Below, in pieces: positions 1-52,408 of a stretch of DNA of 52,408 bases. The notes below the pieces were generated by a model. The model was not told the origin of the DNA. It saw only the letters and a program-made list of their open reading frames with translations, and made no database searches. The number at the start of each line of letters is the position of its first letter. Positions within the stretch are counted from its first letter, which is position 1. The DNA lies in IMG/VR virus record IMGVR_UViG_3300035698_004832, positions 1 to 52,408 of that record. One strand, written 5' to 3'. The translations under genes and the position numbers were made by a program. This stretch comes from a virus.

Positions 1-480
1 CCCACTCCAGAGCCCACTCCAGAGCCCGAGCCCACTCCCGAAGTGGAGGCAGCACCGGAACCCACCCCAGCACCAGAATTGGACATCTTGGATGACATCC
101 TGGTGCCAGATGAGCCCGTGGTGGAAGAGCTGGTCATGGATGACATCTTGGAGGACACGGAAGCTGCTCCTGCAGAGGAAGCCAAGCCCAAGGTAGCCCC
201 TCTGGTGGTCCCCCCTTCCGTGGAGATCCAGCAAGAGGATGTAGCTCTCTTGGATGATATTTTGGAGGAGGACACTACGGGTGAGCCCGAAGAGGTGGAG
301 CCCGAAGTAGAACCCGATCCCAAGCCTGTGTATGAGACCTCAGCCACTGATCAGGAGATCGATGATTTCCTGGTGGAGTTGGATGACAAGGGCCCCCCAG
401 CGACCCCTCCGCAAGCCACATCGACAGAGACTCCCGTTGTTGAAATGGACTTCGATTCTCTGGTTGATCTTTTTGGCTGA
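1..480 (+). CDS. C-terminal part of an acidic Pro/Glu-rich protein (5' end outside window)
   Basis: The frame is open from base 1, so the true start lies to the left; the GTG at 43 is only the first possible start inside the window. The visible 159 residues are very acidic and probably disordered, opening with Pro-Thr-Pro-Glu tandem repeats (residues 1-14). A short hydrophobic-acidic motif recurs: LDILDDIL (27-34), VMDDIL (45-50), LLDDIL (83-88), EIDDFL (119-124), and the C-terminal DSLVDLFG. Similar acidic tails end the next-but-two protein RecA and the SSB-like protein just downstream. The final SLVDLF resembles bacterial sliding-clamp-binding peptides (consensus QLxLF), and a clamp gene lies at 7.7 kb. 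I do not recognise a family. A role as a replication accessory or interaction hub is inference from composition and neighbours. Confidence 0.7.
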   Translation, partial: PTPEPTPEPEPTPEVEAAPEPTPAPELDILDDILVPDEPVVEELVMDDILEDTEAAPAEEAKPKVAPLVVPPSVEIQQEDVALLDDILEEDTTGEPEEVEPEVEPDPKPVYETSATDQEIDDFLVELDDKGPPATPPQATSTETPVVEMDFDSLVDLFG

Positions 481-517
481 TCTTGTACTACGGGGGGTCA
501 CAGAAAAAGTGAACCGT

Positions 518-527
518 GTATAGACAG
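518..527 (-). promoter_or_regulatory. Inverted copy of the intergenic 10-mer CTGTCTATAC
   Basis: The + strand reads GTATAGACAG here, in the 100-base gap before the SSB-like gene. The same 10-mer occurs in direct orientation at 35131-35140 and 45137-45146, both also in gaps just before genes. It contains a TATA-like core, but no convincing -35 element is spaced correctly here. Function is unknown; it may be a phage promoter element or a protein-binding site. Confidence 0.3.
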
Positions 528-580
528 ATGCGGCACCTGTCCTAACCAAACCAATGACCATTGTGCCGCAAGGAGTAGAC

Positions 581-1357
581 ATGAGCGACTTCGTAGAATT
601 CTCGTTCGGAATGGACGATGATAAGATCGGTGGGAAGCGGTTCGACCGCTACAAGGGCAAGGAAGGGGAGACCGAGCGTCTCAGCTTCGTATGGTGGTAC
701 CTGGATGAGGGTGGCAAGCCCATCTTCAATTGGGATGGCCTCCCCAAGGAAGTTCTGGCCAAGGTGACCCCTGCTATCCGTGCAGCCAGTGAAGAGCCCC
801 CTCCCCGCTTCACCGGAGCCAAGCGCTTCTACATCCCTGGTGTTGGCTACGTCTTGGATAAGGGCCCCGAGATGGCAAAGTTGGCTGGCCAGGCATCCAA
901 GCCTACCATCGCTACCATCGTGGTGGTGTGGCCCACTGACCGCAACGGTCAGGTGAATGCTACGCGGTTGGAGGCAGGCGAGTTCGATGTCAAGCCCTGG
1001 GTGTTCTCCCGTGACAAGTACGACATGCTCTCCGCTCGTCACAACGAGTTCCCCCTGGGACAGCATGACATCCAGGCCAAGTGCACGGACACGCAGTACC
1101 AGAAGATGGACATCGTGCCCTGCAAGGAGAACCTGTTCCGCAAGGTGCTCGGCAGCGAGAAGCTGGCTCACATCGCCCAGAAGATCATGGATCAGGTGAT
1201 CGAGTGTGAGGCCAACATCCGTGACCGGATCGCCACTGACATGTCCGTAGCGCAGGTGCGTGAGAAGTTGGGCGGCGGTGGCGGCACCAGCGCCACTTTC
1301 AACCCCGACACCACCGCGGCCGTGGATGCCATCCTGGACGACGTGCTGGCCGAGTAG
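581..1357 (+). CDS. Putative single-stranded DNA-binding protein (T4 gp32-like role)
   Basis: 258 residues from ATG 581, chosen over the in-frame ATG at 554 because an AAGGAG site lies 6 bases before 581. The aromatic, basic N-terminal half (FDRYKGKEGETERLSFVWWY) and the segment CTDTQYQKMDIVPCKENLF resemble the ssDNA-binding core proteins of large phages. After a Gly-rich linker (about residue 228) the protein ends in an acidic tail, AVDAILDDVLAE, like the acidic tips of SSB, T7 gp2.5 and T4 gp32 that recruit partner proteins. It is followed 20 bases later by ruvC and recA, which fits a recombination and replication operon. The assignment rests on context, tail architecture and resemblance rather than a diagnostic motif. 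Confidence 0.55.
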   Translation: MSDFVEFSFGMDDDKIGGKRFDRYKGKEGETERLSFVWWYLDEGGKPIFNWDGLPKEVLAKVTPAIRAASEEPPPRFTGAKRFYIPGVGYVLDKGPEMAKLAGQASKPTIATIVVVWPTDRNGQVNATRLEAGEFDVKPWVFSRDKYDMLSARHNEFPLGQHDIQAKCTDTQYQKMDIVPCKENLFRKVLGSEKLAHIAQKIMDQVIECEANIRDRIATDMSVAQVREKLGGGGGTSATFNPDTTAAVDAILDDVLAE

Positions 1358-1377
1358 CAGGAAAGGAGGGTCATCCC

Positions 1378-2034
1378 ATGCTAGTGCTAGGGTTGGACCC
1401 TTCCCTTACCAACTACGGTTGGGCAGTGCATGACACTTTGGCTGTGGGTCTGGATCGTTGCCCCTCACGGGGGCGGTTCCAGACTCCAGCCAAAATGTTG
1501 TTTATAGACCGCTACGTTTACATGCGGGAGCATCTCCGAGCCAAGGTTCGGGAAGTGAAGCCCGACAAGATAGGGATCGAGTTCCCCATCTTCAACGACA
1601 TGTGGTCAGAGGGCATGTATGGGCTCTTCCTGTACTCCTGTGAAGCCCTCCGCATCGAAAAGCAGGATGTGGTGTTCTGGTCCCCCATGCAGGCGAAAGC
1701 CCATGCCCGAGAGTCCCTGGATCGACCTCCCAAGTGGAAGATGGGCAAGATGGACATGGTGGATGCAGCCAAGGCAGACGCGGGTGGAAAGGGGCGCTGG
1801 AACCACAACGAAGCAGACGCCTACTTGGTAGGTCGCTTGGGAGCACGGTTCTGGTCTCTGCAGACGGGGGAAATCACTGAGGAGGACCTCTCCAAGGTGG
1901 AACAGAAATACTTTTTGGAAGTGAAGACGTGGATACGCGGCAAAAAAGCCGGCAAAACTCAACATCGTGGGGTCATGTACCGGGAAGATGAGCGTTTCTT
2001 CCTGTGGTCCCAGAAGGACACCAACAATGGCTAA
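1378..2034 (+). CDS. ruvC: RuvC-like Holliday junction resolvase
   Basis: 218 residues; strong AAAGGAGG site ahead of ATG 1378. RNase H-fold signatures are visible: LGLDPSLTNYGWA at residues 4-16 (first catalytic Asp), KIGIEFPIF near residue 65 (catalytic Glu) and WNHNEADAYLVGRLG near 141 (the final acidic pair). These match the RuvC/poxvirus A22 resolvase pattern. The enzyme should nick four-way junctions made during recombination-dependent replication or clear branched DNA before packaging. It is somewhat longer than E. coli RuvC (about 173 residues), with a basic C-terminal extension (residues about 175-218). Its stop overlaps the recA start by 8 bases, so the two are probably translationally coupled. 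Confidence 0.88.
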   Translation: MLVLGLDPSLTNYGWAVHDTLAVGLDRCPSRGRFQTPAKMLFIDRYVYMREHLRAKVREVKPDKIGIEFPIFNDMWSEGMYGLFLYSCEALRIEKQDVVFWSPMQAKAHARESLDRPPKWKMGKMDMVDAAKADAGGKGRWNHNEADAYLVGRLGARFWSLQTGEITEEDLSKVEQKYFLEVKTWIRGKKAGKTQHRGVMYREDERFFLWSQKDTNNG

Positions 2035-3220
2035 GAAGAAGGCTGCGAAAACAGGTGTGTTGGCACTGGCACGGGCTGCCGCAACCAAGATGCTCAAGAA
2101 CGACAACTGGCGTGTGTCCCTTGACCCCGACCAGCTCAAGGAGCCCCTCGAACATCTCCCCACGGGTTCCCTGGTCATCGACTACCTCATCGGTGGAGAG
2201 CCCAACGCCTTTGGTATCTCCCCATGCCCTGGCCTCCCCCGCCGGCGTATCACACAGCTTTGGGGTCATGAGTCCAGTGGTAAGACCACCCTGGCTCTGA
2301 CGGCTGCTGCAACTACCTGTGCTGCTGGTGGTACCGTCCTCTATGTGGACTGGGAGAACGACATCGTTCCCGACTACGCCGCCGCTCTCGGTGTCCCCAT
2401 CGCCAATCCCGAGAAGTTCGAGCTGGTGCAGCCCGAATCCCTGGAAGAGGGGATCAAGCTCATCCGTGCCTACGTCGTGGCAGGCGTAGACCTGGTGATC
2501 ATCGACTCTGTGGGCGCAGCCGCTCCCCAGGTCATGGTTGACCGCAAGATGGAAGAGACCGGCAACGTCATCCGTGTTGGCCTCGTGGCCAAAACATGGT
2601 CGGAGTTCCTCCCCCTCTTGAAGTCCGACATCAACAAGACCGGCACCGCTGTCCTGGGCATCTCCCAGACCCGCGCCAACATCAACACCTCAGGGTACGG
2701 CGGCGGTCCTACCACATCTCCCCAGGGCGGCAATGCCTGGAAGTTCTACTCTTCTCTCCGCATCGAGCTTCGCCGGATCAAGAACGAGAAGGGCAAGCGG
2801 CACAATGCCCTGACCCACAAGAGCGAGGACCGCATCTACGGTGGTGTGATTCGCGCCAAGATGGTCAAGTGCAAGCTGTCCAAGAGCCAGGGCCGCGAAG
2901 AGCTGTTCTACATCCGTTGGGGTGAGGGCATCGATGACATCCGCTCCATCATGGAGATTGCCATCGGGCACGGGGTCGTCAAGAAGGGCGGAGCATGGCT
3001 GACTTGGGAGCCGCCCGAGGGAGAGACGGTCAAGGTGCAGGGCACCGAGAGGCTGCGGGCCCACCTCCTCAAGAACCCCGATCAGTTCCAGGGTCTGTAT
3101 GGACAGGTTCGCCCGTACCTGACAGGTACCCAGTACGATGTTGACGGTGACGATTCCGAGGCAGTGGACCCCATGTCCACGGCTATCGATGACATCATCG
3201 AGGAAGTGGACTTCACATAG
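2027..3220 (+). CDS. recA: RecA-family recombinase
   Basis: 397 residues. ATG 2027 is preferred: an AGAAGGA site precedes it, and the longer frame only overlaps ruvC. Walker A is GHESSGKTT (Lys86); Walker B is DLVIIDSVGA (about residues 155-164). The GISQTRANI segment and the following Gly-rich stretch correspond to the RecA DNA-binding loop region, with GGNAWKFYSSLRIELRRI after it. Length is slightly above bacterial RecA (about 350), with an acidic tail ending AIDDIIEEVDFT that resembles the tail of the SSB-like protein. It should form filaments on ssDNA and drive strand exchange for repair and recombination-dependent replication. RecA versus the T4 UvsX branch is not decided here, though the motifs look RecA-like. 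Confidence 0.92.
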   Translation: MAKKKAAKTGVLALARAAATKMLKNDNWRVSLDPDQLKEPLEHLPTGSLVIDYLIGGEPNAFGISPCPGLPRRRITQLWGHESSGKTTLALTAAATTCAAGGTVLYVDWENDIVPDYAAALGVPIANPEKFELVQPESLEEGIKLIRAYVVAGVDLVIIDSVGAAAPQVMVDRKMEETGNVIRVGLVAKTWSEFLPLLKSDINKTGTAVLGISQTRANINTSGYGGGPTTSPQGGNAWKFYSSLRIELRRIKNEKGKRHNALTHKSEDRIYGGVIRAKMVKCKLSKSQGREELFYIRWGEGIDDIRSIMEIAIGHGVVKKGGAWLTWEPPEGETVKVQGTERLRAHLLKNPDQFQGLYGQVRPYLTGTQYDVDGDDSEAVDPMSTAIDDIIEEVDFT

Positions 3221-3235
3221 GGGTAGGGTAGCCCC

Positions 3236-4459
3236 ATGGCTGTTCAAGTACGAGTTCAGAATTTCCAGTCCATCAAAGACTCGACCGTTGATATCGACGG
3301 GTTCACGGTAGTTGCTGGGCAGAACAATGCAGGCAAGACTGCCCTGATCCGCGCTGTCTCGGGGGTGTTCTCCAACACTCCCGGACACTACTATGTGCGG
3401 GATGGGGAGGATTTCTGCAGTGTGGAAATCATCTTGGATGAGAACACCTCCGTCAAGTGGGAGAAGGGGCCCAAGATTCGGCCCCGGTATTCTGTCAACG
3501 GTGGTCCCCTCATCTACCCTGGAAAGGAAGTCCCCCAGGAAGTGCTCGACCTGGGCATCATGCCCATCACAGCCGTCAACCAGACCCTCTGGCCCCAGAT
3601 TGCTCAGCAGTTTGTGGGCCAGGTGTTCCTGTTGGATCAGCCTGGCTCTGTCGTGGCTGAGACCGTCGCGGATGTGGAGAGGGTGGGGAAGCTCTCCAAG
3701 GCTCTGAAGCTGGCAGAATCGGATCGCCGTTCCTTGTCCAGTGACCTGAAGGTGCGCCGACGTGATTTCCGCGATCTCCAACTGGAGCTGGAGGGCTATG
3801 CAGGGGTGGACGCCATCACGGATGAGGTGGATTCCATCGAGACACAATGGAGGGAGGCCAAGCAGGTAGGGGGCAGCATCCTGAAGGTGAGGGAACTGAG
3901 GGATGGGTTGCAGCAGGCACAGGGGTTGATCGATGCCTTGGCAGGGGTGGAGGATGTGACCGTTCCAGGTCCCCAGGCAGCCCAGGAGGCTTCAGAAACC
4001 CGTACCAGTGTGAGCACCCTCCGTGATGTGAAGGGCCGTTACGATGCCGCCCAGGCTCTCTGCGGGAGTCTCGCGGGAGCCTCGGAACTCACCATTCCAG
4101 AGAAGCAGGATGCCTCCAAGCTGCAAGAGGACATCCGTTCCTACACCCGCCTCAGTGGCAGGCTGCAAGCGGCCCAGCAGGCACAGGACTCCTTGCAGGG
4201 TCTCCCTGCTGTCCTGGGGGAAATCTCCGTTGAGGGGATGGTGGATGAAACCGCAAAGTGTCCCAAGATCCAAGCTGCTCTCACCACCCTCAAGGGGATC
4301 CAAGAGCGTTATGCCCGTGCCCTCACTGAGATGCAGGAGTCCGAGCGGCTGTTGCGGGAGTCCCAGGAATCCCAGGTAGGCGCTGAGGAAGAGGTGCGGG
4401 TTATCCTTGGGGACAGGGGCGAGTGCCCTGTGTGTAGGACAGTGGTGGAGAAGACATGA
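3236..4459 (+). CDS. N-terminal half of a Rad50/SbcC-like ATPase ending at the zinc hook
   Basis: 407 residues. The start reads like an SMC/Rad50 N-lobe: VQVRVQNFQSIKDSTVDI, then Walker A GQNNAGKTAL (Lys34). From about residue 140 to 390 the sequence is mostly Glu/Gln/Lys/Leu-rich coiled coil. It stops seven residues after CPVC (Cys397-Cys400), the Rad50 zinc-hook motif that normally sits mid-protein at the coil apex. The returning coil, Walker B and signature motif are absent; a matching C-lobe is encoded separately at 8860-9498. The next gene (Mre11-like nuclease) overlaps by 4 bases, as expected for partners. The half-protein is judged genuine rather than truncated because its stop is embedded in the ATGA coupling and the complementary half is intact. 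Confidence 0.85.
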   Translation: MAVQVRVQNFQSIKDSTVDIDGFTVVAGQNNAGKTALIRAVSGVFSNTPGHYYVRDGEDFCSVEIILDENTSVKWEKGPKIRPRYSVNGGPLIYPGKEVPQEVLDLGIMPITAVNQTLWPQIAQQFVGQVFLLDQPGSVVAETVADVERVGKLSKALKLAESDRRSLSSDLKVRRRDFRDLQLELEGYAGVDAITDEVDSIETQWREAKQVGGSILKVRELRDGLQQAQGLIDALAGVEDVTVPGPQAAQEASETRTSVSTLRDVKGRYDAAQALCGSLAGASELTIPEKQDASKLQEDIRSYTRLSGRLQAAQQAQDSLQGLPAVLGEISVEGMVDETAKCPKIQAALTTLKGIQERYARALTEMQESERLLRESQESQVGAEEEVRVILGDRGECPVCRTVVEKT

Positions 4460-5430
4460 TCAAGCTGGTTTGGCGTAGCGATGTGCATCTCTCTGACAGG
4501 GCCCCTGCCTCCCGCAAGGATGACTGGACAGAGACCGTCTTCAACAAGCTCATGCAGACCCGCATCGTGGCGGAGAAGCTTGGAGCACACGGTGTGCTGG
4601 ACGGCGGGGACTTCTTCCATGTGAAGAGCCCCAGCCGAAACTCCCATGCCCTGCTACGGCGTGTGGCTGAGCTGCACAAGACATTCCCCTGCCCCATCTA
4701 CTGCACACCGGGCAATCACGACAGCGTATATGGGGACTACAACTACCTGCACCAGCAGCCGTTGGGCGTCCTCTACGCCTCGGGGGTGTTCCGCCCTCTG
4801 TATGACCAGCACGAGGCAGTGTTCGTGGATCCCGAGTCCGGGGTGAAGGTGCGTGTCATTGGTGTGCCCTACCACGGCACCCAGTACGACATGAGCCGCT
4901 TCTTCAACATCACCAGGGGGGATGAGGACTACCTCGTCGTGGTGGCCCATGTCCTGGCCAGCCTCAAGGGTGGCACGATGTTCGAGGGTGAGGACATCGT
5001 GTCCTACAACGATCTGATGGGTGTGCCTGCGGACGCCTTCCTGTTCGGGCACTGGCACAAGGATCAGGGTGCGGTGGAGATAGGCGGCAAGTGGTTCGTG
5101 AATATTGGGAGTCTGACCCGAGGCTCCATCGCCCAGGATGATCTGATTCGGCAGCCCGCGTGTGCAGTGCTCTCCTTTGTGAAGGAGAAGATGTCTATCC
5201 AGGTAGTACGCCTTCGGGTGCAGCCCTCGTCGGAAGTGTTTGACGTTGAGGGACGTGCCAAAGCCAAGGATCGGGCCACGAAGATGGATTCCTTTGTGGA
5301 GAACATCCGTGGGACATTGGCCAAGGTGGCAGGCAGAGACCTGAAGGATGCCGTAGAGGGCATGGAGGGCATCCCGGAGGCAGTGAGGGAGAGATCCATG
5401 TTGTACCTGGAGAGAGCCGATGCCGAATGA
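4456..5430 (+). CDS. sbcD: Mre11/SbcD-like nuclease (T4 gp47 type)
   Basis: 324 residues, coupled to the Rad50 N-half through an ATGA overlap. Calcineurin-like phosphoesterase motifs appear in order: WRSDVHLSD (residues 6-14), VLDGGDFFH, TPGNHDS, VVAHV, FLFGHWHKDQ and NIGSLTR. These supply the two-metal site of Mre11/SbcD nucleases. With the Rad50-like ATPase it should process DNA ends and hairpins, feeding RecA-mediated recombination. The C-terminal third (about 230-324) is less conserved and may be the capping or Rad50-binding region. All catalytic motifs look intact. Confidence 0.9.
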   Translation: MIKLVWRSDVHLSDRAPASRKDDWTETVFNKLMQTRIVAEKLGAHGVLDGGDFFHVKSPSRNSHALLRRVAELHKTFPCPIYCTPGNHDSVYGDYNYLHQQPLGVLYASGVFRPLYDQHEAVFVDPESGVKVRVIGVPYHGTQYDMSRFFNITRGDEDYLVVVAHVLASLKGGTMFEGEDIVSYNDLMGVPADAFLFGHWHKDQGAVEIGGKWFVNIGSLTRGSIAQDDLIRQPACAVLSFVKEKMSIQVVRLRVQPSSEVFDVEGRAKAKDRATKMDSFVENIRGTLAKVAGRDLKDAVEGMEGIPEAVRERSMLYLERADAE

Positions 5431-5525
5431 GCCCTTTTGTCATTGGGAAGCCCCGGTTCCTCTACGCCACCATGGTGCCCGCCCCCAAGTGTGACCTCGT
5501 GAACCCCGATCTGTTCAAGGACTGA
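5427..5525 (+). CDS. Small 32-residue protein, unknown
   Basis: ATG 5427 overlaps the stop of the Mre11-like gene in an ATGA junction, and the frame ends at TGA 5523-5525, two bases before the methyltransferase start. The peptide begins MSPFVIGKPRFLYATMVPAP and has one Cys. No family is recognised. The tight packing suggests a translated small gene rather than chance, but it could also be only a coupling spacer. Confidence 0.4.
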   Translation: MSPFVIGKPRFLYATMVPAPKCDLVNPDLFKD

Positions 5526-5527
5526 GA

Positions 5528-6469
5528 ATGTCTGTCGCGGAGCTGTACCAGAGAAGCTACCAGGAGACCCTCTCCATCGTGGAGACGGGGGGTGGTGTGG
5601 ATCTGGTATTCACGTCTCCGCCTTATTGCGATGCCCGCACCTATGGTGAGGACATCTCCTGGGAATTCAAGGACTACCAGGATCTGGGGGATTGTATCTT
5701 CCGGGCTCTGAAACCAGGTGGGCATTGCCTGTTCAACGTGGATGCTCCTGTGAGAGCATGGCGTTCAGGGATGGGGACTGAACGAGGGTTGATGCCCTGG
5801 CGCATCTTGCTGGACTGGGCAGATAGGGTGGGGTTCCGCGTTGTGGATCGGTTGGCTTTCGCACGCATGGGACTCCCCGGTGCCTACACAGGGAGGTTTC
5901 GTAATGACTGGGAGCCTCTATTCTGGTTCCAGCGCCCTGGTGAGGGGTACTTCGACAAAATCCCATTAGCTGGAGAGGCTGGTGCGAGGAATCCTGGTAT
6001 TACATCCAGTAGGCGGAGTGATGGCACCCTTGCTCTGAGGATTGCCTCAGGGTGGGCTGTGGAGGAGAACAAGAAGCATCGGGGGACGTTGTGGGACTAC
6101 GGGGCTGTAGGGAAGGGGCAAAGTGGTGCTCCTGACATCGAGAATCTCAACCACCCCGCACGGTTCCCTCTCCGCTTGGCTATGGATGTAGTAGCGTGCT
6201 TCAGTCCTCCTGGTGGTACCGTCTGTGACCCCTTCCTTGGCGGTGGCACTACAATGGTGGCTGCTCTGTGCCAGGAGAGGAACTTCACAGGTGGGGATCT
6301 GTATGGGAACGATGAGGGGAAGTCTTGGGTCGAGTGTGCGGCCGAGGTGGGGGTGGAGAGATTTGGCAGCGGCAACCTTGCCCTGTTCGGGATGGAGGAC
6401 CAGCATAGGTTGCGGGTACATTTCCCTGACAGGGAGGTTTGCTATCTAGGGGATTCCGAAGATGGGTAG
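5528..6469 (+). CDS. DNA N4-cytosine or N6-adenine methyltransferase
   Basis: 313 residues. Motif IV TSPPY lies near residue 30 and the SAM-binding motif DPFLGGGTT near 238, so the order is IV, recognition region, I: the beta class of amino-methyltransferases. The SPPY form is more common among N4-cytosine enzymes, but base specificity cannot be fixed from sequence alone. The region between (about 75-210) would hold the target recognition domain. No restriction endonuclease partner lies beside it, so this is a solitary phage methyltransferase, possibly protecting phage DNA from host restriction or marking DNA for packaging or repair. Next to it is a Cas4/RecB-like nuclease. Confidence 0.85.
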   Translation: MSVAELYQRSYQETLSIVETGGGVDLVFTSPPYCDARTYGEDISWEFKDYQDLGDCIFRALKPGGHCLFNVDAPVRAWRSGMGTERGLMPWRILLDWADRVGFRVVDRLAFARMGLPGAYTGRFRNDWEPLFWFQRPGEGYFDKIPLAGEAGARNPGITSSRRSDGTLALRIASGWAVEENKKHRGTLWDYGAVGKGQSGAPDIENLNHPARFPLRLAMDVVACFSPPGGTVCDPFLGGGTTMVAALCQERNFTGGDLYGNDEGKSWVECAAEVGVERFGSGNLALFGMEDQHRLRVHFPDREVCYLGDSEDG

Positions 6470-6502
6470 AGTGTGCCACCCATCTCTGTGCTAGAGGACG
6501 AC

Positions 6503-7417
6503 ATGGCTAATTTCACCTTGTACTGGACGAATCTCGGTCGCTATGAAAACTGCCCGCAGCAGTTCTTGTGGTACAAGGGTTGGGGCACGATTGATCTTGG
6601 AAGGGGGCCTGGTCGCGGCAAGCCAAAGCCCGTGAAAAGCTCCTGGCACCATGCTCTCATGGGTGTGGTCATTCAGGCAGCCATCGAGGACATGTACAAC
6701 GATGAGCTGTGGAGGCATCCCGCATCCTTGCAGCGTGAGTTGCTGGAGCGGGTGGAGCGTGAGTTCAAGCGTCAGCTGGCAAAGCCCCGCAACTACGTTG
6801 ATTGGCGGTTGTCTCCCAGCAGGGAAGAGCTGCTCAAGGTCTGCCGAGAGGGTGTCATCGGGTATCTCCGCACCATGAAGCACAACAAGCTTCTGGGTCC
6901 CTATGCCAAGGCTGAAGAGGACTTGGTTGGGTATGTGGACAAGTTCACGCCCATTGGCGGCAGGGTCGACATGGTCATCCAGCGTGAGGACACGGGCATC
7001 ACCCTCCTGGATGGGAAGAACAGCACCCACAAGGGGAAGTACACGGATCCCGACCAGCTCCGTTGGTATGCCCTGTGTTTCCAGCTCGCTTACAGCCGTG
7101 TGCCCGACCGTCTGGGATTCGTCTACTACCGCTACCCTCACGGGAAGCCCATCGAGGGTACGGATGAGGTGGAGAGTGGTGTGGAGTGGGTGGACTGCAC
7201 CCGTGAGGACATCCAGGGTCTTGCCCAGCGTGCGGTAAAGGTTCGGAAGGGTCTCTACAGGCAAAAATTCGAGCCGACCCCTACCCCGAGCGGATGCCGG
7301 TTCTGCGATTACGAGACCGTGTGCGAAGCTCGCATTGCCCAGAAGGCTGCCAATTCCAAGGGACGCCGGAAAAAGTCTGTGGAACTTCCCGCAGATGGTC
7401 TGTTGGAGATTTTCTAG
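6503..7417 (+). CDS. Cas4/RecB-like PD-(D/E)XK nuclease with Fe-S cluster cysteines
   Basis: 304 residues from ATG 6503, which has an AGAGGA site; an in-frame GTG at 6473 has no good site. Four Cys fit the Cas4/AddB-type 4Fe-4S arrangement: Cys17 (YENCPQQF) near the N-terminus and Cys265, Cys268, Cys274 (GCRFCDYETVC) near the C-terminus. Between them is a PD-(D/E)XK core: Asp156 in GRVDMV and Asp170-Gly-Lys172 in LLDGKN, followed by a QLRWYALCF helix. It probably has 5'-3' exonuclease activity in recombination and end resection. The C-terminus ADGLLEIF resembles a sliding-clamp-binding peptide, and the clamp gene is two genes downstream. No Cas1/Cas2 or CRISPR array is nearby, so a CRISPR role is unlikely. 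Confidence 0.82.
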   Translation: MANFTLYWTNLGRYENCPQQFLWYKGWGTIDLGRGPGRGKPKPVKSSWHHALMGVVIQAAIEDMYNDELWRHPASLQRELLERVEREFKRQLAKPRNYVDWRLSPSREELLKVCREGVIGYLRTMKHNKLLGPYAKAEEDLVGYVDKFTPIGGRVDMVIQREDTGITLLDGKNSTHKGKYTDPDQLRWYALCFQLAYSRVPDRLGFVYYRYPHGKPIEGTDEVESGVEWVDCTREDIQGLAQRAVKVRKGLYRQKFEPTPTPSGCRFCDYETVCEARIAQKAANSKGRRKKSVELPADGLLEIF

Positions 7418-7470
7418 GGGGGTTCCGAACTACGGGAACCGGGTAGAAAGGAAAACGGAAAGGAGTCCTC

Positions 7471-7740
7471 ATGTCAGATCTTGATGCACGGTTGACGCAG
7501 GCGGTTAGCCGTCGTGACCAGGTAGCCAAAGATGTCCAGCGGCTTCAGGGCAAGCAGGAAGCTGCCAAGGCCAACTTGACAGCCGTTGAGGATGAGTGCC
7601 GTAGCAAGGGTGTAGAGCCCGAAAACATCGCTGTGACCATCACGACTCTGGAAGACAGATACCGTGAGAAGGTCGAAAACCTGGAGCGGGACGTGGCGGC
7701 TGCTGAAGCCGCCCTGGCCCCATTCACCAAGGAGTCATAA
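7471..7740 (+). CDS. Small coiled-coil protein, possible detached coil of the split Rad50
   Basis: 89 residues with a strong AAAGGAGT site. Two heptad-rich helices (about 1-48 and 58-84) are separated by a short turn with Gly and Pro (SKGVEPEN). No catalytic motif is seen; one Cys (about residue 46). It sits between the Cas4-like nuclease and the sliding clamp, upstream of the Rad50 C-lobe gene, whose own N-terminal coil is short. It could supply part of the returning coil, or be an unrelated clamp or nuclease accessory. This link is inference from position and coil content only. Confidence 0.6.
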   Translation: MSDLDARLTQAVSRRDQVAKDVQRLQGKQEAAKANLTAVEDECRSKGVEPENIAVTITTLEDRYREKVENLERDVAAAEAALAPFTKES

Positions 7741-7744
7741 CCCC

Positions 7745-8872
7745 ATGCAGATCACCGTTGACAGAGAGATCCTGCAGAGTGCCATCGATAGCGTCAATGC
7801 CGCCGTCGAGGATTCTGCGGAAGACATCCACTCCCATTTCCTGTTCAGGGTTCGGGAGGGTAAGGGTGACATCCTTGCCAGTAACGGAACCCGTGTCTTT
7901 GCGGGTGTTCTCGTAAATGACGGTTTCGAGTGCGACACCGACAGTGGGATGTTCAGCGTCAAGGCATGGCGTATCCGCCAGCTTCTGAAGTCCATGAAGA
8001 GCGAGAAGGTCACCTTCAAGGTGGATGGGTTCAACATCACGGTGCCTGACAGCAGGGGCGAGGTCACCTACTCTTCCCTGGATCCCTCCAGCTTCCCCTT
8101 CTGGGATCAGCAGTTCGAGGATGCCAAGCTGGTCGCCAAGATCACCGCGTCTCGGCTCCATGCTGCTTTCGGGTACACCAAGAACTTCATCTCTGACCGT
8201 GAGAACCAGACCCCTGCTCTGGCTGCCATGGAGGCCCGTGAGGGTGCTCTGTGGGCTACGGATCAGGTTGCTGTGTCCATGGTCTCTGTCAAGGGCATGG
8301 AGGAATCGGGCCTGTCCATCCATCGGAACGATGTGGGCAAGGTCATGAATTTCCTCCAGGCCAATGCCTCCGATGAGGTAGAGGTGCGTGAGCATGACCG
8401 CTGCACCCTTTTCGTGCGGGCTGACGGTGGTGTCCTGGGTGTGACGCGGTGGCAGTATGCGTTCCCAGCTCTGAAGCTCCAGAAGGACGGCCCCGTGAAG
8501 TGCTCCTTCACCGTGGATGCCGAAGAATTGAAGCGCCAGATCAACTTCCTGACATCTGCTGCCAAGAAGAACGATCCCCGCATCACTTTCAAGTACAAGC
8601 AGGGCGAGGACGCCCTCATCCTGGAAGTGGCCTCAGCCTTTGCGGGCAAGGTTGGTCGTACCACCCTGGACATCACTGCCCAGGACGGGATGGGAGAATT
8701 CCCAGAGGCGGGCTTCATCCTGAACCATGGCTACATCTCCAAGATCATGACCCACTTCGGGGAAGAGTCCCTGAACATGGGCATCAACTGGACAAACAAG
8801 AATGGTTGGGTGGTCTTCCGCCACAAGCAGGAAGAGGATGACTACCTCACGGTCGTGGTGTGGCTGAAGTAG
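7745..8872 (+). CDS. dnaN: DnaN-like beta sliding clamp
   Basis: 375 residues, close to bacterial DnaN (366). AAGGAG precedes ATG 7745. The protein reads as three tandem clamp domains: MQITVDREILQSAIDSVNAAVED opens domain 1; KITASRLHAAFGYTKNFIS opens domain 2; CSFTVDAEELKRQINFLTSAA opens domain 3. The end, EEDDYLTVVVWLK, fills the place of the usual C-terminal beta strand. It should form a dimeric ring that tethers polymerase and other enzymes to DNA, loaded by the DnaX-type ATPase at 12.4 kb. A bacterial-type clamp rather than a T4 gp45/PCNA-type clamp is consistent with a DnaX-type loader. Confidence 0.85.
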   Translation: MQITVDREILQSAIDSVNAAVEDSAEDIHSHFLFRVREGKGDILASNGTRVFAGVLVNDGFECDTDSGMFSVKAWRIRQLLKSMKSEKVTFKVDGFNITVPDSRGEVTYSSLDPSSFPFWDQQFEDAKLVAKITASRLHAAFGYTKNFISDRENQTPALAAMEAREGALWATDQVAVSMVSVKGMEESGLSIHRNDVGKVMNFLQANASDEVEVREHDRCTLFVRADGGVLGVTRWQYAFPALKLQKDGPVKCSFTVDAEELKRQINFLTSAAKKNDPRITFKYKQGEDALILEVASAFAGKVGRTTLDITAQDGMGEFPEAGFILNHGYISKIMTHFGEESLNMGINWTNKNGWVVFRHKQEEDDYLTVVVWLK

Positions 8873-9498
8873 CCGCCAGAATCCCGGCTCTCCGGTCACG
8901 GCTGGATCGCGTTCTCGGTGTTCGGGATGGGGTAGCAACCCGTCTGCAGAGCACCGAGACTGAGATCGCACGTCTGGAAAAGGAAGAGCAGCTGCTGGAC
9001 ATGGTATCCAACCTGTTCCGCACCCTCATTGACACTGAAGTCACCGAGGGGGTCAAGGCTGTAGAGCAGCTCCTGACGGAAGGGCTTCAAGCTGTTTTCG
9101 ATGACCAAGACCTCAGTGTGCGTTCCGAGGTCAGCATCAAGAAGGGCAAGGTCAGTGTGGATTTCATCACTGTGCAGCGGCATCCTGATGGGTCTGTCAC
9201 AGAAGGGCTCAGCAGGGAGGCTTTCGGCGGTGCTGTGACCACGGTGCAATCCGTGCTCCTTCGGATCCTGGTGGTTCTCCGCCGTGGTATGCGTCCTTTG
9301 CTGCTACTGGATGAGAGCCTTCCCGCTTTCGACCCCAACTATGTTCACAACATGGGTAGATTCATACAGCTTCTCTGCAAGCGGCTTCAGGTAGATCTTC
9401 TCTTGGTCACCCATAATCCCGCTCTAGTGGAAGCCTCCAACGTCGGGTATGAGATACAGAAGCGGGGCGGTGCTGCTCAGTTTCGCAAGACCCGATAG
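8860..9498 (+). CDS. C-terminal half of a Rad50/SbcC-like ATPase
   Basis: 212 residues; GTG 8860 is the furthest upstream start and overlaps the clamp stop by 13 bases. A short Arg/Glu-rich coil (about 5-50) leads into a C-lobe: a signature-like segment LSREAFGGAVTTVQSVLLR (about residue 117), Walker B RPLLLLDESL (Asp151-Glu152), a D-loop-like PAFDPNYV and H-loop LLVTHN (His185). No Walker A exists here; it is in the partner gene at 3236-4459, which lacks these motifs. Together they make one complete ATPase head. The coil is much shorter than that of the N-half, so either the small coiled-coil protein at 7471 contributes or much of the N-half coil folds differently. Confidence 0.82.
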   Translation: MAEVAARIPALRSRLDRVLGVRDGVATRLQSTETEIARLEKEEQLLDMVSNLFRTLIDTEVTEGVKAVEQLLTEGLQAVFDDQDLSVRSEVSIKKGKVSVDFITVQRHPDGSVTEGLSREAFGGAVTTVQSVLLRILVVLRRGMRPLLLLDESLPAFDPNYVHNMGRFIQLLCKRLQVDLLLVTHNPALVEASNVGYEIQKRGGAAQFRKTR

Positions 9499-9507
9499 AG
9501 GTGCTGT

Positions 9508-10068
9508 ATGAAGAACTCTGGTGAGATCAGGCAGAAGGTCAAGCAAGTCCGCTACCGCTATCTGAAGAAGGCGTTGGATCGGAAGCTCCGCACATCCCCC
9601 GATACATGCCGCTTCAATGGGCAGCATGAGGACTGCGGGTATCAGTGTTGCCAGCACCGGATGGCAGATGAGGGGTGGAATGGCATCGTCTGTGATGAGA
9701 AGTTGGATGGTAGGGAGCGCTCTTTGCTGTGCCTCCACTTTGAGTTGAAGCACAGCAAAGAAGCCATCAAGGAGGCTTTGGACAGTTTCCTCAAGACAGC
9801 TCCTATTCAGGAGATCGCTTTCCATTTCCCCGACCTTGCGGCCCTTCTCTGGGTGCTGGATGGGGAGAGTGGTTTGCGGAATACTGAGGTAGAGCTGGAC
9901 TTCCAGGACTCCGAGCCCAATCCCAAGCCCGACATGGAACCTGAAAACGAGCAAACCCCCGCACTTCTCCCCGTAGATGACACCTCTATCCTGCATGTGC
10001 AGGATGTGGTGGAGCCCGTGTCAGGGTGGAAGGGGTGGTTCCGCCAAATCTTTGGAGGTGGCTCATGA
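9508..10068 (+). CDS. Uncharacterised Cys/His-rich protein
   Basis: 186 residues. The basic N-terminal helix (KVKQVRYRYLKKALDRKL) is followed by a Cys/His cluster, CRFNGQHEDCGYQCCQH at about residues 34-50, then WNGIVCDEK and LLCLHFELKH. This could bind a metal or Fe-S cluster. The middle (about 80-120) is helical. The C-terminal 60 residues are acidic and Pro-rich, ending with SGWKGWFRQIFGGGS, which may be a partner-binding or membrane-touching tip. It lies between the Rad50 C-half and the primase, so a DNA metabolism role is plausible, but I recognise no family. Confidence 0.6.
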   Translation: MKNSGEIRQKVKQVRYRYLKKALDRKLRTSPDTCRFNGQHEDCGYQCCQHRMADEGWNGIVCDEKLDGRERSLLCLHFELKHSKEAIKEALDSFLKTAPIQEIAFHFPDLAALLWVLDGESGLRNTEVELDFQDSEPNPKPDMEPENEQTPALLPVDDTSILHVQDVVEPVSGWKGWFRQIFGGGS

Positions 10069-10628
10069 AGGGTCCATCCGGTCTGCTGTCTGTGGCCAAT
10101 TTCGACCAAGAGAACTTGAAAGAGCACACGCTTCTCCTGATGGAATTCCAGGTGAACCCGGAGACAGCTCCCTACCTTGTGTCCTCATCCGCATCCGTGA
10201 TGTGGCTTCGCAGGGCTCATGGGGGTCGTGTGCGTGCCGCTGTCCGTGAGGTGTCTGTCTCTGATTACTACCGGGAGGTAGTGACAGAGGTGTACACCAT
10301 GGGCACAGAGGCAGAGTGGGGCAACACTGCACCGCTGACCTTGGAAGGGGTGGAGACCTGTGTACAGCACTTGCACTCCTATGACCTGGCGAAGGTCACT
10401 GTGCTCTCCCACGAGGATGTCCCGTGGGAGTCCTGGGGAGTGCCTGTGGATGAGCCCTGGAACGGGGCCGAGATCGTGCTGACCTCTTGGATGCCACCTG
10501 GGATGGTGGTAGTCGTGCCAGAGGATCGCGGTTTTGTGGGGACCATCTGGAAGGTTGGGACACACAAGATCCTCTCTGTCATCCACAACGCCAGTCGTGG
10601 CATGGCCGTGGCTTGGGATGGGAAATGA
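10065..10628 (+). CDS. Uncharacterised protein upstream of primase
   Basis: 187 residues from ATG 10065, which overlaps the previous stop (ATGA) with a TTTGGAGG site upstream. It is coupled to the primase gene by another 4-base overlap. The first half is helical; the second half is beta-rich with GMVVVVPEDRGFVGTIW near residue 150 and ends VIHNASRGMAVAWDGK. That hydrophobic stretch loosely recalls beta strands of capsid-fold proteins, but no family is firmly recognised. Coupling on both sides suggests a replication role. Confidence 0.55.
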   Translation: MKGPSGLLSVANFDQENLKEHTLLLMEFQVNPETAPYLVSSSASVMWLRRAHGGRVRAAVREVSVSDYYREVVTEVYTMGTEAEWGNTAPLTLEGVETCVQHLHSYDLAKVTVLSHEDVPWESWGVPVDEPWNGAEIVLTSWMPPGMVVVVPEDRGFVGTIWKVGTHKILSVIHNASRGMAVAWDGK

Positions 10629-11353
10629 AAAAGTGGCTCCAGGAGAGAACCCGAGAGGCATTGGAACTCTCGGATGCCCTGGAGGGTCATCTCATGGGTC
10701 GGGGGATCAAGTACAAGACCATCAAGGACTTGTTCTTGGGAGAGTGGGGCAGGGACAGGGATGACGCTGAGACGGCACCTGACCCCGTGTTCCGTGAGCG
10801 GTACGGGCGGAAGGGTAAACCTCTTGCGGGCTCTCTGGTGTGCCCTCTGTTCAGCCCCAGGGGTTACCTGATAGGGGCGGAATTCCGTGCATGGCAGGGG
10901 CCAAAGGCTCTTTCCCGCTACCTCCTTCCTGAAGCGGCTTGGAACCCTATCCTGGTGGGGTTCCCGAAGGCGATGTCCAAGATATGGGATGGTGGGGATG
11001 TGTGGGTTGGAGAGGGCATCTTCGACATGTGTGCCTTGGAGCATGTCGTACCCCCACAGGATGCCCTGGTGGCTACGGTCAGAGCCAAGCTGACCAACAA
11101 GCACGTCGAGTTTCTGCGTCGGCATGTACGGGGGACGGTGTATATGGTCTATGATCGGGACGAAACAGGCAGGAGGGCGACAAAGGGGTGGGTAGATGAC
11201 ACGGGGAAGCGTCGTTGGGGGGCTCTGGATGTGCTGAACCGGGTAGGGGTCTCATGTAGGGATGTCCCCTACATCGGTGGAAAGGATCCCGGTGAAATCT
11301 GGGAGCGCTCTGGCACAGAGGGTCTCAGAGATGCTTTCGGCGGGATTTTCTAA
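10625..11353 (+). CDS. TOPRIM-domain primase (DnaG-like catalytic core)
   Basis: 242 residues from ATG 10625, which overlaps the previous stop by 4 bases. TOPRIM motifs: VWVGEGIFD (catalytic Glu, about residue 126), VYMVYDRDETGRRA (Asp-x-Asp, about 175) and GKDPGEIW (about 220). Before them, GSLVCPLFSPRGYLIGAEFR is the usual primase RNA-polymerase-subdomain strand pair. The N-terminal zinc-binding domain and a C-terminal helicase domain are absent, so this is a minimal primase or primase-like protein. It should make primers for lagging-strand synthesis, if active. No helicase is encoded in the window. It ends DAFGGIF, again an aromatic C-terminal tip. Confidence 0.8.
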   Translation: MKKWLQERTREALELSDALEGHLMGRGIKYKTIKDLFLGEWGRDRDDAETAPDPVFRERYGRKGKPLAGSLVCPLFSPRGYLIGAEFRAWQGPKALSRYLLPEAAWNPILVGFPKAMSKIWDGGDVWVGEGIFDMCALEHVVPPQDALVATVRAKLTNKHVEFLRRHVRGTVYMVYDRDETGRRATKGWVDDTGKRRWGALDVLNRVGVSCRDVPYIGGKDPGEIWERSGTEGLRDAFGGIF

Positions 11354-11368
11354 TTACGGGAGTCTGTT

Positions 11369-11872
11369 ATGGAAATGTGGAAGGCCAGCAAGGAAGTCGT
11401 GGATCGTGTTCAGGAGATGATCCGGGAATACCACCCTGACCTGGTGATCGTCATGGACGAGATCGCCATCGTGTTCAAGGAGAAGGCTGCCAAGCGTGGT
11501 GGCAAGGTCATCCTGGGCAAGGCCAGCAAGGCGAACCCTTTGTTCTCCAGTGGTGTCCTCTCGGAGCAGCCCTGGAAGTTCATCATCGAGCTGCCCGCCG
11601 ATGAGTGGGAGACCCTGGGCAACCGGAAGCAGTCGGCCCTCCTGGACCGTCATCTGTGCGCGTGCCGCACCGAAGAGAACGCCGAAACGGGCGAGCTGAA
11701 GTGCAGCATCGCGCCTCCCGACGTGGCCTACTACTGGGATGAGCTGGATCGCTGGGGCGACTGGCACCCCCGTGAGGAAGGCGACGAGGACAAGCCCAAC
11801 ATCATCAACGTGCTCTCGGGAGCCACCGATGGTGCAGCTGCCGTGGTCGTTGCTGAAGAGGCAGAGGAGTAG
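11369..11872 (+). CDS. Phage metallopeptidase-like protein with degenerate active site
   Basis: 167 residues. The layout follows the putative phage metallopeptidase family: helix, LVIVMDEIAIVFKEKAAKRGGKVILG, then WKFIIELPADEWETL and SALLDRHLCAC, then DVAYYWDELDRWGDW. In relatives the LLDHELCH helix supplies His-Glu-x-x-His; here the residues read D-R-H-L-C-A-C (about residues 92-98), so the catalytic Glu and at least one His are missing. The fold is probably kept but peptidase activity is doubtful; the Cys may coordinate metal instead. The acidic, Ala-rich tail (AAAVVVAEEAEE) is probably disordered. Confidence is higher in the family resemblance than in any function. Confidence 0.6.
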   Translation: MEMWKASKEVVDRVQEMIREYHPDLVIVMDEIAIVFKEKAAKRGGKVILGKASKANPLFSSGVLSEQPWKFIIELPADEWETLGNRKQSALLDRHLCACRTEENAETGELKCSIAPPDVAYYWDELDRWGDWHPREEGDEDKPNIINVLSGATDGAAAVVVAEEAEE

Positions 11873-11875
11873 ACG

Positions 11876-12117
11876 ATGCCCGCCGCTGTCAAGCCCGGCT
11901 GGAAGCTGCCTCCGCCCCCTGTGGCGGGGCACTGCCCTCCTACTATTTCGATAATGGGGACTGTCAGCTCTGGTGGGTGATCCCTACTGTGGATGCCTAC
12001 GATCTTGTCCAGCAGGATGGGGAGATCGAGTGGCCTTTCACGGATGACTATGCACACAAGTGCGATCTTGACCCGCTCGGGTTCTACGATCTGGAAGACC
12101 TCCCCGAGGTTGTGTGA
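11876..12117 (+). pseudogene. Small gene with apparent frameshift
   Basis: ATG 11876 opens a frame reading MPAAVKPGWKLPPPPVAGHC that ends at a TGA at 11981. The overlapping +1-numbered frame, open from 11857 and closing at TGA 12115-12117 just before the next ATG, has protein-like content: YYFDNGDCQLWWVIPTVD then WPFTDDYAHKCDLDPLGFYD. It has no ATG, GTG or TTG before the GTG at 11989. Joining the two near 11930-11945 gives one protein of about 80 residues. The switch could be a real mutation, a sequencing error near the C-rich stretch at 11910-11920, or recoding. No family is recognised. Confidence 0.45.
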
Positions 12118-12363
12118 ATGATGCTCCCCACGACTGCCGCGCAACTTCTACGAGAACAAGCCCGGCTGAGTGCGGCGGAGACGAAACAACGTGCTGAGGG
12201 AAAGGCCAAGAAGTGTCTTTTCCTCGCACAGTTGCTCCTTCCTCATGTCGAACTCCCTCTGGTCGAAGACCAGGCAGTGGATTTGATGGATGTCCCCGAT
12301 GATGTGATGGAGAGGACCCTTCACAGAATAGCCGCTCAAAGGTGCGTTATAGAGGAAACATAG
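12118..12363 (+). CDS. Small protein sharing a domain with the acidic prohead-core protein
   Basis: 81 residues, starting directly after the previous TGA (TGAATG) and ending one codon-spacing before dnaX. Residues 26-73, AEGKAKKCLFLAQ through EDQAVDLMDVPDD to HRIAA, align without gaps to residues about 95-142 of the acidic protein at 48127-49305; roughly half of the 48 positions are identical, including the KC, AQ, EDQA, LMD and TL motifs. The shared piece looks like a small all-helical domain. Its position beside the clamp loader is odd for a head-assembly domain. Function unknown. Confidence 0.7.
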   Translation: MMLPTTAAQLLREQARLSAAETKQRAEGKAKKCLFLAQLLLPHVELPLVEDQAVDLMDVPDDVMERTLHRIAAQRCVIEET

Positions 12364-13839
12364 ATGGCATTGGATACTAAATATCGCCCCCTGACGTTCT
12401 CCGAGGTTGTGGGGCAAGAGTCCCACGTCCGAGTGCTGAGGCAGATTGTCCTCCAGGGGACAGGGTTTCATCAGAGCTATGTGTTCTGTGGTGGACATGG
12501 GTCAGGCAAGACCACGTTGGGTCGTATCCTAGCCCGTGCCCTTCTGTGTGAGAGCCCCGTAGAGGGCAACCCCTGTGACGAGTGTGCCTCTTGCCTGGAG
12601 ATCCTGGAGACGGGTTCCAGTGAGTGCTTCACCGAGTTCGATGCCGCAACGAACTCCGGTAAGGACGACATCAAGCAGTTGGTGGAGGCCGTCCAGTACG
12701 ACACCCTCTCGGGCAAACAGCGGCTGTACCTCATTGATGAGTCTCACCGGCTCTCCAAGCAGGCATTGGATGCCCTCCTCAAGCCCATGGAGGACACGGT
12801 TGCAAAGAGTGGGAACAAGAGGCTGGTCTGCATCTTCTGCACCACCGAGCCTGAGAGGATGGTCGGCACCATTTTCTCCCGTTGTGCCCCTGCCTTCGTG
12901 ATCCGTAATGTTGACCCGCAGAGCATTGCGAAGCGGTTGGAGTACATCTGTGAGCATGAGGGGATCACCTATGATCCTGCTTCTTTGGTGCTCATCGCGG
13001 AGATCACGGAGTCCCATATCCGCGATGCCATCAAGACCATGGCGGGTGTGGCAACGCTGGGGTCGGTGAATGTCGAAAACACCAAGGTGTACCTGAGACT
13101 GGATACCCATGGGACATATCTCCAGATCCTGGCTGCCATCGGCAAAGACCTGCCCCAAGTTCTTAGGTTGGCAGACACCTTGAGTGAGGCAGTGTCTCCC
13201 TCCACCTGTTACAAAAAGCTGGCCGAGTTTTCTATGCTGGCCTACAAGGTTTCATTGGGTGCGGTGGCACCCCCGACGTACATCAAGGCTGAGCATCTGA
13301 AGAAGATTGGGCAGTACCATGGTGAGAAGCTCCTGTGGTTCTGCAAGGTGTTCTCTTCCAAGATGGGGCACCCTACTCCGTATGTGCTGGCCTGTGATCT
13401 GGCCATGCTCCACCACCAGCGGTGCGGCTCTTGGGCATCGGCTACAGCGGTGCAATTGCCAACGGCGGGAAGTCGTGCCAAAGTGACTACAAGCACGATC
13501 CCCTCTACTACTGAAGAGAATTCTGGGACGGAACCCGATCCGGTCGAAGAATCCACTGCAGTTTTGGAAAATTCCGGTAAGGTAGAGGAACCAGTTTTCC
13601 CTAACCCTACTGGGAGTTCTGCCCGCACCACCAAGGGTGGTGTTTTTCTGGAGCAGAAAGCCGTTAAGAGGAAGAATGCCCCTGAAACAACCCCGGAAGG
13701 TTCTTTGCCTCCTTTGGGCGTTCCCGTTTTTCGGGATCTCCTGCAACGTCGTGTGAACGAGCTTCGTAAGAATGCCCAGCAATACAGATCAGCGGGACGA
13801 ACAGACATGGGTGGTCCTGGAACTGACCCGAACGGGTGA
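12364..13839 (+). CDS. dnaX: DnaX-type clamp loader (DNA polymerase III gamma/tau-like)
   Basis: 491 residues. The start KYRPLTFSEVVGQE is typical of DnaX. Walker A GGHGSGKT (Lys49), the DnaX zinc module Cys62, Cys71, Cys74, Cys77, Walker B LYLIDESH (Asp125-Glu126) and the SRC sensor region (IFSRCAPAFVIR) are intact. Domains II and III follow to about residue 355. The C-terminal 130 residues are low-complexity (Ser/Thr/Glu/Pro), ending in a basic helix, unlike the tau domains of bacteria. It should load the DnaN-like clamp; delta and delta-prime subunits are not seen in the window, so it may act as a homo-oligomer or recruit host subunits. Its last 68 bases overlap the NusG-like gene. Confidence 0.9.
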   Translation: MALDTKYRPLTFSEVVGQESHVRVLRQIVLQGTGFHQSYVFCGGHGSGKTTLGRILARALLCESPVEGNPCDECASCLEILETGSSECFTEFDAATNSGKDDIKQLVEAVQYDTLSGKQRLYLIDESHRLSKQALDALLKPMEDTVAKSGNKRLVCIFCTTEPERMVGTIFSRCAPAFVIRNVDPQSIAKRLEYICEHEGITYDPASLVLIAEITESHIRDAIKTMAGVATLGSVNVENTKVYLRLDTHGTYLQILAAIGKDLPQVLRLADTLSEAVSPSTCYKKLAEFSMLAYKVSLGAVAPPTYIKAEHLKKIGQYHGEKLLWFCKVFSSKMGHPTPYVLACDLAMLHHQRCGSWASATAVQLPTAGSRAKVTTSTIPSTTEENSGTEPDPVEESTAVLENSGKVEEPVFPNPTGSSARTTKGGVFLEQKAVKRKNAPETTPEGSLPPLGVPVFRDLLQRRVNELRKNAQQYRSAGRTDMGGPGTDPNG

Positions 13840-14323
13840 GGCTCGTGTAGAAGAGGGGGACCTGGGCGGGGTCTTGCAGGATGCACTCAAGGTGGGGAAG
13901 AACCACCCTGTTTTCATTCCTGCAATGGTCTATGCACGGGGGAACCGTAGAGTGGTCATTCACTTGATGGAGGGGTACGCATTTATAGCCAGTGGCCTCC
14001 CAGATGTGGAGTATTTCAAGCTGGAGCATCATTGCCCCCATGTGCGGCAAGTCCTCACTGTAGAAGACCCTCACAAGATGCGTGTCCTCAGTGTGGTTCC
14101 CAACTCCAGCATTCAGGATATGCGACGCAGCCTGCACGAGCAGATCGCGTCCGACATCAAGAGGGGGATGCACGTGAACATCACAGAGGGGCTCTACTCA
14201 GCTCTGGACGGCGAGGTTTTGGAGGTGGGCGAGCAAAACGCCCATGTCCGTATCACCCTTCGATCCTTGGATTTGATAGTGCGGATCCCAAGGGTGTTCT
14301 TGTCTCCGGAGGATCCAGAATGA
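13772..14323 (+). CDS. NusG-like transcription elongation factor
   Basis: 183 residues; ATG 13772 overlaps the clamp loader in another frame. The N-terminal part has the NGN pattern: WVVLELTRTGEA (strand 1), PVFIPAMVYARGNRRV, then HLMEGYAFIASGL (the NusG 'PGYVFV' position), and PHVRQVLTVE. The C-terminal part GLYSALDGEVLEVGEQNAHVRI fits a KOW motif (about residues 135-165), followed by SLDLIVRIPRVFL. NusG binds RNA polymerase across the clamp and modulates pausing, termination and antitermination. A phage copy may redirect host polymerase during middle or late transcription. The next gene is sigma-like, and the pair may form a transcription switch. The NGN assignment is moderately sure; KOW is clearer. 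Confidence 0.7.
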   Translation: MPSNTDQRDEQTWVVLELTRTGEARVEEGDLGGVLQDALKVGKNHPVFIPAMVYARGNRRVVIHLMEGYAFIASGLPDVEYFKLEHHCPHVRQVLTVEDPHKMRVLSVVPNSSIQDMRRSLHEQIASDIKRGMHVNITEGLYSALDGEVLEVGEQNAHVRITLRSLDLIVRIPRVFLSPEDPE

Positions 14324-14934
14324 GTCGTAATTGGTGGTCAGGCCACAAAGTTATCGATCCCGCCGAAATGGAGGCACGCTTTGCCAACGAAGACGGGATG
14401 GCTTTTCTGGATGCCGTGGTCAATGAGGAGTTGTCCAAAGAAGGCCAGGAGATGCTGGATAGGGTGAAGGGTGTCCTGGACTCCCTCCCCGCACGAGAAG
14501 CAGACTTCATTGACCTCTACTACTTCAAGCGTCTCAAACAGACAGACATCGCTACCATCTTCAAGGTATCCCAACCCACTGTCTGCTACAGGCTCCAACG
14601 AGCAGCCCACCGCATCCGCTTCCTGTTGTCGCTCCCAGAGATTGAAGAGCAAGCCCTGGTCGATGCTGTGCAGGAAAACCTGGAAGACCCCCTGGACTCG
14701 AACATCATGGTGCTCATGTACCACACCACCTGCCAGTCCGAGGTGGCAAAACGACTCGGTGTCAGCCAGGGCCTGGTACGCCACCGCTTCATTCGTTCTA
14801 TCGGGAGGCTCTCCAAGATCGAGGGCTTGGAGGACTATGTGGAGCTGTTCCAAGCCATCTCCACCAACCTGAACATCCTCCGCGAAGTTCAGCGCCCCAC
14901 CTGGGGTGCCCAGGTCACGCATATCCTGGGGTAG
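14320..14934 (+). CDS. Sigma-70 region 4-like transcription regulator
   Basis: 204 residues from ATG 14320, coupled by ATGA to the NusG-like gene, with a CCGGAGGAT site upstream. Residues about 50-95 (LDSLPAREADFIDLYYFKRL then QTDIATIFKVSQPTVCYRLQ) match sigma region 4, the helix-turn-helix that reads the -35 element. A second HTH lies near 140-165 (QSEVAKRLGVSQGLVRHRFI). Region 2 (the -10 reader) is not visible, so it is either a divergent phage sigma factor or an activator using sigma-like HTHs. It is the last gene before the virion module, the right place for a late-gene regulator. No late promoter consensus could be fixed by eye. Confidence 0.7.
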   Translation: MSRNWWSGHKVIDPAEMEARFANEDGMAFLDAVVNEELSKEGQEMLDRVKGVLDSLPAREADFIDLYYFKRLKQTDIATIFKVSQPTVCYRLQRAAHRIRFLLSLPEIEEQALVDAVQENLEDPLDSNIMVLMYHTTCQSEVAKRLGVSQGLVRHRFIRSIGRLSKIEGLEDYVELFQAISTNLNILREVQRPTWGAQVTHILG

Positions 14935-14980
14935 TCGGTTATCCTTCTATGTCCTCGCAGGGGTAGTACCTTGTGAGGAA

Positions 14981-15301
14981 ATGATGTCTGAACAGAACCT
15001 AGCACCAGAGAGCAGAATCGTGATGGCCAAGGATTTGGCCACGCGATGGTTGCAAGCCCGAACACGCCCTGAGTACCGCATGCAGGTGTACTACGGGGCG
15101 CGTGAGGTGAAGGGCATCCCCAACCTTCTGAAGAGCTTCCGCGATGGGAAGATTCGCATGGGGTCTGTGGAACCCCTGGGAGATCTCGGAATCGATGAGC
15201 ACTTCGACTCGATCACCGTGTGGTCGTCCAACCGTGTAGCCCTGATGGGCCTCAAGGACTGGTTCGAGACACGGGGGTTCGAGACAACAGGGGTGTGGTA
15301 G
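14981..15301 (+). CDS. Small protein carrying an N-terminal VAxR-type tag
   Basis: 106 residues; ATG 14981 with an ATG two codons' reach later at 14984, and a GAGGAA site. Residues 13-26 read IVMAKDLATRWLQA, a variant of the V-A-x-R-[W/F/H]-L motif found in other virion-module proteins. The rest (YYGAREVKGIPNLLKSFRDG, then HFDSITVWSSNRVALMGL) is a small alpha/beta domain of unknown family. It ends one base before the next gene. A virion or head-internal protein is possible from the tag and position. Confidence 0.6.
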   Translation: MMSEQNLAPESRIVMAKDLATRWLQARTRPEYRMQVYYGAREVKGIPNLLKSFRDGKIRMGSVEPLGDLGIDEHFDSITVWSSNRVALMGLKDWFETRGFETTGVW

Positions 15302-15733
15302 ATGGCAGCCACCAGGCTCGGACTCGAATCCACCTACCGTTCCCCCTCCACGGGGTCGGTCTACTACACCTTCATTATCACCTCCGACGTGTCGGGGAAC
15401 GTGTCGGTACGGGACATCCAAGGCCCCTATGGGCTCATTGTGGACACCCTGACCGATGTTCCCTCCTCCGTCATTGCGGACATCACAACCGCTATCAACG
15501 CAGTGGAGGCCATTTTGGCTGGCATCTCTTCCACCAGTGGCAGCGTGACGTTCGCAGCCGAGACTTCCCAGGCAGTGGTGTTCAGCACCGCTCTGGCTGA
15601 CGCCACCTACCGCGTCTACACCAATACGGCGGAGTTCGTGCCTGTGAAGATCACGAGCAAGGCTACCACTGGGTTCACCATCGAAATCGGTGTGACCTTC
15701 ACCGGAACCGTCTACTACGACGTGCTCGTGTAG
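15302..15733 (+). CDS. Beta-rich virion structural protein
   Basis: 143 residues rich in Thr, Ser and Val, with short beta strands. The last 60 residues, from SGSVTFAAE through DATYRVYTNTAEFVPVKIT to TGTVYYDVLV, follow a pattern shared with the end of the next protein: 'induced strand, A-D-x-x-Y, S-K-T-x-x-x-F, F/G-x-x-Y'. This resembles the small beta-sandwich (H-type-lectin-like) modules at the ends of phage tail-spike or fibre proteins. Likely a surface-exposed virion component; exact role not known. Confidence 0.55.
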   Translation: MAATRLGLESTYRSPSTGSVYYTFIITSDVSGNVSVRDIQGPYGLIVDTLTDVPSSVIADITTAINAVEAILAGISSTSGSVTFAAETSQAVVFSTALADATYRVYTNTAEFVPVKITSKATTGFTIEIGVTFTGTVYYDVLV

Positions 15734-15743
15734 AGAGGGCCTG

Positions 15744-16946
15744 ATGGCACAAACCCCATTCCAAGTAGATGCACTCCAGATCGAGCCGGGCTCTGGTGAT
15801 ACCCTGACAATCAGTCGGGATGCCACTGCAGGAGCGATGAAGCTCCTCGATGCGGTCCTCACCTCGGGGATCCTACTCCCCGATCTTTCGGGACTGCGGA
15901 ACATCACGGGTGTTCATATCGTCGGTTCAGCTGGGACAGGAGCCAAGTACACCGCAATCCAAGACGGTGTCGACGCCGTGGCTGTTACGGCGGACGTGGA
16001 TGCCCCTGAGCTGGTCCTGGTCCTCACCGGGGTCTACACCGAGAACCTGCTCATCCAGAAGGATGGGGTCGTCATCATGGGCCAGGGCCTGGTCCGGGTC
16101 ACCCCCGACAACACCGCCAGTCCTACTGTGACCATCTCGACAGCGGTCGGCACGACACCGAACTACACGATGTTGAAGAACCTCACCGTGGAGCATCCCA
16201 CCGCCGGCGAGGTTTGTGTCTCTATCGCGGGGGGAGCCGCCTCCGTTGTGGGCTCCACAGGCATCTACATCGATGGCTGCAACATCGTGGCCTCAGGGGT
16301 AGGCACCTATCAGGTGGATGCAGACACCGTGAACAACGTCTACATCCGGGGTGGCACCTGGGCAGGTTCCAGTTCCAGTGCTGTCTGTCAGGCTGCCAAC
16401 TGTGCCCTCTTCTATGTGTCCAACGTGGAAGAGACACAGAACTTCCAGGTCAGCTACGACACCGCTGCTGCCCGCCCGCTGACCACCACGTCGGCTTACC
16501 GGCTGTGGAACCTGGGGTCTGCAACAGACCTCCTCTCCAGCCTCTCCGGTGCAGGTAGCCTGACCATCAGTGGCTGCCCCTCCATGGGGAATGTGGCCCA
16601 GGCAGGGGACAGAGCCCTGACCCTCAACTACAGCCGCGTTGGAACCCTCACCCTGGACGACACTACCGCAGGAACCTTGTTGGGTTCGACACGGGGTGTG
16701 GCTGCTGGAAACGGCACCCTCCAAGAGGACTCCCTGACCAGCACCTCGGTGTTTGCGGCAGAGGGGGTGGCAGGCAAGACCATCACCTTCGCAGTGGATC
16801 AGCCTGACACGGACTACGCTGTGTTCCTGGACTGGACGGGCACAGAATCCGTGCGTGTGTCCAGCAAGACAGCTGCCAACTTCGTCATCACCACATCTGG
16901 CAACATCACCGGGTCGTTGTTCTACACCGTCAACCGGGAGATCTGA
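15744..16946 (+). CDS. Beta-helix tail-spike or surface protein
   Basis: 400 residues. The central part (about 55-300) is built of short, evenly spaced strands with Gly/Asn turns (KYTAIQDGVDAVAVTADVD, LVLVLTGVYTENLLIQKDGV, VVIMGQG, YIRGGTW), the style of right-handed beta-helix proteins. The phrase 'YTAIQDGVDAV' is the usual entry to such helices in phage spikes. The C-terminal 70 residues repeat the beta-sandwich seen in the preceding gene (FAVDQPDTDYAVFLDWTG, VSSKTAANFVITTSG). This suggests a receptor-binding or decorating spike. No catalytic residues are recognised. Only 10 bases separate it from the upstream gene, and 2 from the next. Confidence 0.6.
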   Translation: MAQTPFQVDALQIEPGSGDTLTISRDATAGAMKLLDAVLTSGILLPDLSGLRNITGVHIVGSAGTGAKYTAIQDGVDAVAVTADVDAPELVLVLTGVYTENLLIQKDGVVIMGQGLVRVTPDNTASPTVTISTAVGTTPNYTMLKNLTVEHPTAGEVCVSIAGGAASVVGSTGIYIDGCNIVASGVGTYQVDADTVNNVYIRGGTWAGSSSSAVCQAANCALFYVSNVEETQNFQVSYDTAAARPLTTTSAYRLWNLGSATDLLSSLSGAGSLTISGCPSMGNVAQAGDRALTLNYSRVGTLTLDDTTAGTLLGSTRGVAAGNGTLQEDSLTSTSVFAAEGVAGKTITFAVDQPDTDYAVFLDWTGTESVRVSSKTAANFVITTSGNITGSLFYTVNREI

Positions 16947-16948
16947 TC

Positions 16949-17239
16949 ATGAGCCTTCGCAAGAACCTCATTCGCCTCGCACACACCAACCCTGAGTTGC
17001 GCCCCCAGCTGCTCCCCATTCTGAAGGGCTCCGCCTATGATGGGAACGCTGACGGCAAGCCTATCTATGACCACGATATCGATCATGGGTACGGGCAGCC
17101 TTTGGCTGGTGGCACCGACGTGATGCGTCGTCTGCAGAACCAGTACCGGAAGGAGCAGGGTCGCCCCGAGCGCCCTGCAAACCCCGAAATCCCCAAGATG
17201 GCTTCCCGTGTTGCTCTGCGGCATCTCGACAGGAAGTAG
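16949..17239 (+). CDS. Small basic protein with C-terminal VAxR-type tag
   Basis: 96 residues. The N-terminus SLRKNLIRLAHTNPELRPQL is an amphipathic helix with Leu/Arg periodicity. The middle (YDGNADGKPIYDHDIDHGYG) is polar and probably flexible. The C-terminus KMASRVALRHLDRK (residues 83-96) is a V-A-x-R-H-L element, here at the end instead of the start. No family recognised; probably a virion or assembly protein. Confidence 0.55.
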   Translation: MSLRKNLIRLAHTNPELRPQLLPILKGSAYDGNADGKPIYDHDIDHGYGQPLAGGTDVMRRLQNQYRKEQGRPERPANPEIPKMASRVALRHLDRK

Positions 17240-17248
17240 GAGAACACC

Positions 17249-17830
17249 ATGTCCAACAACGATGAATTCTGGGACGGTCTGATTATGGCTAGTTCCGATG
17301 TGGGGATTGGGGATGTGCACCTCCCCAATCTCAGTGAGACCACCATGAAGGGGAAGGAGATGGGGAAGGGGTTCTTCGAATCCGTCCAGAGCCTAACTCA
17401 GGCGGGAGCCGCTAAGAACGCACTCCAGCTGCCCATCGCAGCTGGTAGTCGTGTGCGGTTCAAGGCCAACACGGGTTCCCTGTTGACCTACGAGAACCCC
17501 CCCGAGCCGAACGCCGAGGGTGATGTGGTGACTGTGCGTTCTGCCTCTGGCAACATCACTTCCCATGACGGGTTGGTGTTTGTCCAGTGGAAGGACAGGT
17601 TCATGCCTATTCACGCGGAGCACCTGGAGAAGGTGGCCAACCAGATGCGGCAGGGTAGCCCCCACCGTGTCCGCGTCGCCTGTCTCGGGGACCTCCAGGA
17701 CTTCCTGAAGGTCAGCCAGGACACCCTGGTGCACAAGGCCACCAAGGATCTGTGGTCGCTCCGTGCAGACGGAGAAGGCTTCGTTATCGAGCGGCTCTTC
17801 GACACGGAAGGGAACGCTCTACAGGTGTGA
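17249..17830 (+). CDS. Uncharacterised virion-module protein
   Basis: 193 residues; an AGGAGAAC site precedes ATG 17249. Residues about 65-125 form a beta-barrel-like segment (AGSRVRFKANTGSLLTYENP, GDVVTVRS, GLVFVQWKDRFMPIHAEHLE), which resembles an SH3/KOW-type small barrel. The C-terminal 60 residues, VACLGDLQDFLKVSQDTLV, KATKDLWSLRADGEGFVIER and LFDTEGNALQV, form a compact alpha/beta module. No enzymatic motif is visible. It precedes a 66-base gap with possible regulatory sequence. Confidence 0.55.
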   Translation: MSNNDEFWDGLIMASSDVGIGDVHLPNLSETTMKGKEMGKGFFESVQSLTQAGAAKNALQLPIAAGSRVRFKANTGSLLTYENPPEPNAEGDVVTVRSASGNITSHDGLVFVQWKDRFMPIHAEHLEKVANQMRQGSPHRVRVACLGDLQDFLKVSQDTLVHKATKDLWSLRADGEGFVIERLFDTEGNALQV

Positions 17831-17896
17831 GACACACGGACTGTGCGCGTCATTTATATGGCTATAGGCTGGCCTGGGTAGAACAGGGAGTCGCCC

Positions 17897-18508
17897 ATGG
17901 TTGAGAAGCCCCTTGCAGCCCGTGTTGCTTCCAGGCACCTGGAAGGACACCACAATCCGCAGACGCGGACGGCGGGTGAAGTACGCTTCATCAAGGACCG
18001 TGGTTCTGATCACAACGAGTGGGGCTGGGGAACTCCGGGCCCTTCGGAACGTGAGATCAACCATGAGTTTGTCTTCAACGCCAAGTACCTGAAGCCCCTC
18101 GCTCAGTCCCTCCGCGCTGCCCTCATGGCTCTTGGCCACACCACCAGTGCCCACACCCAGTTCGTGAAGCTCAAGAGCCGCAACGTGTCCCCTGATGGGA
18201 ACCTGGGTGGCAAGGGCTACATCCAGAAGATTGCTGACATGCGCCGCCAGTTGATGAACTGCATCGAGGCGTTGTCCTCTTTCACGGATACCGTGTACGA
18301 TGAGCTGGCTGCCCCTCACTGGGATCCCGCCGAAGATGTGCTCTCTCCCCGTGATCGTGATGAGGTCAAGGAAATCATCGATGATGCCGAGGAGATCAAG
18401 CTGGATCCCAAGGAATGGGCAGAGGATGAAGAGGCGGAGATGGACAGTGCCAAGGGGAACGGCGTCGGCAAAGTCGCAGCCCTCTACATGGCTCGGAGGA
18501 ACGCATGA
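17897..18508 (+). CDS. Uncharacterised protein with N-terminal VASR tag
   Basis: 203 residues; AGGGAG site before ATG 17897. Residues 8-16 are ARVASRHLE, among the clearest copies of the tag. A conserved-looking core follows: FIKDRGSDHNEWGWGTPG, FVFNAKYLKPLAQSLRAAL, GHTTSAHTQFVKLKSRNVSP and GGKGYIQKIADMRRQLMN, then a helical region and an acidic stretch (about 155-185). It ends GKVAALYMARRNA, a second VA-containing helix. No enzyme motif is obvious. The stop overlaps the next gene (ATGA). Confidence 0.6.
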   Translation: MVEKPLAARVASRHLEGHHNPQTRTAGEVRFIKDRGSDHNEWGWGTPGPSEREINHEFVFNAKYLKPLAQSLRAALMALGHTTSAHTQFVKLKSRNVSPDGNLGGKGYIQKIADMRRQLMNCIEALSSFTDTVYDELAAPHWDPAEDVLSPRDRDEVKEIIDDAEEIKLDPKEWAEDEEAEMDSAKGNGVGKVAALYMARRNA

Positions 18509-21285
18509 GCAATGACAAGCACCTCGATGTGCTGGGCGAATCCCATCTCCCGGATGACATCTGGACCCCTACAGAGGGTGAGAACTATGGGCTCGATGGA
18601 TACCCTGACATGGACTACGGTTCAGGGGTACTCCACGGGAATCCCAACGTCTCCGAGACAGTCCCCCGTATGGACGAGGGTGTTCTTGCAGACATCGTAG
18701 ACGGTGCTCCTGATGGGCAGGTGTTTGGCCCCTTGGGTGACATCGCGGATATGATGAAGCAATCCTCTCTCCCAGACCTGACTTGGCTGGAAGTAGATGA
18801 GCAGGATGCCACCAGGCTCCCCGTCAATCCCGTTGACCAGAGCATCCCCGAGCTGGAAGAGGCTTGGGGTGTAGACCGCCGTTCTGATGGTGTCCACCTG
18901 ATCCCCAATGTGGATCTGGAGAAGGCAGCCTATGAAAAGGCTCTCAAGGATGGCGATGTACGCCCTGTCCGCACCAGAGCCGCACTCCTGAACATTGTGC
19001 GGAAGGCCATGCGACGCTCCGCCGCCGGCGTCCCCTTCGAGGACATCGAGGCAGAGGTTCAGGAGACCCTGGGAGACGATCTCCCCCTGGTGCAGAAGCA
19101 CCTCCAGCTCATCCGTGATGGGCATGACCTCTCAGGGCGTGTCTTCATCCATGCAGACGCCTACCCGGGTTGTGCCAATGGGGACTGGACAGAGGCAGTC
19201 AAGAAGGTGGCTTCGGGCTCCCGCTATGTGGTAGCCGGTTCCTCCTGTGCCAACTGCGTTCAGAACCTCAGTGGTTCCTGCTCTGTGTTCAAGAAGAAGC
19301 TCGTAGCTTCTGTCCCCTGGGACGATGCCTTGGAGCATTACAGTCCTGAGCTGGAAGCAGCAGGCCGCAAGGTCGCTTCCGGCAACCCCAAGGCAGCCTT
19401 GAGGGCAGCCTTCGCCCAGGCCCCCGAGGGCATGGGATTCATCCAGAGGCACAAGCCTGTACACGTCACCCCCTCCGAGCGTATCTCCGCAGAGGAGGCT
19501 CACCGTGAGGTGCAGGCTGCCAAGACTGAGCGCCGGGTCTACACCCCCGCTGACAAGCAAGAAGCTCGGAAACTCCATGCTGCCCGTATCCGGGTAGCTC
19601 GCTGGGTTCAGCAGGGCCTCTTGGACAAGACGGCAGCTACCCGGATCGTGGCCCAGGCCAACCCCAAGGTCATGCTGGAGCAGGCAGTTTCCCGCATGGT
19701 GGCTTCCAACGGTTCCGCTGCGTACTCGGGCCTGGTGAATGACACCCGTGCTCCTGACATGGCGGGAGACGAGGCGTGGGAGCGTCTTGGTTCCGTGGCA
19801 CCTCTCCCAGCGGTCAAGCTGTCCCGTGCTCAGGTGCACAAGCAGATCGCAAGGTGGGCTCGCACTGGACTCCTGGACAAGGGCTCTGTGCAGAAGCTGG
19901 CCCGCTCCCTGGCAGAACCCCGTGATGTCCTGCGGACAGCGGCGATCCTGGCCTCCGCAACTACCACAGGTGAATACTCGGGTGCGGTCAACAACATGCA
20001 CGGCACCGAGGTCTCACAGGACCATGCGTGGAAGCTTCTCCGTGAAGCAGAGGACCATGCAGCCAAGGCAACAGCAGCCATCGTGGCTGAAGTTGAGCGC
20101 CGCGAGTTCCAGGCGTCCCGCGCTGGGAAGCACATGGCCCGTGTGCAGGTGAAGGTGGCGAAGATCGAGGAAGCCATCAACCGTGGTGTGGTGGGAAGAA
20201 ATCTCCTGAATCTCATTCAGGAGACCATCCGTCCCGACGATCACGACATGGCAATCCCTCTCCTGGATCCCATCCTTCAGCGGACTGGTGCTCTGGAGAA
20301 GGAGATCCAGACCGTCCATGACTACTCCGGTGTGGATAACAAGCGGGCATCCGAGGATGTCACCTCCGCGGATGCCTGGAAGCATTTGTTCACGACTGCC
20401 GATGTGGCTCAGCAGAAGGCAGCCAGGATTCAGGAGTCCCGTACCGCGAGGGTTTCTCTCACCATCGAACGCAAGGTCGTCCAGGTCAAGGAGGCTATCG
20501 AGCGTGGTGCAAGAGGGCAGGCCCTCCGTAAGATCATCGCCCGCACCTTCCTGAAGGATGAGATTCCCCAGGCAGCCACTTTGCTGAACCCTCTCCTTGA
20601 GAAGACGGGGGCTCTGTCGGAGTCCTCTACTCAGGAATACCAGGGTGCCAAGTTCGAGCGGGCTGTGGGTCGTAAGGCCGAAGCTGTCCCACTCCCGAAG
20701 GAAGTGCGCGGTGTGCTTCGCTGGGCCCGGCAGAAGATGTCGGAAGGCAACGTCGGAAACCAGCTGGATGAGCTGTTGTCGATGCGGTTCTCTCCCCGTG
20801 TGCTCACAGCCGCGCAGGGAGCCCTCCAGGATGCCCGTGGGCGTCACGAAGGGCTCGCAGGCATACTCTATGTGGATGCGTCCGCCTATGCCTCAGAGAG
20901 GGGCACAAAGGGTTGTGAGCACGGTGCCGTCAAGCACCGCGCCAATACCCTGAAGGCTGTTCTGCAGATGGACAGGTGTGCTTCCTGCTCCCTGCGGAAT
21001 GTAGGCTCCGATGGCACACCCCGTTGCCAGACCTACAAGAAGGCTCTGATCTCCGAGCTTACACCAGAGGAAGCCTCGGGTCTCCAGGCGGAGAACATCC
21101 GCATGGCCAATGCCCCTGACCAGGAAGTCACAGCCTCTCTGTTCACTCCCATGGGCAACCTGTTCAACCAGGCGGAGTTCAGCTTGAGCAGCGGTGAGTA
21201 TGACGACATTTCGGTCGAAGATGCTCCTGACATCAAGAAGCTGGGTGACGTGCTCTTTGGTGGTTTGCACCTGTCAGAGGACTGA
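18505..21285 (+). CDS. 926-residue repeat protein with duplicated four-Cys domain
   Basis: Large, mostly helical protein with several internal duplications. A four-Cys unit occurs at about 211-270 (IHADAYPGCANG, SCANC, GSCSVFKKKL) and again at about 786-850 (VDASAYASERG, KGCEHG, RCASC, PRCQTYKKAL); both have the pattern D/HADAY/SAY, C, CxxC, C, Y/F-K-K, as in a zinc-binding knuckle. Two helical units of about 50 residues ending RTGAL (LDPILQRTGAL) and KTGAL (LNPLLEKTGAL) are paralogous. A motif YSGxVN...D-AW-L occurs three times (about 412, 491, 610). No enzyme motif was seen. It could be a large internal virion, tape-measure-like or scaffold-associated protein. Confidence 0.65.
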   Translation: MSNDKHLDVLGESHLPDDIWTPTEGENYGLDGYPDMDYGSGVLHGNPNVSETVPRMDEGVLADIVDGAPDGQVFGPLGDIADMMKQSSLPDLTWLEVDEQDATRLPVNPVDQSIPELEEAWGVDRRSDGVHLIPNVDLEKAAYEKALKDGDVRPVRTRAALLNIVRKAMRRSAAGVPFEDIEAEVQETLGDDLPLVQKHLQLIRDGHDLSGRVFIHADAYPGCANGDWTEAVKKVASGSRYVVAGSSCANCVQNLSGSCSVFKKKLVASVPWDDALEHYSPELEAAGRKVASGNPKAALRAAFAQAPEGMGFIQRHKPVHVTPSERISAEEAHREVQAAKTERRVYTPADKQEARKLHAARIRVARWVQQGLLDKTAATRIVAQANPKVMLEQAVSRMVASNGSAAYSGLVNDTRAPDMAGDEAWERLGSVAPLPAVKLSRAQVHKQIARWARTGLLDKGSVQKLARSLAEPRDVLRTAAILASATTTGEYSGAVNNMHGTEVSQDHAWKLLREAEDHAAKATAAIVAEVERREFQASRAGKHMARVQVKVAKIEEAINRGVVGRNLLNLIQETIRPDDHDMAIPLLDPILQRTGALEKEIQTVHDYSGVDNKRASEDVTSADAWKHLFTTADVAQQKAARIQESRTARVSLTIERKVVQVKEAIERGARGQALRKIIARTFLKDEIPQAATLLNPLLEKTGALSESSTQEYQGAKFERAVGRKAEAVPLPKEVRGVLRWARQKMSEGNVGNQLDELLSMRFSPRVLTAAQGALQDARGRHEGLAGILYVDASAYASERGTKGCEHGAVKHRANTLKAVLQMDRCASCSLRNVGSDGTPRCQTYKKALISELTPEEASGLQAENIRMANAPDQEVTASLFTPMGNLFNQAEFSLSSGEYDDISVEDAPDIKKLGDVLFGGLHLSED

Positions 21286-21336
21286 GTTCCCCAAGGGCTC
21301 CCAGTTTCCTTTCAAACGCCTTGAAATTACGGGTAA

Positions 21337-21366
21337 TTGCAGGTTTGTAAGGTTTCGCGGTAGAAT
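21337..21366 (+). promoter_or_regulatory. Candidate sigma-70-type promoter
   Basis: TTGCAG at 21337-21342 and TAGAAT at 21361-21366 are 18 bases apart, a fair match to host housekeeping promoters. It is in the 114-base gap after the 926-residue protein gene and would drive the gene at 21400 and the packaging cluster after it. Found by eye, without scoring. Confidence 0.45.
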
Positions 21367-21399
21367 CTCTATCTACAAAGGTAGGTGGAGGCTTCCATC

Positions 21400-22284
21400 A
21401 TGGCCAAGCAGATTTCAGCACAGCCCGAGTTCAACATCCTGGTAGCAAACCTTGAGGGTGGGGGTGATCCCAGCCAGGGTACTACGGGAAACCCCGTAAA
21501 GATTCGGACGGGGTTCACACGGCAGCTGTTCCCCGAGCGGGGAGCAGGCAGCCAGGAGCCTCGTGCTCTGAGTCTCAAGACTCCGGGTTTGGGGACGAAG
21601 CAGGGTCTTGTGGAGTACACCACCGCGGGCATCCCCGTTCCCTGCTCCGCCACGGTCACGGTTTCCAGCTCAGTGTTCACGGACCCCGCGATTCTCTATG
21701 TAGGGGACTACACCGTCACCTCCGGTGAGGACTTCGCTGTTGCGGGGACTGCATATGTAGGTGAGGACATCACCAACACGCCTCCTAATGGTGCCTTGGT
21801 GGTCTTCTCAACAGCGGGGCCCAACCTCATCAACGTCCCCGCCAACCTTCCCATCACACCAGGTTCCGTAACTATCCGCTGGACTTCAGGTGCGGGCAGG
21901 ACTCAGCTCGATGATGGTGCAGGTGGGTTCACGGGTGATGGAGTTCCTGGTAGCTCTACCATTGACTACGTCACAGGAGCAATTACCGTGGACACCACGG
22001 GTCTTCCTCCTGCCGGCGGTACATTCATCCTCGTCAACTACACCGCTCTGACAGCAGGCGACACCGCTCTTTTGTTGGCAGCCGCCATCACCGCTCTTCC
22101 CAGTTTCACAGCCACGGCTCTTGCTGCTGTCGTCACTGTGGTGGGCCCCGCTGGACCCTCCGGGAACAACCTCCTGTTGGAGGGGTACTACACAGGGGTG
22201 GTGACCAACTACACATTCAATCCCACCAACGGCTTCTTTGGGTCGGCGGAGCCCACGATTGGGCCCCCCACCATTCTGACGTAG
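21400..22284 (+). CDS. Beta-rich virion structural protein
   Basis: 294 residues from ATG 21400 with a GGTGGAGG site; an in-frame GTG at 21385 lies inside that site and is less likely. Composition is rich in Thr, Val, Gly, Ala and Pro, with repeating strands such as AILYVGDYTVTSGEDF, GSVTIRWTSGAGRT, STIDYVTGAITVDTTGLPP and GGTFILVNYTAL. This is the style of Ig-like or jelly-roll surface proteins of phages. No catalytic motif. It lies directly upstream of the packaging genes and behind a possible promoter. Confidence 0.55.
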   Translation: MAKQISAQPEFNILVANLEGGGDPSQGTTGNPVKIRTGFTRQLFPERGAGSQEPRALSLKTPGLGTKQGLVEYTTAGIPVPCSATVTVSSSVFTDPAILYVGDYTVTSGEDFAVAGTAYVGEDITNTPPNGALVVFSTAGPNLINVPANLPITPGSVTIRWTSGAGRTQLDDGAGGFTGDGVPGSSTIDYVTGAITVDTTGLPPAGGTFILVNYTALTAGDTALLLAAAITALPSFTATALAAVVTVVGPAGPSGNNLLLEGYYTGVVTNYTFNPTNGFFGSAEPTIGPPTILT

Positions 22285-22292
22285 GAGGTTTC

Positions 22293-22946
22293 ATGCCTAC
22301 CACTCAGCAGATTCTTGCTACGCTCCCCTCGGACACTACTCGTGTCCAGGTGCAGAACACTATGGGCAAGACCAAGTACAAGGCCCCTTCCGAGGTGCTG
22401 CCTTCTGATACGATCCAGTTCAACAGTGCTGGTGACCCCATTGTGATGACTAGCCTCCCTGGTCGCCGCCCGCAGGCTGCCCCGCAGGCTATCAATACTG
22501 CCACCGCAGCGGTAGTGCAGCACAAGGAAGACAGCATGAAGAAGGACCCCCTTCTTCGGTCTGTCACGGACGACCCACACAGTCTAGAAGTGCTGGACGG
22601 CATCATCACGGGCATCTCCGAGGAAGCTGCCTCCTTGCACTTCGAGCGTCAGGAAGCAGACCGTCGCGGGAATGAAACCAGCAAGATTTCCTTGCGGCGT
22701 GTCAATGCCCTGAAGGCAGCAGCCGACGTGTACCTGAAGCGTCGTGAACAGCTGTCCTCCGGGGTGGTGGATCTGGATGGGCCCGCTTTCGAGAAGGTCT
22801 TCCTGTTCATCATCGAGACCATCCGTAACAGCATGACTGAGTCAGGAGTGCCCTACGAGCAGGTGGATGCTCTGTTCTCCAAGGTTGCCAAGCAGTTCGA
22901 TGCAGGGTGGCAGGCGGAGGCCCGAGTCCGCATGGCTCAGAAGTAG
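22293..22946 (+). CDS. Protein upstream of terminase large subunit (small terminase candidate)
   Basis: 217 residues. The N-terminal 80 residues are flexible; the remainder is helical (VLDGIITGISEEAASLHFER, KISLRRVNALKAAADVYLKR, AFEKVFLFIIETIRNSM). It ends 8 bases before terL, the usual place for terS. However, I see no clear HTH DNA-binding motif and no firm terS signature, so this is a positional guess. Alternatives include a head-completion or terminase-accessory protein. Confidence 0.5.
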   Translation: MPTTQQILATLPSDTTRVQVQNTMGKTKYKAPSEVLPSDTIQFNSAGDPIVMTSLPGRRPQAAPQAINTATAAVVQHKEDSMKKDPLLRSVTDDPHSLEVLDGIITGISEEAASLHFERQEADRRGNETSKISLRRVNALKAAADVYLKRREQLSSGVVDLDGPAFEKVFLFIIETIRNSMTESGVPYEQVDALFSKVAKQFDAGWQAEARVRMAQK

Positions 22947-22954
22947 GCTACACC

Positions 22955-25306
22955 ATGGCACTTTCTGATCTGGTTCTAGGCGCAGGGCGCATGAAAACCG
23001 GGGAGTCCCGTACTCCCACGGACATCATCACGTTTATCGAGGCCCCTTGGGGCCTCGATATGAAGCTGTACCCTGTGCAGAGGGTCATCCTCAAAGCCCA
23101 CTACGGCATGGGTTTGGATGACAACCCTTTGGGGTTCCCTCTTGACGATCCGATCCCCGAGGATCACCCGCACTACGACCCCAAGTGGTTTGACATCAAT
23201 CCCCGTGCGGCACAGAACACCATCGAGATCACGAACCCGTTGACGATCCCTGACGGGGCAGACATCACCCTGGTAGACCACACAGGTGCTGCCATCTTTT
23301 TCAGGGAGGGTGTCCACTGGTCCCGCCAGGGGTCTGTTGCTGATGTGACAGCATCCATCATACAGACGCTGAGGGACAATGTCCCGGACACATTCACGGT
23401 AGATGATACGGATTACGGGCGTATCAAGGTGCTAAGCAAGGGGTATAGCATCGAAGGGAATGCTGCGGATATGCAGCTGACGCCTTGTGCTGGTTGGAGG
23501 GTGGGGCTCCCCGCCTTGGAGACGGATCAGGAGGGGTATGAGCAGCACCACCACCGCTTCTTTGCGGGTGAGGGCGGCTTCTACAAGTACCGCATCCCCA
23601 TCTCTGACTGGCGTCGTGAGAACGCTCGTGTGTACACGGAGGCAGGGTATCTCAAGTACCTGCATAGTGAGAATCGCTGCAACGTAGCAGAGATCATCCC
23701 GGGGCAGGAACGTCGTGAGATGGTTCTTTCCATTGGGCGTCGTTCTGGCAAGACGCTCCTGACTTCCTGCATCCTGGCCTATGAGACATACAAGCTGTTG
23801 CTCAAGGGCAACCCGCAGAAGCATTACGGCTCCAGCCAGTCCAACGTCATCCAGCTCATCAGTGTTGCTACTGACAAGGATCAGGCAGGGCTTCTCTACC
23901 AGGAGGCCGCCGGACATTTTGGAAAATGCGATTTCTTTGCAGCCTATATGGCGAACGCCACCCAGAGCTTCGCTACGTTCCAGACCCCTTTCGACATTGA
24001 ACGCTACGGCTCCTACGCGGAGAACCAGAAGGCCCGCTACTCGGTCAAGGTCACCTTCAAGAGCTGTGTGGCCAAGGGGCTTCGCGGTGGTGCCAACATC
24101 CTGGTTGCCTTGGATGAGGTTGCTCACTTCACAGACAAGGGTCAGTCCTCCGCAGAATCTGTCTACCAGGCAGTAGAGCCCTCTACCCGAACCTTCTCTC
24201 CGAAGGACCCCAACAACGCCACCCGTTCCGTGGGCCAGAACGAGGGTCGGATCATCATGATCTCGTCCCCTCTGGGCAAGCAGGGGCTCTTCTACAAGAG
24301 CTACCAGATCGGCTACACCAGTGGTCGTGCTGCCAAGAACATGCTCTGTATCCAGGCACCAACATGGGAGGTCAACCCCACGGTGCCCGCAGGGACGTTT
24401 GAGTCTTCCTACCTCAAGGATGCCCGTGTGTTCGACACGGAGTTCGGGGCGAAGTTCACGGACAGGTCTTCAGGCTGGATCGAGGACAAGAGAGATCTCC
24501 TTGACTGTGTGACCCCATCGCTGAGACCCAAGCAGAAGGCCCGTCCTCGTGAGCCTCACTTCCTGGGACTCGATGTGGGTCTTGTAGGGGATGGTTCCGC
24601 TGTGGCTATCGGGCATGTGGATGATAATAAGAATGTCGTCCTGGATTTCATTGAACAGATCAAGGCTGGGGAAGGGCGGTTCGAGCACTTGGAGCGGTTG
24701 GAGTTCACGGATGTTGCGGACTGGGTTTATGACCTCTCCCGGAGGTTCTACATCTCGGAGGGGATCTTTGACCAGTGGGCAGGTATTCCCATGGAGCAGG
24801 CACTGGCTGCCCGCGGTCTCAAGCAGCTGAAGTCTGTGTTTTTCACGAAGCCCAAGAGCAGTGAGATATTCCAGAACTTCAAGAACATGATGTACGACAA
24901 ACGGCTTTCACTGTTCAACTACCCTCTCAAAGAGGGGGAGGAACATTGTGACTACCTCAAGGAACTGCTGACCCTCCAGGCTGAATACCAGTCCAAGTAC
25001 ATCACGGTGGTGGCTGCTCCCAACACTCAAGGCATGCACGATGATATGTCCGATGCCCTTGTTCGTATGGTGTGGGTTGGTTCCCAGCACATGGGCAAGA
25101 TGTTGGCGGTTGGCAATTACATCGGTGGGCAAATGGGTGGGAAGGGTCCGAGGCGTAGTTCACTCACGGATCGGATGGCCACCCGGCAGAAAGCTCTTTT
25201 GGGTGGGAGCCATCCAGATCGTCAGGTGCGTCGTAGCAAGAAAAACATCATGGGCATGCCCGTGGGTGCGACACGGGGTGTGAACCCCAGAACACGTCGG
25301 GGATAA
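22955..25306 (+). CDS. terL: Terminase large subunit (packaging ATPase and nuclease)
   Basis: 783 residues from ATG 22955. Motor motifs: Walker A-like GRRSGKT (Lys266) preceded by REMVLSI, Walker B ILVALDEVAH (Asp387-Glu388) and a coupling-motif-like IIMISSPLGKQG. The RNase H-like nuclease domain shows FLGLDVGLVGDGSAVAIGHV (first Asp), a middle acidic motif around FYISEGIFDQWAG, and the final HDDMSDALVRMVWVG. Length exceeds typical TerL (450-600); an extra segment of roughly 150 residues (about 80-230) precedes the ATPase. It should cut concatemers and pump DNA into proheads through the portal encoded at 25976. Confidence 0.9.
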   Translation: MALSDLVLGAGRMKTGESRTPTDIITFIEAPWGLDMKLYPVQRVILKAHYGMGLDDNPLGFPLDDPIPEDHPHYDPKWFDINPRAAQNTIEITNPLTIPDGADITLVDHTGAAIFFREGVHWSRQGSVADVTASIIQTLRDNVPDTFTVDDTDYGRIKVLSKGYSIEGNAADMQLTPCAGWRVGLPALETDQEGYEQHHHRFFAGEGGFYKYRIPISDWRRENARVYTEAGYLKYLHSENRCNVAEIIPGQERREMVLSIGRRSGKTLLTSCILAYETYKLLLKGNPQKHYGSSQSNVIQLISVATDKDQAGLLYQEAAGHFGKCDFFAAYMANATQSFATFQTPFDIERYGSYAENQKARYSVKVTFKSCVAKGLRGGANILVALDEVAHFTDKGQSSAESVYQAVEPSTRTFSPKDPNNATRSVGQNEGRIIMISSPLGKQGLFYKSYQIGYTSGRAAKNMLCIQAPTWEVNPTVPAGTFESSYLKDARVFDTEFGAKFTDRSSGWIEDKRDLLDCVTPSLRPKQKARPREPHFLGLDVGLVGDGSAVAIGHVDDNKNVVLDFIEQIKAGEGRFEHLERLEFTDVADWVYDLSRRFYISEGIFDQWAGIPMEQALAARGLKQLKSVFFTKPKSSEIFQNFKNMMYDKRLSLFNYPLKEGEEHCDYLKELLTLQAEYQSKYITVVAAPNTQGMHDDMSDALVRMVWVGSQHMGKMLAVGNYIGGQMGGKGPRRSSLTDRMATRQKALLGGSHPDRQVRRSKKNIMGMPVGATRGVNPRTRRG

Positions 25307-25312
25307 TAGACA

Positions 25313-25558
25313 ATGCGGCAGTCACCCACCTCTCCAGTCAACGCACATCATCGGATGATGCTCTCTCTGCTCAAGGGCACAGTTTTCGCGCCTACCCCGG
25401 AGGAGTTGGAGAAGGTTTCCAGGGTGTTTGTGCGTGCTGGGGGCTCCTGGGAGCATTTGTTCAAGGGTGCTGTGAAGGACACGACACTCCTACGTAAGGT
25501 TTTGAAGATTGCCCGTAAGAAGGGTCTCCTAAGCAAAACGTCCAATTGGGCTGAGTGA
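25313..25558 (+). CDS. Small basic protein, unknown
   Basis: 81 residues, beginning 6 bases after terL. Mostly helical: VNAHHRMMLSLLKGTV, PEELEKVSRVFVRAG, then a strongly basic stretch LRKVLKIARKKGLLS. No family recognised. Location between terminase and portal suggests a head-assembly accessory role, but nothing in the sequence proves this. Confidence 0.5.
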   Translation: MRQSPTSPVNAHHRMMLSLLKGTVFAPTPEELEKVSRVFVRAGGSWEHLFKGAVKDTTLLRKVLKIARKKGLLSKTSNWAE

Positions 25559-25595
25559 TGGGTATGGTCTTGGATACGTCTGAGAGGTTTCATAC

Positions 25596-25979
25596 ATGGC
25601 ACGACTTCGCAAAGGCTCCTTGGCATCTCCCGCTGATAGGGAGATTCTGGGCCATGTGGCAGCAGCGGAGAGGGCCCTTCGCAAGGCTTTGGATGCTTGT
25701 GTCCTAGCTAAGAGGCAATCTCGGTCCCCAGGCAGCAATCTCCGTATGGCCCGCGTGATCAGAACACAGCGGGATCTACATCGGGTGATGGCGGCTCTGT
25801 CAAATGTGCATCGCATCGTACCCCTTCATGACATGGGCGAGCAGGATCCGGGTGAGCTGGATCGTGATCTCATGTCCCCAGAAGAGCGTGCAGCCTTTGA
25901 TGCTGTGGAAGACCAGCGAGAGGACTTGTTGGCAGCAGTAGCAGAGAAGTTGACGGCAGCCTGGGAGAGTGCTGAATGA
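25596..25979 (+). CDS. Helical protein upstream of portal, unknown
   Basis: 127 residues, nearly all helical with Ala/Leu/Arg/Glu heptads (ADREILGHVAAAERALRKAL, RTQRDLHRVMAALSNV, DAVEDQREDLLAAVAEKL). Translation is coupled to the portal gene by an ATGA overlap. No motif recognised. Candidate assembly factor or head-completion protein. Confidence 0.55.
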   Translation: MARLRKGSLASPADREILGHVAAAERALRKALDACVLAKRQSRSPGSNLRMARVIRTQRDLHRVMAALSNVHRIVPLHDMGEQDPGELDRDLMSPEERAAFDAVEDQREDLLAAVAEKLTAAWESAE

Positions 25980-27748
25980 CCAAGAACACACTTGAGAAAC
26001 CTCCGTTCCCGGAGAAGGCCCCCACTTCACAGAAGCGATTGGCCTCTACCTCCATGTCAGAACCCCAGGAAGGTCGTGTAGTGGCCAAGGTGCGCCCGCG
26101 CCCCAAGGTCAAGACAGGAAAGCCCAAGCGGCTGGACAAGGTCGCTGCAATGCGGGTGGCCTCCTGTGGTGGCGGCGGTCTTTCAACCTCTGGCTCGGAA
26201 AGTGCCTCCTTCGGCAACTTCTACAGCCCAGAGCTGTCCACGGACTTCTTGGAGCTGGCACAGTCCAAGACTGAGCAGTGGGCCTACTACCGCTTCTTCT
26301 ACAACGCCGATCCCTTTGTGGGACAAGCCATCGATCTCCATACGGAGCTGCCCCTCTCCCGTGTACGCTTGGACATCCCCGAGGCCAAGAGCCGTGAATT
26401 GGCGATGAAGTCCACCCGGTTCTGTAAGCACTGGGCGAAGGACATTCAGCTCTTGCGGAAGCTGTGGGGTGTGCTCCATGAGTATCACCTCATTGGGGTC
26501 GTCAACATCTACATCGAGGACAACAACCCGGAGATGCCGGAAGAGGTCCGAATCGAAAGGGTGCGGGAACTCCAGGAGGACGGCACCCTGGTAGAAGAGG
26601 AGCAGGAGCTGGAGGACGCTGACGAAAGGTCCGTGGCATGGCTCAAGAAGAACTACAAGGGTTGGACAGGGTTCCGTGTCATCCCCCCAGAGCAGGTGCA
26701 TGTTGAGGGGTTCCCCTCCACAGATCTGAAGCTGGTGGAGATGATCCCCGATGCCAAGACCCGCAAGCTCGTCATGGCAGCAGACAGCGGGGACGCTCGT
26801 TCCGCATCCATCGTCAACACGATGGCTCCTGAGATCGTAGAAGCCGCACGCACAGGTCAGAATGTTCCCCTGAACACCGACCCAGATGCAGGCAGCTTCG
26901 TCCATGTCCTCGAAAACAAGAAGTGCCCCTACCAGGATGGTGGGCAGTCCATCTTGGAGCGGTGTATCCGCACCCTGGTGTTCTGGGACAAGCTCCGCCA
27001 GGCCAACACCTCCATCGCTTCCCGGCACATGACCCCTATTCGGGTTGTGTACGCAGAGGACATGGACATGGCCGACGTGGAGAACCTGCGTGACCAGGTG
27101 GACATGGCCCTGCAGGATCCCGATTTCTCCATCATCGCCAACTTCCAGATCACCTGGGACGAGATGGGGTCGGATCAGCGTCTGCTAGACCTGTCCAGTG
27201 AATACGAGTTCGTGCGGCAACAGCTGTTCGCGGGTTTGGGAGTCACGGAAGGTCTGCTCACAGGTGAGTCCAGCTACTCCGGTGACCGCATCCATCTGGA
27301 TGTGATCAACACTCGGTACATGCTGCTCCGTGAGGTCATTCAGGAGTTCGTGGAAGAGCAGCTCCTGAAGCCGATGTGCAGGCGCATGGGCTTTATCGAG
27401 GAGGATGAGGACGGCCGTGATGTCGTCATCTACCCGAAGTTCAGCTTCACACGGTTGGCTCTGCGGGACAACGCGGACACTTTCGATGCCATGCTCAACC
27501 TCTACCAGAAGGGGAGCCTGGACATTGATGCCATCCTGGAACTGCTGAATATCGATCCGGTGGCCACGAAGGAGAAGCTGGACAGGGACAAGTTCACCCT
27601 GAACGATGCTGCCTTCAGCGAGGTGCTTCGAGGCATCTACGGTGAGGCAGGACGTGCATTGGCGGCAGATTCCGACGTGTTGGAGATCATTGCCAAGAAC
27701 CTGGGGCTGAAATATGAGAAGCCCAAGGAAGAAGGCGGAAGGTACTAG
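25976..27748 (+). CDS. Portal protein
   Basis: 590 residues. Portal features: early WAYYRFFYNADPFVGQAIDL (clip/stem helix region with the usual 'D-P-x-V..A-I-D' motif), LLRKLWGVLHEYHLIGVVNI, a loop GWTGFRVIPPEQVHVEGFP, SILERCIRTLVFWDKLRQAN, and the crown GLGVTEGLLTGESSYSGDRI. The N-terminal 60 residues are basic and flexible, with DKVAAMRVAS (55-64), a partial resemblance to the tag motif. It forms the dodecameric ring for DNA entry and exit and docks TerL. Residues about 498-538 are closely matched by the small protein encoded next. Confidence 0.85.
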   Translation: MTKNTLEKPPFPEKAPTSQKRLASTSMSEPQEGRVVAKVRPRPKVKTGKPKRLDKVAAMRVASCGGGGLSTSGSESASFGNFYSPELSTDFLELAQSKTEQWAYYRFFYNADPFVGQAIDLHTELPLSRVRLDIPEAKSRELAMKSTRFCKHWAKDIQLLRKLWGVLHEYHLIGVVNIYIEDNNPEMPEEVRIERVRELQEDGTLVEEEQELEDADERSVAWLKKNYKGWTGFRVIPPEQVHVEGFPSTDLKLVEMIPDAKTRKLVMAADSGDARSASIVNTMAPEIVEAARTGQNVPLNTDPDAGSFVHVLENKKCPYQDGGQSILERCIRTLVFWDKLRQANTSIASRHMTPIRVVYAEDMDMADVENLRDQVDMALQDPDFSIIANFQITWDEMGSDQRLLDLSSEYEFVRQQLFAGLGVTEGLLTGESSYSGDRIHLDVINTRYMLLREVIQEFVEEQLLKPMCRRMGFIEEDEDGRDVVIYPKFSFTRLALRDNADTFDAMLNLYQKGSLDIDAILELLNIDPVATKEKLDRDKFTLNDAAFSEVLRGIYGEAGRALAADSDVLEIIAKNLGLKYEKPKEEGGRY

Positions 27749-27757
27749 GAGTAGACC

Positions 27758-27943
27758 ATGACCGACAACCGTGAGACATTTGATGCCCTGTACGACCTGT
27801 ACCAGAAAGGAGCACTGGACAGCGATCAAGTCCTGCAGGCGCTCGACATCGACCCCGAAGCCGTCAGGGGAAAGATGGTTCGGGGTGGGGATATTGATGC
27901 TCTGGCAGCGATAGACAAGTACATCGCGTCGTTGGAGAGCTAA
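27758..27943 (+). CDS. Stand-alone copy of a portal C-terminal segment
   Basis: 61 residues with an AGGAG site. Residues 3-43 (DNRETFDALYDLYQKGALDS then LDIDPEA) align without gaps to portal residues about 498-538 (DNADTFDAMLNLYQKGSLDI then LNIDPVA); about 22 of 41 positions match. This looks like a tandem partial gene duplication now expressed separately. It could bind where the portal segment binds, acting as an assembly regulator, or be non-functional. The stop overlaps the convergent minus-strand gene by 4 bases. Confidence 0.65.
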   Translation: MTDNRETFDALYDLYQKGALDSDQVLQALDIDPEAVRGKMVRGGDIDALAAIDKYIASLES

Positions 27944-28308
27944 GCCGCTCCCCCGTAGCTGCCGCTCATCAACCGTGCATGGTACTCCTGTGTGTACAGG
28001 TGGTAGGCTGCTTCATAGCCTGCGTTTTTGATCATCCGGAGCCCTTCCTCATCGGCTTCCCGTTCGTTGTTGGTACGGGCAATGATGTGGCCTGTCTCGT
28101 GGGCCAAGATCACCAACAGGTGTTCCTCTGTGAACCAGTCCTCTGACAGAATACGGCCGTCCACAACGATGATCGGGGTTTTGATATCCTCACCAAACAA
28201 GGCGCAGGCATAGGTGTGGTCAAAGCGGCTGGGCTCATCCCCTGGATCAATGACCAGGACAGGGATGCTCTTATCGAAGGGGCTCCACGGGGGGCATGTA
28301 ATTGACAC
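27940..28308 (-). CDS. Minus-strand zinc metalloprotease-like protein
   Basis: 122 residues and the only minus-strand gene I support. Start GTG 28308-28306 is fixed by AAAAAGGAGG four bases upstream on that strand. The active-site helix LLVILAHETGHIIAR has HExxH (His85, Glu86, His89), and NEREADEEGLR nine residues on offers a Glu/Asp third ligand, in the M48/gluzincin style. No signal peptide or membrane segment. It interrupts the head operon between portal and the giant mosaic proteins, and has the opposite orientation, so it is probably an inserted accessory gene with its own promoter in the 28309-28447 gap. Substrate unknown. Confidence 0.75.
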   Translation of the reverse strand: MSITCPPWSPFDKSIPVLVIDPGDEPSRFDHTYACALFGEDIKTPIIVVDGRILSEDWFTEEHLLVILAHETGHIIARTNNEREADEEGLRMIKNAGYEAAYHLYTQEYHARLMSGSYGGAA

Positions 28309-28447
28309 AGGGCCTCCTTTTTTACTAAGCGTGCCTCTACCTAATTGACTCAGGTATCAACCCATTCCCTGAGTTTCCGCCCAAAGAGCAGGGGCCACCG
28401 TGGGTCGGTATTTCCTCTATGGCTATGGGGGGTCAGAGGTTTAGAAG
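28309..28447. other. Divergent intergenic region
   Basis: 139 bases separating the minus-strand metalloprotease from the 1,011-residue + strand gene. It must carry the promoter for the minus-strand gene, whose strong ribosome site is at its left edge, and may carry one for the + strand. No convincing -35/-10 pair was found on either strand by eye. It includes a T6 run at 28317-28322 and the repeated phrase CTCTA-type sequences seen in other gaps. Confidence 0.35.
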
Positions 28448-31400
28448 ATGCCAAAGCCACTGCCAGCACAGACGGGTTCTCTAAAAACCGCTGCCGATGT
28501 AGGGACAGACACGGCGGAGATTTATGCAATCTCCCCGGAAATGCTCTACAGGGTTCTCCAACGCAAGACGTGGGAAGAGACTGCCCGTGGGGTGTGGGGT
28601 GACAGCGATCACGGGAACATGCCCGGCCAGTGGGAGAAGATGCAGAGGATCATCCGGGAACATGGCGGGGCAGTGTTCCAGACAGGCAGGGATGGCTATT
28701 TCGATGTGAAGGTGCATGGGGGGGTTTCCGAGGGAGGGGCTATGGCTCCCTATGGGACTCTCAGTACGGAACGTGTGGCCTCGATGCACAGGGAGGCACT
28801 ACGGGCCCAGGAGATGCTCAAGTGGGTGGTGCAGCCCCTCTCCTTCCTCTCCAAGCACCACAAGGACTTCATCAACGGTCCTGTAGACGACGTGATGGAT
28901 CAGGCGTTCCGCGAGATCGCCCCCCATGTGGTCAAGGCTGTGGGGGAGGCAGAGATCGATGCCGACGTGGATGAATTCCACGATGGGGCCATTCGGGGGA
29001 AGTGGGACTATGATCGTGAGCTTCTGTCAGACCCCCCTCGCAGAGAGACCGAGGACTTCATCGAGGGGTACACTTGGGGGTTCCAGCACCCTGACATGGT
29101 GGGCACCAGGGAGCTGCCTGCTCGGGTCAAGAAGCAGGTGGTCGAGGATGCCATCCAAGAATTCCGCCACAAGGTGACGGAGAAGGTTGTCCTGAAGGCA
29201 CTCCGCTCTGTCTGGGGCAGAGTCAATCCCCTGGAGACATTCAGGACCATCATCCGCATGACCAAGAAGCACGGGTGGAAGCTCGGCCTGTTCATCGCCA
29301 GTGTGGAGATCCTGGAAACCTTCGTGATGCCCGCCGTGCTCATTCACATCACGGGTAATGCAGCTCTGGCGGTTACGGGTCAACTCCCCTTGAGCGAGAT
29401 CCTGTACGCCATCATTTTCCCCATCATGTTCCGAGGGAAGGCCGTGGACACGTTCACACCTGACGGCCACCTGGACTGGTATGAAGCCTTGTATGGAATG
29501 GTGCGGGTGGCAGAGCGGACACCGCAGTCAAACAAACTTCAGGCGACGATGGCGGTTTTTGAGGATGTTGTGGGGAACGCTGCCCGGGCTACAGGTCACC
29601 TTGGGTGGACGCGAAAAGTCCTGTCGCCAGAGCAGCAGCAGAAAATGGTGGTGGACTTGAATGGCAGTGCTAGGAACCTGCTTCCTTTGCTCACTTTCAA
29701 GTTTGAGAATCCTGCTCAAGAGGCTGGGTACAAGAAGTATCTGAACAGGATGCGGAACTACCGCAAGATGGTGAAGTCCTTCACGGTTGTGAAGGACTGG
29801 GATGACGTTGTAGCTGTGTGCGACAAAATATCTACCAAGTCCAAGGGGGTCTGGGAGAAGGTGCGGGAGTATGGCAGGGAAGTTCAGGGCGTGCTTGACA
29901 CCGTGGACACGGAGGTCCAGGGCTCCTTTGCTGTGGGGAAATTCCGGGTGATCCTGATGTCCTCCGCAAATGGTGTGTGGGATAACGAGATGCTGGAGCG
30001 CACCCGGCACGTGTTGCACAAGACCTCCCAGCTTATGGGCAAACACGGCATGGGGAAGCTCGCAGCAGGCAATGTCTGGGCGTACTCGTCACCCTCCATT
30101 CCAGGCAGGAGCAGTGTCGTTGCGTGGTATCGGATGGCAGACGATGCCTTGTGCCTTGCTTGTGGGTCCGGATGGTGGATGAGGCGCAGTATGGATGACA
30201 TCCTCAAGACCCTGGTGCATGAGCTGGGGCATCGGGCCTATTTCAAGATCCTGGGTGGCAGCGGCCGTAAGGCGTGGGCTGACTTTTTCGAGCTGTCCCA
30301 GGAAGTCCCTGATGTGCAGGGTATGATCTCCCGCTGGGAGCGTTATGTGGAGGGCGCAGGCTCTGACCTGGAGGAATTCCGGCGTGGGCATCTGCAGCGG
30401 TATCTTCCCATTGTGAAGAAACGAGATGCCAAAGAGAAATACGACTCCTACCGCGGGTACCCCACCAAGACATCGATTTCGGGTCTGCAAGCCCTGAAGG
30501 ACAAGGCCAACAGCATCAAGGTGTTCATGCACCCCGTGACGGTCTACTCTGCCTCCAACGAGGCAGAGCTGTTTGCTGAGGTGTTCTCCCATTACATCGT
30601 ATATGGGCCACAGGCCATTGCACCCGTGGTGCAAGATCAATTCAAGAGGGCACTCCCCATGGCACGACTAGGCAAAGAAAAAATCCCCGGTGGCCTCTCG
30701 GAAGGCAAGGACACCAGCGACCTCGATCCCAAAGAGATGGCGATGGGGGTCAAGGTTGAAATGGAGCATACTGGAGATCCCGCCCTGGCAAAAGAGATCG
30801 CTTCTGATCACCTTGTGGAAATCTCCGACTACTACACTCGTCTGAAGAAGATGGAGGCTGAAGCCGAGAAGCCTGGCAAGAAGGCCGCTGCCCAGAATGG
30901 CAAGAGCACCGGCAACCGCAAGTCCGTGGGCTTCTTCATCCCTCTCCCCAAGGAGCTGGCGGCGCAGTATCCGAGCAGGGCTCCTGTGGACAAATCCGCA
31001 CCCCATGTGACCTTGCTCTATGTGGGTGAAGTGACTGCAGCACGGGAGAAGGAATTCCTGGCTGTGGTGACCAAGGTGATGGCTTCGGAGCCTGGCCCCA
31101 TCAAGGCTGCCATCGGAGGGGTGGACTACTTCCGGCAGCCTGACAAGGACCAGTCGGTAGCCATCCAGACGATCAAGTTCTCTCGGGACGTGGGCGAGAT
31201 GAAGAAGCGTCTGAGGGGTGCCTTGGAGGATGCGGACTTCGTGGTGGAGGACTCGTTCCCCGGTGCCTACAGGAGCCACACGACCCTGGCCTACCTGGAC
31301 GGTACGGACTCCGTGTATGAGGGGCCTGTGCCTGTGGGTTCCTGGGAGTTCGACAGTGTCCCTGTGTGGGGGTTGCCCTCCAACCATGACATTCCCCTGG

Positions 31401-31483
31401 GGGAGTGGACGCAAGAGGCCCCTGTCAACCGCACGGCTGCTCTGGTTGAGGCCTGGGGTTCAATTCTGTGCCGTGAGGTGTAG
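28448..31483 (+). CDS. 1,011-residue mosaic protein: metallopeptidase plus 2H phosphoesterase
   Basis: Domains in order: N-terminal uncharacterised part; helical region with a long hydrophobic stretch at about 279-328 (LGLFIASVEILETFVMPAVL and LSEILYAIIFPIMF), possibly one or two membrane segments; a metallopeptidase core with TLVHELGHRAYF (His591, Glu592, His595) and a later acidic motif SNEAELFAEVFSHYI; a DUF5661-like helical segment (DPKEMAMGVKVEMEHTGDPA, about 760-800); and a C-terminal 2H phosphoesterase with two HxT motifs (PHVTLLYVG, His853; SHTTLAYLDG, His944). 2H enzymes act on RNA 2'-3' cyclic phosphates or nucleotide linkages. Likely a virion-associated, multi-enzyme protein; whether it is cleaved is not known. 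Confidence 0.75.
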   Translation: MPKPLPAQTGSLKTAADVGTDTAEIYAISPEMLYRVLQRKTWEETARGVWGDSDHGNMPGQWEKMQRIIREHGGAVFQTGRDGYFDVKVHGGVSEGGAMAPYGTLSTERVASMHREALRAQEMLKWVVQPLSFLSKHHKDFINGPVDDVMDQAFREIAPHVVKAVGEAEIDADVDEFHDGAIRGKWDYDRELLSDPPRRETEDFIEGYTWGFQHPDMVGTRELPARVKKQVVEDAIQEFRHKVTEKVVLKALRSVWGRVNPLETFRTIIRMTKKHGWKLGLFIASVEILETFVMPAVLIHITGNAALAVTGQLPLSEILYAIIFPIMFRGKAVDTFTPDGHLDWYEALYGMVRVAERTPQSNKLQATMAVFEDVVGNAARATGHLGWTRKVLSPEQQQKMVVDLNGSARNLLPLLTFKFENPAQEAGYKKYLNRMRNYRKMVKSFTVVKDWDDVVAVCDKISTKSKGVWEKVREYGREVQGVLDTVDTEVQGSFAVGKFRVILMSSANGVWDNEMLERTRHVLHKTSQLMGKHGMGKLAAGNVWAYSSPSIPGRSSVVAWYRMADDALCLACGSGWWMRRSMDDILKTLVHELGHRAYFKILGGSGRKAWADFFELSQEVPDVQGMISRWERYVEGAGSDLEEFRRGHLQRYLPIVKKRDAKEKYDSYRGYPTKTSISGLQALKDKANSIKVFMHPVTVYSASNEAELFAEVFSHYIVYGPQAIAPVVQDQFKRALPMARLGKEKIPGGLSEGKDTSDLDPKEMAMGVKVEMEHTGDPALAKEIASDHLVEISDYYTRLKKMEAEAEKPGKKAAAQNGKSTGNRKSVGFFIPLPKELAAQYPSRAPVDKSAPHVTLLYVGEVTAAREKEFLAVVTKVMASEPGPIKAAIGGVDYFRQPDKDQSVAIQTIKFSRDVGEMKKRLRGALEDADFVVEDSFPGAYRSHTTLAYLDGTDSVYEGPVPVGSWEFDSVPVWGLPSNHDIPLGEWTQEAPVNRTAALVEAWGSILCREV

Positions 31484-31486
31484 TAG

Positions 31487-34130
31487 ATGCATCCCAACCA
31501 CTACAGAGTCGCCCAGATGCACCTGGAAGCTACCAGCCACAAGAAGTCCATCGTCCTCATGACGTTCCTGGCAGACCTTGCCCGGAGCCTCGGGGTCGGT
31601 CGGCATGTCTACGTCGTGGGTGGGGCAGTGCGGAATTTCGTGATCGATGAGCCCATCAAGGACATCGATGTGGTCATCGACTCCCTGGCTCTCGGGGGAG
31701 GCAGGGACTCCGAGTGGTTCGCCAAGAAGGTCGTCAAGGCCATCCCCGTTCCCGTCAACATGGAGACCAACCAGTACGGTGTGGCCCTCCTCCATGTGAA
31801 GGGGGACTGGATTCTGGATGGGGACAACCTCAAGGGTGAGGACATCGAGATCGCCAACGCCCGCAAAGAGTCCTACGGCGGGGCCGAAGGGAAGGGCTAC
31901 CGAGCCCCACATGGTAGAGCCCGCGACCATCGAGGAAGATGTGGTTCGAAGGGAATTCACCTTCAATTGTGTTGCGGGGGACACCCTTATCCCCACTGCG
32001 CAGGGCATTCTCCGAATCGATCAAATTGCTTCCCGTGAGGTTGGGGATCAACAGGACATTCAAATCATGGTGGCAGGGCAGGAGGGTCCTGCTGAAGCTG
32101 TGGGGTGGCAGTACAGTGGGTTTGCTCCTACCTTGAGGGTAACAACGGGGTGGGGTCACACCCTCTCCTGTACGCATCACCATCCATTTCTGGTCCTTCG
32201 GGGGCATGGCCATGAGTGGATACAGGCGGATCAGCTTGATGAGGGGGATCTGCTTTGTGTGCCTGTGCAGCAAATGATCCGTAGTACCTCATTGATCCTG
32301 GGGTTACCTGATCCTCCGAAACCCCGGACAGGTAAACTCAAGGAGGGGGTGGTAAAACCTGATGTGATGACACCTGAGCTGGCATTCGTGATCGGGTGTG
32401 TGGTGGCCGAAGGATCAAACACCCCTACTCGGGTCTCTTTCAGCAATTCAGACCCCGCTTTCATTTCCCGGTATATCGAGTGCTTCAACGCTGTGTTCGG
32501 GTTCGTGCCCTCACGGAACAAGGTGGTTGAGAAGGGTTCTGTCCGTACCCTGCGAGGTGTGGATTTTGTCGCCACTGCTGATGGTTACGACATCCTCGCT
32601 AACAGCAAGGCTGTGGTAGGATGGCTGCAAGACCTCGGCCTTTATTGCGGGGGATCCAAGGGGGGGAAATCTGCATCCCACCACAAGGTTGTGCCGTGGT
32701 CTATCCTCCAAGCCGACGAACAGAGCCAACGAGCGTTCCTTGCAGCTTATCTGGAGGGGGATGGGTGTCTCCACCACACGGGTCGCATCACATACTGTTC
32801 GGCATCTCATCAGGTGCGACAGCAGTTGCAGGTGCTTCTGGGCTCCCACGGCATCTTGTCCAAGGTTAAGGACAGGTTCGTGTACATCAATGCTGTGGAT
32901 TCCTCGCGGCTATGGGAGAAGATTCATCCGTGGATGGTCACCAAGAAATTCGACTACACAGGCCGCGTGTTCAAGAGCCGCAACCGTTATGGCATTCCAG
33001 TGGACTACATTGCAGGGTTCCTCTCGGGCCGTAGACAGGCATCAGCGGGTAAGGCAGGGGTCGCCTACACAACAGATTCCGGGGATGCACAACCCCTTCG
33101 TGGGATGCACGACCCTGTCCGGTTAGTTCGCCGTCTTCTCCATGACGCATATGCTCGCGGGGATTTCAACGATTTCCTGGATGGTCTTAGGGTCATTAGT
33201 CCCAAGGAACACCTCAATCTCCAACGGTTGTTTGATCTCAGCTACCAATATGTAGAGGTCACCTCTGTAGAAGATGCGGGCAAACAGGATGTATTCGACA
33301 TCTCGATGGAAGAGGGGATGGAACCTGCATTTGTGGCGAATGGGGTGGTAGTACACAACACCCTCATGTGGCGGCTGCACGACCTGGCCCGAGGGCCGGA
33401 CAAGGCAGAGATCATTGACCTCACCGGGTGCGGTCTGCGGGATTTGAAGAACCGCGAGCTGCGGTGCCCCTCGGACCCCGACAAGACCTTCTCGGATGAC
33501 CCGACACGGCTGCTCCGTGTGGTCAAGTTCACCACGAAGTACGGGATCAAGATTCCTGCTGACGTGAAGGCTTCCATCAAGCGGAATGCCCCCAAGCTGC
33601 GGAAGGCACCTCACAGTGCCCTGTCCAACCTGCTGATCAACACCGTGCTGGTGGAGCCATACGCCAAAAAGGCTCTCCATCAGATGAAGGACTTGGGTCT
33701 GCTGGACGTGCTGGCAGACATGGTGCGAGAGGTGAAGCCTTTCAGGGAGGCACTGCAGAGCTGGGTGTCCAACCAGCGGGTGCTCCTGATGTTCGACATC
33801 ATGGACGTGGGGCTTCCCATGAACACCCCCATCGGGTGGCTGGACAAGGACCAGCAGAAGCGTCTGCGGGAGATCGCCCTTGGGATGGAGCCTGGTGAGG
33901 CCACGAAGTTCCTGGCTGTTTTGAAGCAGACTGGAAAGCTCTGGGGGGACAAGACCTTCTTCCACACCCTGGCTCAAGAGATGGGTGTAGAGCGGACTGG
34001 GATGGCAGTGTTCGGCAAGGCTCTTCAGGAAGTCGCCCGTGACATCATTCTGTTTGACCCGACTCTGGCGTGGAAGCCCAAGGATATGCGGCAGTGGGCC
34101 CGTGAGCGGATGCGGGAAAAGCGGTTCTAG
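31487..34130 (+). CDS. CCA-type tRNA nucleotidyltransferase-like protein, interrupted by an intein and an apparent +1 frameshift
   Basis: Residues 7-15 are RVAQMHLEA, a variant tag. The class II nucleotidyltransferase signature follows: VYVVGGAVRNFVI and DIDVVIDSLAL (catalytic Asp pair). The frame from 31487 stays good to about CGA 31901-31903, then runs on to a stop at 32036; coding resumes one base later, giving GYR-PHMVEPATIEEDVVRRE, which is the conserved family text. The C-extein from 33360 continues TLMWRLHDLARG, DLTGCGLRDLKNRELRCPSD, SDDPTRLLRVVKF. An in-frame intein occupies 31968-33359. Without the skipped base no full protein is made. It may be sequencing error, a dead gene or programmed recoding. 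An HD hydrolase gene follows. Confidence 0.75.
31968..33359 (+). other. Intein with LAGLIDADG endonuclease domain
   Basis: 464 residues inserted in the nucleotidyltransferase at REFTFN/T. It starts with Cys (CVAGDTLIPTAQGI, block A), has the block B-like GWGHTLSCTHHHPF, and ends with block F/G: DISMEEGMEPAFVANGVVVHN, with penultimate His and final Asn; the next residue is Thr, the +1 nucleophile. The middle has two LAGLIDADG helices, LAFVIGCVVAEGS and RAFLAAYLEGDGCL, so it may be a homing intein. All splicing residues look intact. The insertion point is the conserved RRDFT motif of the catalytic core, a typical intein site. Confidence 0.9.
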
Positions 34131-34186
34131 GTCCCCCGCCGAACAAATTGTGTTTTCGTGGGTGGGCTTCTGGCTGTCCGAGCGTA

Positions 34187-34208
34187 GTAGGTTTGTGCGT
34201 CTACCTAC
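34187..34208. promoter_or_regulatory. Inverted repeat GTAGGT/ACCTAC
   Basis: GTAGGT at 34187-34192 and ACCTAC at 34203-34208 flank a 10-base spacer in the 93-base gap before the HD-domain gene. It could be an operator or a small RNA hairpin just ahead of the ribosome site. The related phrase TAGTAGGTT occurs at 51240-51248 within another promoter region. Only six base pairs long, so weak evidence. Confidence 0.25.
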
Positions 34209-34223
34209 CACGGAGTGACCTTC

Positions 34224-35129
34224 ATGCAGCCTTCCCCCCACAGCGTAGCCCAGCAGCATCGCAAGCTCCTGTCCAAGCTGGACGTGTCTGCCGACACCCT
34301 GGAAGCACAGCTCCAGGATCTGATCGACGGCGTCGAAGACCTGGATGAGGCTTCCAAGTCCCTGGGGTTCGATCTCCGTGAACTCCCCAAGCTGCTGAAG
34401 GAGCACAAGCACTCCGACGACGCGTACCACCGTGGTGAGACCATCATGGAGCACATGCGGTGGGTGCTGGAGGATGTGGAGGCAGTCACCGTTGGGATGG
34501 ATGAGCCCCGGCGTCGGATTCTGCGTGTGGTGGCTCTCCTGCACGACGTGGGCAAGGCATGCACCTACGCCTGGGACGGCGAGAGGTGCAAGGCGACCTT
34601 CCACAACCACGACAAGAAGTCTGTGGAGATCGCCAAGGTGCTCCTGGCTCGGTTCGATGAAGATGTGGAGGACTACAAGCAGCATATCCTCGACATCGTG
34701 GCCAACCACGACAAGTTCTTCCAGCTGGGTGATGTGCGCCCCCTCAACGGCGGCACCAAGTACCTGCGGAAGTTCACGGAGAAGGCAGTCAGCGTGGGTG
34801 AGCAGCTGGAGAACCTTGCGATGTTCGCCCGTGCGGACAGCTCCCGTGCCCGCACCATCCAGCAGACCCTGGACGAGATCCGTCTCGTCATGGCTGATGT
34901 GGTGGAGTACCGGGCCAAGGCCGAGCAGCAGAAGCTGGAGAAAGAAGAGGCAGCCATCAAGCTCCAGGAGAACATCGTCAAGTACCACGATGAGATCGCC
35001 GCTCTGGTGGATGCTGTCGTGCCTGGGCTGTCCAGCGAGCTTCCCGACATCAAGGCAGTGAACAAGGGGCTCGGTACTGCTCGGGAGTACAGGGTGCTCA
35101 AGCAGCTGCAGGCTATCCTCACTCGCTAG
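34224..35129 (+). CDS. HD-domain phosphohydrolase
   Basis: 301 residues; ATG 34224 is taken, with CGGAG 9 bases before it; GTG 34215 is an alternative. HD signature: EHMRWVLEDVE (first His), LLHDVGKACTYAW (HD pair, about 109-110), FHNHDKKSVEIAK and ILDIVANHDKFF. This order resembles the HD domain that is often fused to bacterial CCA-adding enzymes (2'-phosphatase and 2'-3' cyclic phosphodiesterase activity). The preceding gene is a CCA-type nucleotidyltransferase lacking an HD domain, so the two may be the separate halves of such an enzyme. The C-terminal third is coiled coil (about 215-260). Alternatives: nucleotidase or (p)ppGpp-type hydrolase. Confidence 0.75.
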   Translation: MQPSPHSVAQQHRKLLSKLDVSADTLEAQLQDLIDGVEDLDEASKSLGFDLRELPKLLKEHKHSDDAYHRGETIMEHMRWVLEDVEAVTVGMDEPRRRILRVVALLHDVGKACTYAWDGERCKATFHNHDKKSVEIAKVLLARFDEDVEDYKQHILDIVANHDKFFQLGDVRPLNGGTKYLRKFTEKAVSVGEQLENLAMFARADSSRARTIQQTLDEIRLVMADVVEYRAKAEQQKLEKEEAAIKLQENIVKYHDEIAALVDAVVPGLSSELPDIKAVNKGLGTAREYRVLKQLQAILTR

Positions 35130-35130
35130 C

Positions 35131-35140
35131 CTGTCTATAC
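35131..35140 (+). promoter_or_regulatory. Intergenic 10-mer CTGTCTATAC, copy 2
   Basis: In the 40-base gap between the HD gene and the 603-residue gene; here followed by CTCC, as in the copy at 45137 (CCTCC after it). See also 518-527 (inverted). Possibly a promoter core (TATACC) or protein-binding site. No -35 match is evident. Confidence 0.3.
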
Positions 35141-35169
35141 CTCCGGGTGTGTGACACCTGGAGTAGTTG

Positions 35170-36981
35170 ATGCCCCGCGTAGCTGGAATCTTCGAGGCAC
35201 CCCCCGCCATGCTCAAGTCATTCTTGGGCTGGGCGGTGCCTTTGTATGCGGGGCACGTGCTGGCCCAGACAGAAGCCCGCCTTCAGCTCCTGCGGAACCA
35301 AGAACAAATCTACTTGGATGCCGTGAAGGAGATGGAGCGCACCCAGCGGAATCTGGAACATATTGTGGATGCTTTGGAGGTGGGTGGGGAATTCACTTTC
35401 CACACCTACAGAGTGCTGCCGAGTGGGAAGCTCTACTCGTTTATCCACGGGGCTCAGCGTCGTCTTGATGGGATTCCTGATTCAACGGGGAAGCCTGTAC
35501 GGTTCTATGCGGTAGGGAAGGGCAGGAAGCGGCTGAAGTACCCCCGCTGGAGTAACAACACTCGCAAGAATGCCCTGTACTACTTGAGGGGTGATTTGCA
35601 GAGCGGCCTCGCTTTCATGGAGGCGGGGATCACGCAGTTCCGTGAGAGGGGGGACGACCCCGGCTCGGCTTTGGTAGACAATATTCTTCTTCGGCGTGAG
35701 TGCCTCAAGCACACATCCAAGGCCAAGGAATACGCCACTAAGACCAAGCGCAAGCTCCCCGTAAATCTCTCTGGGTGGAGGTATGCTCAGGCCACAGCCA
35801 AGGAACTGGCTGCAATCGAGTACAAGAACATCACGGTGATTCTGGACTTCAAGGGGCACAGCACTCGTGGTGGTATTTGGAGGCCCGGCCAGAAAGAGTT
35901 GCAGGTGGACGTGCTCCACCCCATCCCCTTGACGGTAGCCGAGTTCCGGGTGGGTCTGGAAAGCATCCAGGAAGTAGCCCGTCATGAGCTACAGCATGTA
36001 GGTCAATTCCTGCTGAAAGAGCTGCGGGGTTTGGGGGAGATTGGTGGTATCCCAGGTGCTTCCGTGCGGGACACCTCTCGGGATGTGTATGGGTTCCCGG
36101 CAGATCCCAAGTATGTGCGCCGCCAAGACGAACATGAGCTTCGAGATGTGGAGTTCTACACGGACCTCGCGGACGAGGTTCCCAATTTCATGCGGGCTAT
36201 CCGCAAGGTCTCTCCTGAGGATCAGCAGGTGGCTTTCCGCACTTGGACAGGGTTGCAAAAATGGGAACGTACCATGAGCCCCAAGGTGGGGGAGAGCACC
36301 TTCTTCCGCAGGTTGCACACATGGAACAAGGCAAAATGGGTGAGAGCTGTGGGTGAATTCCTGAAGGCCGTTGAGAAGAAAGGCTACCGAGCCCCCTCAG
36401 CCTTCCGTGTGGCCTCCCGTCACGTGGCATCGTATTTCAGCATCGGGGACCATGTCCTCTTTGGGAAGTACAAGAACAAGAAGGGCAAAGTCATTGCTGC
36501 CTACCTGGATGAGAAGGGTCACCCCGTGGTGGAGATTGAGCCTGTCCCCAAGGGCAGGAAGCAGAACAAGATCGTCCAGCTCTACCGCATTTGGCATGCA
36601 CCCGCGTCCCCCAAGATGGCCAACCAAGACTGGTCCCGACCCTCTGCTGTGCGCGTAGCCCAGGCTCGCGATGAGGGCTCCAAGGATTTCTTCGACAACC
36701 CCATGCGGTCATCGGTGAGGGACTTTGCCCTGTCCAATGCCATCACCAACGAGCCGGCTGTGGCTCAGCAGTCCCTGGATGATGGGCTCATCACAGAGAC
36801 TGAAGAAGAGCGGGTGGATGACGCCCCTCTCACCCCATCGGAATCGGTACAGGAGCCTGGTGGGAAAGAGTTCTCTACCCTGGCGCAGTACCTGATCGAG
36901 ACCGACACCCCCACCGTAGAGCCCGTGTCCCAGGGGTTTGCCGATATTCCTAAGTCCAAGAACTTGGCGGAGGAGGGGTAG
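35170..36981 (+). CDS. 603-residue mosaic protein with metallopeptidase core and internal VASR tag
   Basis: ATG 35170 follows GGAG. N-terminal helical region, then a middle domain with VARHELQHVGQFLL (His272, Glu273, His276) and DEHELRDVEFYTDLADEV about 47 residues later as the possible third ligand. At 413-420 RVASRHVA appears between this domain and a small barrel domain, FSIGDHVLFGKYKNKKGKV to IEPVPKGRKQNKIVQLYRIW (about 424-480), that resembles SH3-like folds. The rest is disordered and acidic. The tag at a domain boundary is the same pattern as in the 669- and 1,662-residue proteins. No signal peptide. Likely a virion-borne, multi-domain protein. Confidence 0.65.
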   Translation: MPRVAGIFEAPPAMLKSFLGWAVPLYAGHVLAQTEARLQLLRNQEQIYLDAVKEMERTQRNLEHIVDALEVGGEFTFHTYRVLPSGKLYSFIHGAQRRLDGIPDSTGKPVRFYAVGKGRKRLKYPRWSNNTRKNALYYLRGDLQSGLAFMEAGITQFRERGDDPGSALVDNILLRRECLKHTSKAKEYATKTKRKLPVNLSGWRYAQATAKELAAIEYKNITVILDFKGHSTRGGIWRPGQKELQVDVLHPIPLTVAEFRVGLESIQEVARHELQHVGQFLLKELRGLGEIGGIPGASVRDTSRDVYGFPADPKYVRRQDEHELRDVEFYTDLADEVPNFMRAIRKVSPEDQQVAFRTWTGLQKWERTMSPKVGESTFFRRLHTWNKAKWVRAVGEFLKAVEKKGYRAPSAFRVASRHVASYFSIGDHVLFGKYKNKKGKVIAAYLDEKGHPVVEIEPVPKGRKQNKIVQLYRIWHAPASPKMANQDWSRPSAVRVAQARDEGSKDFFDNPMRSSVRDFALSNAITNEPAVAQQSLDDGLITETEEERVDDAPLTPSESVQEPGGKEFSTLAQYLIETDTPTVEPVSQGFADIPKSKNLAEEG

Positions 36982-37533
36982 ATGGCTTCCATTACAGGCT
37001 CCTTGAGCAATGACGTAGAGCTGATGTTCCCAGGGGACAGGTTCCCCGTTTCGGCAGGCCCCACCATGATCGCCAATGGTTGGCGTGGAGGCATCTGGGT
37101 CATGTATGTCACCTCCGCCCTGGGTGATTTCGTGGTGGAGACCAGCGATGGCACAATGACCTGTGGGTTCCTCCTGTTCCAGAGTGAGCAGTACCCCGCG
37201 ACCCACATCCTGGAAGGCTCCCCCGGCAACTGGCTGGCTGGCCAGCCACGGAGCTGTCAGGCAACCAGTGTGGTCACCCTGATCAGTGGTGGCACCCGTG
37301 CCTATTTCCGCAGATACGAGACCATCGCTCTCGCTGCTGGCACCAGGTCAGGTGGGCCAATCACCTATGCGCTGCAGGACACGTTGAAGGTGTCCGAGAA
37401 CGGGTTGCTCTGCAATGACTCTGATGCCGCCTTGGCAGCGGCGGGTATTGCCACTCCTGTCGTGGTCGGCATTGTGAGTGCAACACCCTCCACAGCCAAT
37501 GAGGTCCGCCTAGGGGCGGACGTTAAGTACTGA
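36982..37533 (+). CDS. Virion surface/decoration-like protein, paralogue of the pre-capsid protein
   Basis: 183 residues, beginning immediately after the previous stop with GGAGGAGGGG upstream. The C-terminal half, GGPITYALQDTLKVSENGLLC to VVVGIVSATPSTANEVRLG, parallels the end of the 221-residue protein upstream of the capsid gene (DPITYTTGLALAASRNGFLC, TIIGILKMPADATQGEIVYD). The N-terminal half is different and beta-rich. It probably belongs to a virion-exposed beta-sandwich family, perhaps decoration or spike protein. Stop overlaps the next start (TGATG). Confidence 0.55.
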   Translation: MASITGSLSNDVELMFPGDRFPVSAGPTMIANGWRGGIWVMYVTSALGDFVVETSDGTMTCGFLLFQSEQYPATHILEGSPGNWLAGQPRSCQATSVVTLISGGTRAYFRRYETIALAAGTRSGGPITYALQDTLKVSENGLLCNDSDAALAAAGIATPVVVGIVSATPSTANEVRLGADVKY

Positions 37534-39542
37534 TGCCCTCTGCTCCCACCCGCGTTGCAGGACGGTTCCTGGAGGCCACCAGGCCCGTGTGCAGGACCAA
37601 GGAGGGGTGGGACATCACGTTCAAGGTACTTGTTGATGACCCCCATGATCAGATGGGGGTGAAGAAGGGGCACAAGAACCAGCGGGTGGTGGCTTTCATA
37701 GAGGGGCAGGAAGTGGGCTACCTCAAGTGGTCCTACATCCCCGAGCAGGTGTGGGAGCGCCGCTACCCTACGGTGTGGCACTACAGGCGTGATTTTGTAG
37801 GGTCCTGGTACGACGCAGAAGGCCAGGACTTGAATGATCTGGAGACCCTCTGGACACTACTGTTCCAGCATCCCCGCTACTACGGCGAGCCCCGTGAGAA
37901 GCCTGACGTGCGGGGCATGAAGAGGGACATCAAGCGGTATCTCAAACAGCACCCACAGCTCTCTCCAGCATATGTCAAGTCACGGGAGTTCTGGGTAGAT
38001 CGGCCCCTGGTCACATATGTGCATGTGGAACCAGCTTGGAGACGACACAAGGTAGGGCTTGCCCTTTACACATACGCAGCACGGTGGTTGGCGAAGAAGG
38101 GTTTTCCTCTCTATGGGGACACTCTCCAGACAGCAGATGCCAAGGGGGTTTGGAAGAAGATGCGGAAGCTCAAGCGTATTCCCGTGAAGAACACGGAGTT
38201 CGAGCATGGCGGCAAACCTCGTGATCGGATTGATTATCGTCGCGTTGCCTCCCGGTTCATCTCCAAGCACGCGTGCATCATCGCAGTTGGTGACTGGGAG
38301 GGGAGCCGTTGTCTACTGAAGGTGCGGGATCGGAACTACCGTCCTGACCTGGACGTGATCCACAAGGTCAAGGCCGGGGTGGAGCTGCTCTATGTCCACG
38401 ACAAGAAGACGGGCTGGGTAGAGGGGCTGAATGAACACGGGATCGGGATCGTGAACACCTCCCTCCTGGTGATCCGGGATGAGAACGAGGTTGACCTGAC
38501 CACCTCGGAGGGGAAGAAGCTCAAGGACGGCACTCGTATCCGTGAGGCTCTGACCAAGAAGACCCTGGATGATGCGGTGGACTCCATCTGCAACTACGAG
38601 GGTGGGCTCATGGGCCACACCTTCCTCAGTGATGGGGAGACCACCATCGTTGTGGAGCACACCATCAAGCACGATTGCAAGACCACGGTGCTCACGGGGG
38701 CAGATGTTGTTGTCCGAACGAACCATGGTGTCTCCCATGAGGACGCCGGGTACACAGACGGGAAGGACGCGGAGTCCTCTCACAAGCGGTCTGATGATGC
38801 AGAAGCTGCGCTCTCTGGGGTCAAGAAGATCGAGGATTTGGCTCCTACCTTGATGGAGGCTCGGGGTCGGAAGAAGGACCCCAACAACATGGTGCGGAAC
38901 ACCGCCAACATGCGTACCACGTCCCAGATGCTGCTCGACCTGGACAACCTGACATTGTACCTCTACCTGATCCCAGGGAAGGTGCAGTGGAAGGGGTACG
39001 TGAACAAGATGCCCAAGGGTCGGAAGCCGAAGCTCAAGCTTCAGGTGCTCCGGTACAAGGACGGGGACAGCCTTGATCTCGAACCAGTCCTGAAACAGGC
39101 CCACGTGGAGCCCATGGTGCAGATGGAAGACCATGGCTCTGATGAGGTGATATTCTACCTGAGGGACAGGAACACCGATAAGGTGTTGGCCGACCTCATC
39201 CTCACCGCTATGGATCCCCCCGGCTACTGGTTCGTGGGTCATTCCGGAGCCCTTGTGCGGGGACAGGGGTATGGCACCGAGCTGTACATGGCTGCCATCA
39301 AGTACGCCACGGAACAGGGACACGGGGTGGTGTCCGATGAGGAAGCCATTGCCTCAGCCAAGGCAGCACGCAGGTATGTGCGGCGACGCGGGGTGCATTT
39401 TCAGGACGGCTCCGTGTACAAGACACGCAGATCCTTCCTGACCTTCTGCCTGGGGTATCCAGAGGAGGAGGATGCTCACGACATCAGGGACGCGGTGGTG
39501 ATGACCTCTCGCAAGGGTGCTGCCTACCCCTCGGAGAGATGA
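37533..39542 (+). CDS. 669-residue mosaic protein: GNAT-like, Ntn-hydrolase-like, GNAT-like
   Basis: Starts with the tag RVAGRFLEA (7-15). First domain ends with YVHVEPAWRRHKVGLALYTY (about 165-185), a GNAT acetyl-CoA-binding pattern. A second tag RVASRFISK lies at 237-245, immediately followed by HACIIAVGDWEGSRCLL; Cys248 is placed as the N-terminal nucleophile of an Ntn hydrolase of the C45/acyltransferase type, with GLNEHGIGIVNTSLL and VVRTNHG (Asn397, His398) as further family features. The third domain (about 540-669) has RGQGYGTELYMAAIKYA, another GNAT motif. If cleavage occurs at the second tag, Cys248 could become close to the new N-terminus, as Ntn hydrolases require. Confidence 0.65.
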   Translation: MPSAPTRVAGRFLEATRPVCRTKEGWDITFKVLVDDPHDQMGVKKGHKNQRVVAFIEGQEVGYLKWSYIPEQVWERRYPTVWHYRRDFVGSWYDAEGQDLNDLETLWTLLFQHPRYYGEPREKPDVRGMKRDIKRYLKQHPQLSPAYVKSREFWVDRPLVTYVHVEPAWRRHKVGLALYTYAARWLAKKGFPLYGDTLQTADAKGVWKKMRKLKRIPVKNTEFEHGGKPRDRIDYRRVASRFISKHACIIAVGDWEGSRCLLKVRDRNYRPDLDVIHKVKAGVELLYVHDKKTGWVEGLNEHGIGIVNTSLLVIRDENEVDLTTSEGKKLKDGTRIREALTKKTLDDAVDSICNYEGGLMGHTFLSDGETTIVVEHTIKHDCKTTVLTGADVVVRTNHGVSHEDAGYTDGKDAESSHKRSDDAEAALSGVKKIEDLAPTLMEARGRKKDPNNMVRNTANMRTTSQMLLDLDNLTLYLYLIPGKVQWKGYVNKMPKGRKPKLKLQVLRYKDGDSLDLEPVLKQAHVEPMVQMEDHGSDEVIFYLRDRNTDKVLADLILTAMDPPGYWFVGHSGALVRGQGYGTELYMAAIKYATEQGHGVVSDEEAIASAKAARRYVRRRGVHFQDGSVYKTRRSFLTFCLGYPEEEDAHDIRDAVVMTSRKGAAYPSER

Positions 39543-40039
39543 TGCCCACTCTGACCCCTACCGGGCAGTCCGCCATGATGGATGGTGTTGTGTGGCTGGG
39601 TGATGTGCGGAAAGACCTCTTCATCCACTTCACCACACAGGAGAGGGCGGATCAGATCCTGGCAGCAGGCAAGCTCCTGATGAACCCTCCCTACAAGAAG
39701 TTCGGGACGGATGCCGTCAACGCAGTCTCCCTCAAGTGGGGGTGGTGGTCACCTGGGGTGCAGATGAAGCACCTGGGTTCCAAGGCTGACCTTGTGGGGA
39801 TCGTGTTCCAGACATCCGTGGTCCCCGAGCGGGGGTATGTGGAAGAGATCATCTGGAAGCGGGACGTACCCCTCAGGGGTGCCAAGGTGGTGCCTTTGTC
39901 CCAGGGTGCCTCGATGCTCCGGCGCACCCCAGAGCGCATCGCGGAAGACGACATGGTGGTCTACAAGGAATCCCAGCTCCGTACAGCCGGGCTGGAGGTT
40001 GCCTGGGGGATGTGCTGTCGCGGTAATCCCTCTATTTAG
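39539..40039 (+). CDS. ADP-ribosyltransferase-like small protein (tentative)
   Basis: 166 residues, coupled to the previous gene by ATGATG. LFIHFTTQERADQILAAGKL recalls the opening helix of ADP-ribosyltransferase-fold and related 'His-x-Thr/Ser' phage proteins, where the substrate NAD or nucleotide binds, and YVEEIIWKRDVPLRGAKVVP resembles the later strand-loop region with Glu. No further catalytic motif is certain. It lacks the VAxR tag, unlike its neighbours. The fold is only a suggestion. Confidence 0.5.
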   Translation: MMPTLTPTGQSAMMDGVVWLGDVRKDLFIHFTTQERADQILAAGKLLMNPPYKKFGTDAVNAVSLKWGWWSPGVQMKHLGSKADLVGIVFQTSVVPERGYVEEIIWKRDVPLRGAKVVPLSQGASMLRRTPERIAEDDMVVYKESQLRTAGLEVAWGMCCRGNPSI

Positions 40040-40061
40040 TCACCGCTGGTAGAGGAACCCT

Positions 40062-43000
40062 ATGCCCACTGTCGATAAAGTAGCTGCCCGTTGGCTGGAA
40101 GCGCGCCAGGATCCCCTGGACGAGAAGTACATCCAGAAGCTCCGCAAGGAGTTCCTGATGCTCCTTCGGAACGCGGACAGGGCCAAGACTTTCGACACCC
40201 CCACAGCGGAGAAGTACCGCAAGGCTGTGGTTCGGTGGCGGGAGATGTTCGAGCTTTATGGGGGGCAGATTCGGGAGGACCTGAAGGGTAGAGAGCGTGC
40301 AGCCAAGAGCGGTTATGGGAAGAACACCAAGGCCAATGAACAGTGGGCACATTGGTATCTGGAACACATGAAGCCTTTCTGGGAAATGCACTATGAGCTG
40401 GGTAATGTTCCCGCGGTGCCAGACCTGCGCGCTGGTACTTCAGGAGGGCCTTTCGAAGACCCCGAGGTGGTGGAGGCCCGGCTTGTAGATTTTTATGAGA
40501 CGCGCTATCCAGAGAGGGATGCCAAGAGGGAGGTTGAGCGGTATCTCTGGAGTTCCCCGCTCTGGACACGGAAGCAGGCAGAGGCGGATTCTCTGGAGCG
40601 TTGGGCGGAAATCACTCGCAAGTGGGCTGCACGGGCTCGGAGCAAGGCTCGTGCAACGTGGAAGTATCTCACTGATCTGGGCAACTGGGCTGCAGAGTCC
40701 GGTGGGGGTGGGGAGGCCATTGCATTGACCACGACCCAGGATGAGAGGGTGAGCCTGGAAGGTTTCTCCCTGCTTTTCCGGGGGTTCGATGATGCTGGCT
40801 CGAACCAGGAGTATTTGGAGGCACTGAAGGCAGCCCTGGCCAAGTACAAGCAGAAGGCACGTAAGCACCTGCCTCTTCTTCTGAAGAAACAACTCCCATT
40901 CGTGGTGAACTGGTCCTGGGCCAAAGACCATGGAAGCGCCGCCGCCACCTACAACGGCGACCACATCGAGATCACTCCTTGGGGGTTGACTTCCAACACT
41001 GACAACATGGTGCGGACATTGGCTCATGAGATGGGCCACCACCTCTACGACATCCTGGGTCGGGAGAAGCAGCACTTCTGGGAAAGTGCCCTCCGTGGGG
41101 ACTACAAGAAGCTGGATTTGCGGCATGCAGTCAAGGTCATGAAGTCTGTGGGGGCTAGCACCACCATCAGTGACAAGCTGGCTCAGAAGGACCCCATCCT
41201 CTATCTGCAGTTGGGCACCCTCCTGAACCATCATGGCTACAAGGGTTTGGACTTGTTCGGGCTGAAATCCATTGAGGAGTATTTGGCAGATCCGGAGAAC
41301 AGTCCCATTGTTATAGTGCCTGCCTCTCCAATCTCAGCGTATGCGGGAACGAGTGCCTCAGAGGCTTTCTGTGAGGCTGTCGGGCACCTGGTGGCCTACG
41401 GCAAGAACCGGCTGCCTGACAAGGTGTTGGGTTGGATGAAGATCATGCTTCCCCATGTGAAGTTCGGGGCAGAGCGGCTTGGCCCCAACACCCCGCTGAT
41501 GGAACACGGCAAGGTCAAGGTCAAGTACCGGGTGAAGAGCAGTGGCAAGGGCGTCGCTGTGACGGTCTATTATGGCCGTGGGAAAATTGGTGGGATGAAT
41601 GCTTTTGTCACCAAATACCCCGAACGGGATTACTGCGGAGATGACGTTTGGAAGCTCCTGAAGAAGTACCCACAGGTTGAGGACACCAGCCGTGGTAGGT
41701 GGACACCAAATGGCGGGGAAGAGCGCACCAACACGAGGGGTCTCCAAGTCTACAAGGCATTCCTCACCGATGAAAGCAAGCAGGGGTTGGGCATTGGCAG
41801 GGCGATGTACCTGGCGATGATGGCGGAGTGGTTCGATAAGGTTGGGCCCTTCCTGTTCATGCCTATGGTCTGTGGGTTGGGTACATCGGGGACATCTGCC
41901 GCAGCTTTCCGTGTGTGGAAGTCTCTGGCACGGGATTTCCCCTCCAGCGGCAATGTGATTGCAGTGCTTCGGCGTCCTCGGTTGCCTTCCCCCTCCAAGG
42001 TAGCACACAGGTTCATGGGAGATTCTTCTCTTCACCCTGTGAGGGGTATCTCCACGCATGACGGGGACGGGCGTCCTCTGCGGCAGCCCTCTGGTTTGTT
42101 GCGTATGATGCCTGACTATGGAGAGGGCGGAGCCAATCTCCCTCGTGGGAATCCTGGTGAGGTCGAAGAGGTGTGCGAGGAACTGCAGGCTATGGGGATG
42201 CGGGTGGCATCCCGTTTCAAGCAGGCCAGGACCTACAACCGCATTGCGTTGTATGACTTCGACGGGACTCTGTTCCGCAGCTGGGAGACGGAGCCTTCCT
42301 GGTGGAAGGGGACTTCTCTCGACACAGGCCCCTACTCGTTCTTCGTGCGTCCCGAGTCCCTGGGGGAGCCCTATATTCCTGAATCCCCCGGCTCTGATTA
42401 CTGGGTCGCCAAGAGCGTCGCAGCAGCCAAGAGGGATGCCGCTGACCGAAACGTCCTCATGGCGGTGGTTACCGGGCGTGTGGGTGTACACAAGCAGCGG
42501 GTGCGAGATCTGCTCAAGAGCAAGGGCATTGCCCCCCAAGCCTTCTATTTCAACCCAGGCATGGACGCTGTGCGCTTCAAGGTGGCGATTATCCGCACGT
42601 TGCTGGTGAGCAACAACATCACGGCTGTGGGTGTGTGGGAGAACGAGAACCAGACCGCTTATAAGAGGGCATTGGAACATGCAGCCGAAGCTTTGGGTCA
42701 GGACATCAAGGTCACTGTCCACAGTGTTCAAGTACCTCCCAAGCCTCTTGTGTGCGGGCCTGCGGACTTTGGGCTCTCGGAGGGCAGGGTGGCAGCATAT
42801 GATCTGATTACAGACCTCATGCCTAAAGAGATGGACACATTCAGAATCGGACCTTTGCACATCAGTATTTCTCCTGGGTATGACAAGTTCCAACGCCTGT
42901 TCACCCGGCAGATGGCTGCTGCCCTCCAGCAGCACAAGAAGCTCCTCCCAGAAATGCAAATCCGAGCAGCAAATGTGGTGCTTGTACACTCCCGAGGTTG

Positions 43001-45050
43001 GGGTGAGGATCTGGCGGGCGACTATGACGACGGGACGATCCGGATCCTATTCAAGAACAGCCCTGCCGCTGTGGAGACCGCCTTGCACGAGATCGGGCAT
43101 CAGCTGTGGGATCACAACAGTGGTTTGCGGAGCCAGTGGCGTATTTTTGACTCGGTTGCATGGGATACCAAGGGGTATCGGATCAATGCTGTAGCTTCGG
43201 AGAGCATGGAGGAGCACTTCTGCGAGGCATACGCCCTTGTGGTGGGTGGTTCTCTCCGGGGTTGGCGGAAGGAGGCTATTCTGATGGCTATCGAAGGAAA
43301 GACCCACCCCAGGATGCAGGCATCCAGAGTGGCCACACGGTTGGCGGATCGGTTCCTCAGTGCAGCAGCCAAGTACCAGAAGAAGAAGGAAGTCCCCAAG
43401 GCTGATGGCAAGGGGACCATGACCGTCTACGAGTACAGCGACGGGCAGGTTCAGCACCGGAACCGGGAGAAGGCCGAGCGCGTAGAGAAACTACGGGGGA
43501 ACCTCGACAAGCTCCGTGGCCAGGTGAAGAAAGACCTCAAGTCCAAGGACCCAAGCACAAGGCTCAGTGCTTTGGCTGTGGGGCTCATGAACGACACCTA
43601 CGAGCGTGTAGGCAATGCAGGCTCCGCCAAGGAAGGACACTTCGGTGTCACCGTGTGGCAGGCCCAGCATGTAACCCTGGGCAAGGGGAAGGCCACCTTC
43701 AGCTATGTAGGCAAGAGCGGGGTCAAGCAGAAGAAGGTCACCTCCGACAAGGCTTTGATCTCTGTGCTGCGTGAAGCCATGAAGGGGAAGTCCGGTACGG
43801 ATAATGTGTTCTCACTGGACGATGTTTCCGTGGGTGCTAGCGGGGTGAACGAGTACCTCAAGCAGTTCAACATCACCGCGAAGGACATCCGAGGGCTGCA
43901 TGCCAACAGGGAGATGCAGACCCGGCTCAAGAGCGTTCGTTCCAAGGGCGGCAAGCTCCCAGCTGACAAGAAAAAGCGGGATGAGAAGCTCAAGGCGGAG
44001 TTCAAGAAGGCTCTGGAGGGAGCTGCAGAGGCTGTGGGCCATGAGCCCACTACCCTGAAGGGTCAGTACCTCGTGCCTGGGTTGGAGGACAGCTACATCA
44101 AGGACGGCACTGTGATGGACAAGCTGCACAAGAAGGCTCGTGTGGCACTTCCCCCAAGCAAGTGGGTGGATGCGGTGTCTACGGAGCTGGACAGGGCTCA
44201 GAAGGAACAGGTCTGGACCGTTTACCACATGACCTATGCGACTATCGGAGAACACATTGGGAGCTTGGGGCAGCTCCTGTCCAAGTACAAGCTCCTGTGG
44301 TTGATGGATGTCGATGGTGACCAGGAGATCGATGCCTTCATCGCCTACAAGAAGACTCCTTTTGGCTACAAGATCGCCCTGGGAGGAACAGACGGCACCA
44401 GGGCTGCTGTGAGGGCATTTGTGCGGAAGCACCAAGAGTTGATGGTGCGTCCAGGGTGGTATGCAGAGGCATCCGGCAAGCCCGATAAGCTGATGTCCAA
44501 GATGGGCCTGCGCCCTCTGGAAGATGAGAGTGCTGTGCGTGGGGTACTGGTAGGCAAGGACATCGAGTGGGGGCAGGATGGTTGGTACACCCGAACCCTG
44601 GGTGGTCTTGGGAAGGTTAAGAAGCGGATGTACGGACACCCCATAGTGAGGGGTCGTGCGCTCATGGCCTCCGATGTGGAGTGGGAAGACCTCACAGGGA
44701 GGACGCTTACGGGTGAGGTGGTAGACACGGACTCCAACGTGTGGATCGTGGCAGATGCCACTGGCAGAGAGCATCACCTGGAAGATGGGTGGGACTTTGT
44801 GCGGAGGGTGGCAACCAAGACCCCCGCAGAGCGTGAGGATGCAGAGGTGGAGCGGCTCAGTCGCAAGGAGCCCAAAGTCAAACCTCCCCGCAAGGATCTC
44901 CGCAGGCAGCGTATGGAAGTGGATCAGGAAGACGATCCCGACATGAAACAGGACAAAAAGAATCAGTCCCACAATTACAAGGACATAGGGGCAAGCGTGC
45001 TTTCTGTGCTGGAACGACAGTACAAATTCAGCGCCTGGACGGTATGGTAG
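40062..45050 (+). CDS. 1,662-residue multi-enzyme protein with four VAxR-type tags
   Basis: Order: tag KVAARWLEA (6-14); metallopeptidase 1 with TLAHEMGHHLYD (His322, Glu323, His326) and ASEAFCEAVGHLVA as third-ligand region; GNAT-like QGLGIGRAMYLAMMAEW (about 574); tag KVAHRFMGD (646-654); tag RVASRFKQA (714-722); HAD phosphatase-like LYDFDGTLF (Asp732, Asp734) with AVVTGR, resembling the HAD of 'Swiss Army Knife' RNA-repair proteins; metallopeptidase 2 with ALHEIGHQLWDH (His1009, Glu1010, His1013); tag RVATRLADRFLSA (1089-1101); topoisomerase IB/tyrosine-recombinase-like region with YERVGN (Arg1182), YVGKSGV (Lys1218), DIRGLHANREM (Arg1277, His1280) and Tyr1336 in GQYLVPG; GNAT-like C-terminal part (about 1420-1560) and a basic tail. 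No frameshift. Translation of one chain, possible processing into several enzymes. Confidence 0.75.
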   Translation: MPTVDKVAARWLEARQDPLDEKYIQKLRKEFLMLLRNADRAKTFDTPTAEKYRKAVVRWREMFELYGGQIREDLKGRERAAKSGYGKNTKANEQWAHWYLEHMKPFWEMHYELGNVPAVPDLRAGTSGGPFEDPEVVEARLVDFYETRYPERDAKREVERYLWSSPLWTRKQAEADSLERWAEITRKWAARARSKARATWKYLTDLGNWAAESGGGGEAIALTTTQDERVSLEGFSLLFRGFDDAGSNQEYLEALKAALAKYKQKARKHLPLLLKKQLPFVVNWSWAKDHGSAAATYNGDHIEITPWGLTSNTDNMVRTLAHEMGHHLYDILGREKQHFWESALRGDYKKLDLRHAVKVMKSVGASTTISDKLAQKDPILYLQLGTLLNHHGYKGLDLFGLKSIEEYLADPENSPIVIVPASPISAYAGTSASEAFCEAVGHLVAYGKNRLPDKVLGWMKIMLPHVKFGAERLGPNTPLMEHGKVKVKYRVKSSGKGVAVTVYYGRGKIGGMNAFVTKYPERDYCGDDVWKLLKKYPQVEDTSRGRWTPNGGEERTNTRGLQVYKAFLTDESKQGLGIGRAMYLAMMAEWFDKVGPFLFMPMVCGLGTSGTSAAAFRVWKSLARDFPSSGNVIAVLRRPRLPSPSKVAHRFMGDSSLHPVRGISTHDGDGRPLRQPSGLLRMMPDYGEGGANLPRGNPGEVEEVCEELQAMGMRVASRFKQARTYNRIALYDFDGTLFRSWETEPSWWKGTSLDTGPYSFFVRPESLGEPYIPESPGSDYWVAKSVAAAKRDAADRNVLMAVVTGRVGVHKQRVRDLLKSKGIAPQAFYFNPGMDAVRFKVAIIRTLLVSNNITAVGVWENENQTAYKRALEHAAEALGQDIKVTVHSVQVPPKPLVCGPADFGLSEGRVAAYDLITDLMPKEMDTFRIGPLHISISPGYDKFQRLFTRQMAAALQQHKKLLPEMQIRAANVVLVHSRGWGEDLAGDYDDGTIRILFKNSPAAVETALHEIGHQLWDHNSGLRSQWRIFDSVAWDTKGYRINAVASESMEEHFCEAYALVVGGSLRGWRKEAILMAIEGKTHPRMQASRVATRLADRFLSAAAKYQKKKEVPKADGKGTMTVYEYSDGQVQHRNREKAERVEKLRGNLDKLRGQVKKDLKSKDPSTRLSALAVGLMNDTYERVGNAGSAKEGHFGVTVWQAQHVTLGKGKATFSYVGKSGVKQKKVTSDKALISVLREAMKGKSGTDNVFSLDDVSVGASGVNEYLKQFNITAKDIRGLHANREMQTRLKSVRSKGGKLPADKKKRDEKLKAEFKKALEGAAEAVGHEPTTLKGQYLVPGLEDSYIKDGTVMDKLHKKARVALPPSKWVDAVSTELDRAQKEQVWTVYHMTYATIGEHIGSLGQLLSKYKLLWLMDVDGDQEIDAFIAYKKTPFGYKIALGGTDGTRAAVRAFVRKHQELMVRPGWYAEASGKPDKLMSKMGLRPLEDESAVRGVLVGKDIEWGQDGWYTRTLGGLGKVKKRMYGHPIVRGRALMASDVEWEDLTGRTLTGEVVDTDSNVWIVADATGREHHLEDGWDFVRRVATKTPAEREDAEVERLSRKEPKVKPPRKDLRRQRMEVDQEDDPDMKQDKKNQSHNYKDIGASVLSVLERQYKFSAWTVW

Positions 45051-45078
45051 GGAGTTTCCCACAACCCCCACTGAGTTT

Positions 45079-45125
45079 CCCCTGGGCTGTCCAAGTTTCG
45101 ACATACGGGAATTTCAGGGGTTTTT
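45079..45125 (+). terminator. Weak terminator candidate after the 1,662-residue gene
   Basis: CCCCTG at 45079-45084 can pair with CAGGGG at 45115-45120, directly followed by TTTTT at 45121-45125. The 30-base loop is long and the stem only six pairs, so this may be chance. It is in the 189-base gap before the prohead-core gene, where a transcript end is reasonable. Confidence 0.25.
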
Positions 45126-45136
45126 AGGCAAATAGT

Positions 45137-45146
45137 CTGTCTATAC
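45137..45146 (+). promoter_or_regulatory. Intergenic 10-mer CTGTCTATAC, copy 3
   Basis: In the 189-base gap before the prohead-core gene at 45240. The neighbouring bases also match copy 2: CTGTCTATACC then CTCC in both. Candidate promoter element of the head operon. Function untested. Confidence 0.35.
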
Positions 45147-45239
45147 CCTCCCCTTATGAGCGACAGGCAGACTCCCAAGTGATCTGTCTTGCGCCGCTAC
45201 AGACAGTCTCACTACAACCCCAGCAACAGGAGTCGCCCC

Positions 45240-45929
45240 ATGGCCAGGATTACACGCCGAGGTGCCCGCAACGTCACGCTGGATCTCGACAAGATCGCTT
45301 CTCTGTTCCAGGATCACCACGAGCTGATGGGCATCCCCCAGAAGATCGCTGCTGATTTCGCATATCGCTGTGACCTCATCTCCGACCATGTGGAGAGGCA
45401 TGTCCTCGCCATGGAGAAGTCCGCAAGCGAAGAGGAAGAGGGAAAGGAAGCAACTGAGGCCGAGAAGCCTCAGACCCAGATCGATGATGATCCCGCATCC
45501 GACGACCAGAACAAGCCCGAGCACTACTACCACGGGAAGAACGCCGAGGACGAGACCGGACTTTCGGTCGAGCCTACTGGCGGCTTTGACCCCAATGAGA
45601 TCGCTGACAAGAAAAGCGGTCCCCTTGAGGCACCTCCCGCAGAGGAAGGCGTCGAAGGCCACTTCACCCAGGTTAACTTCCAGCAGCTTTGCGACAAGGA
45701 AGAAGGCCCCGGTGTCGGAACCCAGGTCGACAAGTTCGCCGCCGAAGAAGCTGTACTTGCCGCCATGCTGGAAGAAGAAGGCATGACTGGCAAGGCCGCT
45801 GGCGACGACGATGACGAAGATGAGGAAGAGGACTCCGATGAGGATGTCGAGAAGGAAGCCTCCGAGACGGAAGCCTCCGAGACGGAAGCCTCTACCGAGA
45901 CCTTCCACGGCTACAACCTTTTCGCATAG
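45240..45929 (+). CDS. Acidic prohead-core/scaffold-like protein
   Basis: 229 residues; ACAGGAGT precedes ATG 45240. A helical domain at about 10-60 (LDLDKIASLFQDHHELMGIP then AADFAYRCDLISDHVERH) is followed by a long acidic, disordered region with a DDDDEDEEEDSDED run and a direct SETEA repeat, ending TFHGYNLFA. This resembles a capsid-internal scaffold or core protein removed during maturation. It leads a cluster with the protease, another acidic protein and the capsid protein. Confidence 0.6.
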   Translation: MARITRRGARNVTLDLDKIASLFQDHHELMGIPQKIAADFAYRCDLISDHVERHVLAMEKSASEEEEGKEATEAEKPQTQIDDDPASDDQNKPEHYYHGKNAEDETGLSVEPTGGFDPNEIADKKSGPLEAPPAEEGVEGHFTQVNFQQLCDKEEGPGVGTQVDKFAAEEAVLAAMLEEEGMTGKAAGDDDDEDEEEDSDEDVEKEASETEASETEASTETFHGYNLFA

Positions 45930-45938
45930 GGGATCACC

Positions 45939-46520
45939 TTGACCCATTCCCGTACCGCCGTGAACTACCAGGAGCGTGCAGCTGAATTTGCTGTGGGTGA
46001 AGAGGTGGAGACCGTCAACGGTACGCATGGGCGCATTGTGGCCCTCTGGCCTGCCATTGGCATGGCTGATGTGGAGTTCCCCAACGGGAGCCGTCGTATC
46101 CCTGTAGAAGAGATGTACCGGGCTCCTGGTAGCTGGGTAGCCTCTCCCCAGGGCGAGACTGTTCCAGGGGGACTCCCCACCGTTTCTGTTCCTGGTGGCT
46201 CTGTCGCTCCTATCCCCCCTCCCGTCAAGAAGACCGCTTCCCCACAGTCCCAAGAGCGCGTTGCTCGGGCTTTTGTGAAGAGGGCTCTCTACTGGGCAGG
46301 GAAGGACAGGCAGTACAGGGCTTCTGGTGATGAGGTCGATTCAGGACTCTACTGCTGCCCCAAGTGCAAGGCACGGGGGGAAGAAATCCCAATGAGACGT
46401 GCGATCTACAAGCGGCGCAATGGTTGTAGTGATCGGCTCTTGGGATGTCCCTCCTGCATGTTCTTGATCAAGCGGTCGGATGTCCTGAATGACCCCACAT
46501 ACCAGGTAGAGGTTGTCTGA
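45939..46520 (+). CDS. Head-cluster protein with SH3-like and zinc-ribbon-like ends
   Basis: 193 residues; TTG 45939 used as start with AGGGGA upstream; GTG 45960 is an alternative. N-terminal barrel: VGEEVETVNGTHGRIVALWP then VEFPNGSRRIPVEEMYR. Pro-rich linker, basic helix ERVARAFVKRALYWAGKD (partial resemblance to the tag), then CCPKCKARG and LLGCPSCMFLI, a CxxC...CxxC zinc-ribbon-like end. TGATG overlap with the protease gene. No function recognised. Confidence 0.55.
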   Translation: MTHSRTAVNYQERAAEFAVGEEVETVNGTHGRIVALWPAIGMADVEFPNGSRRIPVEEMYRAPGSWVASPQGETVPGGLPTVSVPGGSVAPIPPPVKKTASPQSQERVARAFVKRALYWAGKDRQYRASGDEVDSGLYCCPKCKARGEEIPMRRAIYKRRNGCSDRLLGCPSCMFLIKRSDVLNDPTYQVEVV

Positions 46521-48127
46521 TGGCGTTCCTTCGCACAGCCTCCGCCTTGGTAGTACAGCCATCCATCAGCCCCAAGGGCTGGGGGAGGGTTCGTACAGCT
46601 TCCAAGGTAGAGGGAGCACCCTCCAAGAATCTGTCGGCACAAGCCAGCGAGATTCTCGGCACAGATTTTGACCCGTCCAAGTACCTGCTGACCCATTGCA
46701 CCATCGTCGCCTCCGTGAATGTCGAGTCTGTCCCCAACGTGAAGTTGGGTTCTCTCACAGAGGATGGTCACAAGGTCAACCGCAAGTACGTTGACTACCG
46801 TGTCAGCTCCGACACGGACAAGTACATCAACAACAACCTGGACTGCTTCGGGCGGGACGTGCTGCTGGACAGCTACTCCACGTTCATCGGGGCACAGAAC
46901 TATCAGGAACATGTTCAGGTCGAAGCCATGTCCAAGGGCCGCATCATCGATGCCGTAGCCCGTGACATTGGCGACTCCATCTATGTCGATATCCTGGTGG
47001 CCACGGATCGGAAGCATACCGAGCTGGTCAAGGATATCGAAGCAGGCAAACTCGGCACACTCTCCATGGGTTGCAGTGTAGATGAGACCATCTGCACCAA
47101 GTGCGGCAACGTCGCCGTGGACGAGACCGAGCTTTGCCATCATGTCCGCTACGAGAAGGGCAACATCTTCTATGACGACAAGGGGCATCAGCACCGTGTC
47201 GCGGAGCTGTGCGGACACCCCTCTATCGAGCCCCATGGTGGAGTGACCTTCATCGAGGCTTCCTGGGTTGCAGCACCCGCTTTCACTGGCGCGGTCTTGC
47301 GGAACATCATCCACCCCGGCGATCTGACAGACAAGCAGGCTTCCCGAATCCAGGAAATCCTGAACACCCCTCCCTGTGACTGGACTGACAGCTGTGGTAT
47401 CGCCAAGGCTGCCTCCGAGACCACGAGTGAGCGGGTTGTCGGCAAGGTCGCAAATCCTGCTGTTCAACACACCCTGGTCCTTGACCCCCATCGTCAGGCA
47501 GGCACCCCCGTGGATGCTTTCAACTTCGATGAGCCGGGCGGTGACGAAGGCGGCGGTGACGAAGGCGGCGGTGAAGAGGCTGAGAAGCCCAAGGAAGAGA
47601 GCCCTCTGCACCAACTAGAGGATGATGTCCTCCATGAGGTAGTGGACAGGGTCAAGACCCGTGTCCGTGAGGACTTGGAGCGGGACAAGGATAAGGATGC
47701 CCCTGTAGTGGCTCCCACCTTTGCTCCTAACGATACTCTCATCAAGGAAGCTCGTAAGAAAGCAGCACGCTCTTTGCAGCGTGTCCGTGTTGCGGCAGCC
47801 AAGCAAGCCTACAGGCAGGCATATTGGGCAGCCACAGCTACGTTGACGAAGACTGCTACTTCCGATGCAGACCTTGTGAACAGTGTGGCAGTACTGGACG
47901 GCAACTTTGGGATTAACGTCCCTGTGGATGTCTACCAGGCAGCCCTTTCGGTCGGTTCTGCCGATAACTACCCTACTGTGGGGAAATTCCTGACCGCGTG
48001 TAAGAGCACGGTGAGGCGTCCTATCAGTCTCCAGGATGCCAAGGCGTTCATCCGCCTCGGTAAAATCCTATCCCACGCGGAGGCAGTTTCCTCCGTTTGC
48101 CTACCCCCAAAAAGCAGGAGTGTGTGA
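46520..48127 (+). CDS. Prohead (capsid maturation) protease
   Basis: 535 residues. The catalytic core (about 45-265) shows NYQEHVQVEAMSKGRIIDAV (His131) and GTLSMGCSV (Ser182), the His/Ser pair of prohead proteases, then CTKCGNVAVDETELCHHV, a Cys/His zinc-like insertion seen in large-phage relatives, and VTFIEASWVAAPAFTGA. The remainder has a Gly/Asp/Glu repeat (about 340-355), acidic segment, and helical end. It should be built into proheads, then cleave core proteins and possibly tagged cargo. Its start overlaps the previous stop; the next gene overlaps it by one base. Confidence 0.75.
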   Translation: MAFLRTASALVVQPSISPKGWGRVRTASKVEGAPSKNLSAQASEILGTDFDPSKYLLTHCTIVASVNVESVPNVKLGSLTEDGHKVNRKYVDYRVSSDTDKYINNNLDCFGRDVLLDSYSTFIGAQNYQEHVQVEAMSKGRIIDAVARDIGDSIYVDILVATDRKHTELVKDIEAGKLGTLSMGCSVDETICTKCGNVAVDETELCHHVRYEKGNIFYDDKGHQHRVAELCGHPSIEPHGGVTFIEASWVAAPAFTGAVLRNIIHPGDLTDKQASRIQEILNTPPCDWTDSCGIAKAASETTSERVVGKVANPAVQHTLVLDPHRQAGTPVDAFNFDEPGGDEGGGDEGGGEEAEKPKEESPLHQLEDDVLHEVVDRVKTRVREDLERDKDKDAPVVAPTFAPNDTLIKEARKKAARSLQRVRVAAAKQAYRQAYWAATATLTKTATSDADLVNSVAVLDGNFGINVPVDVYQAALSVGSADNYPTVGKFLTACKSTVRRPISLQDAKAFIRLGKILSHAEAVSSVCLPPKSRSV

Positions 48128-49305
48128 TGAGCACGCGTAACCGCATGACGTGGGACGGTGAGGAAAAGCGCGCCTCCCTCCCGGTCGAAGAAGCCGACAA
48201 GAGGGCATCCGCCCCCCCCGCCGTCCCCATGGACCCTGACCACCCCGCCGCCAAGCCCGACCCCGATGAGCATCACTACGAGAATGGTGACACCTCCTCA
48301 TGGGCCGAAGACCCGACGACTGGTCCCTACCCCAACAGCGAGGCCCCCGCGGTTCCCACCGATACGGGCCACCCCGCTGCCAAGCAGGCTGCTGACATTC
48401 GTGTCGCCGCTGAGAAGAAGGCTGCCAAGTGCATCCGCATCGCGCAGACCCTTCTCGTTGGCTTGGATGTCCCCACCATCGAAGACCAGGCCCTTGAGCT
48501 GATGGATCTCCCCGATGTCTCCCTGGACGCTACCCTCCGCCGGATGGAAGCTGCCCATGAGGACGAGGAAGTCCTGCTCCGCAAGATGCTGGCTGGTGAT
48601 GAGGATGAGGAAGAGGAAGAGGGCAAGGAAGCCACCGATGTGGAAGCAGCCGATGAGTCCGACAAGGACGCCTCGACTGACCGCATGGCCGAAGTCCTGA
48701 CCGCTCTCCGCGACCTCCAGGGTCAGCTCGACACCCTCCGCAACCCCGTGGTCGCTGGCGAAGACGCCGATGACGATGAGGATGAGGATGGGGACAAGGC
48801 TGCCGAAGTCGTGGAAGAGGACGAAGAGGAAGTCCTCTTGGCCCAGATGTTGGCGGAGCTGGACTCCGGCTGCGAAGGCTGCAACGAGAACGCCATGGAA
48901 GAGGAAATGGTCGAAGAGGTGGCAGAGGTCGCCCCCGAAGCCATGATGGACATCGTGGATGATGAGATGATCATCGAAGACGATCCCATGATGGACGCCG
49001 AGACTGACATCAGCCTGGAAATGATGGATGACCCCATGGGTCTGGGCGGCACCAACGACATCCTCCCCGAGGACGAGATGGCACTGGCCAATCTGTTCCA
49101 CCAGGCAGACGACAAGGTCGCTGGCGAAGAGGCCAAGGACGACAAGGACGACAAGGAAGCTGCCGAGCGTCCCCAGCCCAAGAAGGCAGGCACTGGCCCC
49201 AAGACTCTGGGCAACCAGACCATGACCAAGAGCGCCTCCAACGAGATGAACGAACTCGGCAAGCTCTGGGAGACCGCTCCCGACGTGACCAAGTTCTTCG
49301 AGTAG
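48127..49305 (+). CDS. Very acidic prohead-core protein containing the 48-residue duplicated domain
   Basis: 392 residues from ATG 48127 (TGATG overlap). N-terminal 90 residues are disordered with Pro/Asp repeats. Residues about 95-142 (EKKAAKCIRIAQTLL, TIEDQALELMDLPD) match the 81-residue protein at 12118. Acidic stretches, Met-rich helices (EMIIEDDPMMDAETD) and a basic end with KLWETAPDVTKFFE follow. Composition and position just upstream of the capsid gene fit a scaffold or core protein. A terminator lies 55 bases after its stop. Confidence 0.65.
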   Translation: MSTRNRMTWDGEEKRASLPVEEADKRASAPPAVPMDPDHPAAKPDPDEHHYENGDTSSWAEDPTTGPYPNSEAPAVPTDTGHPAAKQAADIRVAAEKKAAKCIRIAQTLLVGLDVPTIEDQALELMDLPDVSLDATLRRMEAAHEDEEVLLRKMLAGDEDEEEEEGKEATDVEAADESDKDASTDRMAEVLTALRDLQGQLDTLRNPVVAGEDADDDEDEDGDKAAEVVEEDEEEVLLAQMLAELDSGCEGCNENAMEEEMVEEVAEVAPEAMMDIVDDEMIIEDDPMMDAETDISLEMMDDPMGLGGTNDILPEDEMALANLFHQADDKVAGEEAKDDKDDKEAAERPQPKKAGTGPKTLGNQTMTKSASNEMNELGKLWETAPDVTKFFE

Positions 49306-49320
49306 CACAGTGACTTTCCA

Positions 49321-49356
49321 GTAGTGGGGGTTTGTTCCCCCCTCTACAGGAACAAA
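49321..49356 (+). promoter_or_regulatory. Two mutually exclusive hairpins ahead of the terminator
   Basis: Hairpin A: GGGGG (49326-49330) pairs with CCCCC (49337-49341 region), flanked by GTAG/CTAC. Hairpin B: TTTGTTCC (49331-49338) pairs perfectly with GGAACAAA (49349-49356) around a 10-base loop. They share bases, so only one can form at a time. The strong terminator hairpin begins four bases later. This is an attenuator-like layout between the prohead-core and capsid genes; regulation is inferred. Confidence 0.35.
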
Positions 49357-49359
49357 TAT

Positions 49360-49392
49360 CGGCCCGGTAGGACTTTTCTTCCTACCGGGCCG
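49360..49392 (+). terminator. Strong hairpin terminator between core and capsid genes
   Basis: A perfect 13-pair stem (CGGCCCGGTAGGA at 49360-49372 with its complement at 49380-49392) closes a 7-base loop. It is followed by AAGTTCTTCTC, a weak T-rich tail, so factor-independent termination may be partial. It would separate transcription of early head-core genes from the abundant capsid protein. Confidence 0.7.
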
Positions 49393-49530
49393 AAGTTCTT
49401 CTCAATATCCCTTCAATAACGCGGGGACTTAGTGACGGAACAAGTTTGGATGAGGTTGTCTCACCCAACAGTTTCCGCGCCCCCCCCCACCGTCCCTGTA
49501 AACAGGGAGCGGTCGCATGAAGGAGACAAC
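49393..49530. other. Leader region of the capsid operon
   Basis: 138 bases. Holds a C9 run (49480-49488), a small hairpin CCCTG-TAAA-CAGGG (49494-49507) and the AAGGAG site at 49520-49525. No clear -35/-10 pair was found. The long leader before a high-copy gene suggests mRNA stability or translation control. The C run is also a likely spot for sequencing error. Confidence 0.4.
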
Positions 49531-50196
49531 ATGCCTCTGCTTGGACAGGCGAGTGGTGCATGGACTGAATCTTCCTCCGCGCTGCGGATTCTCCACCTTG
49601 GTGTTCGTAACACCGTGGGAATCCTGACGGACGACAGTTTCACCCAGACCAATCCGCCCACCGTCGTGGTGACCACCACTATCTCTACCCAGGTTGACAC
49701 TAGTGTCCTGGGCGTGATGAGTGGTTCCATCGCGTTCACGCGCCCAGACCAGGGTGCCAACTACGTCGGCGGTAACGCCGAGACCCTCGCTGTCGCCGCA
49801 CAGGAGCGCCTCGTGCGTCCCCTGGGCTGCTTCATCAACTCGGCTGCTGGCAACGCATACGAGAACCTCCCCGCCTCCGCTTCTGGCAAGGGCCCCTACG
49901 TTTCGGCGCAGGGCACCTACGGAAATGCTCTCTTCGAGACGCAGTTCCTGGCCAACCCGGTCGCAGGTGCTGGCGCTGCAGGTGACCCCATCACCTACAC
50001 CACGGGCCTCGCGCTCGCGGCTTCCAGGAATGGCTTCCTCTGTCCCACTTGGGACGTGGTGAACGGTCAGACCCTGGATGACGCTGGCATCATGGCTGAA
50101 ATCGAACACGGTTGGGCTGCGTCCACCATCATCGGCATCCTCAAGATGCCTGCTGATGCAACGCAGGGCGAAATCGTCTACGACCAGCGGATCTAG
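49531..50196 (+). CDS. Decoration- or head-surface-like protein upstream of the capsid protein
   Basis: 221 residues from ATG 49531 (AAGGAG, 5 bases between); the frame is open upstream but that part covers the hairpin leader. Beta-rich and Ala/Thr/Gly-rich, with VVTTTISTQVDTSVLGV and PITYTTGLALAASRNGFLCP. The C-terminal 75 residues match the end of the 183-residue protein at 36982. Position 9 bases before the capsid gene fits a head decoration or capsid-stabilising protein. Confidence 0.6.
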   Translation: MPLLGQASGAWTESSSALRILHLGVRNTVGILTDDSFTQTNPPTVVVTTTISTQVDTSVLGVMSGSIAFTRPDQGANYVGGNAETLAVAAQERLVRPLGCFINSAAGNAYENLPASASGKGPYVSAQGTYGNALFETQFLANPVAGAGAAGDPITYTTGLALAASRNGFLCPTWDVVNGQTLDDAGIMAEIEHGWAASTIIGILKMPADATQGEIVYDQRI

Positions 50197-50205
50197 GAGA
50201 AGATC

Positions 50206-51081
50206 ATGAGCAACGTATCCAACGCTGCAAAGCAGCAGATCATCTCCGAGTTCATCAAGACCCCCCAGGGTCGCGCTAAGCTCGCAGCCTCGATGACCCA
50301 GCCTCTGCGCCTCCGCCGGGACTACACCGCAGTCGGTCGTAAGACCTTCCTCGTGGAACAGCTCCCTGACGGCGCACTGCCCATCTACGACAAGGACCCC
50401 GATGTGACGGCATACGTCGTTGGTGAAGAAGGCGAGAACATCCTCGCAGTCACCAAGCCTCGCCGTGTCATCTTCCCCCTCTTCGAGATCGCATCCAACC
50501 CCGAGATCCCGCTCACGCAGATCAAGGAACGTCGGTTCGACCTCATCGAGCGCGCCCAGGACTTGGCCCGTGCCCAGATCCAGGCAGCAGAAGACGAGCG
50601 TGTCTTCGCAGTGCTCGACAGCATCGCCACCAACGGCTTCGACTCCGTGGCTGGCGGCACCAACCCTGACATCCCCGTGGTCGCTCCGATCTCTGGTGCT
50701 GTCCTGGCTGATGCCTTCGCACTGATCGAGCGTCATGACCTTCATGTCGCTCGCGTGTTCATGAACGCTCGGGACTACGCGGACCTCCGCAAGTTCGGTC
50801 GCGACATCCTGGACATCGAATCCCAGCGCGATTTGTTGAAGACCGGCCTGATGGCAACCCTCTGGGGAGCACAGATCATCGTCAGCCGCCTCGTGCCTGT
50901 CGGAACGGTCTATGTGTGTTGCGAACCGGAAATGTTCGGCCGCATCCCCGTTCGCATTGAGCTGACAGTTCTCAGCGCAGACGACCCGAAGGCTCGCACC
51001 ATCGGCTTCTCCTGCTTCGAGAACCTCGGTATCGGCGCGTTCAACCCCCGTGGTCTGACCCGTCTGACGATCACCCGTTAG
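50206..51081 (+). CDS. Major capsid protein (HK97 fold)
   Basis: 291 residues with a GGAGAAG site. HK97-like layout: N-arm helix (AAKQQIISEFIKTPQGRAKL), beta hinge GRKTFLVEQLPDGALPIYDK, E-loop/spine helix LIERAQDLARAQIQAAEDER, and P/A-domain with HVARVFMNARDYADLRKFG, MATLWGAQIIVSRLVPVGTV and a final strand GLTRLTITR. Codon use is strongly biased to C- and G-ending codons, as expected for high expression. Its operon starts behind a strong terminator and its end is followed by another. The capsid shell assembles around the acidic core proteins encoded upstream. Confidence 0.85.
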   Translation: MSNVSNAAKQQIISEFIKTPQGRAKLAASMTQPLRLRRDYTAVGRKTFLVEQLPDGALPIYDKDPDVTAYVVGEEGENILAVTKPRRVIFPLFEIASNPEIPLTQIKERRFDLIERAQDLARAQIQAAEDERVFAVLDSIATNGFDSVAGGTNPDIPVVAPISGAVLADAFALIERHDLHVARVFMNARDYADLRKFGRDILDIESQRDLLKTGLMATLWGAQIIVSRLVPVGTVYVCCEPEMFGRIPVRIELTVLSADDPKARTIGFSCFENLGIGAFNPRGLTRLTITR

Positions 51082-51109
51082 TCATAGTAGAACCTCGGTT
51101 CTCAACGAG

Positions 51110-51131
51110 CCCTCGGCCTTCGGGTCGGGGG
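51110..51131 (+). terminator. Hairpin terminator with TTCG loop after the capsid gene
   Basis: CCCTCGGCC (51110-51118) pairs with GGTCGGGGG (51123-51131), including two G-T wobbles, around a stable TTCG tetraloop. It follows the capsid stop by 28 bases and is followed by TTCTGTG. A nested AGAACC/GGTTCT palindrome at 51090-51101 precedes it. Likely ends the capsid transcript. Confidence 0.65.
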
Positions 51132-51213
51132 TTCTGTGCATTCGGGGGTTGCTGTCGTGCCCTCTCTTCCTTTGCTCTTGCTTTATTTTCTTTGCCTTGT
51201 GTCCTGAACCCTG

Positions 51214-51242
51214 TTGAAAACCTGTTGGCTTGTAGGTATAGT
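51214..51242 (+). promoter_or_regulatory. Sigma-70-type promoter for the homing endonuclease
   Basis: TTGAAA (51214-51219), a 17-base spacer and TATAGT (51237-51242) closely match the bacterial consensus TTGACA-N17-TATAAT. It lies 35 bases before ATG 51277, within a T-rich leader. This suggests that the endonuclease is transcribed independently by unmodified host polymerase. Confidence 0.65.
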
Positions 51243-51276
51243 AGGTTACCCCTAAACACCGACAAGGCTAAAGGTT

Positions 51277-52408
51277 ATGGCATCTGACAAAACAAACACA
51301 CCTAAAGTATATGGGGCTTTCCGCAGGGTGGTCACACCAGAGGTCTTGCGAAAGCTGTATTTGGAGCAGAATGATGCCGAGATCGCTGCCCTCTATGGTG
51401 TCTCAGATGCCCTGGTCTCCCGGTACAGAAAGCAGTGGGGGATCCAAACACTGAATCCCAGACAACGAAGGGACCAAGTACGGGAAGCACAGGGTTTGCC
51501 CACAATTGAGGATCTGACACCTGTGGTCCTTGCAGACATCTATTCCAGAATGGGGGATGCCCAGATCGGGAAGATGTATGGGGTGAGCAAGCCTGTGATC
51601 GTGAGGTTGCGGCAGAGGTGGGGTATCCACACCTTGACCAAAACACAGAGGGCTACACAGGAGGGGCCTTTGTCAGAGGGGCAGCAGGAGACATTGATAG
51701 GTGTTCTGCTCGGGGATGGACATGTCACAGCACGGGGCTCTTTTCAGGTGGGGCACTCCCATTCCCAGGTGGGGTACGTCCACCATCTGTATGACCTGTG
51801 GGCTCCTTTGAGCAGGCCTGTTCAGTTTGGGGAGAAGATCATGGACAGCGGCACTGTGGCGTACACGTTCCTTCTGCGGACAGCACCACACAAATGGCTC
51901 CAGTACCTTCGCAAGCTGTTTTATCCACAGGGAGTCAAGGTCTTCCCAGAGAGCATCCTGACACACCTGAGTGCCCGGTCCTTGGCCTACTGGTACTTTG
52001 ATGATGGCCACTTGGATTCAGGGTTGCCTTCAATTGCACTGGGGGACATCACGGTAGCCGCTGCCGATGATGTGGCACGGCGGGTAGGGAAGCGGTTTGG
52101 GTTGGATGCCTACATCCGCCCACAGTCCACAGAGACCTGTAAAATCCTCGGGGTGCGAGCTGGGAGTACGGATCTGTTCTTTTCCCTTGTCCGCTCTTAC
52201 CTGATCCCCGAGATGGCCCACAAGTACCCTGCCAAACAGCGTCCCGTGGGCACTGTTCCTGTACGCCCCCGCTTGACATTGGAACCTGTGAAGATGCCCC
52301 TAGACCTGACAACACGCTCCAAAGAATGGGGGCATCTGGGAGAAGAGGGGCAGGAGCATCTGTTGGATGATCTGGTGGCTTTCTGGCACCAGCAAGGGTT
52401 TCCGTACC
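51277..52408 (+). CDS. Free-standing LAGLIDADG homing endonuclease (3' end outside window)
   Basis: At least 377 residues from ATG 51277, open to the window edge. Two similar N-terminal HTH units come first: DAEIAALYGVSDALVSRYRK (about 33-52) and DAQIGKMYGVSKPVIVRLRQ (about 93-112), each followed by QWGI/RWGI-H/Q-TL. Then two LAGLIDADG helices, TLIGVLLGDGHV (about 139-150) and LAYWYFDDGHL (about 236-246). HTH modules plus LAGLIDADG suggest site-specific DNA binding and cleavage. The gene is not inside an intron or intein; it sits between capsid gene and what follows. The remaining C-terminal part (from about 320) is not recognised. A mobile genetic parasite of the phage is likely. Confidence 0.85.
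   Translation, partial: MASDKTNTPKVYGAFRRVVTPEVLRKLYLEQNDAEIAALYGVSDALVSRYRKQWGIQTLNPRQRRDQVREAQGLPTIEDLTPVVLADIYSRMGDAQIGKMYGVSKPVIVRLRQRWGIHTLTKTQRATQEGPLSEGQQETLIGVLLGDGHVTARGSFQVGHSHSQVGYVHHLYDLWAPLSRPVQFGEKIMDSGTVAYTFLLRTAPHKWLQYLRKLFYPQGVKVFPESILTHLSARSLAYWYFDDGHLDSGLPSIALGDITVAAADDVARRVGKRFGLDAYIRPQSTETCKILGVRAGSTDLFFSLVRSYLIPEMAHKYPAKQRPVGTVPVRPRLTLEPVKMPLDLTTRSKEWGHLGEEGQEHLLDDLVAFWHQQGFPY

Follow-up and report, generated by a model that had tools for sequence, protein, structure and literature searches.

Why should one ten-residue peptide be common to many otherwise unrelated proteins, placed at one end of the chain or where enzymes have been joined by fusion? The question arises from the virus record IMGVR_UViG_3300035698_004832, of which positions 1 to 52,408 were analyzed (the whole stretch, called the window here). 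The peptide, referred to as tag A, is modular and has the consensus [RK]-V-A-x-R-[YFHW]-[LM]. Its carriers are proteins of huge phages, a group known through sequencing of environmental DNA. The reading favored here, with a probability of roughly 0.6, is that tag A works as a docking signal for cargo entering the prohead, like the T4 capsid-targeting sequence (CTS), and that fusion of tagged proteins produced mosaics.

Genes were called with a custom script, so that some start codons are uncertain. The following copies and variants of tag A were found in the window:

15035–15058, + strand: LATRWLQA, near the N-terminus of ORF 14906-15301, start uncertain
17210–17236, + strand: VALRHLDRK, extreme C-terminus of ORF 16949-17239, placed like other C-terminal tags
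17924–17947, + strand: VASRHLEG, N-terminus of ORF 17897-18508, a conserved structural-block gene
18473–18505, + strand: VAALYMARRNA, C-terminus of the same protein
28775–28798, + strand: variant VASMHREA, internal in ORF 28448-31483 (2H RNA ligase/phosphoesterase and DUF5661 protein, Pfam), at a homology edge
31508–31531, + strand: VAQMHLEA, N-terminus of ORF 31487-32038 (tRNA nucleotidyltransferase-like, Pfam PolyA_pol)
36409–36432, + strand: VASRHVAS, internal in ORF 35167-36981, at a module seam where several homologues start or stop
37554–37577, + strand: VAGRFLEA, N-terminus of ORF 37533-39542 (GNAT / acyltransferase-like, Pfam), start uncertain
38244–38267, + strand: VASRFISK, between the GNAT and acyltransferase-like modules of ORF 37533-39542
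40080–40103, + strand: VAARWLEA, N-terminus of the 1662-aa ORF 40062-45050
42000–42023, + strand: VAHRFMGD, ORF 40062-45050, end of a module matching small separate G002 and G003 proteins
42204–42227, + strand: VASRFKQA, ORF 40062-45050, ahead of a HAD-like module
43329–43364, + strand: VATRLADRFLSA, ORF 40062-45050, ahead of a topoisomerase IB module (Pfam Topoisom_I, E = 3.6e-26)
46260–46283, + strand: variant VARAFVKR, ORF 45939-46520, flanked by a small barrel and a Cys-rich part

The first-pass annotation had listed eleven peptides in seven ORFs, and all eleven were recovered: five in N-terminal regions (15035, 17924, 31508, 37554 and 40080), a single one at a C-terminus (17210) and five internal (36409, 38244, 42000, 42204 and 43329). 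Its description of the sites as N-terminal or between domains applies to most of these copies and has to be extended, as C-termini are also a common tag site. The copies at 28775, 18473 (C-terminal) and 46260 had not been listed. The first 14.3 kb of the window are devoid of tag A (0/12; 27% of residues; P = 0.02). Two of the N-terminal copies, at 15035 and 37554, depend on the chosen start, the called starts (15080 and 37587) falling just past them, and both are omitted from the window counts. Earlier starts are favored for the two ORFs, since homologues are tagged at about the same place; those of ORF 14906-15301 are W01 419344 (SVAGRWLV) and G001 276435 (SVARQWLL). The sequence SAKAARRYVRRR, at residue 593 of the protein called from 37587, was left out of the tag count.

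For the search of the window and its relatives, a first matrix was built from the peptides of the first-pass annotation alone (score cut-off 12). It gave 10 matches in the window, compared with 0.4 per shuffle and 1 in reversed proteins, an in-sample result. Out of sample, the number of N-terminal, C-terminal and internal matches was 6/5/9 in the related genome W01 (shuffle mean 0.3/0.4/3.4) and 4/4/6 in G001 (0.5/0.5/3.8), and both totals were reached by none of 100 shuffles. The terminal matches alone amounted to 11 in W01 and 8 in G001, versus 0.7 and 1.0 expected. For G002 (1/0/5), the total was reached by 0 and the terminal count by 27 of 100 shuffles; for G003 (1/1/1), the corresponding values were 16 and 2. 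The recurrence noticed at first is thus above chance in the window as well as out of sample. Nothing above chance was obtained with the first matrix in Tunturi_5 and phage G, two capsid-type relatives, which are without tag A.

The first iterated matrix drifted into a different peptide, tag B, and an aromatic residue at position +4 was required from then on. With the refined matrix, 12 terminal matches versus 0.3 expected were found in G004, which had been kept out of matrix building and, judged by its tagged proteins, is apparently a near relative of G002, making the hold-out only partly independent. At most one match each was found in T4 and in the 220 of 346 kb of RaK2 that were covered. 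Among 77 held-out capsid loci (80 minus three within G001 to G003; two lie in G004 and G005, both scanned whole or nearly so), the enrichment was mainly of internal copies. The peptide VARV[FY]MNARDY in a capsid protein of five phages was taken for a chance match within a homologous protein. It was dropped from the position counts, the capsid-loci scan and the G004, T4 and RaK2 scan, and was retained in the shuffle counts of the window and relatives, where it can only raise internal counts. IASRHMTPIR in the portal protein is conserved portal sequence and no tag. Neither a cultured phage with tag A nor a virion proteome of such a phage was found; two conserved tag-A genes, compared with 50,697 phage records, matched only the metagenomic LR745208.1 (E up to 0.01).

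For the analysis of the carriers, 46 of the 53 tag-A carriers outside the window were compared with Pfam (the 7 crossing piece borders were left out) together with four hand-added proteins with weaker N-terminal tags (G002 97191, G002 262153, G003 113558 and G003 115767). Most of these 50 match no family. Only ten families were matched, among them 2H RNA ligase/LigT/Acb1, ART-PolyVal and HAD_SAK_1; the last match may stem from a hand-added carrier, and Cullin and KIF9 look like chance matches. The length-matched non-carriers (99 of 122 chosen, the longest proteins and several of the last-listed ones being left out) matched 88 families, with replication and metabolism among the first 25 listed; effector families occur here too (MPTase-PolyVal, ArdcN). 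The carriers with a recognizable family, few in number, are mainly of effector or RNA-repair types. The families matched include none of replication type, although most of the 50 proteins have no match at all.

The structural genes at the end of the window include:

46520–48127, + strand: head maturation (prohead) protease (PHROG 18299, E = 8.7e-10)
50206–51081, + strand: major capsid protein, phage G type (PHROG 2522, E = 1.1e-50)

The protease had been placed correctly at 46.5 kb in the first-pass annotation, and homologues were found in all eight genomes searched. Two conserved carrier families belong to the structural block and stand beside protease, portal and terminase. For the ORF 17897-18508 family, the homologues in W01, G001 and G002 have a tag-like N-terminal sequence. 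The ORF 45939-46520 family is encoded directly ahead of the protease, and the R-V-A of its variant is invariant in 5/5 homologues. A helix (residues 102-115) is predicted at this variant with low confidence; little is gained from the structure model (mean pLDDT 62, five sequences) or from the fold search, which pointed to KOW/Tudor-like barrels with a best E of 0.02. The copy inside this head-block protein and the terminal copies may have different functions.

Simple clustering of the carriers near the capsid gene was not supported, since the Fisher test was significant in only one of four genomes. The fraction of carriers within 35 kb was 6/18 in G001 (p = 0.016), 4/14 in W01 (p = 0.095), 5/13 in G002 (p = 0.10) and 2/8 in G003 (p = 0.66). 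A rank test of capsid proximity gave p = 0.019 for W01, 0.024 for G001, 0.57 for G002 and 0.39 for G003.

In the favored docking reading, tag A would be a short peptide appended at either end of many unrelated proteins and recognized by a prohead component, possibly the core/scaffold or the protease complex. Candidate receptors are the products of ORF 48097-49305, ORF 45189-45929 and ORF 45939-46520. The tagged proteins would enter the head and afterwards reach the host together with the DNA. We infer the receptor, the prohead or virion destination and the injection; the targeting part of the earlier proposal keeps its footing in the recurring peptide at termini and seams, in some enzymes of injected-effector type and in the conserved structural-block genes. 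Against docking stand the spread of carriers beyond the head region and the absence of tag A from Tunturi_5 and phage G.

The scattering of the carriers along the genome would also fit a tag for another kind of intracellular sorting or complex assembly, one that gathers RNA-repair and ADP-ribosylation enzymes on a scaffold, a membrane or a replication compartment. RNA-repair type domains do occur among the carriers, and the presence of several tags per phage (A with B, A with D) suggests several destinations. However, the Pfam matches of the 50 carriers contain no replication-type family, the conserved carriers lie in the structural block, and ADP-ribosyltransferase (ART) function is one known from proteins that the virion delivers, T4 Alt being an example (PMC5512222, in extract). 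Sorting within the cell is considered unlikely.

Some copies end in L-E-A or L-E-G, which had been regarded as a possible protease site. The tag could then be a targeting peptide that is also removed by the prohead protease encoded in the genome, combining docking with cleavage at L-E/A-G. E followed by A or G was found after all three N-terminal copies counted in the window, or four of five if 15035 (with Q where E is expected) and 37554 (E-A) are added, and after single N-terminal copies in G004 (MEA) and L049 (LEG). In the N-terminal copies of W01, G001, G002 and G003, by contrast, the frequency was 0/24. The pair does follow internal copies such as W01 387673 (LEA). Cleavage at a C-terminal copy would take off few residues, and cleavage at an internal copy would split enzymes. 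A protease site after tag A is apparently not general across the clade. At position +8, A was identified in 9 of 27 N-terminal and 1 of 18 C-terminal copies (p = 0.03), leaving room for cleavage at N-termini. A tag that is both docked and removed appears improbable, and cleavage is not needed for the docking explanation.

Counted across five phages, tag A has 27 N-terminal, 19 C-terminal and 27 internal copies (73 in all). With the tags masked, the 41 terminal carriers fall into 30 unrelated clusters. Internal copies favor module seams: 14 of 23 lie at homology edges (8.4 at random, p = 0.003) and 7 are spanned by homology (13 at random, p = 0.002). In addition, separate tagged proteins match modules inside the mosaic proteins. 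The tag at 40080 is the counterpart of the N-terminal tag on the separate 454-aa W01 462951, and the tag at 42204 aligns with that of the separate 197-aa G002 97191. Four homologous small proteins stop at the position of the 42000 tag, and the separate homologues G002 154607 and G003 87009 begin directly after that of the 38244 tag. In W01 276342, an internal tag precedes a module matching the one that follows the 37554 tag. The tRNA nucleotidyltransferase-like module of ORF 31487-32038 carries its tag as an internal copy in L032 (KVASRFLESSTHRKSIVLM). In the docking reading, internal copies would mark the places at which mosaic enzymes arose by fusion of tagged proteins with one module each.

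The preference for seams could also be expected if the tag DNA served as a short homology for the shuffling of modules and the peptide had no function. In tag A, four-fold codons have the same third base at a frequency of 0.26-0.33, compared with 0.29-0.38 expected. This lack of a clear excess in synonymous identity indicates that the peptide is kept and not the DNA; together with the small proteins that have C-terminal copies, it makes such a recombination joint very improbable for tag A. The peptide itself is probably a basic amphipathic helix, with a hydrophobic moment of 0.56 (0.35 shuffled) and a net charge of +2.1 (-0.2 in random segments). ClpX recognizes short basic or hydrophobic terminal motifs, and tag A resembles these in placement and charge, but a degradation or unfoldase signal for a ClpX-like host or phage machine is hardly credible with 27 of 73 copies internal and would be odd on conserved structural-block genes.

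Tag A is not the only shared peptide in the clade. A second one was found in the window:

16955–17026, + strand: tag D, LRKNLIRLAHTNPELRPQLLPILK, N-terminal peptide of the 96-aa ORF 16949-17239

Eight further copies with the same pattern (MTLRSKLIRLAHENPELRPHLLPLLKEAA) are present in W01. The similarity of the tag D carriers is limited to the first 30-40 residues, and the nine carriers form nine unrelated clusters. Tag B (MRRSASEIIRNLEMRIARLERQA) is N-terminal and more numerous than tag A in G002 and G003, being present on 29 of 385 G002 proteins. This points to several addresses, and the one for the capsid may be a tag other than A. Tag B spreads at the DNA level (0.61 versus 0.30 and 0.64 versus 0.38 in G002 and G003), and spreading as a joint may apply to it in these two genomes. 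Phage G has tag E (MKRLIKKA), carried by gp17, gp38, gp53, gp57 and others; its C-terminal YWKENDRYL, mostly on a gene run at 352-369 kb, was set aside as belonging to presumed paralogues. No clear shared leader was detected in the 220 of 346 kb of RaK2 (22 pairs versus 17 shuffled).

Tentatively, with somewhat less than even confidence, an address code can be proposed: distinct short terminal tags (A, B, D, E) would be pasted on numerous proteins of a genome that are otherwise unrelated, a single tag reaching as many as 29 of 385. Each tag would sort its cargo to a particular place, which for at least one of them is the head interior. Tagging and gene fusion would then make nearly every acquired enzyme a potential cargo for injection.

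If tag A is a packaging signal, the injected cargo of uncultured huge phages could be listed from sequence alone, as the internal proteins of T-even phages have been listed by their signal (PMC12373910, in extract). Mosaic effector proteins would be explained as fusions of tagged one-module proteins, enzymes of RNA-repair and ADP-ribosylation type would be indicated as a set carried in the virion, and a ten-residue handle for putting proteins into phage heads would be at hand. The parallel tags raise the question to how many destinations a huge phage sorts its proteins.

Encapsulin cargo-loading peptides bring enzymes into a shell of HK97 fold. Like the terminal copies of tag A, they are short and lie at protein ends; encapsulins are cellular compartments. 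No sequence relation to the encapsulin peptides (PMC8346489) is claimed. In P1 DarB, part of an injected enzyme steers it to the capsid (PMC9024508, in extract). This signal has been reported for a single protein and depends on an N-terminal region that perhaps needs its fold, whereas tag A has only ten residues and recurs on many proteins with no relationship to one another.

The polyvalent proteins of phages and conjugative elements (Iyer et al., 2017; PMC5512222) combine several domains in a mosaic, metallopeptidase and ADP-ribosyltransferase domains and the like, and are thought to be packaged and injected. The extract of that article describes no short shared motif; in addition, many tag-A carriers are small and the tag tends to joints. 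At least two effector domains in one polypeptide are present in ORF 37533 (GNAT, acyltransferase-like) and likewise in ORF 40062 (topoisomerase IB, two HExxH stretches and, by homology, a HAD-like module). The named family ART-PolyVal was identified in 1 of 50 carriers (E = 1.9e-12), and MPTase-PolyVal in 1 of 99 non-carriers.

The T4 CTS of IPI-IPIII and the Alt propeptides differs in sequence from tag A and is found on few proteins. Instead of the strictly N-terminal placing taken as the mark of a T4-type signal, tag A is N-terminal, C-terminal and internal. It occurs on eight to 18 carriers per phage, apparently lacks a general protease site and has parallel tags in the clade; its virion location is what we infer. 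The tag-A matrix gave one C-terminal and no N-terminal match in T4. As a positive control, T4 proteins were screened blindly for N-termini in common. This recovered the internal-protein pair with MKTYQEFIAEA, ranked below a group of similar endonuclease-like ORFs. Some tag-A leaders start with MKPYQ or MKSYE, yet the core differs. T4 Alt is processed at both termini, and ten residues suffice for the CTS (PMC9026906, in extract). Both systems have in common a short terminal peptide on differing proteins, those of T4 acting in host takeover, in a genome that also encodes a head maturation protease.

The window is a fragment (52.4 kb) of a huge phage with the following capsid gene:

50206-51081: major capsid protein, phage G type

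The encoded protein shows 87% identity to that of W01 (LR745208.1), a 485-kb metagenomic phage, 49% to that of Tunturiibacter phage Tunturi_5 and 39% to that of Bacillus phage G. Relatives of it were encoded on 537 IMG/VR stretches, and the best 80 of these were retained. The compared genomes were W01, the IMG/VR relatives G001 (619 kb), G002 (376 kb), G003 (312 kb) and G004 (227 kb), phage G, Tunturi_5 and T4; the relative G005 (160 of 177 kb) and RaK2 (220 of 346 kb) were compared in part. Genes in these genomes were called with a purpose-written script.

All 11 peptides listed in the first-pass annotation as variants of one recurring motif (tag A) were found in the window at the positions given there. 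The copies at 15035 and 37554 lie just upstream of the script-called starts and are thus absent from the script's counts. A matrix built from these 11 peptides only (score 12) was run on relatives not contained in it and on 100 shuffles, and the motif was enriched in W01 and G001. For W01, 6/5/9 matches (N-terminal/C-terminal/internal) were detected versus shuffle means of 0.3/0.4/3.4, and for G001 4/4/6 versus 0.5/0.5/3.8; neither total was reached by any of the 100 shuffles. The total for G002 (1/0/5) was likewise reached in 0 of 100 shuffles and its terminal count in 27, while the values for G003 (1/1/1) were 16 and 2 of 100. Tunturi_5 and phage G showed no excess over chance with this matrix and score. 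The 77 capsid-gene loci outside G001-G003 (723 proteins) contained 5/1/22 matches versus 0.5/0.2/5.1, distributed over 19 of the loci. A refined matrix, for which the window, W01 and G001-G003 served as training set, gave 7/2/3 matches in G004 (0.3 expected) and 0/1/2 in the analyzed part of G005 (0.3 expected; terminal count non-significant). There was one C-terminal match in T4 and none in 220 of 346 kb of RaK2.

The consensus of tag A is [RK]-V-A-x-R-[YFHW]-[LM]-x-x. A total of 73 copies was counted in five phages, with 27 N-terminal (starting at most 25 residues from the N-terminus), 19 C-terminal (at most 25 from the C-terminus) and 27 internal; chance matches in capsid proteins were excluded. 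Ten proteins carry at least two copies, and some are tagged at both ends (e.g., G001 308841 and G001 598426). V, A, the aromatic residue and L occupy positions i, i+1, i+4 and i+5, resulting in an amphipathic stripe. The hydrophobic moment is 0.56 (0.35 for shuffled tags) and the net charge +2.1 (−0.2 for random segments).

Tag A is modular. With the tags masked, clustering of the 41 terminal carriers gives 30 groups with no similarity detected between them (BLAST, 1e-3, which may miss distant kinship); for all 61 carriers, mosaics included, the number is 33. It is also conserved as a peptide, since the third-base agreement at four-fold degenerate codons (0.26-0.33) compares with a genome expectation of 0.29-0.38.

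Internal copies favour module seams. For 23 tags located more than 60 residues from both ends, a homology edge was found within 20 residues in 14 cases (8.4 for random positions, p = 0.003), and homology spans the tag in 7 (13 for random positions, p = 0.002). In ORF 40062, a HAD-like module starts at tag 42204 and matches the separate 197-aa protein G002 97191 with its N-terminal tag aligned; W01 462951 (454 aa) is the counterpart of the first module, again with aligned tags. The N-terminus of a stand-alone 121-aa G004 protein (KRVASRYMEAKLFGLLSN) matches residue 808 of the 919-aa G002 257901 (AIRVASRYMEARLFGLLSN). W01 387673 is a fusion of which one part ends with the tag in 20482 of sequence piece L007 and the other stands alone as G002 211013. 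Counter-examples also occur: W01 404201 contains a HAD-module homologue and G002 154607 one of the acyltransferase-like module, both without a preceding tag. The internal copies are most simply explained if tagged proteins of one module became joined by gene fusion.

The carriers in the window are a tRNA nucleotidyltransferase-like protein, a 2H RNA ligase/phosphoesterase, a GNAT, an acyltransferase-like protein and a topoisomerase IB, all encoded between the portal and the capsid gene. The tRNA nucleotidyltransferase-like gene (31487-34130) contains an intein with splicing and LAGLIDADG domains, and its reading frame shifts between about 31.8 and 32.0 kb, reflecting either a frameshift or a sequencing error. 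Only 10 Pfam families were matched by 50 carriers in relatives, most of which match none, compared to 88 by 99 length-matched non-carriers. The former comprise 2H-related models (2H RNA ligase, LigT, AKAP7, tRNA-ligase phosphodiesterase), Acb1 (anti-CBASS), HAD_SAK_1 (RNA repair), ART-PolyVal and DUF5661; matches to Cullin and KIF9 are likely due to chance. The first 25 of the 88 include helicases, RecA, primase and nucleotide metabolism, as well as MPTase-PolyVal and ArdcN. The otherwise different proteins at 28448-31483 and G001 272783-273706 have in common a module of DUF5661 type (roughly G-[IV]-K-V-E-M-E-H-T...), which may be another attached module. Two conserved carriers belong to the structural block, the ORF 17897 and ORF 45939 families; the latter lies directly upstream of the head maturation protease, and its R-V-A is invariant in 5 of 5 members. 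Carrier enrichment close to the capsid gene was significant in G001 only (Fisher test). Two window proteins (12118-12363, early in the window, and 48097-49305, acidic, scaffold-like and adjoining the capsid gene) share K-A-x-K-C-x-x-x-A-Q-x-L-L...E-D-Q-A-x-x-L-M-D-x-P by eye.

Further shared N-terminal peptides were identified. Tag B (MRRSASEIIRNLEMRIARLERQA or similar) starts 29 of 385 proteins in G002 and 24 of 296 in G003 (shuffle means 0.02 and 0), representing 27 and 18 unrelated clusters. In these two genomes (pieces L107-L141), about 7-8% of called proteins share a similar leader of ~24 residues, and the sequence behind it is mostly unrelated. It was counted 11 times in G004 and 8 times in part of G005, and none was found in the window, W01, G001, Tunturi_5 or phage G. 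Tag D occurs in W01 in eight copies by pattern and at 11 places by tblastn. The window ORF 16949-17239 (96 aa) begins with tag D and ends with tag A; its detectable similarity to other proteins is tag D, the first 30-40 residues. For tag E, 20 phage G proteins start like MKRLIKKA by a loose pattern, about 15 of them with MKRL or MLKRL, and a second pattern gave 20 proteins in 15 clusters. Four tag E proteins have an HGT[SD] start, which we take to be ADP-ribosyltransferase-like. Tags B, D and E have 84 carriers, and these matched 18 Pfam families, each in one member at most. Synonymous identity is in excess for tag B (0.61 and 0.64) and tag D (0.46) compared to 0.29-0.38, so these two spread more recently as DNA. 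At the other terminus, 14 phage G proteins in a run (NC_023719, 352-369 kb) and three further small proteins (26-33 kb) end with YWKENDRYL or similar.

The tags were not described in the covered literature on shared N-terminal or capsid-targeting phage peptides, which excludes most subscription journals, and no description was found in the available portions of two jumbo-phage reviews (PMC7824862, PMC13282480) and a polyvalent-protein paper (PMC5512222).

By analogy with T4, tag A is best read as a docking peptide that would load proteins into the head. According to PMC9026906, the first ten residues of T4 IPIII suffice, IPII has an identical propeptide, and both ends of Alt undergo processing. 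A blind search for shared N-termini in T4 recovered the capsid-targeting sequence (CTS) in a 100-aa and a 193-aa protein, taken for IPII and IPIII. Similar endonuclease-like ORFs ranked above this pair; such a search can thus find a real CTS and also paralogues. A small T4 ORF (piece L217, 18966-19130, minus strand) starts with MKTFKEFIKEDMVAG, resembling the internal-protein CTS. The possible protease site raised in the first-pass annotation occurs in single cases and is not common to the relatives. Because we infer the virion location and the protease site is not shared, tag A is classed as working like the CTS rather than assigned to the T4 family. T4 has few internal proteins, whereas G002 and G003 encode far more proteins with the tag B leader.
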